Shown: piece by piece, positions 1 through 64,000 of the stretch
Position numbering within the stretch: the first letter of the stretch is position 1
How the letters are laid out: each line of letters begins with the position of its first letter
Source of the DNA: Nonlabens spongiae
Lineage (GTDB): Bacteria > Bacteroidota > Bacteroidia > Flavobacteriales > Flavobacteriaceae
DNA: 64,000 nucleotides
Assembly (NCBI RefSeq): GCF_002117125.1
Contig: NZ_CP019344.1
Coordinates: 2,570,501-2,634,500 of the forward strand
Reading direction: 5' to 3'
Program-made: the position numbers and the translations under genes
Notes under the pieces: model-generated
The model's input: only the letters and a program-made list of their open reading frames with translations
Database searches by the model: none
What the model was told of the DNA's origin: nothing

Positions 1-1059
1 GCCTTTTTTCAGCGTCCATGAATCCTCAAGAATTTTTTGAAGAAACTGTGCCGGAGTGGTATTTTTAAGTCCTGTTTTCTTTTGTGGATTGAAAAGGTCC
101 AGCTCCTCCAGCTTCTCCCACATGATGTCATCTTGATCAATGCGCAACTCGTGACGCATTTTGAGTTCTACACTATCAGTAGGTGAATAAGGGAGAAAAC
201 TGTTCACAAAATCACGGTAACTCATGTTCTCAGAATCCTCGAGCGCATAAGTGTCGTCTGTCATACCCAGCTGCACAAACATGTTCCATGCTTTACTGAA
301 ACCAGGTCTGCGCATGGTTCCTCGGTATAAAGTGTTGATGTCCTCTAATCCATAAGCCTCTCGATATTTAAGACTGTTGCGATTTGCATAGGCTTCAAAG
401 CGACCGTAGCCTTCCACATCCAGAAACTCGGTTCTACGAAAAAGGCGGTGGTAAGGAATGTATTTGTATTTTTTTTCTTGGATAAATTTTGCTGCACCAC
501 CCTGACCTGCTACCACAACGTTCCTAGGGTTCCATGTGAATTTATATTTCCATAGGTTATCATCATGTTCAGGAGCTACAAGTCCACCGGTAAAGGATTC
601 AAATAAGAGCATTTTTCCATTTTCTGACTTGATGCGATCTATGACCTGCATGGCACTCATGTGGTCGATACCTGGATCGACTCCTATTTCATTCATAAAA
701 ATGAGTCCTTTTTCTCTTACATATGCGTCAAGATCTTGCATTTCAGGACTTACATAACTTGCAGTTACCAGATTTTTACCCAATTTTACACAATCACGAG
801 CAGCTTCTATATGAAATCTGGCGGGTAACATGGAGATAACCATGTCAGCATTATCTATTGCGGCATAACGTTCTTCTGCATTGAATACATCTAGAGCAAT
901 TGCAGTTGAGTGTGCATTAGCTCCTAATAATTCCTGAGCCTGGTCTTTGTTGAGATCACCTAATGTGATATGAAGTTTTTCTTCTGAGGCTTTAGATAAT
1001 AAATAATTGATGAGTACTCCGGTAGATTTTCCCGCACCGATAACTAGAATATTGCGCAT
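1..1059 (-). CDS. Saccharopine dehydrogenase family protein (3' end cut by window edge)
   Basis: The minus-strand frame is open from the ATG at 1057-1059 to base 1, giving 353 codons with no stop, so the C-terminus lies outside. The N-terminus MRNILVIGAGKSTG is a Rossmann nucleotide-binding start. The segments LPARFHIEAARDCVKLGKNLVTASY and NEIGVDPGIDHMSA are typical of saccharopine dehydrogenase / saccharopine reductase-like proteins, which oxidise or reduce saccharopine in lysine metabolism using NAD(P). Full-length flavobacterial members are about 450 aa, so roughly 100 residues are missing. It is divergent from the DUF423 gene at 1110. The family is clear; the precise substrate is inferred. 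Confidence 0.85.
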   Translation of the reverse strand, partial: MRNILVIGAGKSTGVLINYLLSKASEEKLHITLGDLNKDQAQELLGANAHSTAIALDVFNAEERYAAIDNADMVISMLPARFHIEAARDCVKLGKNLVTASYVSPEMQDLDAYVREKGLIFMNEIGVDPGIDHMSAMQVIDRIKSENGKMLLFESFTGGLVAPEHDDNLWKYKFTWNPRNVVVAGQGGAAKFIQEKKYKYIPYHRLFRRTEFLDVEGYGRFEAYANRNSLKYREAYGLEDINTLYRGTMRRPGFSKAWNMFVQLGMTDDTYALEDSENMSYRDFVNSFLPYSPTDSVELKMRHELRIDQDDIMWEKLEELDLFNPQKKTGLKNTTPAQFLQKILEDSWTLKKG

Positions 1060-1069
1060 ACTTAATTTG

Positions 1070-1077
1070 TAGTTTTG
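1070..1077 (+). promoter_or_regulatory. Possible TAnnTTTG -7 box of the DUF423 gene
   Basis: TAGTTTTG fits the Bacteroidota -7 consensus TAnnTTTG and lies 32 bases before the ATG at 1110. A TTG sits at 1052-1054, but the 15-base spacing is shorter than usual. Confidence 0.35.
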
Positions 1078-1109
1078 CCGAAGTTATGATTTAATAAGAA
1101 TAAGCACTA

Positions 1110-1505
1110 ATGGAGCGTAAATTTATTTTGGCAGGAAGCATTTTTATGATAATTGCGGTAGTTTTTGGAGCGCTAGGCGCACACGCGCTTAAAGAGATTT
1201 TAAATTCAGAGCAACTTGGCAGCTTTGAAACGGGAGTACGGTATCAGGTCTATCACGCCCTTGCTCTTTTGATTTTTTCTCAAGTCAACCTAGGTTCCTT
1301 AAGGACTCAGAAGTTGATATTATATGGTTTTGTGGCAGGTATTTTACTATTTTCCTTCAGTATCTACGGGCTTGTACTTTCACCGCTAGTGAATTTAGAC
1401 ATCAAATTTCTAGGACCGGTTACACCTATAGGAGGTCTTTTGCTGATAATTACTTGGGGATTCATCATTTTTAAATCTATTAAACATAAAGGCAGAAATT
1501 ATTAG
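1110..1505 (+). CDS. DUF423 family small inner-membrane protein
   Basis: 131 residues with about four hydrophobic membrane-spanning segments. The N-terminal stretch FGALGAHALKE followed by FETGVRYQVYHALALL is the hallmark of the DUF423 (YgdD-like) family, whose members are 120-130 aa integral inner-membrane proteins of unknown biochemical role. Length and start agree with the family. It stands alone between the divergent saccharopine dehydrogenase-like gene and pckA, with 51 bases before pckA. No catalytic residues can be named. Confidence 0.85.
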   Translation: MERKFILAGSIFMIIAVVFGALGAHALKEILNSEQLGSFETGVRYQVYHALALLIFSQVNLGSLRTQKLILYGFVAGILLFSFSIYGLVLSPLVNLDIKFLGPVTPIGGLLLIITWGFIIFKSIKHKGRNY

Positions 1506-1526
1506 CCGTGGGTTAAATAAGATGCA

Positions 1527-1534
1527 TATTTTTG
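1527..1534 (+). promoter_or_regulatory. -7 box of pckA promoter
   Basis: TATTTTTG, a perfect TAnnTTTG box, 23 bases before the ATG at 1557. It is enclosed by the short inverted repeat ATGCA...TGCAT (1522-1538), which could be an operator. No clear -33 TTG is seen at standard spacing. Confidence 0.5.
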
Positions 1535-1556
1535 CATAAACTCTTTTAAAAACCAC

Positions 1557-3275
1557 ATGATGGGTTCAAATGCCTTAATTACGAAATCGATTTCGTTAGA
1601 AAAGCTCGGAATTAAAAACTCCAAAATCAATTACCAATTATCGCCAGAAGAACTTCAACAGCGCACCGTCTCCAGTTATGGAGGGGAAGAGACTGATAAC
1701 GGAACTCTAGTTATCAATACAGGTGAGTTCACAGGTAGATCTCCCATGGACCGCTTTATCGTCAAGGATAAAGTCACCGAGGAACGAATCTGGTGGGGAA
1801 ACATTAACATACCCTTCGAGTCTTCAAGATTTGACGCTTTAGAGAAAAGGGTTTTGGAGTATTTAGATGGAAAGGAACTTTTTGTGAGAGATGCTTATGC
1901 CTGTGCACATGAAGATTACAGAATGAATTTAAGGGTTATCAATGAGTACCCCTGGAGCAACATGTTTGCCTATAATATGTTCATAAGACCATCTGAAGAG
2001 GAATTAAACGGTTTTGATCCAGAATGGACAGTAATCAATGCTCCAGGTTTTATGGCAGATCCAGAACGCGATGGAACACGTCAACATAATTTTGCGATTC
2101 TGAATTTTTCTAAGAAAACTGCATTGATCGGTGGAACCGGATATACAGGTGAAATCAAAAAAGGTATTTTCAGCGCACTAAATTTTATTCTACCAGTATT
2201 TAAAAATACTTTACCTATGCACTGCAGTGCAAACGTAGGGGGAGATGGAAATACGGCCATATTTTTTGGATTGAGCGGAACTGGTAAGACAACACTCTCA
2301 ACTGATCCAAATAGAGAATTAATAGGAGACGATGAGCATGGCTGGACCTCAGAAAACGATGTTTTTAATTTTGAAGGAGGCTGTTATGCTAAAGTAATCA
2401 ACCTTGATCCAAAAGGCGAACCTGAAATCTTCAACGCTATTAAGCCCGGTGCAATCTTGGAAAATGTCAAACTGAATGATGATAAATCCGTAGATTTTGC
2501 AGATACCAGCATTACTCAAAATACACGAGTGAGTTACCCTATCTATCATATTGACAATATAAAAGAACCATCTGTAGGTAAGAATCCAAAAAACATCTTT
2601 TTCCTAACGGCTGACGCTTTTGGTGTTTTGCCTCCTATATCGAAATTGACACCAGGTCAGGCTGCTTACCATTTCATTAGTGGCTATACTGCAAAGGTTG
2701 CTGGTACAGAAGCTGGCGTAAACGAGCCATTGCCTAGCTTCTCTGCTTGTTTCGGTGCGCCATTTATGCCACTTCACCCTACCGTATATGCAGAGATGTT
2801 GAGTAAAAAAATGAAGGAGAATGGAGTTACGGTTTGGCTAGTTAACACCGGCTGGACTGGAGGCCCTTATGGGGTAGGACACCGCATGCCTTTAAAACAT
2901 ACTCGAGCCATGATCAATGCTGCATTAGATGGATCACTGGAAGAGGCAAATAAAGGGAACTACCACATTCATTCCATGTTTGGTTTACATCAACCTAGAA
3001 CCTGTCCTAATGTTCCTACAGAGGTGTTGAGTCCTCGTAAATCATGGAACAATGACAAGGGTTATTATGAAACTGCTGAAAAATTGAGACAATTCTTCAT
3101 GAAAAACTTTGAGCAGTTCAAAGATGAAGCCTCAGAGGAGACACTTGCTGGGGGCCACCTATTAAACTTTAGGAAAGAGCTCCATATCTTTCTATACAAA
3201 AAATGTCTCGTGATTCCACGAGACATTTTTTGTTTTAGATTAAATCTGAGTGACTATTTTGCTGACTTGATATAG
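1557..3275 (+). CDS. pckA: Phosphoenolpyruvate carboxykinase (ATP), apparent 3' frameshift
   Basis: Converts oxaloacetate and ATP to phosphoenolpyruvate and CO2, the entry step of gluconeogenesis. The ATP-binding motif GLSGTGKTTL lies near residue 240, and the oxaloacetate-side motif FTGRSPMDRFIV is near residue 60. The frame as written gives 572 aa, about 35 longer than the family (about 540). The extra tail reads straight through a terminator hairpin (3198-3231). Adding one G to the G run at 3150-3154 changes the tail to LAGGPPIKL plus a stop at 3170-3172, giving 538 aa and matching the AAGPKL-type end of E. coli PckA. The true gene therefore very probably ends at 3172; whether this is a sequencing error or a real mutation cannot be told here. 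Confidence 0.93.
   Translation: MMGSNALITKSISLEKLGIKNSKINYQLSPEELQQRTVSSYGGEETDNGTLVINTGEFTGRSPMDRFIVKDKVTEERIWWGNINIPFESSRFDALEKRVLEYLDGKELFVRDAYACAHEDYRMNLRVINEYPWSNMFAYNMFIRPSEEELNGFDPEWTVINAPGFMADPERDGTRQHNFAILNFSKKTALIGGTGYTGEIKKGIFSALNFILPVFKNTLPMHCSANVGGDGNTAIFFGLSGTGKTTLSTDPNRELIGDDEHGWTSENDVFNFEGGCYAKVINLDPKGEPEIFNAIKPGAILENVKLNDDKSVDFADTSITQNTRVSYPIYHIDNIKEPSVGKNPKNIFFLTADAFGVLPPISKLTPGQAAYHFISGYTAKVAGTEAGVNEPLPSFSACFGAPFMPLHPTVYAEMLSKKMKENGVTVWLVNTGWTGGPYGVGHRMPLKHTRAMINAALDGSLEEANKGNYHIHSMFGLHQPRTCPNVPTEVLSPRKSWNNDKGYYETAEKLRQFFMKNFEQFKDEASEETLAGGHLLNFRKELHIFLYKKCLVIPRDIFCFRLNLSDYFADLI
3198..3231. terminator. Bidirectional terminator between pckA and hemD
   Basis: A perfect 15-bp inverted repeat (3198-3212 and 3217-3231) with a 4-base loop ATTC. 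An A-run on one side and a T-run on the other let it serve both convergent genes, pckA (+) and hemD (-). Confidence 0.9.
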
Positions 3276-3994
3276 TTTTCAATAGCCATTGTCATAGAAG
3301 GTGATTCTGGAGTGGGTGCCTGTATGTCCACACGCAATCCCATATCTTCAGCAGCTTTCATGGTTGTATTGCCAAACACGGCAATACGTGTCTGTTCTTG
3401 AGTGAAATCTGGAAAGTTTTGAAAAAGCGATTCAATTCCACTAGGACTGAAGAATACGAGAACATCATATTTGACGTCAGCAAGATCAGATAAATCGCTT
3501 ATCACAGTTCTGAAGAAAACACCACTCTTCCATTTAACACCTACTTTATTAAGTTCATCTGGAACGGTATCTTTAAGTTTATCAGAACTAGGGACTAGAA
3601 ATTTCTCATTCTTATGTTTTTTGATCAACGGTATTAATTCTGGAAACGTGCGTTTACCCACATAGATCTTACGCTTTCTATAAACAACATATTTCTGTAG
3701 GTAATAAGCAACCGCCTCACTCTGACAGAAATATTTAAGGTCATCTGAAATTTTATAGCGCATTTCTTCAGCAACTCTGAAAAAATGGTCAACGGCATTT
3801 CGACTGGTTAGAATAATCGCTGTGAAGTCCTTTAAGTCGATTTTTTGTTCTCTCACCTGCTTAGAAGTGGCTCCCTCAACATGAATAAATGAGCGGAAAT
3901 CAATTTTAACCTTGGTTCGATCCACAAGGTTTTGATAAGGAGAATTTTCCATTTTAGGTTCAGGCTGGGAAACTAAAATTGTCTTCACTTTCAT
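3254..3994 (-). CDS. hemD: Uroporphyrinogen-III synthase family protein
   Basis: 246 aa, with the layout of bacteroidotal HemD: two Rossmann-like lobes, an early ILTSRNAVDHFF segment and a later VFFSPSGIESLF segment (the conserved 'F(T/S)SPSG(I/V)' region), then IAVFGNTTMKAAEDMGLRVDI. The enzyme cyclises hydroxymethylbilane to uroporphyrinogen III in heme synthesis. HemD sequences diverge strongly and no catalytic residue is universal, so the call rests on overall pattern and on the conserved neighbour: the DUF4271 gene lies 21 bases upstream in the same direction, a common flavobacterial pair. It is followed by the bidirectional terminator at 3198-3231. Confidence 0.85.
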   Translation of the reverse strand: MKVKTILVSQPEPKMENSPYQNLVDRTKVKIDFRSFIHVEGATSKQVREQKIDLKDFTAIILTSRNAVDHFFRVAEEMRYKISDDLKYFCQSEAVAYYLQKYVVYRKRKIYVGKRTFPELIPLIKKHKNEKFLVPSSDKLKDTVPDELNKVGVKWKSGVFFRTVISDLSDLADVKYDVLVFFSPSGIESLFQNFPDFTQEQTRIAVFGNTTMKAAEDMGLRVDIQAPTPESPSMTMAIENYIKSAK

Positions 3995-4015
3995 AATCTC
4001 GCTTTTTTTGAGAAA

Positions 4016-4669
4016 TCAGCCTATAAGTATCTTAATGAAAACTAAATAGGGTAGAATTTCAAGGGTGCAAAGGTAAACAATATAATGATACGGTTTAATA
4101 CCAAATAATGTTAACGACCTGAATATGATGGTCATTGCATTTAAAACCCACGCCACTAGTACGATCCCAAAAAAAATATCCTGGGAAAATTCACCTCCAG
4201 ACACTACAAAAACAAGGAAGGTCAACCATATGAAATACCCTAATAAGCCGAAGTGATAGCTTTTTAAATAACTTAGTGCATTGTATAAGTCTTCAATTTT
4301 GAGAAGGTTGGAAATTAATTTTGATAAATAATGCTTTACCAAATGAAAGATGATGAAAGCTACAAAAACTAAGAGAAATCCCTTGAGATCATCTTCATAA
4401 TTTAAATCATTCCGTTTAAAATAGCTGAAAATGACCAGTGCGGCTGCAAGCAAATAGACAGTCAGCCTACCATAGAGTGATAAAGTGACCTTAGGTAACT
4501 CTTTGACTTCTTTCAAAAGTGTATCTACTTTTATGGAATAGCGATACCACGTGTTCAATATTCCACGTGAAGAACTGTATTCTGATACACATATTACGAA
4601 AAACGCAACTGCCAAAATCAGTAGCATCCAGTCACCTCCATTCGTTGCTCTAATTGCAGTTTGCAGCAT
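4016..4669 (-). CDS. DUF4271 multi-spanning membrane protein
   Basis: The open frame extends to 4753, but I choose the internal ATG at 4667-4669 (protein MLQTAIRATNGGDWMLL..., 217 aa). A perfect -7 box sits just upstream at 4675-4682, and the longer version would run into the divergent gene at 4741. The protein has about six hydrophobic segments and a basic cytoplasmic loop near residue 60, and matches the flavobacterial DUF4271 family, function unknown. Co-transcription with hemD is likely from the 21-base gap. A role in envelope or heme physiology would be guesswork. Confidence 0.8.
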   Translation of the reverse strand: MLQTAIRATNGGDWMLLILAVAFFVICVSEYSSSRGILNTWYRYSIKVDTLLKEVKELPKVTLSLYGRLTVYLLAAALVIFSYFKRNDLNYEDDLKGFLLVFVAFIIFHLVKHYLSKLISNLLKIEDLYNALSYLKSYHFGLLGYFIWLTFLVFVVSGGEFSQDIFFGIVLVAWVLNAMTIIFRSLTLFGIKPYHYIVYLCTLEILPYLVFIKILIG

Positions 4670-4674
4670 GCGTG

Positions 4675-4682
4675 CAAAAATA
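4675..4682 (-). promoter_or_regulatory. -7 box of DUF4271-hemD promoter
   Basis: TATTTTTG on the minus strand, five bases before the chosen ATG. This predicts a nearly leaderless transcript and fixes the start at 4669. Confidence 0.6.
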
Positions 4683-4725
4683 AGACACTTTAAAAACCGT
4701 TGTACATTCAGCTCGGTTAATTGGT

Positions 4726-4733
4726 TATTTTTG
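4726..4733 (+). promoter_or_regulatory. -7 box of the polyprenol-mannose synthase operon
   Basis: TATTTTTG ends seven bases before the ATG at 4741. A TTG is at 4700-4702 (23-base spacer). Predicted leader of only a few bases. Confidence 0.6.
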
Positions 4734-4740
4734 CCACCCC

Positions 4741-5472
4741 ATGAAGGATACACTTGTTATCATCCCTACTTTCAATGAACATGAAAACATTGAATTAATC
4801 ATCAAGGCTCTATTAGATCCTTATTCAGATCTTCATGTCCTGGTGGTAGATGATAACTCTCCAGATGGTACTGCTACGATCGTCACAAATTTACTTACTG
4901 ACTATAAAGGTCGTTTATACCTTGAATCCAGAAAGTCTAAAGACGGCTTGGGAACCGCTTACATCCACGGTTTTAAATGGGCTCTCAAGAGAAATTACGA
5001 TTACATCTTTGAAATGGATGCAGACTTCTCCCATAATCCAGAAGATGTGCCGATACTTCATAAAGCCTGCATTGAAAATGAAGCTGATCTCGTTATAGGC
5101 AGTAGATACGTCACTGGCGTTAACGTCGTTAATTGGCCCATGTCTAGGGTGCTTATGTCTTATTTTGCATCAAAATATGTACAGTGGATCACAAGAATGG
5201 ACATAAAGGATACTACCGCTGGATTTGTGTGTTATAGGTCTTCGCTTTTGCGAAAGATCAACCTAGACAAGATTAAATTCATAGGATACGCATTCCAGAT
5301 TGAATTGAAGTTCAAGTCGTACCTCTTGGATGCCAAAATTGTTGAAGTCCCAGTAATATTTACAGATAGGAGCAGAGGTAAGTCAAAGATGCATGGAGGT
5401 ATCATTCAGGAAGCAATTACAGGCGTTTTATTTATGAAGATCAAAAGCCTTTTTGGAACTTTGCAGATATGA
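4741..5472 (+). CDS. Polyprenol monophosphomannose synthase (GT2 family)
   Basis: 243 aa, a single GT-A glycosyltransferase domain. VVDDNSPDGTA near residue 36 binds the nucleotide sugar, and the DADFSHNPEDV segment near residue 97 holds the metal-binding Asp. SRGKSKM near the C-terminus is also typical of DPM1/Ppm1-like enzymes, which move mannose from GDP-mannose to polyprenyl phosphate at the cytoplasmic membrane face. There is no C-terminal membrane domain, as in other bacteroidotal forms. The stop overlaps the next gene's start by four bases (ATGA), so it is translationally coupled to the dihydroorotase gene. An imperfect relative of the 16-bp palindrome (13 of 16) lies at 5243-5258. Confidence 0.88.
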   Translation: MKDTLVIIPTFNEHENIELIIKALLDPYSDLHVLVVDDNSPDGTATIVTNLLTDYKGRLYLESRKSKDGLGTAYIHGFKWALKRNYDYIFEMDADFSHNPEDVPILHKACIENEADLVIGSRYVTGVNVVNWPMSRVLMSYFASKYVQWITRMDIKDTTAGFVCYRSSLLRKINLDKIKFIGYAFQIELKFKSYLLDAKIVEVPVIFTDRSRGKSKMHGGIIQEAITGVLFMKIKSLFGTLQI

Positions 5473-6809
5473 AAAAGACCCTAATCAAAAACGCTAAAAT
5501 CGTTAATGAAGGCATCCTAATGGAGGGTGATGTCTTCATAGAAGGCGATCGTATTAAGGAGGTCGCAGAAAGTATCAGCGCAAAAGATGGTAATACCCAC
5601 ATCATCGATGCAGAGGGTAAACACCTGCTTCCTGGAGTTATAGATGATCAAGTGCATTTTAGAGAACCGGGATTGACTCACAAGGCGACCATTGCTTCAG
5701 AAAGTGCCGCTGCGGTAGCTGGAGGTATTACCTCCTATATGGAAATGCCCAACACCAACCCACAAACTATAACAGTAGAAGAGTGGGAAAATAAAATGAA
5801 AACCGCCGCCAGCGATAGTTATGCAAACTATTCCTTCATGTTTGGTGGGTCAAATGATAACCTAGACGAAATCCTTAAAATGGATACCTCTAGAGTCCCT
5901 GCCCTCAAAATATTCTTAGGTTCTTCTACTGGGAATATGCTGGTAGATAATCAAGAAATCCTCAAGAAGATTTTCTCAAATGTCAAGCTGCGCATTGCTC
6001 TCCATTGTGAGGATGAGGCTACGATAAAAAAGAATCTTCAAAAGGCTATTGATAAATATGGCGAGGAGATTCCTATGGACCAGCATCCTATAATTAGGGA
6101 TGTGGAGGCTTGTTATTTAAGCAGTTCAAGCGCTATTAAACTCGCAAAACAAACTGGAGCTCGTATTCATGTATTTCATTTATCCACGGGTAAAGAGACT
6201 CAGCTTTTTGGGAATAAATTACCTCTCAAAGAAAAGCAGATCACTTCAGAGGTTTGTATTCACCACCTGTGGTTTACAGATGAGCAATATGCAGCAAAAG
6301 GATCTCACATAAAATGGAATCCAGCCGTAAAAAGTTCCAAAGACCGTGATCAATTATGGAAGGCGCTGCTTGACGATCGCATAGATGTAATTGCAACAGA
6401 TCATGCGCCGCATACTCTAGAGGAGAAAAAAAATCCTTACTTGAGTTGTCCCAGCGGTGGGCCTCTAGTTCAACATGCTCTACCTGCAATGTTGCAATTT
6501 GTTCACGATGAGAAGATCACTATCCAAAAAGTAGTTCAAAAAATGTGTCATAATCCTGCGATACTTTTTGACATAAAGGATCGCGGATTTATAAGACCTG
6601 GCTACAAAGCAGATTTAGTACTGGTAGATACTAATAATCCATGGACTGTTACTAAAGAAAATGTTCTTGCAAAATGTGGTTGGTCCCCATTTGAAGGAGT
6701 GACTTTTAAGAGCCGTATCACGCATACATTTGTAAATGGAAATATTGCCTATCAAAACTTCAAGGTAACAGAACAGAAGTTTGCAGAAGAGCTAGCTTTC
6801 GACCGATGA
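5469..6809 (+). CDS. pyrC: Dihydroorotase (amidohydrolase family)
   Basis: 446 aa. It interconverts carbamoyl-aspartate and dihydroorotate in pyrimidine synthesis. Visible motifs are the metal site DDQVHFREPGLTHK near residue 60, EMPNTNP near residue 93, HCED, FHLSTGKE and the C-terminal metal-Asp motif ATDHAPHT. The first metal motif reads Q-V-H where many dihydroorotases have H-x-H, a variant I believe is usual in Bacteroidota class I enzymes. It overlaps the upstream glycosyltransferase by four bases and the downstream DUF4296 gene by four, so three genes form a tight operon. An allantoinase-type activity is less likely. Confidence 0.9.
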   Translation: MKKTLIKNAKIVNEGILMEGDVFIEGDRIKEVAESISAKDGNTHIIDAEGKHLLPGVIDDQVHFREPGLTHKATIASESAAAVAGGITSYMEMPNTNPQTITVEEWENKMKTAASDSYANYSFMFGGSNDNLDEILKMDTSRVPALKIFLGSSTGNMLVDNQEILKKIFSNVKLRIALHCEDEATIKKNLQKAIDKYGEEIPMDQHPIIRDVEACYLSSSSAIKLAKQTGARIHVFHLSTGKETQLFGNKLPLKEKQITSEVCIHHLWFTDEQYAAKGSHIKWNPAVKSSKDRDQLWKALLDDRIDVIATDHAPHTLEEKKNPYLSCPSGGPLVQHALPAMLQFVHDEKITIQKVVQKMCHNPAILFDIKDRGFIRPGYKADLVLVDTNNPWTVTKENVLAKCGWSPFEGVTFKSRITHTFVNGNIAYQNFKVTEQKFAEELAFDR

Positions 6810-7270
6810 GAAACCCTTGGCACATAGTGATTATATTACTGGCGTTACATTCTTGTCAAAATATAGAGCGTACTGAGAAGCCAGATCCATTTTTTGGAGA
6901 AGATAAGATGTCTGATATATTGGTAGACATGTATCTCATTGAAGGTACTCAAAGTATAAATAGGCGCTCATTTTTAAATACGGGAATAAAACCTGATTCT
7001 TTTCTTTACGATAAGTATGGTATGGATAGTTTGAGCTATCAAAAAAACTTTTACTACTACGCAGACAGGGCAGACGAGTATGTCCAGCTTTTAGAACTGG
7101 TCCAGACTAAACTTGAGAAAATCAAAAAAGATGTGCTGGAAGAAGGAAAGCTAAAAGTAGAGGAGCAACGTCTTAAAGACAGCCTCAAAAGGATGAAGGA
7201 TAAAAACGAAAAGAAACCTTCTGATTCTCTAATACAACTGGATAAAAAATTACTTAAGGTAGACGCTTAG
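6806..7270 (+). CDS. DUF4296 lipoprotein
   Basis: 154 aa, beginning with a short lipoprotein signal (MRNPWHIVIILLALHSC; the lipobox Cys is residue 17). Then comes a helical domain with MSDILVDMYLIEG and a charged Lys/Glu-rich coiled C-terminus. This fits the flavobacterial DUF4296 family, exported lipoproteins of unknown role that are often next to pyrC and the mannose synthase. The start overlaps the pyrC stop (ATGA). Its last 17 bases overlap the end of the convergent epimerase gene. Confidence 0.8.
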   Translation: MRNPWHIVIILLALHSCQNIERTEKPDPFFGEDKMSDILVDMYLIEGTQSINRRSFLNTGIKPDSFLYDKYGMDSLSYQKNFYYYADRADEYVQLLELVQTKLEKIKKDVLEEGKLKVEEQRLKDSLKRMKDKNEKKPSDSLIQLDKKLLKVDA

Positions 7271-8258
7271 CTTTATAATAGCTTGAGATGCGATCGATAC
7301 TTCGATCCAGAGGTGTGAAATCTTCTTCCAGAAATTGAAGAATTTTACTGTTGTCGTAATTGGTTTTTGATATCAAACTATGAATCACTGAGATCTTGAA
7401 TTTTTTGTTGAGTCCTAGGATATAACCTATATAACTTATTACAGAAACAAAGTAAAGAACTACTTTACCTAGCCTGATAGAGGGAGTTTTCTTCCCAAAA
7501 GATACCGCAATAGCGCTCAATAATTTCTTGTATGATAGGTTTTCAGAAACAAGTATGAATCGCTCATTTGTGATATCTGCATTCATAAGTTGATGCATGA
7601 CTTTTACCACATCTCTCACGTCTACAAAGCCACTACTTCCTGAGGTGTAAAATCTATTTCCTTTGAAAGACTTTTCAAATAGCTGTCCAGAACCCTCATT
7701 CCAGTTGCCTTCCCCTAGAATAACTCCAGGGTTGACTATCACTACATCCATTCCCTCCTGAGTCGCACGCCATGCTTCCATCTCAGCGCCATATTTTGAG
7801 ATCGCATAATCTGTATTAATACCATCAAGATTAAAAAAATCTTCTTCAGTTGTTGCGCGATCTCCCACAGGTTCTCCTAATGCCGCGATACTACTCACAT
7901 GACAGAATTTTTCAACTCCATGTGCCAGCGCAACATTGATTACATTTTCAGTTCCGGTGATATTTATGCGTTTCATCACATGAAAAGAAGAAGCACTTAA
8001 CGTTGCTGCACAGTGATAGACGTGTCTCACACCCTTAAAAGCACCTTCTAGCGCTGGTAGGTCCAGAATATCAGCCTTTTTCCAGATGAAGTCATCGACC
8101 AGTTTACTGTGGCTGGGATCATAGCTTTCAAAGACCTGTCTTGTTTTGTCTATGCTTTCCTTTTCTCGGTATAGCGCGATGGTGGTGGTTGCGCTTTCGC
8201 GAAAGCGATACAATAAATGAGACCCGACCAGGCCTGTTGCCCCAGTTATTAAAACCAT
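7254..8258 (-). CDS. NAD-dependent epimerase/reductase (SDR family)
   Basis: 334 aa, an extended short-chain dehydrogenase. TGATGLVGSH at residues 5-14 is the NAD(P)-binding Gly motif. HVYHCAATLSAS and VNVSSIAALGE-like segments (CHVSSIAALGE) and the catalytic pair YAISK (Tyr-x-x-x-Lys) follow. Substrate is unknown; relatives are annotated as dihydroflavonol-4-reductase-like. An exact copy of the 16-bp palindrome (8192-8207) encodes residues R18-S22 (RFRES), in the helix after the Gly motif. The C-terminus overlaps the convergent DUF4296 gene by 17 bases. Confidence 0.85.
   Translation of the reverse strand: MVLITGATGLVGSHLLYRFRESATTTIALYREKESIDKTRQVFESYDPSHSKLVDDFIWKKADILDLPALEGAFKGVRHVYHCAATLSASSFHVMKRINITGTENVINVALAHGVEKFCHVSSIAALGEPVGDRATTEEDFFNLDGINTDYAISKYGAEMEAWRATQEGMDVVIVNPGVILGEGNWNEGSGQLFEKSFKGNRFYTSGSSGFVDVRDVVKVMHQLMNADITNERFILVSENLSYKKLLSAIAVSFGKKTPSIRLGKVVLYFVSVISYIGYILGLNKKFKISVIHSLISKTNYDNSKILQFLEEDFTPLDRSIDRISSYYKAKRLP
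8192..8207. repeat. 16-bp palindrome CGCTTTCGCGAAAGCG, coding copy 1
   Basis: Exact copy inside the epimerase gene, read as RFRES. Confidence 0.95.
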
Positions 8259-8313
8259 GCTGTAAAAGTAAGCAATACCTCGATGTCCATACCACAGAAA
8301 ATAGTCAAAGCTA

Positions 8314-8321
8314 TATCTTTG
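8314..8321 (+). promoter_or_regulatory. -7 box of tyrS
   Basis: TATCTTTG, 22 bases before the tyrS ATG at 8344; matches TAnnTTTG. Confidence 0.5.
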
Positions 8322-8343
8322 CGGGTCTTAAAAAGACTTTGAG

Positions 8344-9642
8344 ATGGCCTATAATTTTGTAGAAGAGTTGAGATGGAGAGGTATGATTCACGATATCATG
8401 CCAGAGACTGAGGAATTGCTTAAAAATGAGGTAGTGACGGGCTATATAGGTTTTGATCCTACGGCTGACTCCCTGCACATAGGGAGCATGGTTCAGATCA
8501 TTTTGTTGATGCATCTACAAAAATCTGGGCATCGTCCCATCGCTCTTGTGGGTGGTGCTACCGGTATGATAGGTGATCCCAGCGGTAAGAGCGCAGAGCG
8601 CAACTTGCTTACTCAAGATATTTTAGACAAGAACATACAAGGTGTCAAAAAGGTTTTGAGCAGATTCATCGACTTTGAAGGTGGTGAGAAGGAAAATCGA
8701 GCTTTGCTAGTGAACAATTATGACTGGATGAAAGATTTCAGCTTGATAGACTTTGCACGCGATATAGGTAAGCACATCACAGTAAATTACATGATGGCCA
8801 AGGACTCGGTAAAAAAGCGTGTTGCCGGTGAAGGAGAAGGCATGAGCTTTACAGAGTTCACCTACCAGCTCTTTCAAGGTTATGATTTCTTGCACCTTTA
8901 TGAGAAGGAAAACTGTAAACTTCAAATAGGCGGTAGCGACCAGTGGGGAAATATTACTACGGGTACCGAATTGATCAGGAGAAAAGTGCAGGGTAAAGCT
9001 TATGCACTAACCACACCATTGATCACAAAGGCAGATGGGACTAAGTTTGGTAAAACTGAACAAGGAAACATCTGGCTGGATGCCGATAAAACAAGTGTCT
9101 ATAGATTTTACCAGTTTTGGTTCAACGCTACGGATGAAGATGCTAAGAACTTCATTAAAGTGTTTACTTTCCTAGATAAAGAAACAGTTGAAGAGCTGAT
9201 TAAAACCCACCAAGAAGCTCCAGGAAGACGCCAACTGCAGAAAAAGCTTGCTGAAGAGGTAACCGTGATGGTACACGGTAGAGAAGCTTTTGACAATGCA
9301 GTTGAAGCCTCATCTATATTATTCTCTAAAAAAGTAAGTCCTGAGCAATGGAGTAAAATGGATGCAGAGACCTTATTAGATATTTTTGAAGGAGTACCAC
9401 AAACTGAAATTGATCGCAGTATTGTAGAAGAAGGTCAAGACATTGTTACGTTTTGCAACGAGACCACCGGCTTTTTAAAATCAAATGCTGAGGTACGCCG
9501 CGCGTTAAAGGAAAACAGTTTGAGCGTCAATAAAAATAAGATCGATGCAGATAAGATGATTACAGCTGATGATATCATTGCTGGGAGTTTTGTACTTCTC
9601 CAGCGAGGAAAACGATCTTATTTTCTGGTGGTTCTAAAATAA
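8344..9642 (+). CDS. tyrS: Tyrosyl-tRNA synthetase
   Basis: 432 aa, class I synthetase that charges tRNA-Tyr. The HIGH-type motif is [11 protein letters not shown] (near residue 40). [13 protein letters not shown] follows, then [11 protein letters not shown] and the KMSKS-type motif KFGKTEQGN near residue 237. An S4 RNA-binding domain at the C-terminus holds the segment with [17 protein letters not shown]. Length is typical of bacterial TyrRS. It converges with the LuxE-like gene, with two bases between the stops and no terminator hairpin visible in the gap. Confidence 0.97.
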
Positions 9643-9644
9643 AA

Positions 9645-10619
9645 TCAGCTAGGTACGGCCATCAAGTTACAACCTCTCACGTCAGACTGGTCAAAGCGTC
9701 CCAAGACCTCAAAAGTTCCGCTTTTGTGGGTTTTACATAGATCTTGTGTAGCGACAAAGGGGCATGAGTTATAATTTGCTAGATCGATTACGTTTAATCC
9801 TCCCGTTTTGCCATGATCTATGATTTGTAGAGGGTCGTTTGTATCTCTTGCGACCACTTTCATCCAGGATGGTGTTGTAAAGTGTAACCCATTAAACGCA
9901 TAGGCTTGAGAAAGTAGCTCCGTCATACCGTATTCACTTTGAATTTGGGCATTGGGAAAAGATTTTCTCAGTATGCCGTGAAGTTCTTGCTTCACGATCT
10001 CTTTGCGCAAGCCTTTCATACCACCAGTTTCAATAATCGTGAGGTTACTGACGTCGCTTGGGAATTTTTCGGCGAGCTCTAGTAAGGCAAAGGTCACGCC
10101 TATGAGGATGATTTTTTTTGAAGATGATTTTAGAAGGTTCAGCTTTCGCGAAAGCGTAGACAACTCATCCAGATAAAATCCACTGTGTGCATTTGTGCTT
10201 TTATCGATCCAGCGTTGTGCCATGTAAACCAGTGAAGAGCCGGTTCGCTCTAAATAATGTGGTAATAATGCCAAAACAACATAATCCTCATGGTTTCCAT
10301 AAAATGATCTGAAACTCACGTCAAGACTCTGATCATAAACGGATAAATTTGTAAGATAATGTGTTGAGGTGTTGCTCCCAGTCGTACCGCTACTGGTAAA
10401 TTCTTTTTCGACCGTATCTGTCTCTGTTGAGATCTTGAACTTTTTGAAAAAGGAAATAGGTAAGAAAGGTATTTGCTCCAGACTATCGATACTACCCACA
10501 TTTAAATGGGAACAGTAGGTGTCGTAGATAGGATTGTGATCCCGTTGATATTTATAGATATCAAGCGCTAGTTTTTGAAACTCACGATCACTAGCTATTT
10601 CAAAAATGGGAAATTGCAA
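9645..10619 (-). CDS. LuxE/PaaK-like acyl-protein synthetase family protein
   Basis: 324 aa. KEFTSSGTTGSNTSTH near residue 90 is the adenylate-forming Ser/Thr/Gly-rich motif, and QSEYGMTELLSQAY near residue 235 is the second conserved motif of the LuxE/PaaK superfamily. These enzymes activate or transfer acyl groups; the substrate here is unknown, and flavobacterial relatives are often called acyltransferases. The start is TTG (10617-10619): a -7 box at 10636-10643 leaves no room for an upstream start and no in-frame ATG is closer. A one-mismatch palindrome copy (10141-10156) encodes TLSRKL. Confidence 0.8.
   Translation of the reverse strand: MQFPIFEIASDREFQKLALDIYKYQRDHNPIYDTYCSHLNVGSIDSLEQIPFLPISFFKKFKISTETDTVEKEFTSSGTTGSNTSTHYLTNLSVYDQSLDVSFRSFYGNHEDYVVLALLPHYLERTGSSLVYMAQRWIDKSTNAHSGFYLDELSTLSRKLNLLKSSSKKIILIGVTFALLELAEKFPSDVSNLTIIETGGMKGLRKEIVKQELHGILRKSFPNAQIQSEYGMTELLSQAYAFNGLHFTTPSWMKVVARDTNDPLQIIDHGKTGGLNVIDLANYNSCPFVATQDLCKTHKSGTFEVLGRFDQSDVRGCNLMAVPS
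10141..10156. repeat. 16-bp palindrome, one mismatch, coding copy 2
   Basis: AGCTTTCGCGAAAGCG: 15 of 16 bases match. Inside the LuxE-like gene, read as LSRK. Confidence 0.85.
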
Positions 10620-10635
10620 CGCTGTAGGTTTAGGA

Positions 10636-10643
10636 CAAAAGTA
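10636..10643 (-). promoter_or_regulatory. -7 box of the LuxE-like gene
   Basis: TACTTTTG on the minus strand, 16 bases before the TTG start; it supports that start. Confidence 0.5.
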
Positions 10644-10647
10644 TATA

Positions 10648-10680
10648 AAAAAGCAGCGTGACTATAGAGCCACACTGCTT
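10648..10680 (-). terminator. Terminator of the lamin-tail T9SS protein gene
   Basis: Stem 10652-10660 with 10671-10679. One pair is G-U only in the minus-strand RNA, which then runs into T's. It lies 24 bases past the stop of the gene at 10704. Confidence 0.75.
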
Positions 10681-10703
10681 ATGTAAAAAGTAGGTTTAAG
10701 ATC

Positions 10704-12770
10704 TTACTTAACGATCAATTTACGAGTTTGAGACTGCTCTCCCTGAGTAATTGTTACCAGATATACACCTGCATCAAGAGCTGACACGTTAAATGTTCTA
10801 CTTACATCCTTCACGTTAAGTACTTGTTTACCTAGTAATGAATATACAGATACATTAACACTCTCATTGTGAGCTGTTTCAATGTTTACCGTGCTACCAC
10901 TAACTGGGTTAGGATATAACTTGAAGCTTACATTATCAAAGCTATCATTTGAAAGGGTAAAGTCGTTTGCAGCTCCAGGGGTACCAAGGTCACCATCTCC
11001 ATAAGCACTTGTGGCAGTACCCCAATTTGCTCCATCATCATTGAGAGCAGCGGCATTAGGTCCAGTCACGACACTTTGAGCTAGTTCCATACTTGCACCA
11101 TTAGGATCTGGAAATGTAGCACCATTATCCCATTCTACCTGATCTATAGTAGTTCCACCACATTCTAATACGATGTCATCTGTACCATTGCCTAAAAAAT
11201 AGTTTCCTGAATACTCGTAATCTACGTTGACACCGCCATTACTTGCAAAGTCAGCATTATTACCTAGGACAACATAACCGTTTGCTGGTACAATAACTGA
11301 AGAAGCGATAGTGTGTTCTTCACTTGTGGAAGAAGAATCTTTTAAGATGAAGCTTTGTAGATCGATACTTGCAGAAGAAGTATTGTAAACTTCAAAATAT
11401 TCTCCATCACTATCACCTACCGCAGAAGGGTTTTGCATGATCTCTGTAATGATCAAGTTACCTACGTTAGGACAGTTTGCAGCTGGGAATACCTCTCCAG
11501 TTACAGTGAGTGTCGCAGTATCTCCATTTGCAGAAGCACTTACGTCTTCACTGTATTGACCCGCAGTTTGACCTGCGGCTAGTCTGATGAAAACATCTAC
11601 AAAATCCACTTCGCCATTTCCATCAACTGGTACGTTCACAGTTTGCGAGAAAGTCCCACCTGTAGTCAGTGAAATTTCAAATGGAGCTGGCACACTTACA
11701 ACTACGTTAGCGTCAGTTAAAAATCTACCACCTATTGCAAAAGCATCTTCTGATGAAGGTCCATTCCCTTCATTGTAAGTCAAACCATCTGCATTTCCTG
11801 AAATGAACACATCTGGATCATTAGGAGACACCTGGCCCGCTACTGTTACAGTTTGAGTTGTAGCGCCACCAGACACAAAAGTTATGTCCTCAGTGTATGT
11901 CGCTGACTGCAATCCTCCGGCAAGTCTTACATAAATTGTAGTAGCTGCAACATCACCAGCTTGCTGTTGAAGGGTAATGCTCTGTGAGAAAGTACCGCCT
12001 GAAGTTTCAGAAATCTCAAAATCAGTTGACGGTACAGTTATTACGATATCAGCAGTCAAGTTACGACCTGAAACTGACAGCGTACCCTCATCAGAAGGTC
12101 CCTGAGTTTCAAAATAATCAAGACCTGTTACTGGACCACTTACGTTAATTGTAGGATTTGTATTTGCTGTAGTTGAGTAAGTGCCTACTCCACCTATCAA
12201 AGTTTCATATGTTTGAGCTCCACTTTGACACGTACCTAATCCATCTAAGACTCCTGCACCACCAAAGGTCCAGTTTGCCTCGTTGAATCCAGCATCAGGA
12301 CCAGTACCGTCTATTCTCTTTGCAAAGGAGTCTGAGTATTCCCATGACTCACCTGTACCACGAACTCCCGAAACTCCAAACTGATCCACAACATTCATTT
12401 GAGCATCTACAATTCTCAGTCTATCGTCACCATTAACGCTCATCGTACCAGTAGTAACAATATTTGCATTAGATAGGCTTGGGAATTCACTAGCAAGGGC
12501 AGTTGCGCTACCTGAAGTGGTAATGTATACGAAATCATCGATTACGGTTCCTAATCCAGAAAGAGAAAATGAATTTCCGAAACTAGTATTGGAATTAGTC
12601 TCATTCTCAAGAGAATAGTTAGAAAAATCAACTGCGCCTTGAGCATAAATTTCAAGGAGCTTTGGATTTCCACCACTACAGTCACCATCCACAATGGTAG
12701 TAATAATAGGTTGTTGGGCAAAAGTGGTTGCTGAAACAAGAAGCAGCATCCATAAGTAAATTTGTTTCAT
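10704..12770 (-). CDS. Secreted T9SS cargo with lamin tail domains
   Basis: 688 aa. A Sec signal peptide (MKQIYLWMLLLVSATTFAQ) comes first. An N-terminal lamin-tail-like segment spans about 22-190, then two Ig-like repeats lie near 210-315 and 320-430 (both carry FEIS-T-GGTFSQ and a TATVTG-like end). A canonical lamin tail domain at about 435-600 includes LIITEIMQNPSAVGDSDGEYFEVYN. The last 75 residues are a type A type IX secretion sorting domain with LYPNPVSG and ending KLIVK. It should be exported across the outer membrane by T9SS and anchored or released; its ligand is unknown. Monocistronic, with its own promoter and terminator. Confidence 0.88.
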   Translation of the reverse strand: MKQIYLWMLLLVSATTFAQQPIITTIVDGDCSGGNPKLLEIYAQGAVDFSNYSLENETNSNTSFGNSFSLSGLGTVIDDFVYITTSGSATALASEFPSLSNANIVTTGTMSVNGDDRLRIVDAQMNVVDQFGVSGVRGTGESWEYSDSFAKRIDGTGPDAGFNEANWTFGGAGVLDGLGTCQSGAQTYETLIGGVGTYSTTANTNPTINVSGPVTGLDYFETQGPSDEGTLSVSGRNLTADIVITVPSTDFEISETSGGTFSQSITLQQQAGDVAATTIYVRLAGGLQSATYTEDITFVSGGATTQTVTVAGQVSPNDPDVFISGNADGLTYNEGNGPSSEDAFAIGGRFLTDANVVVSVPAPFEISLTTGGTFSQTVNVPVDGNGEVDFVDVFIRLAAGQTAGQYSEDVSASANGDTATLTVTGEVFPAANCPNVGNLIITEIMQNPSAVGDSDGEYFEVYNTSSASIDLQSFILKDSSSTSEEHTIASSVIVPANGYVVLGNNADFASNGGVNVDYEYSGNYFLGNGTDDIVLECGGTTIDQVEWDNGATFPDPNGASMELAQSVVTGPNAAALNDDGANWGTATSAYGDGDLGTPGAANDFTLSNDSFDNVSFKLYPNPVSGSTVNIETAHNESVNVSVYSLLGKQVLNVKDVSRTFNVSALDAGVYLVTITQGEQSQTRKLIVK

Positions 12771-12787
12771 AATAATTGAAATTTTTA

Positions 12788-12795
12788 CAAATATA
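12788..12795 (-). promoter_or_regulatory. -7 box of the lamin-tail gene
   Basis: TATATTTG on the minus strand, 17 bases before the ATG at 12770. Confidence 0.5.
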
Positions 12796-12881
12796 GGAAG
12801 ACGGTCTCGCAGTAACTGTTCAAGAAATTGTATTTAATGTTATAATAACATTTAAATTTAGAGTATTGTAGGTGGTTGTTT

Positions 12882-12897
12882 CGCTTTCGCGAAAGCG
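12882..12897. repeat. 16-bp palindrome, intergenic copy
   Basis: Exact CGCTTTCGCGAAAGCG in the 267-base divergent region between the lamin-tail gene and the response regulator. Confidence 0.95.
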
Positions 12898-12968
12898 AGA
12901 ATTTACTTCTGTTGTATAGAAATTGAACCTAGATTTTAAAAAGAATAGATTACGCAGCCTTGACCATG

Positions 12969-12988
12969 GGTTAACCGTATGCTAACAC
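12969..12988 (+). promoter_or_regulatory. Possible direct-repeat operator upstream of the response regulator
   Basis: TTAACCG and CTAACAC recur with an 11-base period, the spacing used by PhoB/OmpR-family dimers. The site is about 50 bases before the response regulator ATG, so autoregulation is possible. Two imperfect half-sites only; weak evidence. Confidence 0.25.
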
Positions 12989-13037
12989 ACAATCGTAATT
13001 TTCTATTTAATTTTAGAGTTTAATGTTTAAGTAATAA

Positions 13038-13724
13038 ATGAGCGAAGTCAAAGCGAAAATCCTACTGGTAGATGATGAACCAGATATCTTAGAGATTGTC
13101 AGTTACAACCTCAAAAATGAAGGTTATCAAGTTTTCACCGCTGAAAACGGTGAGAAAGCCCTGAAAAAGGCAAAGAAACACCACCCTGATCTGGTAATAC
13201 TAGATGTTATGATGCCAGTTATGGATGGAATTGAGGCGTGTGAGCGTATGAGAAAAATGCCTGAGCTGGACGGCACTATCGTTACCTTCCTTACTGCTCG
13301 AGGTGAGGATTATAGCATGATCGCTGGATTTGACGCAGGGGCAGACGATTATATTACTAAGCCTATCAAGCCTAGGGTTCTCGTTTCAAAGGTAAAATCT
13401 CTACTGCGTAGAAATACAGGTAGTAATCAAAGCGATTCAAATGTTGTTAAAGTAGGTGACCTTGTTATTGATAAGGACCAGTATAAAATCATTTATAAAA
13501 AGGACGAGATCCTACTTCCCAGAAAGGAGTTTGAGCTATTATCACTTTTAACTTCAAAGCCAGGAAAGGTCTTCAAACGTGAAGAAATCCTTGAGATCGT
13601 ATGGGGTAATGAAGTCGTAGTAGGGGGGCGGACCATAGACGTGCATATTAGAAAATTGCGTGAAAAACTAGGAGATAAGAAATTCAAAACGGTGAAAGGA
13701 GTAGGCTATAAGTATGTCAAATAG
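13038..13724 (+). CDS. Response regulator, OmpR/PhoB family
   Basis: 228 aa. The receiver domain (1-125) has the acidic pair in LLVDDEPD, the phosphorylatable Asp in VILDVMMPVMDG (about residue 55), the Thr of FLTARGED and the Lys of YITKPIKP. A winged-helix DNA-binding domain follows (about 135-228), with GGRTIDVHIRKLREKLGD and VKGVGYKYV. It is a phosphorylation-controlled transcription factor. The next gene, its presumed kinase, starts 11 bases before this stop, so the two are translationally coupled. PhoB is the closest familiar relative, but the stimulus cannot be read from sequence. Confidence 0.95.
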   Translation: MSEVKAKILLVDDEPDILEIVSYNLKNEGYQVFTAENGEKALKKAKKHHPDLVILDVMMPVMDGIEACERMRKMPELDGTIVTFLTARGEDYSMIAGFDAGADDYITKPIKPRVLVSKVKSLLRRNTGSNQSDSNVVKVGDLVIDKDQYKIIYKKDEILLPRKEFELLSLLTSKPGKVFKREEILEIVWGNEVVVGGRTIDVHIRKLREKLGDKKFKTVKGVGYKYVK

Positions 13725-14808
13725 TCCTGTAGGTAATCGCCGTAGCTATCGTTTTGCTTTTAGATCTTCCTTCTACATTACTATCGTTGCTACCGCAATC
13801 ATATCATCATATTCTTATTTAGTTTTTGATGAAATGCCTGCTGTTGGAATTTTGGCAGCTGTGTCAGCCATATTTCTTAGTTCGTTTCTCATCATTCAAT
13901 TTAGAGTACAACGTTTCATATATAGGCGGATCAAAAAAATATATGAAGATGTCAGTTTGCTAGAAGAATCCACCTTTGACGATAAAAAAATCGCCACTGA
14001 CATGAAATCTCTTACGAGGCAGGTGGAGCAATTTGCTCGAAAAAAGAAAATTGAGATTGAAACACTTCAAGTAAGGGAAGCATATAGAAAAGAGTTTTTA
14101 GGTAATATCTCGCATGAGTTGAAAACCCCTTTATTTACAGTCCAGGGTTATATAGATACCTTGATCGATGGGGCGCACAAGGACAAGGTAATCCGTAAAA
14201 AATATCTGGATCGAGCTCAAAAAGGAGTAGAACGTCTTACCTATATTGTTAATGACATGGATATGATCACTAAGCTAGAGGTGGGAGATCTAAGTTTAGA
14301 TAAGGAGCGTTTTGACATAGTGGCCCTCATATCTCAAGTTTTTGAACAATTTGAGATGAAATCTGCCAGAAAGAAAATCTCACTCGTATTTGATCTAGAC
14401 TATAAAGAGCCGATATATGTCTATGCAGATAAAGAGCGTATCCAGCAAGTTATTGCAAACCTCGTCGTGAATTCCATTAAATACGGTAAGGAAAATGGTA
14501 CCACAGAAATTGCTGTTGAAGACTTGATCAACAATAAGGTTATCATAAGGGTTACGGATAATGGTGAGGGGATTAAATCAGAATTTATTCCTCGACTGTT
14601 TGAAAGATTCTTTAGAGTAGATCGTACGGGTTCACGCAAAGAAGGTGGTTCAGGTCTGGGCCTAGCAATAGTAAAACATATTGTCGAGGCTCATGATGAA
14701 CGTATTTATGTAGATAGTGAATTGGGTATAGGTTCTGAATTTTCATTTACCCTTGAAAAGGCTTCTTCCAGAGTAGAAGATATCGACGTTGAGGTTGAAA
14801 AAGACTGA
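13714..14808 (+). CDS. Sensor histidine kinase, PhoR-like
   Basis: 364 aa. Two N-terminal membrane helices (about 20-65) have almost no periplasmic loop between them, then comes a linker. The dimerisation/H-box is FLGNISHELKTPLFTVQGY (His near residue 136), and the ATPase domain has NLVVNSIKYG (N-box), VTDNGEGI (G1), FERFFRVD (F-box) and GGSGLGLAIVKH (G2). Lack of a periplasmic sensor domain suggests it senses the membrane or a partner protein. It overlaps the response regulator by 11 bases. The last 103 bases are antisense to the end of the glycosyltransferase gene. Confidence 0.95.
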   Translation: MSNSPVGNRRSYRFAFRSSFYITIVATAIISSYSYLVFDEMPAVGILAAVSAIFLSSFLIIQFRVQRFIYRRIKKIYEDVSLLEESTFDDKKIATDMKSLTRQVEQFARKKKIEIETLQVREAYRKEFLGNISHELKTPLFTVQGYIDTLIDGAHKDKVIRKKYLDRAQKGVERLTYIVNDMDMITKLEVGDLSLDKERFDIVALISQVFEQFEMKSARKKISLVFDLDYKEPIYVYADKERIQQVIANLVVNSIKYGKENGTTEIAVEDLINNKVIIRVTDNGEGIKSEFIPRLFERFFRVDRTGSRKEGGSGLGLAIVKHIVEAHDERIYVDSELGIGSEFSFTLEKASSRVEDIDVEVEKD

Positions 14809-15818
14809 CTGATAGAAAACCCATTATAATCATCGACTTTACTAAGCAACTGGATAGTAAATTCATCTTGTGAAGAATATGGGGCGATTTTTTTGTCCTC
14901 TAAATATTCAGCGAGATATTCTTGTTCAAATTGCCCTGGAGTCGGTATGAAAAAAGCTTTCTTACGCAGTTGATGCAAATCCATTATAGTTGAATAACCA
15001 CTTCTACATAAGACAATCTTACTACGATCTAAGGCTTTTTGAATTCCAGAAGCAGTCAGATAATTATAATAGGTAATTTTACCTACTTTTTTTACTTTTT
15101 GTTTTCCTTGCATTTTACCTGAAACAAATAGCACTTTACCAGTATAACCTACTAATTGTTTGCGTAACTTATTTTCTAATACGGTACGTTGTGGTTCAGG
15201 TCCAGACAATAGAATCAAAAGATCATATTTAAATTTTGTTGATTGGGTATACGATAGTCTTGATAGTGGTCCTATGTACACTTTGTCAATTTTTAAATTT
15301 TCAGAATTACTTAGCCTTCCGGCAAGAGTATTTTCCTCATAATCTGGAATCCAGCAATAATTAAACTTCTTGATAAAATGTGCGTGGAGCTGTGTGCTTA
15401 ACCACGTAGTACTTCCACTCAGCACATTAAGTTGATGTGTTATGAAAACAGTAGGGACTATGTCAGAAAATAAACCTAGTCTGTTATCAGATATGACAAG
15501 GTCTATTGCGTACTCTTGAATAATAGTCTTCAGCCGGGTGTGCTCACTTCTTAGGGCGCTCCAGATTTTAGGTGAATCCTTGAGCAATTTCAATTTAAAG
15601 TGATTGCCGTTAAGTGGATATGAAATATTATAAGAAGGTAACTCAACAAATGTTAAATTAGGAAACTCCTTTTTTAAATAGAGTAGCGCATTACCATCAC
15701 TTGCGATAATAGGATTGTTAGCTGAATCGATGATGGCTCTAATTATGGGAACACATCTCGTAGCATGACCTAATCCCCAGTTCAGAGGAGCAACTAAAAT
15801 ATTCTTATTCATATGCAT
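14706..15818 (-). CDS. Glycosyltransferase, UDP-GlcNAc:undecaprenyl/GT28-like
   Basis: 370 aa. LNWGLGHATRCVPII at the N-terminus and VLCRSGYSTIMDLHQLRKKAFFIPTPGQFEQEYLAEYL near residue 280 are the two hallmark regions of a GT-B glycosyltransferase related to MurG / GT28 and to the family annotated simply as 'glycosyl transferase' in Flavobacteriaceae. The acceptor is unknown. The first Met is at 15818, with an alternative Met two codons later. The final 33 or so residues are Ser-rich (SQSFSTSTSISST...) and encoded antisense to the histidine kinase, so they are probably a tail gained by loss of an earlier stop. Confidence 0.8.
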   Translation of the reverse strand: MHMNKNILVAPLNWGLGHATRCVPIIRAIIDSANNPIIASDGNALLYLKKEFPNLTFVELPSYNISYPLNGNHFKLKLLKDSPKIWSALRSEHTRLKTIIQEYAIDLVISDNRLGLFSDIVPTVFITHQLNVLSGSTTWLSTQLHAHFIKKFNYCWIPDYEENTLAGRLSNSENLKIDKVYIGPLSRLSYTQSTKFKYDLLILLSGPEPQRTVLENKLRKQLVGYTGKVLFVSGKMQGKQKVKKVGKITYYNYLTASGIQKALDRSKIVLCRSGYSTIMDLHQLRKKAFFIPTPGQFEQEYLAEYLEDKKIAPYSSQDEFTIQLLSKVDDYNGFSISQSFSTSTSISSTLEEAFSRVNENSEPIPNSLST

Positions 15819-15848
15819 TTATAAATATACAAAGGCACATGTATCCAG

Positions 15849-15856
15849 TATATTTG
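15849..15856 (+). promoter_or_regulatory. -7 box of the trmB operon
   Basis: TATATTTG, 31 bases before the TTG start of trmB. Confidence 0.5.
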
Positions 15857-15887
15857 TACAGCGTTATTGAACTATTAAATAAATGTT

Positions 15888-16559
15888 TTGGGAAGTAAGA
15901 ATAAATTAAAGCGATTCAAAGAAAATGAAACATTTGATAACGTCATTCAACCTACCAGGGAAGAAGTTCTTGAGGGGTTTAAATTAAAAGGACGCTGGCA
16001 ACAAGAATTTGGCAATACTAATCCCATCTGCCTGGAGCTAGGATGTGGTAAAGGAGAATACACAATTGCGCTTGCGCGAAAGAATCCAAACATCAACTAC
16101 ATAGGAATAGATATCAAGGGAGCGAGATTCTGGCGTGGAGCCAAAACGGCTCTGGAAGAAAACTTACCTAATGTGAGATTCTTAAGGACACAAATAGAAT
16201 TGGTCGATTATGTGTTTGGGCATGAAGAGATTAGTGAGATATGGATCACATTTCCTGATCCCCAAATTAAATATCAACGTACTAAACATAGAATGACTAA
16301 CCCTGATTTTCTTGATAAATACAGAAAGATTATCAAGAAAGGAGGGTACATGAATTTAAAAACTGATTCAGAATTCATGTTTGGTTATACTTTAGGCCTA
16401 TTACAGGGGCTTGGGGAGGAGATTTCATATGCTCATCACGATATTTATAAAAATAACGAGGCTCCTGAAGATGTTGTCGGAACTCAAACATTTTACGAAC
16501 AACAGTATCTAGAACAGAATAAAAAGATTACCTATCTTAGGTTCAAATTGAGAGCTTGA
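15888..16559 (+). CDS. trmB: tRNA (guanine-N7)-methyltransferase
   Basis: 223 aa. It methylates G46 of tRNA using S-adenosylmethionine. LELGCGKGEYTIALA near residue 45 is the SAM-binding motif, IGIDIKGARFWRGAKTA follows, and WITFPDPQIKYQRTKHR near residue 123 is the TrmB signature. The N-terminus MGSKNKLKRFKENETF is conserved in flavobacterial TrmB, so the start is the TTG at 15888-15890. The ATG at 15883 is out of frame and soon stopped. The stop overlaps the next gene's TTG start in the sequence TTGA. Confidence 0.93.
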   Translation: MGSKNKLKRFKENETFDNVIQPTREEVLEGFKLKGRWQQEFGNTNPICLELGCGKGEYTIALARKNPNINYIGIDIKGARFWRGAKTALEENLPNVRFLRTQIELVDYVFGHEEISEIWITFPDPQIKYQRTKHRMTNPDFLDKYRKIIKKGGYMNLKTDSEFMFGYTLGLLQGLGEEISYAHHDIYKNNEAPEDVVGTQTFYEQQYLEQNKKITYLRFKLRA

Positions 16560-17182
16560 TTTCTTTGCAGCATATTGTATTGGGTTTTCTGGTAGGTTTT
16601 GTGGGGATCATTCCTCCTGGGCTTTTGAATCTTACAGCAGCAAAAATCAGAATCTCTAAGAGTTTTGAGTCTGCCATATATTTCATAGTTGGAGCCTGTA
16701 TCGTTGTGGTAGGTCAAGTTTATCTGGGCGTTTTCTTTTCACGTCTTATCACAGAAAATGAGCACGTTCTGCAAATTATGGAGCGTTTTTCAGTTATCAT
16801 TTTTTTAGCCATTTCTATATTTTTCTTTGTAAAAGCCGTGAGATATATAGAACCGGCCAAAGCGAATATCGATGATAAAACTCACGGTGCTAAAATGATT
16901 AGTCAGGGTATGCTTCTATCTGTACTGAACATTTTTCCTGTTCCTTTCTATATTGGATTCAGTTCATTTTTAGCTAGCAGAGAGTTGTTTAGCTATAGTT
17001 TTCCTTATGCTCATTTATTCATTCTGAGTGCGGCTGTTGGAACCTTCGCAATGATGTTTTTATATGCAAAGTATATTGAAAGATTAGGTTTCAATTCTAA
17101 CAAGTTTGCTAAGAATACCAATTACATAATATCTCTTTTAACTTTAGGTATTGCCATTTTTACGGCGATAAGAAGCTTTTAA
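16556..17182 (+). CDS. LysE-family membrane transporter
   Basis: 208 aa with about six hydrophobic helices. The N-terminus LGFLVGFVGIIPPGLLNLTAAKI resembles the LysE/RhtB exporter start (G-x-x-PGP/PPGLL). These proteins export amino acids or related small molecules across the inner membrane; the substrate is unknown. Its TTG start overlaps the trmB stop (TTGA), and its own stop directly abuts the ATG of the alkyltransferase-like gene, giving a three-gene operon. Confidence 0.78.
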   Translation: MISLQHIVLGFLVGFVGIIPPGLLNLTAAKIRISKSFESAIYFIVGACIVVVGQVYLGVFFSRLITENEHVLQIMERFSVIIFLAISIFFFVKAVRYIEPAKANIDDKTHGAKMISQGMLLSVLNIFPVPFYIGFSSFLASRELFSYSFPYAHLFILSAAVGTFAMMFLYAKYIERLGFNSNKFAKNTNYIISLLTLGIAIFTAIRSF

Positions 17183-17515
17183 ATGGAGAAAGACTTTTTT
17201 TTACGAGTTTATGAGGTAGTTGCTCAAGTTCCTTGCGGAAGAGTTACAAGCTATGGTTTAGTAGCTCGATATCTAGGAGCTCCGCGAAGTAGTCGAGTAG
17301 TAGGATATGCGATGACAGCTGCTGTTGATAGAGATGATATTCCTACTCATAGAGTAGTTAATAGAATAGGTGTGCTGACAGGTAAACACCATTTCCCAGG
17401 CACTAACCTTATGCAACAATTACTTGAGAGTGAAGGTGTCAAAGTTGTAAATGATCAAATTCAAGAATTTGATCAAATCGTTTGGGATCCAACTATTGAA
17501 CTGAAAAATACGTAG
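17183..17515 (+). CDS. Alkyltransferase-like protein (MGMT fold, no acceptor cysteine)
   Basis: 110 aa, a single MGMT DNA-binding domain. VPCGRVTSYGLVARYLGAPRSSRVVGYAM matches the helix-turn-helix of O6-alkylguanine-DNA alkyltransferases, and the Arg finger is within this part. The active-site PCHR motif is replaced by PTHRVVNRIG, so the alkyl-accepting cysteine is Thr. E. coli-type alkyltransferase-like (ATL) proteins usually have Trp there. ATL proteins bind O6-alkylguanine and hand it to nucleotide excision repair. Length fits the ATL family. Last gene of the trmB operon. Confidence 0.88.
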   Translation: MEKDFFLRVYEVVAQVPCGRVTSYGLVARYLGAPRSSRVVGYAMTAAVDRDDIPTHRVVNRIGVLTGKHHFPGTNLMQQLLESEGVKVVNDQIQEFDQIVWDPTIELKNT

Positions 17516-17552
17516 CTTATAAGATAGAGGATGTAATTCTGAGGATGTAATT

Positions 17553-18314
17553 CTAGAAGAAATCCAAGTAATAGACGTAACCTATGTTAACCCACCAGAT
17601 CCAGTCATTCGCTCTGTTGTTAGGGTTGTCTGGGCTCAGCCCATCTACATAGTTATCTAAATAGTAGTGCCATTTTGAACTTAGAATGAGATCATTAGAT
17701 CTATTGATCTTATATCTAAATCCTATATCTCCTACCACAGATATCGTGCTACCAGGAGAGGTGTCTATACGATCGAGAAATGTGGAAAATGTGGTGACCG
17801 GGTTGTTTAACGGTCCCAGTGTACTTGTTGCTTCAGGAGCAAAATTTACGTAATGCACACCTAAACTTACAAAAGGAGAAAATTTACTTTGTCCCGCCTC
17901 AAAATCTCTAATACTGTTAAAATGATATTCTAGACTAGGTCCTATTTCAAAAACCTTAGCCTTACCTTCCATCTCTCTGAGTTGGCGACCCCCTAAACGA
18001 GGAGACTCAGATGTAGGACCATAATTATTTAAGGTGGTAACATGATAGCTGATTTCAGTCCTTATTTTAAAATGATCATTAAAATAAGAATCAAAAGCGT
18101 AGGGAAAGTTTAGATAGTGTACAAATCCTCCGCCTATTCCAACGTTCCCTGAATTAGTGTCAAAATCACCACGCTCACCATAATCACTTTGAAATGCCAC
18201 AGGGCCAAAGAATACACCTATCTCATGGGTGTATCCATTCTGTGCCTTACTGCTATTTGTAAAACAGGTAAAGACTAACAGAATTGCAATAAAAATTTTC
18301 ATTGGGTTATTCAT
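17553..18314 (-). CDS. Secreted/outer-membrane protein, THC0290_0291-like family
   Basis: 253 aa with a Sec signal peptide (MKIFIAILLVFTCFTNSSKAQ; an upstream Met four codons earlier is the frame's first start). The mature part is rich in alternating aromatic and polar strands: HEIGVFFGPVAFQSDYGER, GIGGGFVHYLNF, FEIGPSLEYHF, FSPFVSLGVHYVNF, ending in YYLDFF. These fit a small eight-stranded outer-membrane barrel. I recognise the flavobacterial family often named THC0290_0291, function unknown. It has its own promoter and is divergent from gdhA. Confidence 0.7.
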   Translation of the reverse strand: MNNPMKIFIAILLVFTCFTNSSKAQNGYTHEIGVFFGPVAFQSDYGERGDFDTNSGNVGIGGGFVHYLNFPYAFDSYFNDHFKIRTEISYHVTTLNNYGPTSESPRLGGRQLREMEGKAKVFEIGPSLEYHFNSIRDFEAGQSKFSPFVSLGVHYVNFAPEATSTLGPLNNPVTTFSTFLDRIDTSPGSTISVVGDIGFRYKINRSNDLILSSKWHYYLDNYVDGLSPDNPNNRANDWIWWVNIGYVYYLDFF

Positions 18315-18336
18315 TGCTTTTGGCTTAAGTAAGTCG

Positions 18337-18365
18337 CAAATATAACAAAATCAGTTACAGACAAA
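18337..18365 (-). promoter_or_regulatory. Full Bacteroidota promoter of the barrel protein gene
   Basis: On the minus strand a TTTG (18365-18362) is followed by a 17-base spacer and TATATTTG (18344-18337). This is a textbook -33/-7 pair upstream of 18314. Confidence 0.6.
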
Positions 18366-18489
18366 AGTTATGCCTATCTTATCAAACATATTTTTAGATG
18401 AAATACATATCGATTTACGGCTAAATTCCACTTTATGATATTTAGTTAAAAAATAACTAGGCATAAAATTACCTGAAAAACCTTAGATG

Positions 18490-18497
18490 TATATTTG
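18490..18497 (+). promoter_or_regulatory. -7 box of gdhA
   Basis: TATATTTG, 44 bases before the gdhA ATG at 18542. Confidence 0.5.
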
Positions 18498-18541
18498 CCG
18501 TATAATTATTTAATAGATTTTTATCTCATAATCTACAAAAA

Positions 18542-19885
18542 ATGAAGCAAAACATTCAAGATTTTATCGATTTGATAAAAGACAAGAATCCTAATGAGCC
18601 TGAATTCATTCAAGCGGTCACTGAAGTCGCAGAAGCCGTTATTCCCTTTATTGAAGATAATCCTAGGTATGCAAATGACAAATTACTTGAGCGTATGGCT
18701 GAGCCTGAGCGTGTAACCATGTTTAGGGTGCCGTGGACTGATGATAACAATGAAGTTCAGGTAAATCGCGGATACCGCATACAGATGAACAGCGCAATCG
18801 GACCTTATAAAGGAGGTTTGAGATTTCACCCGTCTGTAAACTTGAGTATTTTGAAGTTTTTGGCATTTGAACAAGTTTTTAAAAATAGCTTGACTACACT
18901 ACCCATGGGAGGTGGTAAAGGTGGCTCAGATTTTGACCCAAAAGGAAAATCTGACCGTGAAGTGATGCGTTTTTGTCAATCCTTTATGGTAGAACTTGCA
19001 AGAGTTATAGGCGCTGATACTGACGTACCTGCTGGGGATATAGGAGTAGGAGGAAGAGAGATAGGTTATCTATTTGGTTACTATAAAAAGCTCAGAAATG
19101 AATTTACTGGAATCCTTACTGGTAAAGGTCGTAGTTATGGCGGGTCTTTGATTAGACCAGAGGCTACTGGATATGGAAACGTCTATTTTGCGGAAAATAT
19201 GCTGAAGACCAGAGGTGAGTCCATTCAAGGTAAAACCGTAGTGATATCTGGTTCAGGTAATGTAGCTCAGTATGCGGCAGAGAAAATCCTACAATTAGGA
19301 GGGAAGGTGGTAACCATGTCAGACTCTGGAGGTTATATTCACGATGAAGATGGTATCGATGGTGACAAACTTGCTTTTATCATGGACCTTAAAAACAACA
19401 AGCGCGGTCGTATTCATGAGTATCTAGATGAGTATAGCAACGCAACCTATCACGAGGGTGAACGCCCATGGTCGGTAAAATGTGATATAGCACTTCCCTG
19501 TGCAACTCAAAACGAATTAAATGGAGACGAGGCAAAAACTTTAGTTTCTAATGGATGTATTTGTGTAGGTGAGGGCGCAAACATGCCTTGTACTCCAGAA
19601 GCAATAGAACATTTCTTGGACAAGAAAATTTTGTTCAGTCCTGGGAAAGCATCAAATGCAGGTGGTGTAGCAACTTCTGGATTAGAAATGTCTCAAAACA
19701 GTTTAAGATACAGCTGGACTGCAGAGGAAGTGGATAACAAGTTACACGGAATCATGAGCGATATTCATGAAGCCTGCGTGAAATATGGTAATGATAAAGA
19801 TGGCTTTGTTGATTACGTGAAGGGAGCAAACATAGCCGGTTTCGTTAAAGTTGCAGATGCGATGTTAGCACAAGGTATTGTGTGA
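18542..19885 (+). CDS. gdhA: NADP-specific glutamate dehydrogenase
   Basis: 447 aa, the usual length of the hexameric class I enzyme. It interconverts glutamate with 2-oxoglutarate plus ammonium. IGPYKGGLRFHPSVN near residue 87 and the catalytic-Lys segment LPMGGGKGGSDFDPKGKS near residue 120 are diagnostic. A Rossmann motif VVISGSGNVAQYAA lies near residue 235. Monocistronic, with a promoter box at 18490. The stop is followed after three bases by a copy of the 16-bp palindrome and then by a Rho-independent terminator. Confidence 0.97.
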   Translation: MKQNIQDFIDLIKDKNPNEPEFIQAVTEVAEAVIPFIEDNPRYANDKLLERMAEPERVTMFRVPWTDDNNEVQVNRGYRIQMNSAIGPYKGGLRFHPSVNLSILKFLAFEQVFKNSLTTLPMGGGKGGSDFDPKGKSDREVMRFCQSFMVELARVIGADTDVPAGDIGVGGREIGYLFGYYKKLRNEFTGILTGKGRSYGGSLIRPEATGYGNVYFAENMLKTRGESIQGKTVVISGSGNVAQYAAEKILQLGGKVVTMSDSGGYIHDEDGIDGDKLAFIMDLKNNKRGRIHEYLDEYSNATYHEGERPWSVKCDIALPCATQNELNGDEAKTLVSNGCICVGEGANMPCTPEAIEHFLDKKILFSPGKASNAGGVATSGLEMSQNSLRYSWTAEEVDNKLHGIMSDIHEACVKYGNDKDGFVDYVKGANIAGFVKVADAMLAQGIV

Positions 19886-19888
19886 TCT

Positions 19889-19904
19889 CGCTTTCGCGAA
19901 AGCG
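19889..19904. repeat. 16-bp palindrome, intergenic copy after gdhA
   Basis: Exact copy. Flanks extend the identity with the copy at 45925 to 29 bases (19883-19911 versus 45919-45947). Confidence 0.95.
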
Positions 19905-19915
19905 TAATTAATTTA

Positions 19916-19952
19916 AAACACCTTTGAATCACATAGATTTGAAGGTGTTTTT
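19916..19952 (+). terminator. gdhA terminator
   Basis: Stem 19916-19929 with 19937-19950 (two G-U pairs), 7-base loop, ending in T's. It abuts the -7 box of the next gene. Confidence 0.8.
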
Positions 19953-19959
19953 ATTTTTG
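19952..19959 (+). promoter_or_regulatory. -7 box of porZ
   Basis: TATTTTTG built into the tail of the gdhA terminator, 36 bases before the ATG at 19996. Confidence 0.45.
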
Positions 19960-19995
19960 CCTATCATAAGATTGCTATAACTACGTTCTTGTTAA

Positions 19996-22278
19996 ATGAA
20001 ATATCTCTTTTTTTTTCTGCTGCTGGCCACATCTCTTTCTAGGGCTCAAGACTTTTCTGAATCGTGGGAGGGTTATTTCTCGTTTTCACAGATCGTTGAT
20101 GTAGAAAGTGGCGATGGGAGCATTTACGTAGCTGGCATTAATGCCATTAAAATCATTGATCCCGTCTCAAACAGCTCAGAAACACTCTCAACTATAAATG
20201 GACTTCTTGGAGACGAGATCAGCACCATTTTTTATAGTACGAGTAAGGAGAAACTTGTAATAGGTTACAGAAATGGAACTCTACAAATTCTAGACAATAA
20301 CGGTGATCTGACTACCGAGGTGGCAATCACAGACAAACAAACCATATCAGCCGAAAGAAAGAGGATCAATGGATTTTTTGAGAGAGGTGACCTGCTATAC
20401 ATGGCTACAGAATTTGGTGTGGCACTCTACGATCTTGAGCGATTAGAATTCAATGACACCTATTTTATAGGAGATGGAGGGAGCCAGGTAAGAGTCTCTG
20501 GGTTAGAGTTTTTTGAAGGTCAGCTCTATGCTACAACCATTGATTCGGGAATTTTAAGAGCAGATCTAACCGACCCATTTCTTTTGGATTTTTCAAATTG
20601 GATCAGGGTAATTGGTTTTCCTTGGGATGCAATTGTAGAATTTAATGAAGAATTGCTGGCGATTAACATCAATCCGTTTATTTGGGAATTGAATAATGAC
20701 AGATTTGTAAGAACACCTGATAGAATAGCTACGAGAGCTCTTGATTATGCCCAAACTGGTCAGTACCTTTTTTTACTTTCTGCTAATCAAATCAAGGTTT
20801 ATGACAGGAACTTTACTGAAGTTACCATAATAGATGGACTTGATGGCGAGCAGTATAAGTTCACAAGTATGACTCAAAGTGGAGGCGATTTATATGTAGG
20901 TACTGAACAAAACGGTCTTTTGAGAATCGACTTTTTGAACACACTTGATTTTGAATTTATTGAAATAGACGGACCGCTTAAAAATGGAGTGTTTTCCGTA
21001 ACCACAGGAGAGAGTGGGGTATGGGTAGGTTTTGGGAATTATGATATTTTCTACAATCCTTTCCCTCTAGAGAGTTATGGGATAAGTAGGTTAAGAGAAG
21101 AGCAGCCTTGGGATAATTATAGCTTTGAGGATATACTTATGCCTAGAAGTGTCAGTAGCATTTTAATCAATCCCTCTAACCCTGAACAGGTATTTATAAA
21201 CTCTATGAGGGATGGTGTAGTGAATTTTGAACCAGAGGTTAATGTATTTGATTATAATGAAACTAATAGCTCGTTGACACCGCTGACAGGTGAGGTTGAT
21301 CATTTCCGTATACCTAGTAGTGGAATTGATCCTCAAGGTAATTTTTGGTTTGTTAATTCTATTTCAGAAGAACCACTTCACCGACTTGCTGAAAATAGTC
21401 AGTGGACCGGCTTCGATTTTGATGACGAGTTTCCTGATTTATTTGCCGGTATTTCATCAACAAAGGTTGAATTTGACACAGCTGGTCGAGTTTATTGGGG
21501 AACAGTGAGCAGAGGTTTATTTGCATTTGACCCAGCGACTGATCAAGTAGGACAACTTATAGATGAAGTAGGACAAGGAAACTTAATCAATCCATATATA
21601 GGAGCACTGCGTATTGATCAAAATAATACTTTATGGATAGGATCCACCTTGGGATTAAGAGTACTCTCAAATCCTTCAAGTATATTAGATGAAGAGGTAA
21701 GGGATTCACGCCCCATAATAATTGAAGATCAGAATGGAATCCCCAGAGAACTTCTTGCTGATCAGGCAATCTTAGATATTGAAGTTGATGGAAATAATAA
21801 TAAATGGGTAGCCACCTCTGATTCTGGAGCTTATTTATTCTCTCCCAGTGGACAAGAAACGATATTTCAGTTTACAAAAGACAACTCACCCTTGCCGGTA
21901 AATACGGTAAATGATATATCTATAGACTTCAACACTGGGAAGGTGTATTTTGCAACAGATGGCGGCCTTGTATCCTTTCAAGGAGCTAGATCCAGCGCTC
22001 CGAGAGAAGATCTTACAGAGGTTTTTGCATTTCCCAATCCAGTCCGACCTGGTTTTGATGGAAATGTAATCATCGATGGGTTGACTGATAGAGCTCGCGT
22101 AAAGATTACAGATGTTGAAGGTAATCTAGTTTACGAGGCAATTTCACAAGGAGGAAGTATTCCATGGGATACACGTAGTTTTTCTGGTAATAAGGTGGCA
22201 AGTGGGGTCTATTTTTTATTAGTAAACACAGATGACACCATCGAGACCACTGTATTCAAGCTTATGATCATTAGATAA
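19996..22278 (+). CDS. porZ: PorZ-like type IX secretion protein, beta-propellers plus C-terminal domain
   Basis: 760 aa. A signal peptide (MKYLFFFLLLATSLSRAQ) comes first. Two beta-propeller regions carry repeated two-component-regulator-type blades (for example NTLWIGSTLGLRVLSN and NNKWVATSDSGAYLFS). The C-terminal Ig-like sorting domain starts at about residue 675 (FAFPNPVRPGFDGNVIIDGL, ending FKLMIIR). This order matches PorZ, part of the T9SS attachment complex on the cell surface that links cargo to anionic polysaccharide in Porphyromonas. Adjacency to recO, seen here with a two-base gap, is also common in relatives. A generic two-component-propeller protein is the alternative. Confidence 0.8.
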   Translation: MKYLFFFLLLATSLSRAQDFSESWEGYFSFSQIVDVESGDGSIYVAGINAIKIIDPVSNSSETLSTINGLLGDEISTIFYSTSKEKLVIGYRNGTLQILDNNGDLTTEVAITDKQTISAERKRINGFFERGDLLYMATEFGVALYDLERLEFNDTYFIGDGGSQVRVSGLEFFEGQLYATTIDSGILRADLTDPFLLDFSNWIRVIGFPWDAIVEFNEELLAININPFIWELNNDRFVRTPDRIATRALDYAQTGQYLFLLSANQIKVYDRNFTEVTIIDGLDGEQYKFTSMTQSGGDLYVGTEQNGLLRIDFLNTLDFEFIEIDGPLKNGVFSVTTGESGVWVGFGNYDIFYNPFPLESYGISRLREEQPWDNYSFEDILMPRSVSSILINPSNPEQVFINSMRDGVVNFEPEVNVFDYNETNSSLTPLTGEVDHFRIPSSGIDPQGNFWFVNSISEEPLHRLAENSQWTGFDFDDEFPDLFAGISSTKVEFDTAGRVYWGTVSRGLFAFDPATDQVGQLIDEVGQGNLINPYIGALRIDQNNTLWIGSTLGLRVLSNPSSILDEEVRDSRPIIIEDQNGIPRELLADQAILDIEVDGNNNKWVATSDSGAYLFSPSGQETIFQFTKDNSPLPVNTVNDISIDFNTGKVYFATDGGLVSFQGARSSAPREDLTEVFAFPNPVRPGFDGNVIIDGLTDRARVKITDVEGNLVYEAISQGGSIPWDTRSFSGNKVASGVYFLLVNTDDTIETTVFKLMIIR

Positions 22279-22280
22279 CT

Positions 22281-23000
22281 GTGTTAGTAAGAACTCCAGC
22301 TCTCGTAATTTCAAAACTTAAATATGGTGAAGCTGATATAATTGCACGCATTTTTTCTCGGGAGCTGGGAATGCACTCTTATATGGTTAAAGGTGTTCTC
22401 AAATCTCGAAAGGGAAAACTACGCATTGCTCAATTCCAGCCATTGACACAAGTTATGCTTGAATCTGATCATAAGAATAAAGGCTCTCTTGAGTATTTAA
22501 AAAATCTTCAGGTGGACTACCCCTATGAGACTATAGATCGAGATATATACAAAAGTAGCATCATCATGTTTTTCTCTGAGATACTTACTCAGTTGCTTAA
22601 CGAGCAACCGGCTGATGAAGAGCTATTTGACTATCTACAAAATGCATTCAAATACCTTGATCAAGCAGATCATATCTCAAATTTTTCAATTAAAGTTTTA
22701 CTAGATCTTACAGCCTATTTTGGTTTTCAGCCTCAGGGTGAGCTTAGTGGCGCGTATTTCAATTTGATAGACGGAAACTTTGATAATGATGGACTACAGC
22801 CACATCACTCTACTGATATCGAGGCATCACTTCTCAAGGCTTTCATCGGCATGAATTTTGATAAGGTTGAGCAAATTAAAATGAATAGGGAAGAGCGTTC
22901 TCGGTTACTCAATCTATTGATTGACTATTTTCAGATACATTTGCACGCCTTTAAAAGACCCAGTTCCCTTGATATTTTGAAACAACTGTTTGACCGTTGA
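22281..23000 (+). CDS. recO: DNA repair protein RecO
   Basis: 239 aa. It helps RecR and RecF load RecA on single-stranded DNA. The N-terminal OB-fold is recognisable: MLVRTPALVISKLKYGEADIIARIFSRELG, then YMVKGVLKSRKGKLRIAQFQPLT. The start is GTG at 22281, since family members begin at this residue. The Cys zinc motif found in some RecO proteins is absent. It follows porZ with two bases between, and its stop overlaps the TTG start of the TonB receptor gene (TTGA). Confidence 0.88.
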   Translation: MLVRTPALVISKLKYGEADIIARIFSRELGMHSYMVKGVLKSRKGKLRIAQFQPLTQVMLESDHKNKGSLEYLKNLQVDYPYETIDRDIYKSSIIMFFSEILTQLLNEQPADEELFDYLQNAFKYLDQADHISNFSIKVLLDLTAYFGFQPQGELSGAYFNLIDGNFDNDGLQPHHSTDIEASLLKAFIGMNFDKVEQIKMNREERSRLLNLLIDYFQIHLHAFKRPSSLDILKQLFDR

Positions 23001-25405
23001 GAAGAATTTTATTATTCCTTGCCTTATTTTGTTTTGTTTCACTGCTCGCTGCCCAGTCTGTAAAAGTTATGGATCGCTTTAGCGGTGAGCCTGTGGTGTC
23101 AGCGCTCATTTATAATAAATCAAAAAAAACAGTTGCATATACTGATGTATTTGGAAATGCGAGCTTAGATGCCTTTGAAGATCAGGAAGCAATCTATTTT
23201 AAAAGTACCAGCTATGTAACGGCTCATTTTTCAAAGAATGAATTAGATAAGCTTAAGTGGACGGTGCGCATGATGCCAGATGGAGAAGCGATGGATCCCA
23301 TTGTTCTCTCTGCATCAAAATTTGAGCAAAGAAAACAAGATATCCCCCAGAAGATCATATCCCAATCCAGAGAACAGGTTCTCAATCAAAACCCACAAAC
23401 CAGTGCTGATCTTTTGCAGCAATCTGGCCAGGTCTTCGTCCAGAAATCCCAGCAAGGTGGTGGTAGTCCCATGATCAGAGGTTTCTCAACAAACCGTCTT
23501 CTACTTACGGTTGATGGCGTGCGCATGAACAACGCTATTTTCAGATCGGGAAATCTTCAAAATGTCATATCTATCGACCCCTTGAGTATCGAGCGTACTG
23601 AGGTAATTTTAGGCCCGGGCAGCGTTGTTTACGGGAGTGATGCCATAGGAGGTGTGCTTAATTTTTATACTACACAACCTAAATTTTCTCAAGACTCCAC
23701 CGCTTTTCATGGAAATGCACTTTTGCGCTACGCAACCGCAAATCAAGAAAATACGGCTCATGTTAATCTCAAATATGGTCGTAAGAAATTTGCCAGTGCT
23801 ACCAGCATCACCATAAACTCTTTCAACGATTTGAGAATGGGTAGTCACGGCCCGGACGATTATCTGAGGGAGTCATTTGTTATACGCAACGGTGATGAGG
23901 ATGTTCTGGTCTCAAATCCAGATCCTAGAGAACAGGTCCCGACTGGTTACAGCCAGATCAATCTGTTACAAAAATTTTCGTTTCAAGATAACCCCAGATG
24001 GCGGTATGACGCTTCACTCATTTACACAGCGACCAGTGATGTGGATCGTTATGATGCATTAGACCGCTTTCGCGAAAGCGGAAACCCCAGAAACGCCGAG
24101 TGGTATTACGGGCCACAGAAATGGTTGTTTCTTAACGGGAAGATTCACCACGAAGCTGACAACTATTTTTATGATCGTGCGGTCTTTACCGCTGCTTTTC
24201 AAAGATTCAATGAAAGTCGCATCACGAGGGATTTTCAGGAAATAGATAGGTTTAAGACTGCTGAAGAAGTAGATGTTTACATCGCTTCTATAGATTTTGA
24301 AAGACACGACGAGAAGAAGAACACGCTCTTTTACGGTGGAGAGTTTGTGCATAACCGTGTAGATTCAGACGGTAGCCTTACTAATATTATCAATGGAGCT
24401 ACTGCAGATGCGGCATCTCGTTACCCTGATGGCTCTTCATGGAGATCACTAGCGTTTTATGCAAACTATCAGTGGAGGTTGAGAGATGATCTGACGTTGC
24501 AATCTGGTTTAAGGTATAATCATATATGGATCGACGCAGATTTTGACACACCATTTTTTGATTTCCCATTTGAAAAAGCCCATGCTGACACGGGAGCACT
24601 AACTGGCGCCCTAGGTGCGACCTATAGACCAGGGAACAGTTGGGAAATCCGTACAAACCTGAGTACAGCTTTCAGAGCACCTAATATTGATGATATTGGA
24701 AAAATCTTTGATCCGAGCCCGGGCACGGTCGTAGTTCCTAACCCAGATATTGAGGCTGAATACTCTTACAATTACGAGGTGGGAGTGAGTAAAAAATTCT
24801 TTGACCGATTTGATGTGGATATCGCAGGCTACTATACGTATTTGAAAGACGCTCTAGTAGTTAGAGACTTTAGCCTAAACGGTCAAGAAGAGATCGTTTA
24901 CCAAGGCGAACTAAGTAGAGTGCAGGCTGTCCAAAACGCTGAAGAGTCTATGGTTTATGGACTGGAATTAGGTCTGAACTTTAAGGTAAATGAATTCCTA
25001 CAACTTGCTGGTCATTACACGGTCGTAGAAGGAGAGCAAGAGGAAGAAGATGGCGCAAAGGTCTCTGTGAGACATGTGGCTCCAGATTTTGGAGATGTTC
25101 ATGCGATCATCGACTTAGGAAAATTAGATCTTGACGCTTTTGCGGTGTTTAACGGTAGCATAGACTTTGAAGATTTAGCTCCCAGTCAGCAAAGCAGGCC
25201 CTACCTTTATGCTCTAGATACCAATGGCAATCCGTACTCCCCTAGTTGGTACACCTTGAACTTGAGATCTAGATATGCCATTAACGACAGTCTTGCCGTA
25301 ACCGCAATTGCTGAAAACATTACCGATCAGCGCTATCGAACCTATTCTTCAGGAATTGCTGCAGCGGGATTTAATTTTATTGCTTCAGTAGATTACCGAT
25401 TCTAG
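22997..25405 (+). CDS. TonB-dependent outer-membrane receptor
   Basis: 802 aa. The signal peptide MRRILLFLALFCFVSLLAAQ is read from a TTG start that overlaps the recO stop. A carboxypeptidase-regulatory-like domain spans about 20-95, a plug domain about 110-220 (QTSADLLQQSGQVFVQKSQQGGGSPMIRGF, RTEVILGPGSVVYGSDAIGGV), and a 22-strand barrel ends in Phe (SVDYRF). The plug and length resemble heme/hemoglobin or siderophore receptors; the ligand is not known. An exact palindrome (24065-24080) encodes residues 357-361, RFRES, in a loop. It uses proton-motive force through TonB to import its ligand. Confidence 0.9.
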   Translation: MRRILLFLALFCFVSLLAAQSVKVMDRFSGEPVVSALIYNKSKKTVAYTDVFGNASLDAFEDQEAIYFKSTSYVTAHFSKNELDKLKWTVRMMPDGEAMDPIVLSASKFEQRKQDIPQKIISQSREQVLNQNPQTSADLLQQSGQVFVQKSQQGGGSPMIRGFSTNRLLLTVDGVRMNNAIFRSGNLQNVISIDPLSIERTEVILGPGSVVYGSDAIGGVLNFYTTQPKFSQDSTAFHGNALLRYATANQENTAHVNLKYGRKKFASATSITINSFNDLRMGSHGPDDYLRESFVIRNGDEDVLVSNPDPREQVPTGYSQINLLQKFSFQDNPRWRYDASLIYTATSDVDRYDALDRFRESGNPRNAEWYYGPQKWLFLNGKIHHEADNYFYDRAVFTAAFQRFNESRITRDFQEIDRFKTAEEVDVYIASIDFERHDEKKNTLFYGGEFVHNRVDSDGSLTNIINGATADAASRYPDGSSWRSLAFYANYQWRLRDDLTLQSGLRYNHIWIDADFDTPFFDFPFEKAHADTGALTGALGATYRPGNSWEIRTNLSTAFRAPNIDDIGKIFDPSPGTVVVPNPDIEAEYSYNYEVGVSKKFFDRFDVDIAGYYTYLKDALVVRDFSLNGQEEIVYQGELSRVQAVQNAEESMVYGLELGLNFKVNEFLQLAGHYTVVEGEQEEEDGAKVSVRHVAPDFGDVHAIIDLGKLDLDAFAVFNGSIDFEDLAPSQQSRPYLYALDTNGNPYSPSWYTLNLRSRYAINDSLAVTAIAENITDQRYRTYSSGIAAAGFNFIASVDYRF
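24065..24080. repeat. 16-bp palindrome, coding copy in TonB receptor
   Basis: Exact copy, read as RFRES. Confidence 0.95.
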
Positions 25406-25415
25406 AAAACTGATC

Positions 25416-26054
25416 ATGTCGCCACTCGAAATTAAGATTCACGATCAAAATTTTGTGCTACACCCATCGGGAGCGTGTTTTTGGGAGGAGCAAGACGTGG
25501 TGCTATTAGCTGATGTGCATTTAGGCAAGAGTGCCCACTTCAGGAAACACGGTATGGCAGTTCCTTCCACCGCAGACGATGTAGAGTATGACAAATTAAA
25601 TGCGGTGATTGAGTATTTTAATCCTGACAGTATCTGGTTTTTGGGAGATCTGTTCCACTCTTATCAAAATGCAGAGTGGCACTATTTTGAACAATGGGTG
25701 CGCATGCAGCAAATTGAAATCGTTCTTGTAATGGGAAACCATGATATAATTTCTCGTGATCATTTCAAAGCGCTGGGAATTAAAACTTATGATATTCTCA
25801 ACGCTGGAAAATTCTATTTTACGCACCATCCACAAGAAGTAGCAGGAAGATTTAATTTTTCAGGTCACATTCATCCTGCGGTAAAATTGCAGGGAGTAGG
25901 TAGGCAAAAAGTAAAATTGCCATGTTTTTTTCAAAGCGAGACCGGCATGATACTGCCTGCATTTGGAGATTTTACAGGAACGTATTGCATGACTCCAGTT
26001 AAAGGTAATAAGATTTATGCCGTCGCAGATGATGAGGTGGTGGAGTGCTGTTAA
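25416..26054 (+). CDS. pdeM: PdeM-like metallophosphoesterase (DNA ligase-associated)
   Basis: 212 aa calcineurin-like phosphoesterase with all metal motifs: LLADVHLGKSAHFRKHG, FLGDLFHS, VMGNHD and FSGHIHPAV. This set and length fit the 'ligase-associated DNA damage response endonuclease PdeM' family. In many genomes it sits with LigB-type ligase, an Lhr-like helicase and an exonuclease; none of these is in view here. It lies 10 bases after the TonB receptor gene. Its stop overlaps the stop of the convergent ABC ATPase gene. Confidence 0.85.
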   Translation: MSPLEIKIHDQNFVLHPSGACFWEEQDVVLLADVHLGKSAHFRKHGMAVPSTADDVEYDKLNAVIEYFNPDSIWFLGDLFHSYQNAEWHYFEQWVRMQQIEIVLVMGNHDIISRDHFKALGIKTYDILNAGKFYFTHHPQEVAGRFNFSGHIHPAVKLQGVGRQKVKLPCFFQSETGMILPAFGDFTGTYCMTPVKGNKIYAVADDEVVECC

Positions 26055-27766
26055 ACCGCAGGGATTGCCGCAATTAACTTTCTGGTATATTCTTTTTTAG
26101 GATTTTCGTACAGAGCATCGGCCTCATTGATTTCTTCTATTTTGCCTTTGTTCATGACGACGATGCGATCACAAAAGTATTTGACCACTGCAAGATCGTG
26201 AGATATGAATAAGTAGCTGAAATCATAAAGTTCTTTAAGTTCATTCAACAAATTCAAAACCTGAGCCTGAACACTTATATCCAGAGCGCTCACACTTTCA
26301 TCACAAACAATTAACGACGGTTCAAGAGCAATAGTCCTGGCGATACCTATACGCTGTCTTTGTCCACCGCTGAACTCATGTGGATATTTATAAAAGGAAT
26401 TTTCAGCGAGCCCTACTCGATTGATTAAGGTTTTGGTTTTTTGTTCTCGATCTTTTCGATTTTCACCTATCCCATGCCATTTCATGGCCTCCATAATACA
26501 GTTGCCCACGGTAACCCTAGGATTCAATGATGAGTAGGGATCTTGAAAAATAATTTGAAGCTCTTTGCGCAAAGATCTCATCGATTTCTTATCCAGCCTG
26601 GCTATGTCCTGTCCTTTAAATAATATACTGCCTTCACTGATTGATTGCAGTCCTAGAATCATATTTCCCAACGTACTTTTTCCGCAGCCACTTTCTCCTA
26701 CAAGACCGAGACTTTCTTTAGGGTAGAGCTGAAAACTCACATCACTTACAGCTCTGAAATAATCCTGTTTTTTGAAAAGCTGTTTTTTCAACGAGTAGTC
26801 TTTGAAGACATTCTGAACCTCTAAAATGGGTTGTTGATCATAGATCTTCCTGAGTCTTAATTTTCGTGCCTCGCTGGTAATTTCCCTAAAACCTGTGTTG
26901 TTTTCAAGAAAATCCTTTACAGTAGGTAAGCGCTCTAAACGTTCACTGGTTTTGGGTCTTGAGGCTAGTAGAGCTTTAGTATAATTTGCCTGTGGACTGT
27001 TGAATACTTGTTTGGCAGAGCCTATTTCCTCAATTTGCCCTTTAAACATAACCATAATTCGGTCTGCGATATTTTGCACGAGGGCAAGGTCGTGAGATAT
27101 GAAAATAATGGACATACCATACTCGTGCTGCAATTCCTTCAGCAAATTTATGATTTCCTGTTGCACGGTTACATCCAGTGCCGTTGTGGGCTCATCAGCG
27201 ATCAAGAGTTTAGGTTTACAAGCAATAGCCATGGCGATCATCACGCGTTGCATCTGACCGCCACTTATCTCATGCGGGTATTTTTGAAAGGTTTTCTCTG
27301 GATCGGGAAGTTTGACTTTTGCAAAAAGATCCAGCACCTCACTTTTACGATGCCTTTTGTTTAGATCGGTATGCAATTCAAGAATCTCGCTTACTTGAAC
27401 ACCGCAGGTTTTGGTAGGGTTGAGCGAGCTCATGGGTTCTTGAAAGATCATGCTTATCTCGCTTCCGCGAAAGCGTGCTAAAGATGAACCCTTTTCTACA
27501 GTTATGACTCCAGATTTAGATGAAAAGTCCTCTCCCAAAACCTCAAACCGATCTGCTGTAATATTTAAGGTTTGTGGTAATAGACCCATTAAAGATTTGA
27601 ACGTAATAGATTTACCACTCCCAGATTCTCCTACCACGCCTAGAATTTCATTTGAAAAACACTGAAACGAAATGTTTTTAATGAGTTCAAGATGCTGCTC
27701 TCTTTGCGGGACCTTGATACAAAGTCTCTGAATATTACATAAGATTTTATTTGTGGACAATCTCAT
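26051..27766 (-). CDS. Duplicated ABC ATPase of peptide/oligopeptide importer type
   Basis: 571 aa with two full ABC domains. The first has Walker A GESGSGKS near residue 45, SGGQMQR and [12 protein letters not shown]. The second has GESGCGKS near residue 358, SGGQRQR and [11 protein letters not shown]. Each domain ends with the oligopeptide-type C-terminal extension. This is a fused DppD-DppF/YejF-like protein that powers dipeptide or microcin-type uptake. No permease or binding-protein gene is nearby, so its partner is encoded elsewhere. A one-mismatch palindrome (27460-27475) is read as RFRGS in domain one. The start overlaps the exonuclease gene by 20 bases. Confidence 0.9.
27460..27475. 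repeat. 16-bp palindrome, one mismatch, coding copy in ABC ATPase
   Basis: CGCTTCCGCGAAAGCG: T to C at position 6. Confidence 0.85.
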
Positions 27767-28457
27767 GATCTTTTAATAAGTCCTCATTTCTCAGGCGCAA
27801 AATTACTTGCGCTACAGCAATGACGTCTTTCTCGCAGTATACGACGATACGTTCAATATCTTTTTCTTTGTAGAAAACATCGCGCACCTGGGAACCATCG
27901 ATGTCGTCCTTAGGTGACGGAATTTTCAAGACACTCGTCAGTAACTTCAAGCTTGTGAAATGCTTGTAATCGCCAAATTTCCAGAGTTCTAAGGTGTCTA
28001 GATGGGGGACTTCCCAAGGCTTTTTACCGAAAAGATTTAATTTTTCTGGTAAGCTCATACCATGAATGAGCATGCGTCTTGCAATAAATGGAAAGTCAAA
28101 CTCTTTACCATTGTGAGCACATAATAGGTGATTACGGTTTGAAAAATGATCATTAAGCAAGTTTGTAAACTCTTCAAGCAACAACTTTTCATCTCCATAG
28201 AAGCTACGTGTTCTGAACTCTCGCTCACTGCGCTCTGCAAAATAGCCTACTGAAATGCATATAATTTTTCCAAACTCAGCCCATATACCAGCGCGATCGT
28301 AATATTCCTCCGGGCTGTACTCATCCCGTCGTAAGTACTGCGTTTTTTTTGCGTAGAGCTCTTGAAGATTCTGATCTAATTGACTAAAATCTTCATGCTG
28401 CGGAACTGTTTCTATATCTAGAAACAAAAGATTTTGTAAGCCAATTTTACTGATCAT
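27747..28457 (-). CDS. Predicted 3'-5' exonuclease, PolB-like DEDDy family
   Basis: 236 aa. LLFLDIETVPQ at the N-terminus holds the first Asp/Glu pair, LCAHNGKEFDFPFIARR near residue 115 the second Asp, and YCEKDVIAVAQ near residue 210 the C-terminal Asp, matching a DEDDy RNase H-like nuclease. Flavobacterial members are annotated as 3'-5' exonuclease / predicted PolB exonuclease-like-2. It lies three bases after the PBP1A gene and overlaps the ABC ATPase start by 20 bases, so it is part of the minus-strand operon from 32565 to 26051. Confidence 0.85.
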   Translation of the reverse strand: MISKIGLQNLLFLDIETVPQHEDFSQLDQNLQELYAKKTQYLRRDEYSPEEYYDRAGIWAEFGKIICISVGYFAERSEREFRTRSFYGDEKLLLEEFTNLLNDHFSNRNHLLCAHNGKEFDFPFIARRMLIHGMSLPEKLNLFGKKPWEVPHLDTLELWKFGDYKHFTSLKLLTSVLKIPSPKDDIDGSQVRDVFYKEKDIERIVVYCEKDVIAVAQVILRLRNEDLLKDHEIVHK

Positions 28458-28460
28458 ACC

Positions 28461-30827
28461 CTACATTTCTAATTCTCCTTCTACCGCGTTGTCATCATCT
28501 AACGGATCTCCTTCTTGAGAATTTTTATACTCATTACAATTAACTGTGATGCTGAGGTCTTCAGGCTCTTTGAAAGATTCCTTAGAGATGTCTAGCCTAT
28601 CATCTGCATAGGCATTTTTCATAAATGTACCCCATATAGGTAATGCCATTGAGGCACCCTGTCCATATCTAGTGCTGGAAAAATGAACTGAACGGTCCTC
28701 ACCGCCTACCCACACTCCGGTTACCAGATTAGGAACCATACCCATGAACCATCCATCTGAATTGTTCTGTGTAGTACCGGTCTTACCGGCAATATCGTTT
28801 TTGAAATTGTAAGGATAGCCAGTCATAATCTCCTTATACAAGGCTGTTTTTTTGAGATACTCGCTATCACCTCTCAAACGAGTCCCACTACCGCCGCGAG
28901 TTACACCTTCCATCAATTTAACGGTCACATAAGCCGTTTCTTCATTCATTACATCCTTGCTCTCTGGAGTGTATTGATATAACAGAGTACCATTTTTATC
29001 TTCAATACTAGTTACTAGTACAGGTTCATTATAGATGCCTTGATTAGCAAATACAGCATAAGCCCCTACCATTTGAAATAAATTCACATCTGAAGTTCCC
29101 AGAGCAAGCGATGGAACAGCATCAAAGTTGCTTGTATCTATGCCTAGCTGACTTACTCGATCTATAACGGCTTGAGGCCCGACTTCATCCATTAATCTCG
29201 CTGAGATCGTATTTTTTGATTTAGCTAGAGCTTGTGTAAGCGTTAAAATATTACCGTAATCCCCACTAGAATCTCCTGGAGTCCAGTCTTTAGTATTTCC
29301 CCATTTCCCTGCTGGTATAGTATACTCACCATCAGGAAATTCCTTACAAGGCGAGTAATTTAGAAGGTCTATCGCGGTCGCATACAAGAACGGCTTGAAT
29401 GTAGATCCAGGTTGTCTTTTTCCTTTCTCAACGTGATCGTATTTGAAGTACTTATGATTGTAACCGCCCACCCAAGTTTTTACATGACCCGTTTGCGGCT
29501 CAATGGACATCATACCTGAGCGCAGGTGCTGCTTATAATAAAGAATGCTGTCTCGCGGAGTCATGAGCGTATCCTTCTCTCGGTTTTCAGACTTCCAGTC
29601 AAAAACAGTCATTTCTGTTTTTTTGTCAAAGCTTTTCTCGATTTCTTCATCGCTCAAACCTTTAGCTTTCAAAAGCTTCCAGCGTTCAGAACGTACCATA
29701 GCTCGTTTAACCACTCTGTCAATCTGCTTTTGATCCAAATCAGAAAATGGAGCGGTTTTGTTACGCTTCATCTGGTGGTCAAATTCTGCCTGGAGATTTT
29801 CCATGTGGGCAAGCATGGCATCTTCTGCATGCTTCTGTAATCGGTAATCGATGGTAGTGTTAACCTTAAGGCCATCGTTGTATAAGTTATAGGGTTTTCC
29901 CGTATCCTTATTAACATTCTCACGAGCCCAATCGGTAAGCCAGCTACGTAGGTATTCACGGAAATAGGTTCCCATTCCCTCATTGTGACTTGCAGATTGA
30001 AAGTCTAGTTTTATCGGAATTTGTTTGAGGCTGTCTTTTACTTCTTCGGTCATTTTATCATTACGAACCATTTGTACAAACACCTGATTACGCCTCATCA
30101 GAACATTCTCTCGACTTGCTTCAGTACGTCTAGGATTAAATAGAGCTGGATTTTTGAGCATGGCTACAAATACCGCACTTTCAGATACGGTTAGATCTTT
30201 GGGTTCTTTATCAAAGTAAATATTAGCCGCAGATCTAATTCCTATGGCTTGATACAAAAAGTCAAATTCATTTAGGTACTGAGTAAGAATCTCTTCTTTA
30301 GTGTATTGTTTTTCCAAGCGCGTCGCGATGATCCATTCCTTTATTTTCTGGATGATACGGTCTACAGTATTTCGGCTGGGTTCTTCAGTGAAATAAAGTT
30401 TGGCTAATTGCTGCGTGATGGTACTTGCGCCTCCTCGCTGACCTAAAAAAACTGCTGCACGAGTCGTTCCATAACCGTCTATACCGCTATGATCAAAAAA
30501 GCGCTCATCTTCAGTTGATACTAATGCATCGATCAGATTTTGAGGCAGGTCTTCATACTTTACGGGTTTTCTATTGTCTGTATAGAAGGAGCCCAGTGTT
30601 CTACCGTCTGCGGTAACGATTTCTGTAGCGAGTTCTGTTTGTGGATTTTCCAGGGCGGTATGGTCTGGCAAGTCACCAAAAACTTCCCACGCGGCCAGCA
30701 TAAATAGTAGCACTACCATTCCTAGACCCAGTCCTACCAGTTTCCAAAACAGCAGAATATTCTTTCTGTTGTTTTCAGGTTTATTATTTTTCCCCTTAGC
30801 CGCAGTCTTCTTTTTACTCGTTGCCAT
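28461..30827 (-). CDS. Penicillin-binding protein 1A (transglycosylase/transpeptidase)
   Basis: About 788 aa from the ATG at 30827. An in-frame ATG at 30848 would add seven residues; I prefer MATSKKKTAAKGK as the start. A basic cytoplasmic N-terminus precedes one membrane helix (about 25-50). The GT51 glycosyltransferase has TEDERFFDHSGIDGYG and GGASTITQQLAK. The transpeptidase has GSTFKPFLYA (S-x-x-K), SKNTISARL (S-x-N) and GKTGTTQNNSDGWFMG (K-T-G). It polymerises and cross-links peptidoglycan in the periplasm. The start overlaps the end of gldH by a few bases. Confidence 0.95.
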   Translation of the reverse strand: MATSKKKTAAKGKNNKPENNRKNILLFWKLVGLGLGMVVLLFMLAAWEVFGDLPDHTALENPQTELATEIVTADGRTLGSFYTDNRKPVKYEDLPQNLIDALVSTEDERFFDHSGIDGYGTTRAAVFLGQRGGASTITQQLAKLYFTEEPSRNTVDRIIQKIKEWIIATRLEKQYTKEEILTQYLNEFDFLYQAIGIRSAANIYFDKEPKDLTVSESAVFVAMLKNPALFNPRRTEASRENVLMRRNQVFVQMVRNDKMTEEVKDSLKQIPIKLDFQSASHNEGMGTYFREYLRSWLTDWARENVNKDTGKPYNLYNDGLKVNTTIDYRLQKHAEDAMLAHMENLQAEFDHQMKRNKTAPFSDLDQKQIDRVVKRAMVRSERWKLLKAKGLSDEEIEKSFDKKTEMTVFDWKSENREKDTLMTPRDSILYYKQHLRSGMMSIEPQTGHVKTWVGGYNHKYFKYDHVEKGKRQPGSTFKPFLYATAIDLLNYSPCKEFPDGEYTIPAGKWGNTKDWTPGDSSGDYGNILTLTQALAKSKNTISARLMDEVGPQAVIDRVSQLGIDTSNFDAVPSLALGTSDVNLFQMVGAYAVFANQGIYNEPVLVTSIEDKNGTLLYQYTPESKDVMNEETAYVTVKLMEGVTRGGSGTRLRGDSEYLKKTALYKEIMTGYPYNFKNDIAGKTGTTQNNSDGWFMGMVPNLVTGVWVGGEDRSVHFSSTRYGQGASMALPIWGTFMKNAYADDRLDISKESFKEPEDLSITVNCNEYKNSQEGDPLDDDNAVEGELEM

Positions 30828-31317
30828 CTGACTGATTTTGTTTTTCAATACTGTATCCCACGTTGAGAATGCCCTCTAGTTCAGTAACTCCTTTTACCTC
30901 TCCGTTTTTTCTGGTAGCGTGACTGAGTATGAGTTGATAGGTTCCGCTTTCGCGAAAGCGTACACCTTCCTTAAGCCACAACTTGTTTTCAAACACATCT
31001 CTTGAACCTTTGCCCAGAAACTCTCCTTGAGGGTTTGCCATGAGGTATTCCAGCGTATCTACAACGGTCTTGCCTTCAGGAAATTTTATCTGTGAAATTA
31101 AATAAATGTTATTGAAAACATATTTCTCAGAGTTCCTAAGATTGATAAACAGGTTGTAATCGTTGATCGTATCAGGCGGATTGAATGAGAATACAACGGG
31201 ATGATCTAAACGCCATTTTGCAGTATCAAAAGCTTGGGAATCACTCATCACGTGTGATTCATCACAAGATGATAAAGCTATTGTAACAAGCAGGATAAAG
31301 GAAAATTGAAATTTCAT
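30814..31317 (-). CDS. gldH: Gliding motility lipoprotein GldH
   Basis: 167 aa. The lipoprotein signal MKFQFSFILLVTIALSSC has the lipobox Cys at residue 18. The body carries YNLFINLRNSEKYVFNNIYLI and LEYLMANPQGEFLGKGSRDVFENKLWLK, which match GldH of Flavobacterium, needed for gliding and chitin use. Its position between ricT and the PBP1A gene is also the flavobacterial arrangement. An exact palindrome (30945-30960) encodes RFRES around residue 120, just before SGTYQL. The ATG abuts the ricT stop. Confidence 0.9.
   Translation of the reverse strand: MKFQFSFILLVTIALSSCDESHVMSDSQAFDTAKWRLDHPVVFSFNPPDTINDYNLFINLRNSEKYVFNNIYLISQIKFPEGKTVVDTLEYLMANPQGEFLGKGSRDVFENKLWLKEGVRFRESGTYQLILSHATRKNGEVKGVTELEGILNVGYSIEKQNQSDGNE
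30945..30960. repeat. 16-bp palindrome, coding copy in gldH
   Basis: Exact copy, read as RFRES. Confidence 0.95.
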
Positions 31318-32565
31318 TTACGACTTGTTTTGATTCTTAGGATTAGATCTTTTCCTACGGTGTCTATTATTTTGATTCTGCTTTTTACCTGCAGTTTGCT
31401 TGTTGTCTGAATTATTAGATTTACTGGTACTGGCCCCAGGCTTATTCCTCTTTTTCTTGCGTTTGTTGCGGCTGCGCTTGGGTTTGTCAAAACGTGTTAG
31501 ACTATCTTGTCCTACCACATTCTCAAAACTTACATCTTCAACTTCCAGCTGGATTGCATATTGCTCAATGCCAGCTACCTTTTCTTTTGTTTTATTCTTT
31601 TTGACGATTTCATGAACCTGATCTGTCGTTAGGGAGTGCCAGTTGGTCCATTCGCCTTCATAACAATACCACATTATTCCTTTGAAAATGTCCACTTTCT
31701 GGCACAGGGCAACACCTTTTTCTGTGTAGAGTTTTTGGTTCTGCTTAGGGAAATCTTTGAGAGCATCAAGATAAGTATCTAGCTCATAGTTGAGACAACA
31801 TTTGAGTTTACCGCATTGACCAGCAAGTTTTTGAGGATTGAGCGATAGGTTCTGGTAACGTGCTGCACCCGTTGTTACAGATCTAAAGTCCGTAAGCCAC
31901 GTACTACAGCATAACTCTCTACCGCACGATCCTATTCCACCTAATCTTGCTGCCTCTTGACGTAGACCTATTTGCCTCATCTCAATGCGGGTTCTGAACG
32001 TGCTGGCATATTCCCTGATAAGCTCACGGAAGTCCACACGTTCATCAGCCGTGTAGTAAAAGGTGGCTTTAGAACCATCGCCCTGAAATTCTATATCTGA
32101 AATTTTCATTTTCAGATTGAGCCTGATGGCTATTTCCCGAGCCTTGATTTTCATGGGTTCTTCACGCTCCCTAGAGGCTTGCCAGGTGTCGATATCCTTT
32201 TGATTAGCAATACGGTAAATCTCAGGGAAATGCTCACCTTTGGTTTTAGCTCGTTTGCGTTTCATTTGAACCCGTACGAGCTCTCCCGTTAACGTTACTA
32301 TACCGATGTCGTGACCGGTTTTAGCTTCTGTAGCAACAACATCTCCTATCTTAAGGGGTAGGTTTTCTGAATTTTTATAAAATTCTTTGCGGGAATTTTT
32401 AAACCTAACCTCAACAAAATCAAAAGGTTCTTGCCCTTCTGGGAGTTCCATATTTGACAACCAATCAAAAACCGTAAGCTTGTTACAGCCCGAGGTGCCG
32501 CAAGTACCATTATTTTTACAACCGCGTGGAGCATCACCACCAGTTCCACAACTACTACAACTCAT
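31318..32565 (-). CDS. ricT: PSP1-domain protein, RicT-like
   Basis: 415 aa. A Cys-rich N-terminus (MSCSSCGTGGD) precedes the PSP1 domain at about 45-290. The conserved Cys sets are RLGGIGSCGRELCCSTWL and AGQCGKLKCCLNYELD, which in Bacillus RicT help bind iron-sulfur clusters in a complex that promotes RNase Y processing. The C-terminal 70 residues are a Lys/Arg/Asn-rich disordered tail. RNase partners in Bacteroidota are not established, so the RNA role is inferred. First gene of the minus-strand ricT-gldH-PBP1A-exonuclease-ABC group. Confidence 0.85.
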   Translation of the reverse strand: MSCSSCGTGGDAPRGCKNNGTCGTSGCNKLTVFDWLSNMELPEGQEPFDFVEVRFKNSRKEFYKNSENLPLKIGDVVATEAKTGHDIGIVTLTGELVRVQMKRKRAKTKGEHFPEIYRIANQKDIDTWQASREREEPMKIKAREIAIRLNLKMKISDIEFQGDGSKATFYYTADERVDFRELIREYASTFRTRIEMRQIGLRQEAARLGGIGSCGRELCCSTWLTDFRSVTTGAARYQNLSLNPQKLAGQCGKLKCCLNYELDTYLDALKDFPKQNQKLYTEKGVALCQKVDIFKGIMWYCYEGEWTNWHSLTTDQVHEIVKKNKTKEKVAGIEQYAIQLEVEDVSFENVVGQDSLTRFDKPKRSRNKRKKKRNKPGASTSKSNNSDNKQTAGKKQNQNNRHRRKRSNPKNQNKS

Positions 32566-32688
32566 TATCCATTATATATTGAAACCCATATATTTATAAT
32601 ACTGGGTTGACGAATTCTGTAATTGGTAAAGATAGGAAATATTAAAGGCAGGCAGTAGTGCTCCTAAACACGGAATAAAATAAAATGC

Positions 32689-32714
32689 AAAGCCTCGGTT
32701 TCCCGAGGCTTTTT
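32689..32714 (-). terminator. atpDC terminator with GAAA tetraloop
   Basis: Stem 32692-32698 with 32703-32709. In minus-strand RNA the loop is GAAA, a stable GNRA tetraloop, followed by a T-rich tract. It lies 27 bases past the atpC stop. Confidence 0.85.
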
Positions 32715-32740
32715 ATGAGATTGTAAAAGGTACTAAAATA

Positions 32741-33016
32741 CTAGTCTGCTAGAACAATAGCTTTATTGTCTTTCATTTCTAGTACGCCACCGCTGATATG
32801 AAAATTAGTTGTGCCATCTTCTTTTAGAAAGTGGTTTGAATTCTCTTCAGTAAGGTTAACGTTTCCAAAAATCTTGACAGAACCTTCAGTAAGAAGAGAA
32901 ACTACGGGAGCGTGGTTGTCGAGCATTTGAAACTGACCATTTACTCCGGGAACAGAAACAGACTCTACCTCTCCTTTAAAAATGGTATGTTCCGGTGTTA
33001 CAATTTCTAAAACCAT
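32741..33016 (-). CDS. atpC: F1 ATP synthase epsilon subunit
   Basis: 91 aa, covering only the N-terminal beta-sandwich of epsilon: MVLEIVTPEHTIFKGEVESVSVPGVNGQFQMLDNHAPVVSLL. Bacteroidota epsilon subunits of this length lack the C-terminal helical hairpin that inhibits ATP hydrolysis in E. coli. It is 24 bases after atpD, forming an atpDC pair apart from the other F1Fo genes, which are not in the window. It couples the central stalk to the membrane rotor. Confidence 0.95.
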   Translation of the reverse strand: MVLEIVTPEHTIFKGEVESVSVPGVNGQFQMLDNHAPVVSLLTEGSVKIFGNVNLTEENSNHFLKEDGTTNFHISGGVLEMKDNKAIVLAD

Positions 33017-33040
33017 GATAAACTTTTATCAGTTTCTTTA

Positions 33041-34552
<1,512 letters not shown>

Positions 34553-34581
34553 TTATCTAATGATTTAAAGCTTAAAATGTT

Positions 34582-34599
34582 ACGACCTTTAAGGGTCGT
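34582..34599 (-). other. Hairpin in the atpD 5' leader
   Basis: ACGACC and GGTCGT form a 6-bp stem with a short loop, between the -7 box and the ATG. It may affect mRNA stability or translation; no function is shown. Confidence 0.35.
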
Positions 34600-34610
34600 T
34601 TTTCAAGGCG

Positions 34611-34618
34611 CAAAGATA
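34611..34618 (-). promoter_or_regulatory. -7 box of atpDC
   Basis: TATCTTTG on the minus strand, 58 bases before the atpD ATG. Confidence 0.5.
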
Positions 34619-34712
34619 CTGCATTGAAGCTTACAATAATAGACCGATTTTCAAAAAAAATCAGTTTAACAATATTGGATCAAAATTCCTGTGTTTTCTG
34701 GTGATTTGTGGA

Positions 34713-34738
34713 ATTTACGCTTTCGCGAAAGCGTAAAT
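34713..34738. repeat. Extended 26-bp palindrome containing the 16-bp repeat
   Basis: The core 34718-34733 is exact. ATTTA and TAAAT flanks extend the perfect symmetry to 26 bases. It lies directly beyond the glmS terminator. Confidence 0.95.
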
Positions 34739-34770
34739 AAAAAAAAGCCTCAACGAGAATGTTAAGGCTT
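34734..34770 (-). terminator. glmS terminator
   Basis: Stem 34745-34754 with 34761-34770 (one G-U in minus RNA), 6-base loop, then a T-run read on the minus strand (A-run at 34734-34746). Confidence 0.85.
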
Positions 34771-34794
34771 GATTACAAATAAACTTGTGGTAAA

Positions 34795-36642
34795 CTATTC
34801 TACAGTAACAGATTTTGCCAAATTACGAGGTTGATCCACGTTTTTCCCTAATTGTACTGCTATATGATAAGACAATAGCTGTAAAGGAATAGTCGTAAGC
34901 AACGGTGTTAAGAATTCAGTTGTGTCAGGAACCTCAATCACGTGATCAGCAAGATTGCGCACGTCTACATCACCCTCAGTGACGATCCCTATAATTTTAC
35001 CACTTCTCGACTTAATCTCTTGAATATTGCTCACTACTTTTTCATAATGACCTTTGCGGGTAGCAATAACCACAACGGGCATATTCTCATCAATCAAAGC
35101 AATGGGACCATGTTTCATCTCAGCAGCTGGATAACCCTCTGCGTGGATATAACTTATTTCTTTAAGTTTCAAAGCGCCCTCTAAAGCCACTGGGAAATTA
35201 AAACCTCTACCTAGATACAGGCAATTAGATGCGTTTTTATAGGTATTTGCGACTTTTTCAATATGCTCGTTTGATTCTAGTGCTTTTTCAACCTTGGCAG
35301 GAATACTTTCCAGTTCTACAAGGTGTTTGTGCAACTCAGAATTTGAAATCTTGCCTTTTTTCTTTGCTAGCTGTAAAGCTATTAGCGTTAAAACGGTAAT
35401 TTGTGTGGTAAATGCTTTTGTGGAAGCAACGCCTATTTCTGGGCCTGCGTGAGTATAGGCACCAGCGTGGGTCTCACGTGAAATGGAACTGCCAACTACA
35501 TTGCATACCCCAAATACGAATGCTCCACTTTCTTTAGCAAGTTTGATTGCAGCCATTGTGTCTGCAGTCTCACCACTTTGGGAGATGGCGATAAGTACAT
35601 CCTCTTTATCTATCACAGGGTTGCGATATCTAAATTCTGAAGCGTATTCTACTTCTACAGGAACGCGAGCAAGTTCCTCAAATATATATTCAGCAACCAG
35701 CCCGGCGTGCCAGCTTGTCCCACAAGCAACGATAATAATACGCTTAGCGTTGAGGAATTTGTCCATGTGATCATCAATACCGGCCATTTTAATAATGCCT
35801 TGATCAACAAGCATCCTGCCTCTGAATGTGTCAGTTATCGCGTCAGGTTGCTCATAGATTTCCTTAAGCATGAAGTGATCATAACCTCCTTTTTCAATTT
35901 GCTCCAGATTCATTTGAAGTTTTTGAACATATGGATCAACGAGACTATCATCGTTGATTTTTCTGATCTTCATTTCCTTATGCGTACGGATAACTGCCAT
36001 TTCTCCATCTTCAAGGTAAACGGCATCTTTGGTAAACTCTAAGAATGGTGAGGCATCGCTAGCGATAAAAAACTCATCTTCACCGATGCCTATGGCAAGT
36101 GGAGATCCTAAACGGGCCACTACAATCTCATTAGGTTTGTTACGATCAAAAACCGCTATCGCGTAAGCTCCGATTGTTTGATTCAGGGCTATTTGAACAG
36201 CTTTGCCCAGTTTGACCTTCTCATTATTCATCACATCTTCAATCAAATTGACTAAGACTTCTGTGTCAGTGTCAGATTTAAATGTGAAGCCTCGATTAGT
36301 CAACTCCTGCTTAAGTGGCTCGTAGTTTTCAATAATTCCATTATGAATGATCACTAGATCACCACTATTTGAAAAATGAGGATGTGAGTTCACATCATTT
36401 GGTACTCCGTGAGTTGCCCAGCGGGTGTGACCGATACCTATACAACCCTTAGTATTTGTTTCAGTTTCAAACTTTTTTTCAAGGTCGGCAACTTTACCTT
36501 TTGTTTTATTGAAATTGAGATCAGTACCATCATACAGCGCTATACCAGCACTATCATAGCCGCGATACTCAAGCCTTTTTAAGCCGTTGAGAACGATGGG
36601 ATAAGCTTCCCTATGCCCAATGTAGCCTACGATTCCACACAT
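34795..36642 (-). CDS. glmS: Glutamine-fructose-6-phosphate aminotransferase
   Basis: 615 aa. It makes glucosamine-6-phosphate for peptidoglycan and LPS. MCGIVGYIGHREA supplies the catalytic Cys2 of the class II glutaminase, and HTRWATHGVPNDVNSHPH follows. Two SIS sugar-isomerase domains come after it (ACGTSWHAGLVAEY; then a C-terminal one with LGRGFNFPVALEGALKLKEISYIHAEGYPAAEMKHGPIALI). The protein ends in LAKSVTVE as the family does. It is 11 bases after the DUF4270 gene in the glycogen synthase-like / DUF4270 / glmS operon. No glmS ribozyme is seen; the upstream gap is too short. Confidence 0.98.
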   Translation of the reverse strand: MCGIVGYIGHREAYPIVLNGLKRLEYRGYDSAGIALYDGTDLNFNKTKGKVADLEKKFETETNTKGCIGIGHTRWATHGVPNDVNSHPHFSNSGDLVIIHNGIIENYEPLKQELTNRGFTFKSDTDTEVLVNLIEDVMNNEKVKLGKAVQIALNQTIGAYAIAVFDRNKPNEIVVARLGSPLAIGIGEDEFFIASDASPFLEFTKDAVYLEDGEMAVIRTHKEMKIRKINDDSLVDPYVQKLQMNLEQIEKGGYDHFMLKEIYEQPDAITDTFRGRMLVDQGIIKMAGIDDHMDKFLNAKRIIIVACGTSWHAGLVAEYIFEELARVPVEVEYASEFRYRNPVIDKEDVLIAISQSGETADTMAAIKLAKESGAFVFGVCNVVGSSISRETHAGAYTHAGPEIGVASTKAFTTQITVLTLIALQLAKKKGKISNSELHKHLVELESIPAKVEKALESNEHIEKVANTYKNASNCLYLGRGFNFPVALEGALKLKEISYIHAEGYPAAEMKHGPIALIDENMPVVVIATRKGHYEKVVSNIQEIKSRSGKIIGIVTEGDVDVRNLADHVIEVPDTTEFLTPLLTTIPLQLLSYHIAVQLGKNVDQPRNLAKSVTVE

Positions 36643-36653
36643 AATATTGTCTT

Positions 36654-38297
36654 TTAGTTGGGAGTTGAATAATAAATGGTCAACTTAGGTCTTTTATCAA
36701 TCTCTGAAGATTGAGAACCGTGTAGTACTGTTCCCTCATGAGAAATAGCACTGCTCTGCAATACCCTTTCGATTTCGATGGGAGTAATTTGATCTTTTAC
36801 TAGTGATGTGCCTAAAGCACCCGTATTTTGACTTATCGCAAGAGCTAGACGAGCATTGCCAAGTTTTTCATCTATAGGAATATCATCATTTAATGCCTCA
36901 CTGATTACTGCGTTCAAATGGTTTGTAATACGAATTTGATATTTGATACCAGCTGAAGTTTCATCGTTGTCATCAATTCTTTCTAATCTGCCTAAGTGAG
37001 CTAGATTATTATCAATGCCACTAAGCTCATTAACGATATTATAGTCAGCCAGCAGCAGACCTGTATCAAAATTATATATGATAATACGCTCAGGCTCGGT
37101 TCTTCCACCACTTACAACATCCTGATCCACATAGAATGTTAGGATCGCATCATTTATTAATGTTCTGTTCGATATGATTTCTTCTAGGGTATCGGCTATA
37201 CCATTATCGTCCAGGTCTTCTCCGAATAGGTCTAAAAGTCCCAAACTTCCTGGACCACCTTTGAGATACAGGTTTTCTGAACCATTTTGCGGCTGAAAAC
37301 TTTGTTCTATTTCTGTTTGTATGTTCGGTGTTATCTGTGAATCAATATAGTTCACGGAGATGGCAGAACCTACGTTGTTCTGATGTAGGTCAAATCTAAA
37401 CTCCGAAGCTATTGGTTCTTCTGGATCTGTTAGAGTCACATCAATCGAAAAGATAATGGATGCTTCTTCCATGTTCAAATAAACCAAGGTTGGCCCACTT
37501 CCTGAGGGTATTTCCGCAACTATATATATACCTCTGAAGAAGTTTTTGAAATTTGTAGCACTTCTATAGGCAACAGGTTGATTAAATAAAATATCACTCC
37601 AATAAGCTTCGCTATTAGAAATGCCATCGGAAGATAAAAGATCAAGTCTCAATCTAGGAGTTTTTCTAGCTACTGTATCTTGATCCTCTGTAATAATTAC
37701 TTCACTTGGATCTATTGGTACGCCTACTTTTTCGAAAAGAATCTCAGGGTTTGAACTGATAGTTACATCTTCGATTTGATTTTTTTGATCTGAATAATAA
37801 ATTGCATTTTCAGATAGGTCTTCAGAATCAAAATTGTTCAAAAAAAACTTGTTTCTAAACACCTTGAGATTAACTAAGCCAGAGCCGTAGACAGAATCTA
37901 ATTCGTAGGACGTCTCTTCTCCGTCCACACCTGTAGCTCTTGAAAAGTAAGGAATCTCCAAATATGCACTTTTAAGCACTGGAGGAGTCTGATTATCATC
38001 AGTACCGGTAAAATCAGGATTTAAAAACGATGGCACCGCCTGTGAAACTATGGAATAAGTAGAGCGACCGTAAACAGGGTCTTCATAGGTTCCTAATTTA
38101 TACGAACCAAAATTATTAGTTTGAACAGGGTTTACTGGAGTAGAAAAAGCTTTAACATCTACTTCCCTAGATCTAATTGTTTCGTTAGGATCAACTCCGA
38201 CAATCGTATCACCCAAATTATCAATATCGTCATCACAAGACCACAATACTGCCGTAATTGAGCATAAAATCAATATGCTCCACTTTAAATTTTTCAT
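36654..38297 (-). CDS. DUF4270 lipoprotein
   Basis: 547 aa. The lipoprotein signal MKNLKWSILILCSITAVLWSC has the Cys at residue 21. A large beta-rich domain follows, starting with IVGVDPNETIRSREVDVKAFSTPVNPVQTNNFGSYKLGTYEDPVYGRSTYSIVSQ, typical of DUF4270, an exported Bacteroidota family of unknown function. Its fixed place between a glycogen synthase-like gene and glmS suggests a link to envelope polysaccharide, but that is inference. It lies 10 bases after the upstream gene. Confidence 0.85.
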   Translation of the reverse strand: MKNLKWSILILCSITAVLWSCDDDIDNLGDTIVGVDPNETIRSREVDVKAFSTPVNPVQTNNFGSYKLGTYEDPVYGRSTYSIVSQAVPSFLNPDFTGTDDNQTPPVLKSAYLEIPYFSRATGVDGEETSYELDSVYGSGLVNLKVFRNKFFLNNFDSEDLSENAIYYSDQKNQIEDVTISSNPEILFEKVGVPIDPSEVIITEDQDTVARKTPRLRLDLLSSDGISNSEAYWSDILFNQPVAYRSATNFKNFFRGIYIVAEIPSGSGPTLVYLNMEEASIIFSIDVTLTDPEEPIASEFRFDLHQNNVGSAISVNYIDSQITPNIQTEIEQSFQPQNGSENLYLKGGPGSLGLLDLFGEDLDDNGIADTLEEIISNRTLINDAILTFYVDQDVVSGGRTEPERIIIYNFDTGLLLADYNIVNELSGIDNNLAHLGRLERIDDNDETSAGIKYQIRITNHLNAVISEALNDDIPIDEKLGNARLALAISQNTGALGTSLVKDQITPIEIERVLQSSAISHEGTVLHGSQSSEIDKRPKLTIYYSTPN

Positions 38298-38307
38298 GCA
38301 ATTTTTC

Positions 38308-39129
38308 TTATTCTTCCTCTTCTTCTAAAACTTGAGACAGATAGAAATTTTCATAGGCATCAGCAAACTCTTCAGGGCTGTAATATTTAAGGACTGGTTT
38401 TTCTTGAGCATCAATAAACCCGTCTAATTCTTCAGATAGGTCTTCACTACCTTTAATGATTGCATCACTGTTAGCTATAGCGCTTTTCATGATGTTATTA
38501 TAAGTAGCTTCTTCAAAAGGTGCAATCATTTCCTCGTCTAGCGCATCATACCTTAATTTCTCGATCATCTCTGCATCTAACGCTCCTTCAAAAGATTGAT
38601 TGTAAATAGATGTCACTATTTTGCTATCCTCAAATAAAGGATCATTTCCATAATAGTTTTTAAGGTATAGGGGTAGCAATCCGGCTAGCCAGCCGTGAAC
38701 GTGAATGATATCTGGTGCCCAGTTAAGTTTTTTGACTGTTTCGATAACCCCTTTTGCAAAGAAAATCGCGCGTTCATCATTATCCTCAAAGAGGTCGCCG
38801 TTTTCATCAGTTAGGGTTGCTTTTCTTTTAAAATAATCTTCGTTATCAATAAAGTAAACCTGCATTCTTTCTTTTGGGATGGAAGCTACCTTGATGATAA
38901 GGGGCATGTCTAAATCATTGATGATTAGGTTCATACCGCTTAAACGAATCACTTCATGAAGCTGATGCCTTCTTTCGTTTATGTTACCGAATCGCGGCAT
39001 GAAGATACGGATCTGTCCGCCACGATCATTCACCATTTTAGGTGCAAAATAAGACATGGAAGATGCCTCAGTTTCTGGTAGATAGGGGATGACTTCTGAC
39101 GATACGTATAAAACTCTTTTTTCCTTCAT
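38308..39129 (-). CDS. Glycogen/starch synthase, N-terminal GT5 domain only
   Basis: 273 aa. VLYVSSEVIPYLPETEASSMSYFAPKMVNDRGGQIRIFMPRFG resembles the ADP-glucose-synthase N-lobe, but the KTGGLADV motif is altered. DIIHVHGWLAGLLPLYLK matches the interdomain segment. Full glycogen synthases are about 480 aa; this protein lacks the nucleotide-sugar-binding C-lobe, as do the bacteroidotal single-domain homologues upstream of DUF4270. Catalysis alone is doubtful. The acidic tail ends in EEEEE. First gene of the glmS operon, divergent from panC. Confidence 0.82.
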   Translation of the reverse strand: MKEKRVLYVSSEVIPYLPETEASSMSYFAPKMVNDRGGQIRIFMPRFGNINERRHQLHEVIRLSGMNLIINDLDMPLIIKVASIPKERMQVYFIDNEDYFKRKATLTDENGDLFEDNDERAIFFAKGVIETVKKLNWAPDIIHVHGWLAGLLPLYLKNYYGNDPLFEDSKIVTSIYNQSFEGALDAEMIEKLRYDALDEEMIAPFEEATYNNIMKSAIANSDAIIKGSEDLSEELDGFIDAQEKPVLKYYSPEEFADAYENFYLSQVLEEEEE

Positions 39130-39164
39130 AAATTGATTTCTAATGCCTTGTTTTTAGCAAGTTG

Positions 39165-39172
39165 CAAAAATA
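39165..39172 (-). promoter_or_regulatory. -7 box of the glycogen synthase-like / glmS operon
   Basis: TATTTTTG on the minus strand, 35 bases before the ATG at 39129. Confidence 0.5.
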
Positions 39173-39181
39173 AGTAAAATC

Positions 39182-39211
39182 TTGCACATTAACTCTTAAA
39201 GCTTATGTTTG
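39182..39211 (+). promoter_or_regulatory. panC promoter
   Basis: TTG at 39182-39184, a 19-base spacer, then TATGTTTG at 39204-39211; fits the -33/-7 consensus. ATG at 39234. Confidence 0.6.
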
Positions 39212-39233
39212 TAGGCTGTCATTATTTGAGATT

Positions 39234-40088
39234 ATGGTTTTCAAAAGCAAAAATGAAGTTGCAATAAAGATCAAAGCCCTGGCAAGTGAGGATTTAAGCA
39301 TAGGCTTTGTACCCACCATGGGAGCTCTTCACGATGGGCACATTGCTTTGATGAAAACAGCTGCTCTTGAAAATGACGTTCTCGCAGTAAGCATTTTTGT
39401 AAATCCCACCCAATTCAACAATTCAACTGATTTGGATAAATATCCTCGTAATGTGGGGAAGGATATTGAACTCATATATTCACATTTTGATAAGGAGCAA
39501 ACCATTATTTACACTCCTGATGTTGATGATGTTTACAGCGATCAAATTATAGCAAAACACTACGCTTACGGTGGATTAGAAAATAAAATGGAAGGAGCCA
39601 GTAGACCTGGTCATTTTGATGGGGTAGGTACCATATTAGAATTTCTTTTTCATCTCTTTAAACCCGCTCGAGCCTACTTTGGGGAGAAAGATTTTCAACA
39701 GCTCCAAATCGTCAAATCGCTCAGAGAACAATTGGCTCTGGATCTTGAAATTATAGGTTGTCCTATAAGCCGTGAGGACTCTGGACTGGCGCGTAGCTCC
39801 AGGAACGGCAGGCTCACTGATTTGGGATGGATTACCGCTGCAAAAATCTACCAATCGCTATTGCTGGCAAAGGAGATGTATGCCTCTGGAAAATATGACC
39901 GCATTCAAAAAACGGTTGAACAGACCTATGATAAAATTGAAAATTTAGATCTGGAATATTTTACCATCGCTAGGGAAGTTGATCTAGAAACAGCACCTCC
40001 TGCTGAGATGCCGCAAAAAGGTCTTCGTGCTTTTGTAGTAGCTCACGTAGACGGCGTGCGTCTTATCGATAATATGAAGCTGTCTTAG
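39234..40088 (+). CDS. panC: Pantothenate synthetase
   Basis: 284 aa. It joins pantoate and beta-alanine with ATP to make pantothenate, the coenzyme A precursor. FVPTMGALHDGHIALM near residue 23 is the HIGH-type ATP site. VNPTQFNNSTDLDKYPR, MEGASRPGHFDGVGTIL, YFGEKDFQQL and SREDSGLARSSRN (a KMSKS-like loop) follow. Its partner panD is the next gene, 148 bases on, with a palindrome and a separate promoter between them. Confidence 0.97.
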   Translation: MVFKSKNEVAIKIKALASEDLSIGFVPTMGALHDGHIALMKTAALENDVLAVSIFVNPTQFNNSTDLDKYPRNVGKDIELIYSHFDKEQTIIYTPDVDDVYSDQIIAKHYAYGGLENKMEGASRPGHFDGVGTILEFLFHLFKPARAYFGEKDFQQLQIVKSLREQLALDLEIIGCPISREDSGLARSSRNGRLTDLGWITAAKIYQSLLLAKEMYASGKYDRIQKTVEQTYDKIENLDLEYFTIAREVDLETAPPAEMPQKGLRAFVVAHVDGVRLIDNMKLS

Positions 40089-40108
40089 TTCTATTTTATT
40101 GATAGGTA

Positions 40109-40124
40109 CGCTTTCGCGAAAGCG
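40109..40124. repeat. 16-bp palindrome, intergenic copy between panC and panD
   Basis: Exact copy, 20 bases past the panC stop. Confidence 0.95.
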
Positions 40125-40224
40125 AAATAATATTCCATTCACATCAAGTTAAAGGCTATCACTACATTGATAAGCTACAATTCATAGGATCAATTTAATA
40201 ATTATACATAACTAAGGAGAATTG

Positions 40225-40232
40225 TATCTTTG
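40225..40232 (+). promoter_or_regulatory. -7 box of panD
   Basis: TATCTTTG ends four bases before the ATG at 40237, predicting a leaderless mRNA. An AAGGAG-like stretch at 40213-40219 lies upstream of the box and so is unlikely to be a ribosome site. Confidence 0.55.
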
Positions 40233-40236
40233 CAAC

Positions 40237-40587
40237 ATGTTGATTACAGTCGTAAAATCCAAGATCCACAGGGTGAAAGTTACAGGCGCAGACCTGAATT
40301 ACATAGGTAGCATCACAATTGATGAAGACCTTATGGATGGCGCAAACATCGTAGAGGGTGAAAAGGTTCAAATCGTTAATAACAATAACGGAAATAGATT
40401 AGAAACCTATGCCATTCCTGGCCCTAGAGGAAGCGGTGAAATAACCTTAAATGGTGCGGCTGCCCGCCTTGTATCAAAAGGAGATGTTTTGATCCTTATA
40501 ACTTACGCGCAAATGACCATGGAAGAGGCAAAGGGCTTTAAGCCTACCTTGCTTTTTCCTAATGAGGAGGATAACACCCTTACCTAG
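40237..40587 (+). CDS. panD: Aspartate 1-decarboxylase proenzyme
   Basis: 116 aa from the ATG at 40237 (a TTG 15 bases upstream would overlap the promoter box). It makes beta-alanine from aspartate for pantothenate. [38 protein letters not shown] contains the Gly-Ser (YIGS) where self-cleavage makes the pyruvoyl group. [22 protein letters not shown] is the conserved second half. Pathway partner of the adjacent panC. The following flippase-like gene begins three bases after this stop. Confidence 0.96.
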
Positions 40588-40589
40588 AA

Positions 40590-41573
40590 TTGAAAAACAA
40601 GCTTTTCAAAGTTTTAAAATGGGTTGTGCCTTTATTACTTGGTGCTTATCTCGTTTACCTTCCCTATTCCAGCTTCACAGATGAAGAAAGAACAGTAGTT
40701 TACAACAGTATAAAAGGAGCTGATTACTCATACGTGATTCTTAGTGTAATCATGGCGTTAGCGAGTCATCTTTCAAGGGCCTGGCGCTGGAATTACATGT
40801 TGTCTAAGTTTAAGAATCAGCCCAGCTTTTTGACTAATGTTGCTGCAATAGGCACGGGTTACATAGTGAATTTGTTTGTGCCCAGAGGAGGTGAGGTCGC
40901 TCGTGCTGGAGTGATTCGCAAAACTAATGGGATTTCCATGGATAGAGGTCTGGGAACGATAATAGCAGAGCGTGTTCTTGATCTCATTGTATTGCTCATT
41001 ATTACCTGCATCGCCCTGTCGCTGGCAGCAGAAGAGCTTCTACCTTTTTTTTCTGAACGTTTAGAGGTATTACTCAATGAGACAGACATAAGAACTCTTG
41101 CTGTGTTCCTAATAGTTGTGGTTGTTCTTTTTGTAACATTTTACTGGGCAGCAAAGAGATTCAAAGTCTTTCAGCTAATTAAAAATTTTATCAGTGGATT
41201 GAAAGAAGGCTTCCAGACCATTTGGACAATGGAAAAGAAAATGCTTTACTTACTACATACATTATTCATTTGGGCGATGTATGTCCTCATGTTCTATGTA
41301 TGTTTTCATTCATTGGAAGGATTTGATAGCATTGCGTTACCAGCTGTCTTATCTGCTTTTGTAGCCGGGAGTTTCTCAGTAGCTTTTGTAAACGGCGGCT
41401 TTGGTGCATACCCTTATCTTATCGCTCAAGTGCTACTGTTGTTTGGGTATTCTGAGATTTTAGGGACGAGCATAGGTTGGATATTATGGTTGTCACAGAC
41501 CTTGCTGGTGATCGTTTACGGTTTGATTTCTTTGATGCTTATTTCATTTAATTCCCGATTATTTGGTAAATGA
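40590..41573 (+). CDS. Lysylphosphatidylglycerol synthase transmembrane/flippase-like protein (UPF0104)
   Basis: 327 aa with seven to eight membrane helices. SHLSRAWRWNYMLSKF near residue 55, GYIVNLFVPRGGEVARAGVIRKTNGISMDRGLGTIIAERVLDL near 100-140 and GSFSVAFVNGGFGAYPYLIAQ near 270 are hallmarks of the UPF0104 / LPG synthase transmembrane family. Those proteins move or flip lipids, but the soluble synthase domain is missing, so lysine transfer is not expected. The start is TTG (40590), three bases after panD. Confidence 0.85.
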   Translation: MKNKLFKVLKWVVPLLLGAYLVYLPYSSFTDEERTVVYNSIKGADYSYVILSVIMALASHLSRAWRWNYMLSKFKNQPSFLTNVAAIGTGYIVNLFVPRGGEVARAGVIRKTNGISMDRGLGTIIAERVLDLIVLLIITCIALSLAAEELLPFFSERLEVLLNETDIRTLAVFLIVVVVLFVTFYWAAKRFKVFQLIKNFISGLKEGFQTIWTMEKKMLYLLHTLFIWAMYVLMFYVCFHSLEGFDSIALPAVLSAFVAGSFSVAFVNGGFGAYPYLIAQVLLLFGYSEILGTSIGWILWLSQTLLVIVYGLISLMLISFNSRLFGK

Positions 41574-41601
41574 ATTACATTTATAGGCAAATTTCCAATC
41601 C

Positions 41602-42861
41602 ATGAAAAAAATTACACTAACCTCTCTCGCATTATTTTTTTGTGCACTTGCCTACTCTCAGGCTTTGTATCGCACTTATCCTAGTGAGATACTTGATGAA
41701 GAGCGACAAGTAAAAATTTTAAAACCACGCAGTTATAACAAGAATCCAGATAAAACCTATCCGTTAGTTATTGTACTTGATGGGGATTATTTGTTTGAAC
41801 CGGTTGCTGGTAATGTAGATTACCTTTCTTATTGGGATCAAATGCCTGAATCTTTTGTAGTAGGAGTAAACATGAAAGAAAGTAGGTATGATGATGCTGC
41901 CATAGACTACAAAACTGGACTGCCCGGTGAGCGAGGTCAGAAATTCATGGATTTTCTCATGGAATTAAGAGGTACCATGATGGAAGAATACCGTGTGACA
42001 CCTTTTACAGTAATAATAGGTAAGGATATCACGGCAAACTTATCAGCTTACTATTTGCTCAGGAAAAAAGTTCCAGTTAATGCTTTCATTCAAATAGCAC
42101 CAGAATACTCAAGACTGGTTGAAGAAAACCTAGTTCGTAAAATGGGTGATCAGCAAGAGTATACCTATTTTTATGTAGGCACTCCAGAGACGACTGACGT
42201 GGATGGTACTTTCTTTGACACGATTACAGACTCACTCTTCATAGGTCGTGAGAACCTTAACATGAAACATGAGCAGATTGCAAACAGCAATAAATATTCT
42301 GTTGCCGTTGATGCTATTTCAAGAGGGCTTCAATACTCTTTTCAGGAATACGGCATGATCGATGAGCAGGCGCTATACAAAGCTGGTGTGGAGGAAGACG
42401 TACAAATAGCTGCAGAAGAGGAAATGATGGAGGAAGATATGTTAGATGAAGAATCTGATGAAGATGCAGAGGACAAAAAAGAAAAAAAGAAGAAAAAGAA
42501 AAAACGTGATAAGTCTAAGGTAAGCGTTGTCAAAGTACTTCAAGAGAAATACAAATTCATAGAAGAGGTTTATGGCATTCAAATGAAATTAAGACTTATC
42601 GACATAGCGACGATCGCATCTTTTCTTAAAAACCGTGAGGACTGGGATGAGATGATCAACTTAGGTAGTCTTACTTCAAAGGAATATCCTGAACTTGCCT
42701 ACGGTCCTTATCTGCAGGCCTTAGGTTATGAGGGAATAGGGCGCATACCTAGAGCAATAGACCTGTTGAATGAAGCTTATACTCTTGAGCCAGCTGCCGG
42801 TATCACTCAGACTAACGTTTTGGATAAACTAGAAATTTTAAAAGCCGAGGAAAGAAATTAA
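41602..42861 (+). CDS. Esterase-like alpha/beta hydrolase-fold exported protein, probably inactive
   Basis: 419 aa with a Sec signal (MKKITLTSLALFFCALAYSQ). An esterase-D-like alpha/beta hydrolase domain spans about 20-260 (YPLVIVLDGDYLFEPV). Where active relatives have the nucleophile elbow G-H-S-x-G, this protein has IIGKDITANLSAYYL, with Asp in the nucleophile place, so hydrolysis is doubtful. A charged linker follows, an acidic run (EEEMMEEDMLDEESDEDAED) then a Lys run, about residues 270-305, and a helical TPR-like C-terminus. The stop overlaps the radA start (TAATG). Confidence 0.72.
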   Translation: MKKITLTSLALFFCALAYSQALYRTYPSEILDEERQVKILKPRSYNKNPDKTYPLVIVLDGDYLFEPVAGNVDYLSYWDQMPESFVVGVNMKESRYDDAAIDYKTGLPGERGQKFMDFLMELRGTMMEEYRVTPFTVIIGKDITANLSAYYLLRKKVPVNAFIQIAPEYSRLVEENLVRKMGDQQEYTYFYVGTPETTDVDGTFFDTITDSLFIGRENLNMKHEQIANSNKYSVAVDAISRGLQYSFQEYGMIDEQALYKAGVEEDVQIAAEEEMMEEDMLDEESDEDAEDKKEKKKKKKKRDKSKVSVVKVLQEKYKFIEEVYGIQMKLRLIDIATIASFLKNREDWDEMINLGSLTSKEYPELAYGPYLQALGYEGIGRIPRAIDLLNEAYTLEPAAGITQTNVLDKLEILKAEERN

Positions 42862-44231
42862 TGGCCAAAACCAAAACCACATGGTTCTGTCAGAATTGCG
42901 GTGCTCAATACGCAAGATGGCAAGGACAGTGCAATTCTTGTAAGGAGTGGAATACCATAGTTGAAGAAGTTGTAGAAAAGAGAGAATCACGATCCTGGAA
43001 ACAGGAGGGAGACGAGGGCACGCTTTCGCGAAAGCGTAACAACAAACCCACACTGATCTCGCAAATAGACGCAACCGAAAGTCCACGACTCAACACTGCA
43101 AATGCTGAATTCAATAGAGTGCTGGGCGGAGGTCTCGTGCCTGGCTCAATCACTTTGTTAGGTGGTGAGCCTGGCATCGGAAAATCCACTTTATTACTAC
43201 AAGTTTGCTTAAATCTACCCTTTAAAACGCTGTACGTATCGGGAGAGGAGAGTGCGCAACAAATCAAAATGCGCGCAGACCGAATCAAAAAAGATGCATC
43301 TGACTGCTATATTCTGACAGAGACCAAAACGCAAAAAATTTTTAGACAAATTACAGAGTTGGAACCAGAAGTTCTGATTATAGATTCCATTCAAACTCTA
43401 CAGACAGATCATGTCGAGAGCACCGCGGGAAGCGTTTCCCAGATCAGGGAATGTACGGGAGAGCTTATCAAGTTTGCAAAGGAGACGGCAACACCAGTGC
43501 TGCTTATAGGTCATATTACTAAAGACGGGAATATCGCTGGTCCTAAAATCTTAGAACACATGGTGGACACGGTTTTGCAGTTTGAAGGAGATCGCAATCA
43601 CACCTATCGAATTTTAAGATCGCTGAAAAATCGTTTTGGGAGCACGCATGAAATAGGTATTTACGAGATGCTTGGTCACGGCTTGCGAGAAGTGGCAAAT
43701 CCGAGTGAAATATTGATCTCCAACAAAGATGTTGCACTTAGTGGTACGGCCATAGCGGCAACTATGGAAGGCATGCGACCGCTTTTGATTGAAGTGCAAG
43801 CGCTTGTCAGCACGGCAGTCTACGGAACGCCACAGCGCAGCGCCACAGGTTACAACTTAAAACGGCTGAATATGATCTTGGCAGTTTTGGAAAAACGTGC
43901 AGGTTTCAAACTCGGGCAAAAGGATGTTTTTCTAAATATAACGGGTGGGATTCAGGTCAACGACCCAGCAATAGATCTTGCTGTTGTCGCAGCAATTTTA
44001 TCCTCAAACTTTGATCTAGAACTTTCGTCAAGTCATTGTTTTTGTGCTGAGGTAGGTCTGGCAGGTGAAATACGACCCACATCGCGATTGGATCAACGCA
44101 TCAACGAGGCAGAAAAACTAGGTTTTGAGAAAATATTTGTTGCTCCTGTAAAGCAGAAATTCAATAATAAGGGCATTCAGATACACGCTTTTTCAAAGAT
44201 TGAGGAATTAGTAAGATATTTGTTTTCCTAA
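42861..44231 (+). CDS. radA: DNA repair protein RadA
   Basis: 456 aa. It drives branch migration in recombination. Zinc finger Cys10, Cys13, Cys24 and Cys27 come first, then a RecA-like ATPase with Walker A GGEPGIGKST near residue 100. The RadA signature LKNRFGSTHEIGIYEM is near residue 255, and a Lon-like C-terminal domain carries the conserved VNDPAIDLAVVAAILSS. An exact palindrome (43021-43036) lies in the linker between zinc finger and ATPase and is read as TLSRKR. The start overlaps the upstream stop by one base. Confidence 0.96.
   Translation: MAKTKTTWFCQNCGAQYARWQGQCNSCKEWNTIVEEVVEKRESRSWKQEGDEGTLSRKRNNKPTLISQIDATESPRLNTANAEFNRVLGGGLVPGSITLLGGEPGIGKSTLLLQVCLNLPFKTLYVSGEESAQQIKMRADRIKKDASDCYILTETKTQKIFRQITELEPEVLIIDSIQTLQTDHVESTAGSVSQIRECTGELIKFAKETATPVLLIGHITKDGNIAGPKILEHMVDTVLQFEGDRNHTYRILRSLKNRFGSTHEIGIYEMLGHGLREVANPSEILISNKDVALSGTAIAATMEGMRPLLIEVQALVSTAVYGTPQRSATGYNLKRLNMILAVLEKRAGFKLGQKDVFLNITGGIQVNDPAIDLAVVAAILSSNFDLELSSSHCFCAEVGLAGEIRPTSRLDQRINEAEKLGFEKIFVAPVKQKFNNKGIQIHAFSKIEELVRYLFS
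43021..43036. repeat. 16-bp palindrome, coding copy in radA
   Basis: Exact copy, read as LSRKR in the interdomain linker. Confidence 0.95.
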
Positions 44232-44240
44232 AATTCGATT

Positions 44241-44780
44241 ATGAGGTTTTCTGTTTTTTTGATTGTGGCTTTATTGATGGTTTCCTGTAATGAGAATGTG
44301 GAGCCAGCAAAAAAAGAAACCACAAAGCGCTTTGCAGATGTTGATACGTCTACAAATGAAGTCGTGCACATGAGCGATTTGAATGACAATTATCACTCCC
44401 TTCAAGATGTGATTGCTAGTCATAAAGGGAAGTTAGTCTATATGGATATCTGGGCGAGCTGGTGCGGTCCCTGCAAAGCAGAAATGCCTGCGTCACATCA
44501 ACTTCAAGAGAAGTATAAGAACAAAGATGTTGATTTTATCTACGTATCCATAGACCGTAACAACAAAGCCTGGGAAAGCGCTACGCAACAATTCCAGTTG
44601 ACCGAAAACAGTTATCTCGCTCGTAATTACCCAAAGGCAAAACTTTTTCAGACAAATAACGTGAGTACTATACCTCGCTATATGTTGTTTGATAAAAATG
44701 GACGTCTAGTTGATAGTAATGCCAGTCGCCCCAGTTCCACGAGAATAAGTGAGGTGATTGACGCATTTCTATCAATATAG
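44241..44780 (+). CDS. TlpA-like thioredoxin-fold lipoprotein
   Basis: 179 aa. The lipoprotein signal MRFSVFLIVALLMVSC has the Cys at residue 16. A thioredoxin-like domain follows with the redox motif WASWCGPCKAEMP near residue 72 and the cis-Pro segment VSTIPRYMLFD. It probably reduces or isomerises disulfides in the periplasm, in the manner of TlpA/ResA; the partner is unknown. It is nine bases after radA and two bases before the M23 peptidase gene, suggesting one transcript. Confidence 0.88.
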   Translation: MRFSVFLIVALLMVSCNENVEPAKKETTKRFADVDTSTNEVVHMSDLNDNYHSLQDVIASHKGKLVYMDIWASWCGPCKAEMPASHQLQEKYKNKDVDFIYVSIDRNNKAWESATQQFQLTENSYLARNYPKAKLFQTNNVSTIPRYMLFDKNGRLVDSNASRPSSTRISEVIDAFLSI

Positions 44781-44782
44781 AT

Positions 44783-45907
44783 TTGCGTAAGGGTAAACTC
44801 TTTTTTTTCATTTTTGTGCTTGCTGTTGCAGCGACAGGAATCTATCTCTTCTATAACCACCCCAGTTATTTTGACTTTATTCTAAAACCCACAGCTCGAG
44901 AAATTCTTTATCGCGACTTGACCGAGCAGGAGCAAATACTTCTTGAAGATCAGAAAACTGCTGCACTTAAAGAAGTTACGTCAATAGGCGATGGAATGGC
45001 AGAACGCGTTTCGAATTATGGGAATGGCAACTTCTTTGCTGGCTATCGAGTAGAGTTAAAAATTGGTGAGAATCTTAAGATTTCGATACAACGAGATTCA
45101 ACAGAATTTAAACCTGAAGAAGTTGATCGGCTATTGGTAGAAATTTACCACAATGAAAATCTGGAAATTCAAAAAAAGCCGTGGAGCAGCCAAGTCTATT
45201 ATGATTCTGAAGGAGATGAAACAATTACAGTAGTTATTCAGTATGCAGATTCCAGTCATTTTGAGTCTGATATTATATTCCAAAAACAGGCAGAATACAC
45301 CTTCCCTCTAGCTGAAAAAGATAATGATGCCATCCAGTCCTTTTGGGGAGCGTCCAGAGGTGGAGGCAGTCGTTCCCATGAAGGGATTGACATATTTGCG
45401 CCACGAGATCATCCCATTGTTGCAGTGACTGATGGACGGATCAGCTCTGTGAGGGATCGAGGATTGGGCGGCAAACAAATCTGGCAAACCGATTCTAAAA
45501 ATGGTCAGTCGATCTACTATGCACATCTTAACGGTTGGAATGTGGAGCAGGGCGATCGGGTCAGAAGAGGCGATACCATAGGCTACGTGGGAAACACGGG
45601 CAACGCGCGCACCACGCCGCCGCATCTACATTTCGGAATTTATAAGTCTGGAGGTGCGATAGATCCGCTTTCATTTGTTTATCAGTATGGTGTTCCAGAA
45701 CCTGGGAACGATGAACTTGTTCAGGAATTTGCAAGAGCCAATGGCAACGCGGCTAATCTCAGAACAGGTCCCAGTACCCAGTTTGATATTATTCAAGATG
45801 TCAAAACAGAAGAGGTGAAAATTTTGGGACGCAACAGCGACTGGTATCACGTGCGTACGCTAGACGGTAAAGCTGGTTTTATACACAAGAGTGTTTTGGT
45901 TTTTTAA
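44783..45907 (+). CDS. M23 family metallopeptidase with SH3-like domain
   Basis: 374 aa from a TTG start (44783); the frame has no nearby ATG. One N-terminal membrane helix (about 4-23), a coiled region, then a LytM/M23 domain at about 190-300 with zinc ligands in SHEGIDIFAPRDHP and the HLHFGIY motif. A bacterial SH3 domain covers the last 60 residues (ANLRTGPSTQFDII ... KAGFIHKSVLVF). It should cut peptidoglycan cross-bridges, or regulate another hydrolase, in the periplasm. A palindrome follows 17 bases after its stop. Confidence 0.9.
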   Translation: MRKGKLFFFIFVLAVAATGIYLFYNHPSYFDFILKPTAREILYRDLTEQEQILLEDQKTAALKEVTSIGDGMAERVSNYGNGNFFAGYRVELKIGENLKISIQRDSTEFKPEEVDRLLVEIYHNENLEIQKKPWSSQVYYDSEGDETITVVIQYADSSHFESDIIFQKQAEYTFPLAEKDNDAIQSFWGASRGGGSRSHEGIDIFAPRDHPIVAVTDGRISSVRDRGLGGKQIWQTDSKNGQSIYYAHLNGWNVEQGDRVRRGDTIGYVGNTGNARTTPPHLHFGIYKSGGAIDPLSFVYQYGVPEPGNDELVQEFARANGNAANLRTGPSTQFDIIQDVKTEEVKILGRNSDWYHVRTLDGKAGFIHKSVLVF

Positions 45908-45924
45908 TTAAATTTTTTTGATCT

Positions 45925-45940
45925 CGCTTTCGCGAAAGCG
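45925..45940. repeat. 16-bp palindrome, intergenic copy after the M23 gene
   Basis: Exact copy. Shares 29 identical bases with the copy after gdhA (19883-19911). Confidence 0.95.
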
Positions 45941-46088
45941 TAATTAAAAAAAAGCTTATTCCGTTTATAAAGACACAAGTCACGTTACTAAAGTTTGGAA
46001 ACCTAGGACTGCTCTCTAAAATTCAATTACGTAAGGAAAATTAACTTCTCAAGACTGATTGAGGTAAACGCCTCAGGCGCAATTCCGT

Positions 46089-46096
46089 TATATTTG
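46089..46096 (+). promoter_or_regulatory. -7 box of lepA
   Basis: TATATTTG, 18 bases before the ATG at 46115. Confidence 0.5.
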
Positions 46097-46114
46097 CAGC
46101 CCATTTTAGCTTAT

Positions 46115-47914
46115 ATGAAGAACATACGTAATTTTTGTATCATCGCTCACATCGACCATGGAAAGAGTACGCTGGCAGATCGCTTGCTAGATGCCACGCA
46201 AACGGTGACCCAGCGTGAATCAAAGGCGCAGCTACTGGATAACATGGACTTAGAACGTGAGCGAGGGATCACAATCAAGTCCCACGCGATACAAATGGAT
46301 TACACCGCTCCTGATGGCGAGAAGTACATTCTTAACCTGATCGACACGCCGGGTCACGTAGATTTTTCTTATGAAGTCTCTCGTTCTATTGCAGCTTGTG
46401 AAGGGGCACTTCTTGTGGTAGATGCTGCACAGAGTATACAGGCGCAGACTATTTCAAATCTTTATCTAGCGCTGGAAAATGATTTAGAAATTATTCCTGT
46501 ATTGAATAAAGTAGATCTGCCTAGTGCAAATCCAGAAGAGGTTACTGACGACATCGTTGACTTGTTAGGCTGTGACCCTAGCGAGGTCATTCCGGCGAGT
46601 GCAAAAACAGGTATAGGGATTCAAGAAATTCTCGATGCTATTATAGAGCGCGTTCCTGCACCTAAAGGAAATCCAAACGAGCCACTTCAAGCACTCGTTT
46701 TTGACTCGGTTTATAACCAGTTTAGAGGTGTTGAGACCATTTTTAGGGTAATTAATGGATCGATTAAAAAAGGTCAGCACATAAAATTTGTAGCTACTGG
46801 CGAGAGTTATCATGCTGATGAAATAGGTACGCTCAAATTAAACCAGGTACCCAAAAAGGAGATAGGTGCTGGTGATGTAGGTTACCTAATCACGGGAATC
46901 AAAGAAGCCAAAGAAGTAAAAGTAGGGGACACCATCACAGATCATGAAAATCCCACAAAGAATGCTATTTCTGGATTTGAAGACGTAAAGCCTATGGTTT
47001 TTGCGGGCATCTATCCAGTAGATACTGAGGATTATGAGGATTTGCGAGCCAGCATGGAGAAACTGCAGCTCAATGATGCATCATTGGTATTTCAGGCAGA
47101 GAGCAGTGCTGCGCTAGGTTTTGGTTTCCGATGCGGATTTTTGGGAATGTTGCATTTAGAAATCATTCAAGAGCGACTGGAGCGTGAATTTGATATGACC
47201 GTTATTACCACGGTTCCTAACGTGTCGTACCATGCTTATACAAACAAAGAGCCTGACCAGATTATTATCGTCAACAATCCTAGCGATATGCCAGAGCCTT
47301 CTACGCTCAACCGCGTGGAAGAACCCTATATCAAGGCAACCATCATTACCAAGTCTGATTATGTAGGGAACGTGATGTCGCTTTGTATTGAAAAACGTGG
47401 TATCGTCACCAATCAGAATTACTTGACGACAGAGCGCGTGGAATTGACCTTTGACATGCCGCTGGCCGAGATCGTTTTTGATTTCTACGATCGCTTAAAA
47501 ACCGTTTCAAGAGGTTATGCTTCTTTTGATTACGCTCCTATTGGTATGCGCACTTCAAAGTTGGTACGTGTAGATGTTCTCTTGAACTCACAGCCGGTCG
47601 ACGCTCTGAGTGCTTTGATTCACTTTGATAATGCCTACACTATTGGTAAAAAAATGGTGGAAAAATTAAAGGAATTGATCCCAAGACAGCAATTTGATAT
47701 TCCGGTCCAGGCAGCGATAGGATCAAAAATCATCGCTAGGGAAACCATTAAAGCTTTACGTAAAGATGTTACCGCAAAATGTTATGGTGGTGATATTTCC
47801 CGTAAACGTAAACTTCTTGAAAAGCAGAAAAAAGGTAAGAAACGCATGCGCCAGGTAGGAAATGTCGAGATTCCACAACAGGCATTTATGGCGGTGTTGA
47901 AGTTGAATGACTAG
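46115..47914 (+). CDS. lepA: Elongation factor 4 (LepA)
   Basis: 599 aa from ATG 46115 ([26 protein letters not shown]). An in-frame TTG 21 bases upstream sits inside the promoter box and is rejected. The GTPase motifs are AHIDHGKST (G1), [10 protein letters not shown] (G2), DTPGHVD (G3) and NKVDLP (G4). The LepA-specific C-terminal domain has [16 protein letters not shown] and [23 protein letters not shown]. LepA back-translocates or remodels stalled ribosomes. Own promoter and terminator. Confidence 0.98.
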
Positions 47915-47939
47915 TAGCTTACAAATAGAAATAGTAAAG

Positions 47940-47970
47940 AAGGTGAGACTTGTCAGTTCTCACCTTTTTT
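47940..47970 (+). terminator. lepA terminator
   Basis: Stem 47940-47947 with 47959-47966, then six T's, 26 bases past the stop. Confidence 0.85.
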
Positions 47971-48076
47971 ATTTTGTTCAATATAAAGTAACTCGATCCA
48001 AGAAAAGGACTAAGATTTACCATTGTCAACATATTGAACGCGCTAACGTTCTCATGTTATCGAGAAATTCCCAATT

Positions 48077-48137
48077 TACCGCATACCGCATACCGCATAC
48101 CGCATACCGCATACCGCATACCACATACCACATACCG
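48077..48137. repeat. Heptamer tandem repeat, TACCGCA
   Basis: Six copies of TACCGCA (48077-48118), two of TACCACA (48119-48132), then a partial TACCG. It is intergenic, between the lepA terminator and the end of the antiporter gene. Slippage-prone copy number is likely. Translating it gives TAYRIPH-type peptides that are sometimes annotated as proteins; I see no gene here. Confidence 0.97.
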
Positions 48138-48142
48138 AACTC

Positions 48143-50011
48143 TTACTGCATCACCACCTCACCGGTTTCTTGCTCTACGATTTTTTTACCTAGATAAACC
48201 AGCATCTCTCCCGGTTCCACATCCATTTTGAGAGACATGGAAGGAATGATGTCGATAGTTTTTTCTCGTTTTACAAATAGCGGGATGATATTGCGATCAG
48301 TCTTTGTGATCTCGATAAGAGCCTCGTAATGCTCTTGTGATTTGATTTCCAACTCGTGGATCTCGCCGTGGTGACGGGCTACTTCCATCATATTGACATA
48401 ATCATCTGTGCTGGAGAAAAGTCCCTGGGCAGGATTTTCATTTGGGTTTTTAACCTCAGTGTTATGCACAAGCCGGTAAGAACCGTGTTCTCCATACTGA
48501 TCACCCAGACGATCTATGGCAAACTCATTGATCTCTGAGTTGCCCGTAAGTGCCAATAGATAACCTATGTTGCTAAATTCTATATCATCAGACAAGGCAT
48601 CGCTATAAACGTCTGCGACGATGGCTTCAAGACCCTCATCCTTTGCGATGCGCACATTATTTGCATTGCTATCCACGAGTACGACGCTGCGGTCGTTTTT
48701 TTGAAGGTATTGTGCAATGAGTCTTGAAAATTTAGAGGCACCTACGATCATTATACCGTTAGATTTTTTAAGGAAAACGCCTACTATTTTTGCAAACAAA
48801 CGCGCCGTTGTTGCATTCAAGAGTACGGTTCCCAATACAATCATGAATACTAGCGGCGTGATATAACGGGCTTGATTTGCCGCTTCAAAATTACCCACGC
48901 TCTCAAATTGTGCGACCAATTTTGAACCAAATAGCGATGCAATACCGGCTGCAACAATTCCTCGTGGTCCTACCCATGATATGAATAGTTTCTCATTAAG
49001 CTTGAGACTGCTGTTTACCGAGCTTGCAAAAACACTCAATGGTCTCAAAACAAAAGCAACGATCACAAAAAGTACTGCGGTTTCCCAACGATAGATCAAG
49101 TAGAGGTCTTCCATATCAATATTGGCTGCCAGCAAGATGAAGAGTATGGAAATAAGTAGGACACTCAGCGATTCCTTAAAATATAGCAGCTCTTTTAGGT
49201 TGGGGAGATTGATGTTTCCTAAAACCATTCCCATCACCACGACAGAGAGAAGACCAGATTCATGAGCAAAAGTCTCACTCAAAACAAACACCCCTAGAAC
49301 CGCAGCCAGCGTAAACACGTTCAGCAGATAATGTGGTATCAGACGTTTTTTGATACAAAAGGACAAAGCGTGAGCAAAGGAGAACCCAAAGGTGAAACCG
49401 AACAAAACAATCTTACCAAATTCCTCCAGAGCGGTTACGGTAAATTCAGAACCCGCACCTGCGCTAATGAATTCAAAAACCAATACTGCAAAAAGTGCCC
49501 CAATAGGATCAATGAGAATACCTTCCCATTTCAAGATGGAACTCACATCTTTTTTAAGCGGTATGTTACGCAAAATAGGAGTGATAACGGTAGGTCCAGT
49601 AACAATAATTAGAGCGCTGAATAGCAAAGCAATTTCCCAGTCAAACCCAAAAAGATAATGCGTTACCACACCAGCACCTATAAAGGTGATAATCACTCCT
49701 ACAGAAATGAGTTTGCCTATAACACCACCTGTATTAAGGATCTCTGTGCGTTTAAGCGTCAGACCCCCTTCAAAAAGTATGATACTTATCGCCAGCGAAA
49801 CAAAATAAAAGAGGCTCTCACCAGGGAAAAGTCCACGTTCATCCAGCCAGATGGGTTGGATCAATTTGGAATTGTCTTCAGTATATAGAGTTGCGATTGG
49901 GCCTACAAGTAGTCCTATGATAATCAGTGGTAAAATCGCGGGAATCTTGAATCGCCAGGCGACCCATTGCGCCAGTATTCCCAAAATTATAATTCCTGCC
50001 AGTTCCAGCAT
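48143..50011 (-). CDS. Cation:proton antiporter with TrkA-type regulatory domain
   Basis: 622 aa. About 12 membrane helices (1-400) form a CPA-type Na+/H+ or K+/H+ exchanger: ILFEGGLTLKRTEI, LIIVTGPTVITPILRN and the ion-site motif EGILIDPIGALFAVL are typical. A Rossmann TrkA-N (RCK) domain follows (IMIVGASKFSRLIAQYLQKNDRSVVLVD), then a TrkA-C-like tail (about 550-615). It likely exchanges Na+ or K+ for H+ under nucleotide control. No promoter box was recognised. The TACCGCA array lies just beyond its stop. Confidence 0.9.
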   Translation of the reverse strand: MLELAGIIILGILAQWVAWRFKIPAILPLIIIGLLVGPIATLYTEDNSKLIQPIWLDERGLFPGESLFYFVSLAISIILFEGGLTLKRTEILNTGGVIGKLISVGVIITFIGAGVVTHYLFGFDWEIALLFSALIIVTGPTVITPILRNIPLKKDVSSILKWEGILIDPIGALFAVLVFEFISAGAGSEFTVTALEEFGKIVLFGFTFGFSFAHALSFCIKKRLIPHYLLNVFTLAAVLGVFVLSETFAHESGLLSVVVMGMVLGNINLPNLKELLYFKESLSVLLISILFILLAANIDMEDLYLIYRWETAVLFVIVAFVLRPLSVFASSVNSSLKLNEKLFISWVGPRGIVAAGIASLFGSKLVAQFESVGNFEAANQARYITPLVFMIVLGTVLLNATTARLFAKIVGVFLKKSNGIMIVGASKFSRLIAQYLQKNDRSVVLVDSNANNVRIAKDEGLEAIVADVYSDALSDDIEFSNIGYLLALTGNSEINEFAIDRLGDQYGEHGSYRLVHNTEVKNPNENPAQGLFSSTDDYVNMMEVARHHGEIHELEIKSQEHYEALIEITKTDRNIIPLFVKREKTIDIIPSMSLKMDVEPGEMLVYLGKKIVEQETGEVVMQ

Positions 50012-50064
50012 TCGGTAAAAATTTTTGGGGAAATTACAATCTTTTTATCAAGGCGTGATAATTC

Positions 50065-50086
50065 TTACGCTTTCGCGAAAGCGTAA
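50065..50086. repeat. 22-bp palindrome containing the 16-bp repeat
   Basis: Core 50068-50083 exact; TTA/TAA flanks extend the symmetry. It lies in the divergent region between the antiporter and the MBL hydrolase gene. Confidence 0.95.
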
Positions 50087-50226
50087 ACCCCACAATTAAA
50101 TAGAATTTTAACACTATCGAGGTAAGAGACTGTTAGTAAATTAAATTGCCGGTAGCCCTTCATCCCAACTTAAAATAATGCAAACTTCATGAAAGAAGGC
50201 AGTATTTTTTTGCATTTTTACCAGCT

Positions 50227-51069
50227 ATGAATATTCATCCCGTAGAGGCCGGCAATTTTAAACTAGATGGAGGCGCGATGTTTGGTGTGGTGCCTAAATC
50301 GCTCTGGCAACGCACTAATCCTGCAGATTCAAATAACATGATTGATATGGCCGCCCGCTGTCTTCTTGTGGAAGATGGTGACAGGCTCATTCTCATGGAT
50401 ACTGGAATGGGAAACAAGCAGAGCGAGAAGTTTTTTGGGTACTACTATATGGATCACAAGTACGACCTGGACAGCTCACTTAAGAAGTTGGGCTTTTCAC
50501 GTGATGATATTACTGATGTGTTTCTGACCCATTTGCACTTTGACCATTGTGGTGGTGTGATTCAAAAAAGTGGTAAGGGAGATTATTATGAGCCCGCTTT
50601 CGCGAAAGCAAGAATCCACTCAAACTCTTCACACTGGGACTGGGCCGTCAACCCGAACGCTCGTGAAAAAGCCAGCTTTCTCAAGGAAAATATTCAACCA
50701 ATTAAGGAGAGTGGACAACTCAACTTTGTGGATGAAGGTACGGCAGATTTACCTTTTGAACTGTTGTACGTGGATGGTCATACTGAAAAACAGATGATTC
50801 CTCATTTAAAAATAGACGGTAAGACCTTCGTCTACATGGCAGATTTGTTACCTACCGCGGGTCACGTGCCACTGCCATACGTCATGGGATATGACACTAG
50901 ACCACTGCTCACTCTGGATGAGAAGAAAAAATTTCTAGATACAGCAGCAACTGAGGGGTATTACTTAATATTAGAACATGATCCTAATAATGAGATCATA
51001 ACTGTTAAACATACTGAAAAAGGGGTGCGACACGACCGCACTTTTACATTTAAAGAACTTTTAGACTAA
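50227..51069 (+). CDS. MBL-fold metallo-hydrolase
   Basis: 280 aa metallo-beta-lactamase fold. The metal motif is TDVFLTHLHFDHCGG near residue 99 (H-x-H-x-D-H). The other ligands are in YVDGHTEKQMIP (His), VYMADLLP (Asp) and LILEHDPNN (His). Relatives include lactonases and other hydrolases; the substrate is unknown. A one-mismatch palindrome (50595-50610) is read as PAFAKAR, directly before the RIHSNSSHWDW segment. It is one base upstream of the subtilase gene, so co-expression is very likely. Confidence 0.88.
   Translation: MNIHPVEAGNFKLDGGAMFGVVPKSLWQRTNPADSNNMIDMAARCLLVEDGDRLILMDTGMGNKQSEKFFGYYYMDHKYDLDSSLKKLGFSRDDITDVFLTHLHFDHCGGVIQKSGKGDYYEPAFAKARIHSNSSHWDWAVNPNAREKASFLKENIQPIKESGQLNFVDEGTADLPFELLYVDGHTEKQMIPHLKIDGKTFVYMADLLPTAGHVPLPYVMGYDTRPLLTLDEKKKFLDTAATEGYYLILEHDPNNEIITVKHTEKGVRHDRTFTFKELLD
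50595..50610. repeat. 16-bp palindrome, one mismatch, coding copy in MBL gene
   Basis: CGCTTTCGCGAAAGCA: last base differs. Read as AFAKA. Confidence 0.85.
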
Positions 51070-51070
51070 G

Positions 51071-52690
51071 ATGAACATGAAGAATCAAATAAGAAGAATC
51101 GCTGGAGTCGCTATTGCTGCCTTGATTGTAAGTTGTGGTAGTACAGGAGCTATAGTTTCACCACCCATAGAAAATATAGACGCTACTCCTTTAAAGACGA
51201 CTGAGCTCACATCAGTCGAATCAGAAAACTGGAAAGATTATGATCTTGTGAGAGATACGATTCCGGGAATGAGTGTTAATAGAGCATATGAAGAAATCTT
51301 AAAAGGAAAGAATGGGAAGACTGTAATCGTAGGTGTAATCGACAGTGGTATCGATGTAGGTCATGAAGATTTAGATGGTGTTATCTGGATTAATGAGGAT
51401 GAAATACCAGGAAATGGCAAGGATGACGATAACAATGGATATGTAGATGACGTTCATGGATGGAACTTTCTGGGTGATATCGTCAAAGAGAATTATGAGT
51501 ATGAGCGTATTGTTAGAGACAAAAGCAAATTACCACAAGACATCGTGACTAAAGCTCAAAAGGAGTACGATGAGAAAGTAGCAGAGGCAAAGCAAGTTAC
51601 CTCAAGATACCAACAGATCCTACAACAGATCAATGCCGTAGACCCTATCCTAGAGAAAGAAACAGGAAAGAAAGACTATACTAAGGAAGATGTCGCTGCG
51701 ATCAAGTCTGATGAAGAAACGGTTCAGAACGCTAAAGCATTTGCTAACTACATCTATGGCTTGGGGGTAAGCAGTCTGGACGATGCCCGCAGTGAACTGG
51801 AAAATCTCATTGAGACTAATAATGCTCGCTTGAATGGAACTGCACTAACCACAAATTATAGAGCTGACATTTTGAAAGACGACCCGTACAAATGGGATAC
51901 TGGTATTTATGGCAACAACAAATATTCAGGTCCAGATCCTGAAATGAAAGATGCTCGACACGGTACTCACGTTGCTGGGATCATCGCCGCTGAGCGTGAT
52001 AATGGTATGGGAATTAATGGGGTTTCAAACAATGCTCGTATAATGGTATTGAGAGCGGTACCAGATGGTGATGAATATGATAAGGATATCGCTAAGGCCA
52101 TTAGATACGCCGCTGATAATGGAGCCAAGGTCATCAATGGAAGTTTTGGAAAATATCATTCAACAAATCCAGAGTGGGTATGGGATGCTATAAAATATGC
52201 CGCAAGTAAAGATGTGTTGTTTGTCAATGCAGCTGGAAACGAAGCTTTAAATACTGACGAAACTCAAGTTTATCCACAGGATCAGGAACTTGCTGGAACT
52301 GAGGTTGCAGATAATTTTATCACCGTTGGAGCTTTAAATTTTGAATACGGAAGTGATATGGTCGCTAATTTTTCTAACTATGGAAAAAGCTCTGTTGATG
52401 TTTTTGCGCCAGGTGTTGCTATTTATTCAACGGTTCCTAATGATAATTATGAGAAACTAGGTGGAACTTCAATGGCTGCTCCCGGAGTGGCGGGTATCGC
52501 TGCCGTGATTAGGTCTTATTATCCTAAACTCACTGCAGCTCAAGTAAAACAAGTTATCATGAATAGCGGACTCCCTACGCAGGCAAGAGTAAAAGTGGGT
52601 GGAGAAGAGGTGCAATCGTTTCAAGAGTTAAGCGTTTCAGGGAAAATGGCAAATCTCTACAACGCGCTAATAATGGCTTCAAAAATGTAA
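51071..52690 (+). CDS. Subtilisin-like S8 serine peptidase lipoprotein
   Basis: 539 aa. The lipoprotein signal is IAGVAIAALIVSC. The catalytic triad is visible: VIGVIDSGIDVGH-like segment (VGVIDSGIDVGHEDLDG, Asp), DARHGTHVAGIIAAE (His) and GGTSMAAPGVAGIAA (Ser), with the oxyanion Asn in VNAAGNEA. A long insert (about 150-290) of charged helices lies between Asp and His, as in flavobacterial homologues. Likely a cell-surface or periplasmic protease. One base after the MBL hydrolase gene. Confidence 0.93.
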   Translation: MNMKNQIRRIAGVAIAALIVSCGSTGAIVSPPIENIDATPLKTTELTSVESENWKDYDLVRDTIPGMSVNRAYEEILKGKNGKTVIVGVIDSGIDVGHEDLDGVIWINEDEIPGNGKDDDNNGYVDDVHGWNFLGDIVKENYEYERIVRDKSKLPQDIVTKAQKEYDEKVAEAKQVTSRYQQILQQINAVDPILEKETGKKDYTKEDVAAIKSDEETVQNAKAFANYIYGLGVSSLDDARSELENLIETNNARLNGTALTTNYRADILKDDPYKWDTGIYGNNKYSGPDPEMKDARHGTHVAGIIAAERDNGMGINGVSNNARIMVLRAVPDGDEYDKDIAKAIRYAADNGAKVINGSFGKYHSTNPEWVWDAIKYAASKDVLFVNAAGNEALNTDETQVYPQDQELAGTEVADNFITVGALNFEYGSDMVANFSNYGKSSVDVFAPGVAIYSTVPNDNYEKLGGTSMAAPGVAGIAAVIRSYYPKLTAAQVKQVIMNSGLPTQARVKVGGEEVQSFQELSVSGKMANLYNALIMASKM

Positions 52691-52818
52691 GTTGATAGCG
52701 TCAAAACTTTCGTGAACATTTTATCGTATATATTTATATGATAGACACTTTTTAAATGTCTTTAATCGAGTTTAACGCTTTAATTAAGCTGGCGACAGAT
52801 AGTTAACGCATAAATTAC

Positions 52819-52848
52819 TTTGTAGTTCAATATTAATTTTTACTTTCG
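52819..52848 (+). promoter_or_regulatory. Probable promoter of the PID-CTERM-like small gene
   Basis: TTTG at 52819-52822, an 18-base spacer, then TACTTTCG at 52841-52848, one base off TAnnTTTG. Confidence 0.4.
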
Positions 52849-52868
52849 CGGTTCATAAGTTGCTAACT

Positions 52869-53057
52869 ATGTTAATTTCAAATTTATACTTGCATGTATT
52901 GTTGTTGGTTCAGGGGCCACCCTCCCCACCACCACCAGGTGCGCCTACTCCTCCGGGTTTGAGAGTACCTATTGATGAGAATATCTGGGTACTTGTGTTA
53001 GCAGCAGTAGCAATTATAGTTTATGCAGTTGCTAAGAAGAGATTTAAATTCAGTTAA
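52869..53057 (+). CDS. Small exported protein with PID-CTERM-like sorting signal
   Basis: 62 aa from the ATG at 52869 (a TTG nine bases upstream would add three residues). The layout is a hydrophobic signal (MLISNLYLHVLLLVQG), a Pro-rich linker (PPSPPPPGAPTPPGL), the tripeptide PID, one membrane helix (WVLVLAAVAIIVYAV) and a basic tail KKRFKFS. This signal, proline, PID, helix and basic-tail layout matches the small Bacteroidota proteins annotated with a PID-CTERM sorting domain. Almost all of the mature protein is the sorting signal, so its role is unknown. It overlaps the convergent ribE by eight bases. Confidence 0.75.
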   Translation: MLISNLYLHVLLLVQGPPSPPPPGAPTPPGLRVPIDENIWVLVLAAVAIIVYAVAKKRFKFS

Positions 53058-53637
53058 GCTCTAAAAGTCTTTTTACATACTTTCCTATTACATCAAACTC
53101 TAGGTTTACTCTGTCACCACTTTGCATATGTTTGAATCCTGTATGTTCAAAAGTATAGGGTATTATAGCTACTGAAAACGATGATTTTTTGGAGTTCACG
53201 ACGGTAAGGCTGACTCCATTAATGCAAATGCTTCCTTTTTCAATAGTTACGTTTTTCAGATCAGGATCATACTCAAAGGTGAAAATCCATGAACCATCTT
53301 CATTCCGCACTTCCTTGCAAGTCGCTGTTTGATCTACATGTCCTTGAACAATGTGGCCATCCAGCCTTGCATTCATAAGCATAGCTCTTTCAAGATTGAC
53401 AGTATGACCTTCTTTTAAATCTCCTAAATTGGTTTTTTGCAAAGTTTCATCGATCGCCGTAACAGTATAAGAGTCGTCATGTATTTCAACTACTGTCAGG
53501 CATACACCATTATGCGCGAGACTTTGGTCTACCTTTAGTTCTGGGGCCAGGGAAGACATAACTTTGAAATGGATGTTTGATTGATCTCTTACAATCCTTT
53601 TAATTGTGCCGGTATTCTCTATAATTCCTGTAAACAT
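53050..53637 (-). CDS. ribE: Riboflavin synthase, alpha subunit
   Basis: 195 aa, with the two lumazine-binding halves of the trimeric enzyme that dismutates two 6,7-dimethyl-8-ribityllumazine molecules to riboflavin. MFTGIIENTGTI is the family start. The first half includes LAHNGVCLTVVEI and NLERAM, and the second repeats with ICINGVSLTVVNS and NLEFDVIGKYV, while LDGHIVQGHVD lies between. No FMN riboswitch is visible in the short leader. The end overlaps the small PID-CTERM-like gene by eight bases. Confidence 0.96.
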   Translation of the reverse strand: MFTGIIENTGTIKRIVRDQSNIHFKVMSSLAPELKVDQSLAHNGVCLTVVEIHDDSYTVTAIDETLQKTNLGDLKEGHTVNLERAMLMNARLDGHIVQGHVDQTATCKEVRNEDGSWIFTFEYDPDLKNVTIEKGSICINGVSLTVVNSKKSSFSVAIIPYTFEHTGFKHMQSGDRVNLEFDVIGKYVKRLLELN

Positions 53638-53665
53638 AGCTCTTATTGATGTACTTTTATAACCC

Positions 53666-53673
53666 CAAAAATA
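53666..53673 (-). promoter_or_regulatory. -7 box of ribE
   Basis: TATTTTTG on the minus strand, 28 bases before the ATG at 53637. Confidence 0.5.
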
Positions 53674-53691
53674 AGTCTAAAAACACGGTAC

Positions 53692-54741
53692 ATGAGTAAG
53701 AGTAAGAATATAAGAGTAGGTATAAGTATGGGAGACCCTAATGGGATAGGAGGGGAAATCATACTTAAAGCTTTTGAAGATTCTAGAATGCTCGAATTGT
53801 ACACTCCAGTGATCTTTGGCAGTACTAAATTGTTGACTTATTACTCAAGGGTGTTTAATCTCACCACTAAGTTTCACGGTATACAAGATGCTTCACAGGC
53901 AATAGAGGGTAGGATTAACGTGGTTCGCCTAATCAAGGAACCATTTAAAGTTAATTGGGGAAGTGTGCAAAAGGAAGCTGGTGAGCTTTCTATTAAGAGT
54001 TTGAAAAGCGCCGTCTTAGCTTTAAAAAATGATCTTGTAGATGTGCTGGTTACCGCGCCTATAAATAAAGAATCTATTCAGTCAGATGAATTCAACTTCC
54101 CGGGACATACTGATTACTTAAATCAAGAACTTGAAGGAGATAGCCTCATGTTTATGGTAACTCCGGAACTGAAGGTAGGTCTTTTGACAGATCATGTTCC
54201 ATTACGAGAGGTCGCTCAAAATATTGATTCAAAGCTCATCAAGAAAAAAATAGGTACGATCAAAGAGTCTTTGAGGAAGGATTTTAAAGTTGCTAGGCCT
54301 AAAATTGCAGTGTTAGGAATTAACCCGCATGTAGGTGACAATGGGACTATAGGTCGTGATGATCAAGATAGTTTGATCCCTGCTCTAGAGGAGTTACGTG
54401 TGGATGGGAATATCATTTTTGGTCCCTACGCTGCAGATTCTTTTTTCGGAAATAGAAAGCATCTAGAATTTGATGCTATTCTAGCAAGTTACCACGATCA
54501 GGGATTAGTGCCCTTTAAAACCTTGAGTTTTGGGAGGGGAGTAAATTTCACCGCTGGACTTTCTCATGTGAGGACCAGCCCAGATCATGGTACTGGATTT
54601 GACATTGCAGGTAAAGGTATAGCAAGCCCTAGTTCTTTTATCTCTGCAATACATACCGCCGCAGATATTTTCAAAAACAGAAAAGAGTATGCAAGACTCA
54701 CAGAAGATGTACTCAAAGTAAATACCCGCAAGCGTAGATAG
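53692..54741 (+). CDS. pdxA: 4-hydroxythreonine-4-phosphate dehydrogenase
   Basis: 349 aa, NAD-dependent enzyme of the DXP-dependent vitamin B6 route. VGISMGDPNGIGGEI starts the protein. TAPINKESI, FPGHTDYL, GINPHVGDNGTIGRDD and the metal-site segment ASYHDQGLVPFKTL are the conserved blocks, with TSPDHGTGFDIAGKG near the C-terminus. Start and length match the family. It is divergent from ribE; no -7 box was recognised on the plus strand. Confidence 0.96.
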   Translation: MSKSKNIRVGISMGDPNGIGGEIILKAFEDSRMLELYTPVIFGSTKLLTYYSRVFNLTTKFHGIQDASQAIEGRINVVRLIKEPFKVNWGSVQKEAGELSIKSLKSAVLALKNDLVDVLVTAPINKESIQSDEFNFPGHTDYLNQELEGDSLMFMVTPELKVGLLTDHVPLREVAQNIDSKLIKKKIGTIKESLRKDFKVARPKIAVLGINPHVGDNGTIGRDDQDSLIPALEELRVDGNIIFGPYAADSFFGNRKHLEFDAILASYHDQGLVPFKTLSFGRGVNFTAGLSHVRTSPDHGTGFDIAGKGIASPSSFISAIHTAADIFKNRKEYARLTEDVLKVNTRKRR

Positions 54742-54817
54742 TTTTGGTCTAAGGATCTAGAATAATAGCTCATTTAGATATAACTTTTTTCTTTTCAATT
54801 AAATCCAATTCTTTTTT

Positions 54818-54825
54818 TATCTTTG
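54818..54825 (+). promoter_or_regulatory. -7 box of the DUF177-rpmF operon
   Basis: TATCTTTG, 25 bases before the ATG at 54851. Confidence 0.5.
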
Positions 54826-54850
54826 CACGCTCTTTGTAAAAGAGATTGTT

Positions 54851-55393
54851 ATGGAACTCAAAGCTTTTGAAATACAATTTGTAGGTTTAAAAGCAGGGAA
54901 GCATGAGTTTTCTTTTGAGGTTGATAACACGTTTTTTGAAAATTTTGGTTTCGACGAGTTCAATAGTGCTGATGTAGCGGTGACTGCTTTTCTGGACAAA
55001 AGATCCACGTTGATGGATCTTGAACTGACGGCAAAAGGAGCCGTAAATGTTGATTGTGACGTGAGTAACGTGCCTTTTGATCATCCTGTAGATGCTCAAT
55101 TGGATCTGGTAGTGAAGTTTGGTGAAGAATTCAACGATGAAAATGAAGATCTTCTCATCTTGCCGCATGGTGAATTTAAGTTCAACATCGCTCAGTACGT
55201 TTATGAAATGATTGTGCTGTCCATGCCTGCAAAAAAAGTGCATCCAGGCATTGAAAATGGAACGCTTGAATCAGACATCTTAGATAAACTGGATGAATTG
55301 AGTGTAGATCAACCCAATGACCAAAATGAAGATAAAGAAGTCGATCCCAGATGGGACGCATTAAAAAAGTTTAAAACGGATAATAATTTATAG
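54851..55393 (+). CDS. DUF177 (YceD-like) protein
   Basis: 180 aa acidic protein of the DUF177 family. The central segment [37 protein letters not shown] and the later [16 protein letters not shown] ... [11 protein letters not shown] (the conserved C-terminal (D/N)PRW-x-x-L) are hallmarks. The family sits directly upstream of rpmF in many bacteria; in plants and E. coli it is linked to 23S rRNA/ribosome maturation. The paired Cys of other members are reduced to one here. rpmF follows two bases later. Confidence 0.9.
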
Positions 55394-55395
55394 CC

Positions 55396-55593
55396 ATGGC
55401 GCATCCTAAGAGAAAAATCTCTAAAACAAGAAGAGATAAAAGAAGAACGCACTACAAAGCTAGCGTACCTACGATTGCTACTGACTCAACTACTGGTGAG
55501 GCACACCTTTATCACAGAGCTCACTGGCATGAAGGTAAGTTGTATTACAGAGGTAACGTCCTTATCGACAAAACCGAAGAAGTAGAAGCTTAG
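55396..55593 (+). CDS. rpmF: 50S ribosomal protein L32
   Basis: 65 aa. [21 protein letters not shown] is the L32 N-terminus. The paired Cys zinc knuckle found in many L32 proteins is absent, so this is a zinc-independent form. It follows DUF177 and precedes fabH, the classic rpmF-fab gene order, but a strong terminator lies between rpmF and fabH. Confidence 0.97.
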
Positions 55594-55642
55594 TATTTCA
55601 AAATATACCTCGATAAGAGTAGTTTCTTATCATTTTCTCAAT

Positions 55643-55678
55643 AAATGACACGTTTTATTAAAAGCGTGTCATTTTTTG
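55643..55678 (+). terminator. rpmF terminator
   Basis: Stem 55643-55652 with 55665-55674, extended by inner pairs, then T's to 55677. The first in-frame ATG of the fabH reading frame (55645) lies inside this hairpin. Confidence 0.88.
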
Positions 55679-55737
55679 TAGTTTATACAGGATTTTTAGT
55701 AGCTTTCCCAGCTCTAAATAATTTAGAAGTCTCTTAT

Positions 55738-56733
55738 ATGAGTCAGTTAACAGCCGCAATAACAGCGGTAGGTGCTTATGTGCCTGATTATAGGCTTACT
55801 AACGCCATTTTAGAAACAATGGTAGATACTAACGACGAGTGGATTACCACTAGGACGGGTATCAAAGAACGTCGTATTTTAAAAGAGGAAGGTAAGGGAA
55901 CCTCTTTTTTAGCAATTAAGGCAGCTCAAGATCTAATTGATTCTAGAGATATAGATCCTACGACTATTGATTTAGTCATAGTCGCTACAGCGACACCAGA
56001 TATGCCAGTGGCATCCACGGCAGCTTACGTCGCTACAGAAATTGGTGCTAAAAACGCTTTCTCCTATGACCTACAGGCGGCCTGTTCCAGTTTTCTTTAC
56101 GGAATGAGTACAGCCAGTAGTTATATTGAATCTGGACGTTACAAAAAGGTGCTGCTTATAGGTGCCGATAAGATGTCCTCGATTATAGACTATACAGACC
56201 GCACCACTTGCATCATCTTTGGAGATGCAGGTGGTGCGGTTCTTTTTGAGCCCAATCATGAAGGTTATGGGTTCAAGGATGAGATTTTACGTACTGATGG
56301 AGTAGGTCGTAACTTTTTGAAAATAGAAGCAGGTGGTTCCATACTTCCTGCATCTGAAGAGACAGTGAAAAACAAACAACATTTTGTGTTTCAAGATGGT
56401 AAAAATGTATTTAAGTACGCTGTCTCAAATATGGCAGATGTCTCTGAAAAAGTTGTCAAACGCAACGATTTGTCAAATGATGACATTAATTGGCTCGTCC
56501 CACATCAAGCTAACAAAAGGATTATAGACGCAACTGCCAGAAGAATAGATCTATCTGAGGATAAGGTCATGGTGAATATTCACAAATATGGGAATACAAC
56601 TAGCGCCACATTACCTCTATGTTTAAAAGAATATGAGTCTCAACTCAAAAAAGGGGATAATCTGGTTTTTGCCGCCTTTGGTGGTGGCTTTACCTGGGGA
56701 TCTATATTGTTGAGTTGGGCTTATGATAGTTAA
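55738..56733 (+). CDS. fabH: 3-oxoacyl-ACP synthase III
   Basis: 331 aa from the ATG at 55738 (MSQLTAAITAVGAYVPDYRLTN). The frame is open back to an ATG at 55645, but that one is inside the rpmF terminator and would add a spurious 31 residues. It starts fatty-acid synthesis by condensing acetyl-CoA with malonyl-ACP. The active Cys is C116 in LQAACSSFLYG, His is in WLVPHQANKRI and Asn in NIHKYGNTTSATLPL. accB follows 20 bases later. Confidence 0.95.
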   Translation: MSQLTAAITAVGAYVPDYRLTNAILETMVDTNDEWITTRTGIKERRILKEEGKGTSFLAIKAAQDLIDSRDIDPTTIDLVIVATATPDMPVASTAAYVATEIGAKNAFSYDLQAACSSFLYGMSTASSYIESGRYKKVLLIGADKMSSIIDYTDRTTCIIFGDAGGAVLFEPNHEGYGFKDEILRTDGVGRNFLKIEAGGSILPASEETVKNKQHFVFQDGKNVFKYAVSNMADVSEKVVKRNDLSNDDINWLVPHQANKRIIDATARRIDLSEDKVMVNIHKYGNTTSATLPLCLKEYESQLKKGDNLVFAAFGGGFTWGSILLSWAYDS

Positions 56734-56753
56734 TATAAAGAACCATTAACCCT

Positions 56754-57236
56754 ATGGAACTAAAAGAAATTCAAAACCTCATTAGATTTGTCGCAAAATC
56801 TGGCGCAAGTGAGGTTAAATTAGAAATGGATGATGTAAAGATCACCATTAAAACGGGTGGTGATGAAGTCACTTATGTAACCCAGGCAGCGCCTATGCAA
56901 GCCGCTCCTGCTCCAGCACCGGCACCAGCTCCTGCTCCAGCACCGGCAGCTCAAGCTGCTCCATCAGCCCCAGTCGCTAGTAGTGATAACGATAAGTATG
57001 TAACTGTAAAGTCTCCTATAATAGGAACATTTTATAGAAAACCAGCTCCCGAGAAACCTATGTTTGTTGAAGTGGGTGATTCTGTAAAAGAAGGTGATCC
57101 ACTTTGTATCATTGAGGCAATGAAGCTATTTAATGAGATTGAAAGTGAGGTTTCTGGTACGATCGTTAAAGTATTGGTAGATGATGCAACACCAGTAGAG
57201 TTTGATCAGCCACTTTTCTTGGTGGATCCATCTTAA
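56754..57236 (+). CDS. accB: Biotin carboxyl carrier protein of acetyl-CoA carboxylase
   Basis: 160 aa. An N-terminal helical domain (MELKEIQNLIRFVAKSGASEVKLEM) precedes an Ala-Pro-rich flexible linker near 48-75. The biotinyl domain follows with the modified Lys in CIIEAMKLFNEIES near residue 125. It carries biotin between the AccC and AccAD enzymes. It lies between fabH and accC; a palindrome copy (57270) sits in the 143-base gap before accC. Confidence 0.96.
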   Translation: MELKEIQNLIRFVAKSGASEVKLEMDDVKITIKTGGDEVTYVTQAAPMQAAPAPAPAPAPAPAPAAQAAPSAPVASSDNDKYVTVKSPIIGTFYRKPAPEKPMFVEVGDSVKEGDPLCIIEAMKLFNEIESEVSGTIVKVLVDDATPVEFDQPLFLVDPS

Positions 57237-57269
57237 GACTATCTTTTAGTATAGACTTTGAAGGTGTTA

Positions 57270-57285
57270 CGCTTTCGCGAAAGCG
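57270..57285. repeat. 16-bp palindrome, intergenic copy between accB and accC
   Basis: Exact copy, 33 bases past the accB stop. Confidence 0.95.
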
Positions 57286-57379
57286 AGACTATCAAAAATT
57301 CCCTTTACATAATTAAGGAGATAAAGAGCGATAATGTCCGGGCGAAACACGATTTACTCTACAATTAAAACATCACATC

Positions 57380-58726
57380 ATGTTTAAAAAAATATTGATA
57401 GCAAACCGTGGTGAAATCGCCCTGAGGGTGATACGTACCTGTAAAGAGATGGGTATCAAAACAGTAGCGGTTTATTCTACTGCTGATGCTGATAGCCTCC
57501 ACGTAAAATTTGCTGATGAAGCAGTTTGCATAGGTCCACCGCCCAGTAACCTGTCTTACCTTAAGATGGCTAATATTATAAGCGCCGCCGAGATCACAAA
57601 TGCTGACGCTATTCACCCTGGTTATGGATTTCTTTCTGAAAATGCTGACTTCTCACGTATCTGTGAGGAACACGACATAAAGTTTATTGGGGCTAGCGCA
57701 GAGATGATTTCTAAAATGGGAGATAAGGCCACCGCAAAAGCCACGATGAAAGCGGCAGGTGTTCCTTGCGTTCCAGGAAGTGACGGAATTATAGAAAGTT
57801 TTGAGCAATGTCAAGAAATTGCTGAAGAAACTGGTTATCCAGTTATGCTTAAAGCCACCGCTGGTGGCGGAGGTAAGGGAATGCGCGCCGTGTGGAAGGC
57901 AGAAGACCTCAAAGAAGCTTGGGAAAGTGCACGCCAGGAAAGTAAAGCTGCCTTTGGCAATGATGACATGTATATGGAGAAGCTCATCGAGGAGCCGCGC
58001 CATATCGAGATACAGATCGTAGGAGATCAGTACGGTAAGGCATGCCACTTGAGTGAGCGTGACTGTTCTGTACAGCGTCGCCACCAGAAACTTACTGAAG
58101 AGGTCCCTTCTCCTTTTATGACTAAGAAGCTGCGTAAGGAAATGGGTGCTGCCGCTGTAAGGGCCGCAGAATATATTGCCTATGAAGGAGCGGGAACGGT
58201 TGAGTTCCTTGTAGACAAACACCGTAACTTCTACTTTATGGAGATGAATACCCGTATACAGGTAGAGCATCCCATCACGGAGCAGGTTATAGATTTTGAC
58301 TTGATCAGAGAGCAAATCTTAGTTGCTGCGGGAGTAAAAATCTCTGGTAAGAATTATGAGCCAGCGCTACACTCCATCGAGTGCCGTATTAATGCAGAAG
58401 ATCCTTACCATGGATTCAGACCCTCACCAGGCAAGATTACTGTTTTGCACGCGCCAGGAGGACACGGAGTACGTCTCGACACGCACGTTTATGCTGGTTA
58501 TTCCATACCGCCTAATTACGACAGCATGATCGCTAAGTTGATCACCACTGCTCGCACCAGACAGGAGGCCATTGATAAAATGAAGCGTGCACTTGATGAA
58601 TTCTACATAGAGGGAATCAAAACTACGATACCTTTCCACCGTCAACTTATGGAGGATAAGGCATACGTAGAAGGAAATTACACCACGGCTTTTATGAATG
58701 ACTTCAAAATGAAGCCTGAGAACTAG
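57380..58726 (+). CDS. accC: Biotin carboxylase, acetyl-CoA carboxylase subunit
   Basis: 448 aa. It carboxylates biotin on AccB using ATP and bicarbonate. [26 protein letters not shown] is the family start. [17 protein letters not shown], the ATP-grasp Gly-rich loop [14 protein letters not shown] near residue 165, [16 protein letters not shown] and ECRINAEDP follow. Length matches E. coli AccC (449). A strong terminator follows 18 bases after the stop. Confidence 0.98.
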
Positions 58727-58744
58727 ATTTATCATCAAAGACTC

Positions 58745-58780
58745 AAAGCCCAAGTTCACTATCTGATCTTGGGCTTTTTT
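58745..58780 (+). terminator. accC terminator
   Basis: Stem 58745-58754 with 58768-58777, 13-base loop, ending in six T's. Confidence 0.88.
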
Positions 58781-58789
58781 GTTGAATTT

Positions 58790-58853
58790 CGCTTTGACTT
58801 CGACTCCGTGGTCATTGAGCGGAGTCGAAATGCTCAGCGACCGCGCGAAAGCG
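58790..58853. repeat. 16-bp palindrome split by a 48-bp hairpin element
   Basis: CGCTTT (58790-58795) and CGCGAAAGCG (58844-58853) together rebuild the 16-bp palindrome exactly. The 48 bases between them contain a perfect 10-bp inverted repeat, TTCGACTCCG (58799-58808) and CGGAGTCGAA (58820-58829), with an 11-base loop, a type of short repeat familiar from Bacteroidota intergenic DNA. Confidence 0.7.
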
Positions 58854-58954
58854 TATTAAAATAAAAATCTCCAACCAAGTATATCTGGTTGACCATAGAT
58901 GCTTGGGAGTCTTAGGGTAATAAAATAATTAACTATTTTTTCTGTTTTATCTAA

Positions 58955-61900
58955 ATGCGCTGGTACATCCTATTTTTTCTTTTGGCAATAGGCTATTCTG
59001 GATACTCGCAGGATTATGGAAACGTGGTTTCTAAAAGAGTAAAAGTCAGCGACAGCATCAGGTTGGACTCAGTGAGTATTAGCCCGCGCTACTTTCAATT
59101 GAAATATCGGGATGGGACTCTTGTGGATTCTACATTGTATCAAATTGACTTTTCTAAAGCCCTTATCCGTTTCCAGCCTAGCCTTTCTGAGGCGATGGAT
59201 TCACTCGATGTGCAATATCAAAAGCTACCCGATTTCCTTACCCGCACATATCAATCTGGTGATCCTGCTGTGATTCTTGATAATGAAAGTCAGCTTGAGA
59301 AACTTGTAGCATCGCAAAAACCACGTTCCACAAATACATTTGTGCCATTTTCTGGGTTGAATGTTTCTGGAAGTATTTCTCGTGGTTTCAGATCGGGAAA
59401 TAATCAAAGCGGCGTGGTAGATTCTGAGCTGGATCTGCGGGTGACCGGTAAGCTTAATGATCGAGTCTCATTGCGTGCATCCATACAAGACGCTAATGTG
59501 CCGCAGACTCAAAACGGTTATTCCCAGCGACTGGATGAATTTGATCAAATATTTATTGAACTTTTCAGTGAGGACTGGAACATCAGAGCAGGAGACGTAG
59601 ATCTCGTTCAAACCGATTTTCAGTTCAACAGTTTTACAAAACGAGTTCAAGGAATTTCGGGAACGATCAATTTTGGCAGTGAGGATCATCGAGCTTATGC
59701 CTCAGCGGCTGGAGCGCTGGTACGTGGAACTTTTAATATCTCGAGATTTACCGGTCAGGAAGGCAATCAGGGACCGTATAAATTGACGGGACAAAATGGA
59801 GAGCTTTTTATTCTGGTTGTCTCGGGCAGTGAGCGGGTCTTTGTAAATGGTGTGCCTCTTACCCGTGGTGAGAATGCAGATTATGTAATCGATTACAATG
59901 CGGGAGAAGTGCGATTTACCCCCACTTTTCCCATTACAAGTGAAATGCGTATCTCTATAGAGTATCAATATAGCGAGCGCAACTTTACCCGCGTCATAGG
60001 TTTTGCAAATGGCGGTTACAAAAGTGAAAAACTACAGATCGACACCTATGCCTACACAGAAAGCGACGCAAAAAACCAACCGCTGCAACAAAACCTGACG
60101 GAAGAACAAGTAGCCATTCTCGCCCAGGCCGGCGATGATGAAAGTCTCGCAGTAGCTCCCAGCGCAGTGCCTGACTCATTTTCTGAAAATAAAATCCTCT
60201 ACACAAGATCTGTGATTAATGGCCAGGAAGTATTTACATTTTCCCAAGATCCCAACGAGGAATTATTTAATGTCAGGTTCAGCTTCGTAGGGCAGGGAAA
60301 TGGGAACTACGTATTAATCAATGATCAGGCTATCGCAAATATTTATGAATACGTAGCTCCGGTAAATGGAATACCGCAAGGAAATTTTGCTCCTGTCGTG
60401 CAACTTTTTGCCCCAGAACAGCTGACCATTTTTGGAGCAAAAGCAAATTATCAGCCATTTGAAAAAACCATTATTGCTACTGAAATAGCGGCAAGTAACA
60501 ATGATCTCAACCGATTTTCTGAACTTGATGACGAGAATAATAGAGGTATCGCAGCTAAGTTAGGAGTTGCACAAACTTTGTTCGAGGATAAAGACAACGT
60601 GTCACTCACGGCAAGAGCTAATGTAGACTACGTTCAAGAAGATTTTCAAAACGTGGAACGGGTTTATAACATTGAGTTCAATCGGGATTGGAACCTGAAC
60701 AATGAAAGCGGCAGCCAGCTTTACTCTACAACAGGTCTCGATTTTAAAGTTGATTCGACCTTCACCACCAGTTATGAATTCCAACTGCTCGAGTTTTCTG
60801 ATTCTTATTCAGGAAACCGTCACCGATTAGTTGGACTCTTGAGTACGCCGGGCTGGAAAGCTCGCTACAACGCAAGTCTTCTGAATTCAGAATCAAACAC
60901 ATTATCGACAGAATTCAATCGTGCAGATGTAGATGTGGTAAAGAAAATCAAGAAAAACTACGCTGGAGCACGATTTGGAATGGAGGATAATAAACAAAAG
61001 CTGGTAGCAACAAATCAATTTACGGGAGAATCGCAGCGGTTTTACAATTATGAAGTGTATGTAGGAAGAGGCGATACTACCTCAACTTTTGTTGAAGTAG
61101 GTTATCGACGACGCATTAATGATAGTTTGAGAAGCAATGAAATTCAACGAGTAAATGCTTCAAACAATTACTACCTCAAGTCACAACTCCTAAAAGATCA
61201 GGTAAGCAATCTTGCGATATATGCCAACTATCGCAGGCTCAAAAGTGAAATGGAAAATGTAGAAGATGAAGTGTCGTTCAATTCCAGAATTCTATATAGA
61301 CGCAAGTTTTTTGAAGGCAAAATACTATCTAATACAACCTACGAGACTAACAGCGCCAGCATTGCTCGACAAGATTTTACCTATGTGAGTGTCAATCCGG
61401 GACAGGGAACCTTTACTTGGATCGACTATAACAACGATGGTGTACAGGAATTGAATGAATTTGAAGTGGCTCAATTTCAAGATCAAGCAAGTTTTGTAAG
61501 GGTGTTGCTTCCCAATCAAATTTTCCTCCCCACACACCAGAATAAGTTTTCTCAGACTTTAACCTTGCAACCTGCGTCGTGGTCGCAAGAAGAAGGTTTA
61601 AAAAAGATTCTATCACAATTTTATAATCAAATAGGTTACACCATAGACCGCATGGTTTTGCGAGAGGGAGATGCTTTTAATTTAAATCCCTTCAGAAGAG
61701 CTGATGACCAGCAAGGTCTTAATCTTAGTTTCAGGAACAGCCTATTTTTCAATCGAGGCAAGCAGCGCTACACCACAAATTACACCTACCTCAGTACGGA
61801 AACCGAAAATTTGCAAAGCATAGGCAGTATAGCTAGTGAACTGGAAAGTCACCAGCTCAGTTTTTTACATAAGATTGCAGAGCAATGGTTGATCACTTTC

Positions 61901-62362
61901 AATGCGCAAATAGGCTTTAATTCCAGCAGCAGCGAGAATTTCCCCAATCGGAATTTCAAAATCGATGAAAATCTCATTAAGCCACAAATTTCCTATTTGT
62001 TCAACGACAGTAATCGCATCGATCTATTTTTTGAATACCAAGACAAAAAAAACGAAGTAAACGATCTCGCAACCCTCTCACAAAGTAACCTAGGCGTTAC
62101 CTGGTCTTTTAATGAAAGCCAGAAATATGCGATCAACGGTGAGCTGCGATACGTCAACAATGTATTTGAAGGTGTCGCTTTCTCCCCAGCTGGTTTTCAG
62201 ATGCTGGAAGGGCTACAACCAGGCTCTAACTTGACTTGGAATCTGTTATTTCAAAAAAAGCTGACCAGTTACCTGGATCTCAACCTCAATTATAATGGTC
62301 GTGGGACAGAGAGCAGTCGCACTGTTCACAATGGCAGCGTACAGCTCAAAGCTTATTTTTAG
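58955..62362 (+). CDS. Giant outer-membrane beta-barrel protein, SprA-like motifs
   Basis: 1135 aa with a Sec signal (MRWYILFFLLAIGYSGYSQ). The body is a long run of amphipathic strands ending in the aromatic KAYF, as outer-membrane barrels do. A segment at about residues 285-335 (ELFILVVSGSERVFVNGVPLTRGENADYVIDYNAGEVRFTPTFPI) resembles the repeated extracellular motif of SprA, the T9SS translocon. At 1135 aa it is under half of SprA (about 2400), so this is not SprA itself. I do not recognise a named family. A large surface or secretion-related barrel is the best reading. It overlaps queD by four bases. Confidence 0.65.
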   Translation: MRWYILFFLLAIGYSGYSQDYGNVVSKRVKVSDSIRLDSVSISPRYFQLKYRDGTLVDSTLYQIDFSKALIRFQPSLSEAMDSLDVQYQKLPDFLTRTYQSGDPAVILDNESQLEKLVASQKPRSTNTFVPFSGLNVSGSISRGFRSGNNQSGVVDSELDLRVTGKLNDRVSLRASIQDANVPQTQNGYSQRLDEFDQIFIELFSEDWNIRAGDVDLVQTDFQFNSFTKRVQGISGTINFGSEDHRAYASAAGALVRGTFNISRFTGQEGNQGPYKLTGQNGELFILVVSGSERVFVNGVPLTRGENADYVIDYNAGEVRFTPTFPITSEMRISIEYQYSERNFTRVIGFANGGYKSEKLQIDTYAYTESDAKNQPLQQNLTEEQVAILAQAGDDESLAVAPSAVPDSFSENKILYTRSVINGQEVFTFSQDPNEELFNVRFSFVGQGNGNYVLINDQAIANIYEYVAPVNGIPQGNFAPVVQLFAPEQLTIFGAKANYQPFEKTIIATEIAASNNDLNRFSELDDENNRGIAAKLGVAQTLFEDKDNVSLTARANVDYVQEDFQNVERVYNIEFNRDWNLNNESGSQLYSTTGLDFKVDSTFTTSYEFQLLEFSDSYSGNRHRLVGLLSTPGWKARYNASLLNSESNTLSTEFNRADVDVVKKIKKNYAGARFGMEDNKQKLVATNQFTGESQRFYNYEVYVGRGDTTSTFVEVGYRRRINDSLRSNEIQRVNASNNYYLKSQLLKDQVSNLAIYANYRRLKSEMENVEDEVSFNSRILYRRKFFEGKILSNTTYETNSASIARQDFTYVSVNPGQGTFTWIDYNNDGVQELNEFEVAQFQDQASFVRVLLPNQIFLPTHQNKFSQTLTLQPASWSQEEGLKKILSQFYNQIGYTIDRMVLREGDAFNLNPFRRADDQQGLNLSFRNSLFFNRGKQRYTTNYTYLSTETENLQSIGSIASELESHQLSFLHKIAEQWLITFNAQIGFNSSSSENFPNRNFKIDENLIKPQISYLFNDSNRIDLFFEYQDKKNEVNDLATLSQSNLGVTWSFNESQKYAINGELRYVNNVFEGVAFSPAGFQMLEGLQPGSNLTWNLLFQKKLTSYLDLNLNYNGRGTESSRTVHNGSVQLKAYF

Positions 62363-62811
62363 GCCTGATCGCTAGCGTGCCATTCCGCATAGCTGGTTTC
62401 TGTTTCCCTGAGTCTTAGGGAAAAAAGCTCAAGATGCTCGGGTAGACGTGATTTGATTTTCTCGGCAAAATCCAGAATCATCATCTCGCTTGTAGGCTGG
62501 TAATCGGCGAGAATCACATCATGACCTCTGCCTCTCAGTTCTTCAGCAAGTTCTACGTGAGGGGTGTTTTTGTTAAAAACAGTAGCATGATCAAAAGGAT
62601 CCACAATTTCTTCCTTGACGATTTTCTTCAAGTCGCCAAAATCGATCACCATTCCCAGCTTCACATTATTAGTGTCAGAAATAGGAGTGCCAATCACGGT
62701 AACGGCTAATTTATAACTATGTCCATGCACATTACGGCATTTACCGTCATAGCCGTGAAGCGCGTGACCGGTTTCAAAAGTAAATTCCTTGGTGATGCGT
62801 ACCTTTTTCAT
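62359..62811 (-). CDS. queD: 6-carboxytetrahydropterin synthase (QueD/PTPS family)
   Basis: 150 aa. FETGHALHGYDGKCRNVHGHSYKLAV holds the catalytic Cys and the zinc-binding His set of the pterin synthase fold. VIDFGDLKKIV and the C-terminal RLRETETSYAEW follow. It makes the 6-carboxy pterin precursor of queuosine or, less likely, a tetrahydrobiopterin precursor. The ATG overlaps the stop of a 45-aa membrane protein gene (ATGA on the minus strand). Confidence 0.93.
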   Translation of the reverse strand: MKKVRITKEFTFETGHALHGYDGKCRNVHGHSYKLAVTVIGTPISDTNNVKLGMVIDFGDLKKIVKEEIVDPFDHATVFNKNTPHVELAEELRGRGHDVILADYQPTSEMMILDFAEKIKSRLPEHLELFSLRLRETETSYAEWHASDQA

Positions 62812-62945
62812 CTTCTGTTCTTAAAAAACTTATTGTAAGCCACCACAACTACGAGAATGATTGCAATTAAAAGAAAGATACCGGTCCCACCCATAAATCT
62901 TGAAATGGAAATAAACCAGTTTTCGTCGTCTATTTGAAGCAGCAT
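62808..62945 (-). CDS. 45-aa single-span membrane protein upstream of queD
   Basis: Minus-strand ATG at 62943-62945 and TGA at 62808-62810. The protein is MLLQIDDENWFISISRFMGG, then a strongly hydrophobic span of about 18 residues (TGIFLLIAIILVVVVAYN) and a basic tail KFFKNRR. Support comes from a perfect -7 box 14 bases upstream (62960-62967), a four-base ATGA overlap with queD, and an ideal signal-anchor profile with positive residues inside. I recognise no family. It may help queD translation by coupling, or be an independent small membrane peptide. Confidence 0.7.
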   Translation of the reverse strand: MLLQIDDENWFISISRFMGGTGIFLLIAIILVVVVAYNKFFKNRR

Positions 62946-62959
62946 AGCAAAATTTTCCG

Positions 62960-62992
62960 CAAAGATACTGAGTTATATACAGTTGATTTCAA
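62960..62992 (-). promoter_or_regulatory. Promoter of the small membrane protein-queD operon
   Basis: TATCTTTG (62967-62960, minus) with a TTG at 62992-62990 and a 22-base spacer. Confidence 0.5.
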
Positions 62993-63028
62993 GTAGCTCA
63001 TTCAATTGTAGTTGTTTTAGAGTGTTTC

Positions 63029-63044
63029 CGCTTTCGCGAAAGCG
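63029..63044. repeat. 16-bp palindrome, intergenic copy before tRNA-Gln
   Basis: Exact copy, about 100 bases before the tRNA. Confidence 0.95.
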
Positions 63045-63103
63045 AGATAAACATTCAGCTCCATTGAACATGAAATACAACCGAGAAATTTTTATAAAAT
63101 TCA

Positions 63104-63134
63104 TTTGCGCATTTTCTGAATTGTTTTATTTTTG
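63104..63134 (+). promoter_or_regulatory. tRNA-Gln promoter
   Basis: TTTG at 63104-63107, a 19-base spacer and TATTTTTG at 63127-63134, ten bases before the tRNA. A textbook Bacteroidota promoter. Confidence 0.75.
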
Positions 63135-63144
63135 CACCCGCAAT

Positions 63145-63215
63145 AGTCCCATGGTGTAATGGTAACACTCCGGTTTTTGGTACCGTCATTCTAGGTTCGA
63201 GTCCTAGTGGGACTA
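63145..63215 (+). tRNA. tRNA-Gln (anticodon TTG)
   Basis: Cloverleaf: acceptor AGTCCCA (63145-63151) with TGGGACT (63108 of the last block, 63208-63214), D arm GTGT/ACAC, anticodon TTG at 63177-63179 in the loop TTTTGGT, and T arm CTAGG/CCTAG with loop TTCGAGT. The 3' CCA is not encoded. The outermost anticodon-stem pair is C-T, a mismatch, so the stem has four clean pairs. Confidence 0.93.
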
Positions 63216-63221
63216 CAAAAC

Positions 63222-63256
63222 AACCCTCTTAACTGTCTAGTTTTGAGGGTTTTTTG
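63222..63256 (+). terminator. Terminator after tRNA-Gln
   Basis: Stem AACCCTC (63222-63228) with GAGGGTT (63245-63251), extended T-run. Confidence 0.8.
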
Positions 63257-63345
63257 TTGTTTTGTAATACGTGCTTTCCCCTTATATTCCCCCTTGAAGA
63301 TCAGTTAAGGGCTTTTTAAGCTGTTTTATTTCGATTGAACGCAAT

Positions 63346-63372
63346 AAAAAAACCTCCCCAAAATCGGAGAGG
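63346..63372 (-). terminator. Terminator of the right-edge gene
   Basis: Stem 63353-63359 with 63366-63372 (one G-U in minus RNA), 6-base loop, followed by a T-run on the minus strand. Confidence 0.8.
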
Positions 63373-63409
63373 CTTCAATGACCAAAAATAAGATATTCAA
63401 ATATAGCTA

Positions 63410-64000
63410 TTATAGACCGCGATAGATACCGTTTTCATCGATATCTTTCACGTAGCTGGATTTAGGAATATATCCTTTCTCAGGATCATAATCGGCAAAT
63501 CTGAACGGTGCCAGAACATGACCGTAAGAGCTATCGATCATGCTACTATCTTTAAAGCCGTTCAACATCTCGCAAAATTTATTGATCCGATGGTATTCGT
63601 TATTCTGCACTTCGTGTCTGGTGTAAGTGCTGAACTCATCAGTTAGAATCTCATCAATTTCAGGACTTAGCGCAACCTTGCCGTTTTTGACCTCAAAATA
63701 TTTAGAGACGAACATTCTGTTATTGAAGGAATGATCCATGACCGAAACATCTATTCCCAGAGCGGAAAGATTAAACTCATCCGTTGCGTTTGGGAATTGG
63801 TAGGTCTTGCGAAGCTTTTTCATGACCGCTTCTTTACGGTTTAAAGCGGATAATATTTCTACGGCCGTGCTGTCCGTAATTTCGCCTAAGATGCTCCTGG
63901 CAATCCTCAGTACATCGTTGTAAAAATTTAACTCCCTGTCAAGGTCTGTTTTTCTGGTTTGAACTCTGAATTTGTCGATATTCAGTAAAATCGGTTCGAA
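63410..64000 (-). CDS. Unidentified protein, 5' part cut by window edge
   Basis: The minus-strand frame is open from the stop at 63410 to base 64000, 196 residues visible. An ATG at 63823 would give a 137-aa protein, but the same frame continues upstream without a stop (FEPILLNIDKFRVQTRKTDLDREL...), so 63823 is probably internal and the real start lies outside. The visible part is charged and mostly helical at first; the C-terminal half contains YFEVKNGKVALSPEIDEILTDEFSTYTRHEVQNNEYHRI. No signal peptide or membrane helix is seen and no family is recognised. It is followed by a minus-strand terminator. Confidence 0.7.
   Translation of the reverse strand, partial: FEPILLNIDKFRVQTRKTDLDRELNFYNDVLRIARSILGEITDSTAVEILSALNRKEAVMKKLRKTYQFPNATDEFNLSALGIDVSVMDHSFNNRMFVSKYFEVKNGKVALSPEIDEILTDEFSTYTRHEVQNNEYHRINKFCEMLNGFKDSSMIDSSYGHVLAPFRFADYDPEKGYIPKSSYVKDIDENGIYRGL

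What the first reader, a model, noticed from the sequence alone, without database searches (positions are those of the whole stretch)
8192..63044. Highly iterated 16-bp palindrome CGCTTTCGCGAAAGCG, about one per 4 kb
Twelve exact copies (8192, 12882, 19889, 24065, 30945, 34718, 40109, 43021, 45925, 50068, 57270, 63029) and three with one mismatch (10141, 27460, 50595) lie in 64 kb. Chance expectation for a given 16-mer in this length is about 0.00003. Copies occur on both sides of genes and inside genes, and none has the T-run of a terminator. The first 8 kb has none. The pattern resembles highly iterated palindromes of cyanobacteria (HIP1) or DNA uptake sequences of competent bacteria. A nucleoid- or chromosome-organising protein, or a methylase, could also read it. 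I do not recall a described function for this motif.
Basis: partly seen in the sequence, partly recalled or inferred. Interest (0 to 1): 0.88.

Follow-up and report, generated by a model that had tools for sequence, protein, structure and literature searches.

The report
Evenly spaced genome-wide DNA palindrome
The DNA of Nonlabens, a group of marine bacteria, carries the same 16-letter mirror-image word hundreds of times, spaced far more evenly than chance and kept through evolution even where it dictates part of a protein, which points to an unknown protein that reads the whole chromosome through it.

Summary
CGCTTTCGCGAAAGCG occurs 12 times exactly in the window and 671 times in its 3.39-Mb Nonlabens genome (reversed control 0). 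The 22 congeners examined carry 180-737 copies; Dokdonia sinensis has 630 and one more genus 153; the other family genomes examined have 0-13. The element is a 14-16 bp palindrome with G/T-rich 5' arms, detectable to about 30 bp, on both strands. Copies avoid each other: 2 of 202 intervals are under 1 kb, against 47 expected. At orthologous places 117 of 164 (non-independent) site-genome pairs are exact, against 6.5% for matched control 16-mers. In genes it forces peptides such as AFAKA (87 seen, 0.3 expected). AT-rich stretches have fewer copies and two Nonlabens phages none; some phage contigs carry it. Terminators, RecBCD-Chi, a Noc-like ParB and a C5 methylase were tested and do not fit. 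The open-access papers searched do not describe it. Best reading: double-stranded address sites for an unidentified dimeric protein that must touch resident DNA every few kb, probably a nucleoid-organising factor; a DNA-uptake signal is the main rival. The reader protein was not found.

The parts
8192..8207 (.). exact palindrome, inside predicted gene 7254-8258(-)
10141..10156 (.). one-mismatch copy (outer base), inside predicted gene 9645-10619(-)
12882..12897 (.). exact palindrome, intergenic between divergent genes
19889..19904 (.). exact palindrome, intergenic between tandem genes
24065..24080 (.). exact palindrome inside predicted gene 23069-25405(+), read as RFRES; same place in a BBFL7 locus (L052)
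27460..27475 (.). one-mismatch copy inside predicted gene 26051-27589(-)
30945..30960 (.). exact palindrome inside predicted gene 30814-31248(-), read as RFRES; same peptide at the same place in four other Nonlabens loci (L099, L124, L266, L268)
34718..34733 (.). exact palindrome, intergenic between tandem genes
40109..40124 (.). exact palindrome, intergenic, 20 bp after the pantoate ligase gene 39234-40088
45925..45940 (.). exact palindrome, intergenic upstream of lepA
50068..50083 (.). exact palindrome, intergenic between divergent genes
50595..50610 (.). one-mismatch copy (outer base) inside predicted gene 50227-51069(+), read as AFAKA; 527 bp from its neighbour, one of two 14-mer pairs under 1 kb in the sample
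57270..57285 (.). exact palindrome, intergenic between tandem genes
63029..63044 (.). exact palindrome, intergenic, 100 bp before a tRNA-Gln gene (63145-63216)

Best explanation
The palindrome is the core of a double-stranded binding site for an unidentified, probably dimeric, sequence-specific DNA-binding protein. Each monomer would read one 8-bp half site and make weaker contacts along the adjoining G/T-rich arm. Sites are kept so that most stretches of a few kb of resident DNA have one, and a second close by is not kept. The most likely use is chromosome organisation: a nucleoid-associated or segregation factor that binds evenly spaced addresses. Shown here: number, sharpness, arms, even spacing, in-place change rather than insertion, conservation beyond flanking DNA, depletion from AT-rich stretches, absence from two Nonlabens phages. 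Inferred: the protein, its dimeric form, the architectural role.
For: Palindromic core with mirror-symmetric arms; arms are not complementary to each other within a site at most distances, so no extended hairpin is being kept. Even spacing: CV 0.45 over 98 listed intervals; 0, 2 and 9 of 202 intervals under 0.5, 1 and 1.5 kb against 27, 47 and 65 expected when intergenic/genic class is preserved; also seen in G234. E. coli Chi, a yardstick of similar density, is random (CV 1.04). Conservation: 117 of 164 pairs exact against 6.5% in controls, motif masked before alignment (about ten linked groups of places); 6 of 16 in-gene sites shared with another genus, G234. Density falls from divergent (0.78/kb) to convergent intergenic DNA (0.22/kb), as expected of a bound protein that avoids transcription. 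Phage contigs with head and tail genes carry copies. A published argument ties palindromy and even spacing to intracellular or compaction roles (PMC1939737).
Against: No reader protein was found. The one nucleoid-protein family tested, ParB, has no extra copy that tracks the motif. More copies are in genes than outside (120 against 100). A 43.6-kb stretch without an exact copy is tolerated, so local absence is not lethal. No clear origin-terminus pattern was seen in the sample. Patchy distribution needs several losses or gains. The strand asymmetry of the arms is not specifically predicted.
Confidence: 0.42

Rival explanations
1. DNA uptake sequence: competent cells preferentially import DNA bearing the element, and biased import followed by recombination spreads and repairs copies.
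For: Hundreds of copies with over-representation falling steadily with mismatch load (261, 32, 16, 61 observed against 0.002, 0.10, 2.2, 28 expected for 0-3 mismatches of the 14-mer), the pattern that PMC1939737 reports for uptake sequences (passages). Extended flank preference. Fewer copies in AT-rich stretches, none in two Nonlabens phages. ComEC in 13 of 13 motif-rich genomes. A Flavobacteriaceae member, Riemerella columbina, prefers its own DNA, with the signal unidentified (PMC7965970, section 16 read). Second copies close by would add no uptake, which could also give even spacing.
Against: Known uptake sequences are not palindromes and are less evenly spaced (PMC1939737). ComEC is also in 18 of 19 motif-poor genomes, so it does not track the motif. 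I know of no report of natural transformation in Nonlabens or Dokdonia (recall, not searched). Copies in phage contigs are not what an uptake signal predicts.
Confidence: 0.28
2. Recombination or self-mark signal: the site stops or licenses a nuclease or loads a recombinase, and the G/T-rich arm is the 3'-ended strand on which RecA is loaded on each side.
For: On both sides the 5' arm of each strand is G/T-rich, the strand that would become a 3' tail at a break in the palindrome; RecA's preference for GT-rich DNA is recalled. Phage contigs carry the element. Density is like that of E. coli Chi.
Against: E. coli Chi in 250 kb is randomly spaced and lacks a G/T-rich 5' flank (CV 1.04, G+T 0.52). 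RecC is absent from all 32 genomes tested. Known Chi sites are short and not palindromic (recall). The arms are weaker in G234 although the core is kept.
Confidence: 0.15
3. By-product of DNA methylation or biased repair, as proposed for HIP1.
For: HIP1 is a precedent of an iterated palindrome tied to methylases (PMC4390886, passages).
Against: PF00145 is absent from 7 of 13 motif-rich genomes, including one with 680 copies. A 14-16 bp nearly invariant core is much longer than methylase sites (recall). Conservation at orthologous places points to maintenance. Adenine and N4-cytosine methylases were not tested.
Confidence: 0.05
4. REP-like or other small mobile element, or a terminator hairpin.
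For: Palindrome, partly intergenic.
Against: Flanks share composition rather than a common sequence. Orthologues without the site mostly align without a gap: 3 of 253 pairs are gapped. In genes it replaces residues in register in most alignments. T is enriched 5', not 3', and convergent regions are the poorest.
Confidence: 0.03

Closest known systems
HIP1 (GCGATCGC) of cyanobacteria
   Same: Short perfect palindrome, many copies, said to be maintained by selection, chromosomal role among those suggested (PMC6604393 and PMC4390886, passages seen)
   Different: 16 bp instead of 8; about 1 per 5 kb instead of 1 per 1.1 kb in Synechocystis; symmetric G/T-rich arms; no methylase known to read the core; a different phylum
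DNA uptake sequences of Neisseriaceae and Pasteurellaceae
   Same: Genome-wide, sharp, clade-limited, over-representation falls with mismatch load
   Different: Those are non-palindromic and less even in spacing (PMC1939737); here copies are rarest in convergent regions; uptake untested
Chi sites
   Same: Similar density and coverage-type placement
   Different: Evenly spaced and palindromic here; Chi is random in 250 kb of E. coli; RecC absent
Noc and SlmA sites, parS
   Same: Palindromic addresses of similar length for dimeric nucleoid proteins (recall)
   Different: Tens of sites there (recall), hundreds here; no extra ParB tracks the motif; SlmA-like TetR proteins not tested

Membership tests
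HIP1 | GCGATCGC octamer | tested here: not met
   The sequence is CGCTTTCGCGAAAGCG
HIP1 | iterated palindrome maintained by selection | tested here: met
   671 copies; 117 of 164 pairs exact against 6.5% in controls, pairs not independent
HIP1 | associated DNA methyltransferase | tested here: inconclusive
   C5 methylase PF00145 in 6 of 13 motif-rich genomes only, so that class does not fit; other methylase classes not tested
DNA uptake sequence | promotes uptake of DNA that bears it | not testable with these tools
   needs a transformation assay
DNA uptake sequence | over-representation that falls with mismatch load | tested here: met
   compared with PMC1939737 (passages)
DNA uptake sequence | non-palindromic, not strongly evenly spaced | tested here: not met
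   perfect palindrome, CV 0.45-0.49; description from PMC1939737
DNA uptake sequence | competence channel ComEC in carriers | tested here: met
   13 of 13 motif-rich; also 18 of 19 motif-poor, so not discriminating
Chi of RecBCD | RecBCD present | tested here: not met
   PF04257 (RecC) in 0 of 32 genomes, found in the E. coli control
Noc or parS-type site | ParB-family reader beyond the chromosomal ParB | tested here: not met
   11 of 13 motif-rich genomes have a single ParB_N match; a second, in a frame of about 616 aa, occurs in two of them and similar ones in some motif-poor genomes
intrinsic terminator | T-run 3' of the hairpin, placed at gene ends | tested here: not met
   T is 5', A is 3'; convergent regions poorest, 7 of 93 placed intergenic sites
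REP/BIME | copies inserted with shared flanks, RAYT transposase | tested here: not met
   no common flank sequence, 3 of 253 pairs gapped; RAYT not searched
sequence-specific nucleoid protein array | specific binding protein with an effect on nucleoid structure | not tested
   reader unknown

The most novel reading that the evidence does not exclude
Nonlabens, Dokdonia and at least one other Flavobacteriaceae genus have a sequence-addressed chromatin: a dimeric nucleoid protein bound to several hundred evenly spaced, roughly 46-76-bp symmetric addresses about 4 kb apart, kept strongly enough to write pentapeptides such as AFAKA and RFRES into proteins and adopted by some resident phages.
Probability: 0.35. 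Interest if true: 0.92.

Novelty: new variant of a known kind. Interest (0 to 1): 0.82.

Why it matters
I found no described function for so dense, even and conserved a DNA address in Bacteroidota, and the function of HIP1 and the ultimate role of uptake sequences are still debated. A genus-wide element with a clear 14-bp core gives a direct handle: fish out its binding protein, map it, and test chromosome folding, segregation and DNA uptake. It is also a clear case of a DNA-level signal overriding protein sequence: AFAKA occurs 87 times in the proteins predicted from the sampled third of the genome against 0.3 expected.

Tried and rejected
Hairpin or cruciform through the arms: at 15 mirrored distances pairing is near the shuffled mean, except above it at distance 15 (84 against 68, sd 6.3) and below it at distance 10 (51 against 71). 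Sub-motifs in the arms: most words follow position-wise composition; TGA, TTGA and TTTGA are above it. Dialects: a 2-mismatch survey of 397 genomes found no other genus above 31 copies, and 10 motif-poor genera x 40 kb have no iterated palindrome of their own (for one of the ten, G145, the count also took in two loci chosen for their motif copies). Relics of a lost ancestral system: no AFAKA in 120,111 predicted residues of those genera. RecC, ParB and C5-methylase readers. Literature: no paper holds the 16-mer; ten hold TTTCGCGAAA and none looked relevant in the listing; Nonlabens or Dokdonia with palindrom- (7 and 5 papers, listings only); uptake sequence with Flavobacteri- or Bacteroidetes (2 and 1 papers). 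The LepA tree rejects one clade for the three motif-rich genera, but it is one gene; rpoB sequences could not be fetched.

Results against my reading: copies are commoner in genes than between them; a 43.6-kb stretch and several sampled 20-kb stretches lack exact copies; Dokdonia loci shared 0 of 7 in-gene places with the window genome; the arms are weak in G234. The conservation figure rests on few places: the 164 pairs fall into about ten linked groups, one of which holds 138 pairs and may merge several places; 7 of the 10 have at least one exact partner. Most non-exact pairs come from two genes. At least 4 of the 253 pairs counted as non-exact at the 60% threshold are one-base misalignments of an intact site. 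Most named loci were fetched because they hold the motif, so sharing with them (11 of 17 with other Nonlabens) is biased upward, apart from L263-L282.
Full report
OBSERVATION. In the whole genome (3,393,235 bases, 2 contigs) the 16-mer occurs 671 times and its reversed control 0 times. All 22 congeners examined have 180-737 copies. With up to 2 mismatches these are 1052 and 541, and no other genus exceeds 31.

ANATOMY. I sampled the window plus 59 evenly spaced 20-kb stretches (1.244 Mb). They hold 220 exact copies, 63 with one mismatch (38 at the outermost base) and 13 with two. The working core is the 14-mer GCTTTCGCGAAAGC: 261 exact, 32 one-off, 16 two-off against 0.002, 0.10 and 2.2 expected. 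On both sides the 5' arm of each strand is rich in G and T and poor in C: T at -3 is 0.80, and C is 0.02-0.10 at each position from -3 to -12. The bias is strongest within about 20-30 bp and fades by about 60. It is present in intergenic and in-gene copies alike, in other Nonlabens and in Dokdonia, and weaker in G234. An arm score separates own elements (mean 8.5) from random places (mean -10.8). Of 15 single hits in other taxa 12 score -8.2 or lower; three, titled Aquimarina, Polaribacter and Cytophagaceae, score 4.8-12.7 and so look real.

PLACEMENT. 100 of 220 copies are intergenic although predicted genes cover 85% of the sample (genes called by my own script). Of the intergenic copies 93 have both neighbours in view: density is 0.78 per kb between divergent genes, 0.49-0.64 between tandem genes and 0.22 between convergent genes. 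Density rises with local G+C (Spearman 0.61 over 59 stretches), so AT-rich, foreign-looking stretches have fewer. Among the first 100 listed positions, 98 intervals have CV 0.45 and 1 is under 1.5 kb (29 expected; the single 43.6-kb gap was left out, and with it the CV is 0.95). Over 202 intervals of the 14-mer in the sample, 0, 2 and 9 are under 0.5, 1 and 1.5 kb, against 27, 47 and 65 when each copy is re-placed at random in its own class and stretch. G234 shows the same: 1 of 39 under 1.5 kb, 8.9 expected. E. coli Chi in five 50-kb stretches is random, CV 1.04 over 58 intervals.

EVOLUTION. I compared lepA-centred 20-kb regions of 20 congeners and the window, with the motif masked before alignment. 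Where both 40-bp flanks are at least 65% identical, 117 of 164 site-genome pairs are exact, against 6.5% of control 16-mers matched on flank identity; at 60% it is 167 of 253 against 4.5%. The pairs are far from independent: they form about ten linked groups, one with 138 of the 164 pairs. In the two genes that give most non-exact pairs the peptide is kept or nearly kept while the DNA word is lost: AFANA or AFANS for AFAKA with 5-7 DNA mismatches, and LSRK unchanged with 8. Of 253 pairs 3 are gapped, so copies arise and vanish in place rather than by insertion. With the motif residues masked, 6 of 16 in-gene sites have a core at the aligned place in G234, whose stretches were not chosen for single sites (control windows 2 of 1663), against 0 of 13 in motif-poor genera and 0 of 7 in Dokdonia loci. 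A LepA tree of 30 genomes rejects one clade for Nonlabens, D. sinensis and G234 (AU p 0.0001), and for Nonlabens with D. sinensis (p 0.011). This is a single gene.

COST TO PROTEINS. In-gene copies fall mainly in the frame that reads AFAKA (77 of 120), then RFRES (28) and LSRK (15). AFAKA occurs 87 times in the sampled proteins, 0.3 expected, and 80 of those have the motif's own bases; RFRES occurs 31 times, 0.1 expected. In 120,111 residues from 10 motif-poor genera AFAKA is absent, 0.14 expected.

PHAGES AND ISLANDS. Nonlabens phages P12024S and P12024L have 0 copies in 71 kb, and 80 viral loci with a related terminase have 0 in 831 kb, most of their hosts unknown. Other viral contigs have several: 6 in 37 kb, 4 in 24 kb. 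Two such groups encode portal, capsid, terminase or tail-sheath proteins, and one an integrase. They were found by their motif, so this is not a rate. In 12 loci from low-copy genera, taken because copies cluster there, 23 of 27 copies have positive arm scores. Three loci outside the genus (L046, L244, L247) share 7-9 kb at 86-91% identity with own stretch L198, whose genes look by eye like metal efflux. This looks like DNA transferred from a motif-rich donor.

READER. Not found. RecC is in 0 of 32 genomes. Every one of the 32 has a chromosomal ParB; a second ParB_N protein is patchy and does not track the motif. A C5 methylase is missing from 7 of 13 motif-rich genomes. ComEC is in 31 of 32.

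INTERPRETATION. A perfect palindrome with mirrored arms suggests a dimeric reader of double-stranded DNA. Even spacing and conservation of sites suggest a coverage function: resident DNA needs one site every few kb and no second one nearby. PMC1939737 (passages seen) argues that uptake sequences lack palindromy and the evenness expected of compaction sites; this element has both. I therefore rank a nucleoid-organising or segregation role first (0.42), an uptake signal second (0.28) and a recombination or self-mark signal third (0.15). An experiment could reorder these. The search of open-access full text found no description of the motif; subscription journals and preprints were not covered.

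Noticed in passing
L198 (window genome 840001-860000): Island that by eye encodes metal efflux (CusA-like and P-type ATPase-like genes), 86-91% identical over 7-9 kb to three loci outside the genus (L046, L244, L247) that hold the motif too.
   Followed up: partly
window genome C1 261472-305075: A 43.6-kb stretch with no exact copy; the sampled part (280001-300000) is AT-rich, 36.5% G+C.
   Followed up: no
L242 (window genome C2, 13,959 bp): Small second contig with, by eye, efflux, TetR-like and integrase-like genes, and two copies of the palindrome.
   Followed up: no
window genome C1 2891885-2892163: Second ParB_N protein in an open frame of about 616 aa, also in a few other genomes of the family; possibly on mobile DNA.
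   Followed up: no
G378, G394, G308, G339: One or two copies each, in a capped list, of a symmetric variant CGCTTCCGCGGAAGCG in motif-poor genera; too few to call a dialect.
   Followed up: partly
L162, L179, L182, L360, L361: A phage lineage with terminase, portal-like and sheath genes carries 1-6 exact copies per 36-38 kb contig, about 0.8 of host density in one member, with weak arms.
   Followed up: partly
window genome about 840-1196 kb: Seven neighbouring sampled stretches average about 1.9 exact copies per 20 kb against 3.5 overall; may be terminus-proximal or accessory DNA.
   Followed up: no
L057, L100, L139: Single copies with Nonlabens-like arms in loci titled Aquimarina, Cytophagaceae and Polaribacter; transfer or further carriers.
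   Followed up: no
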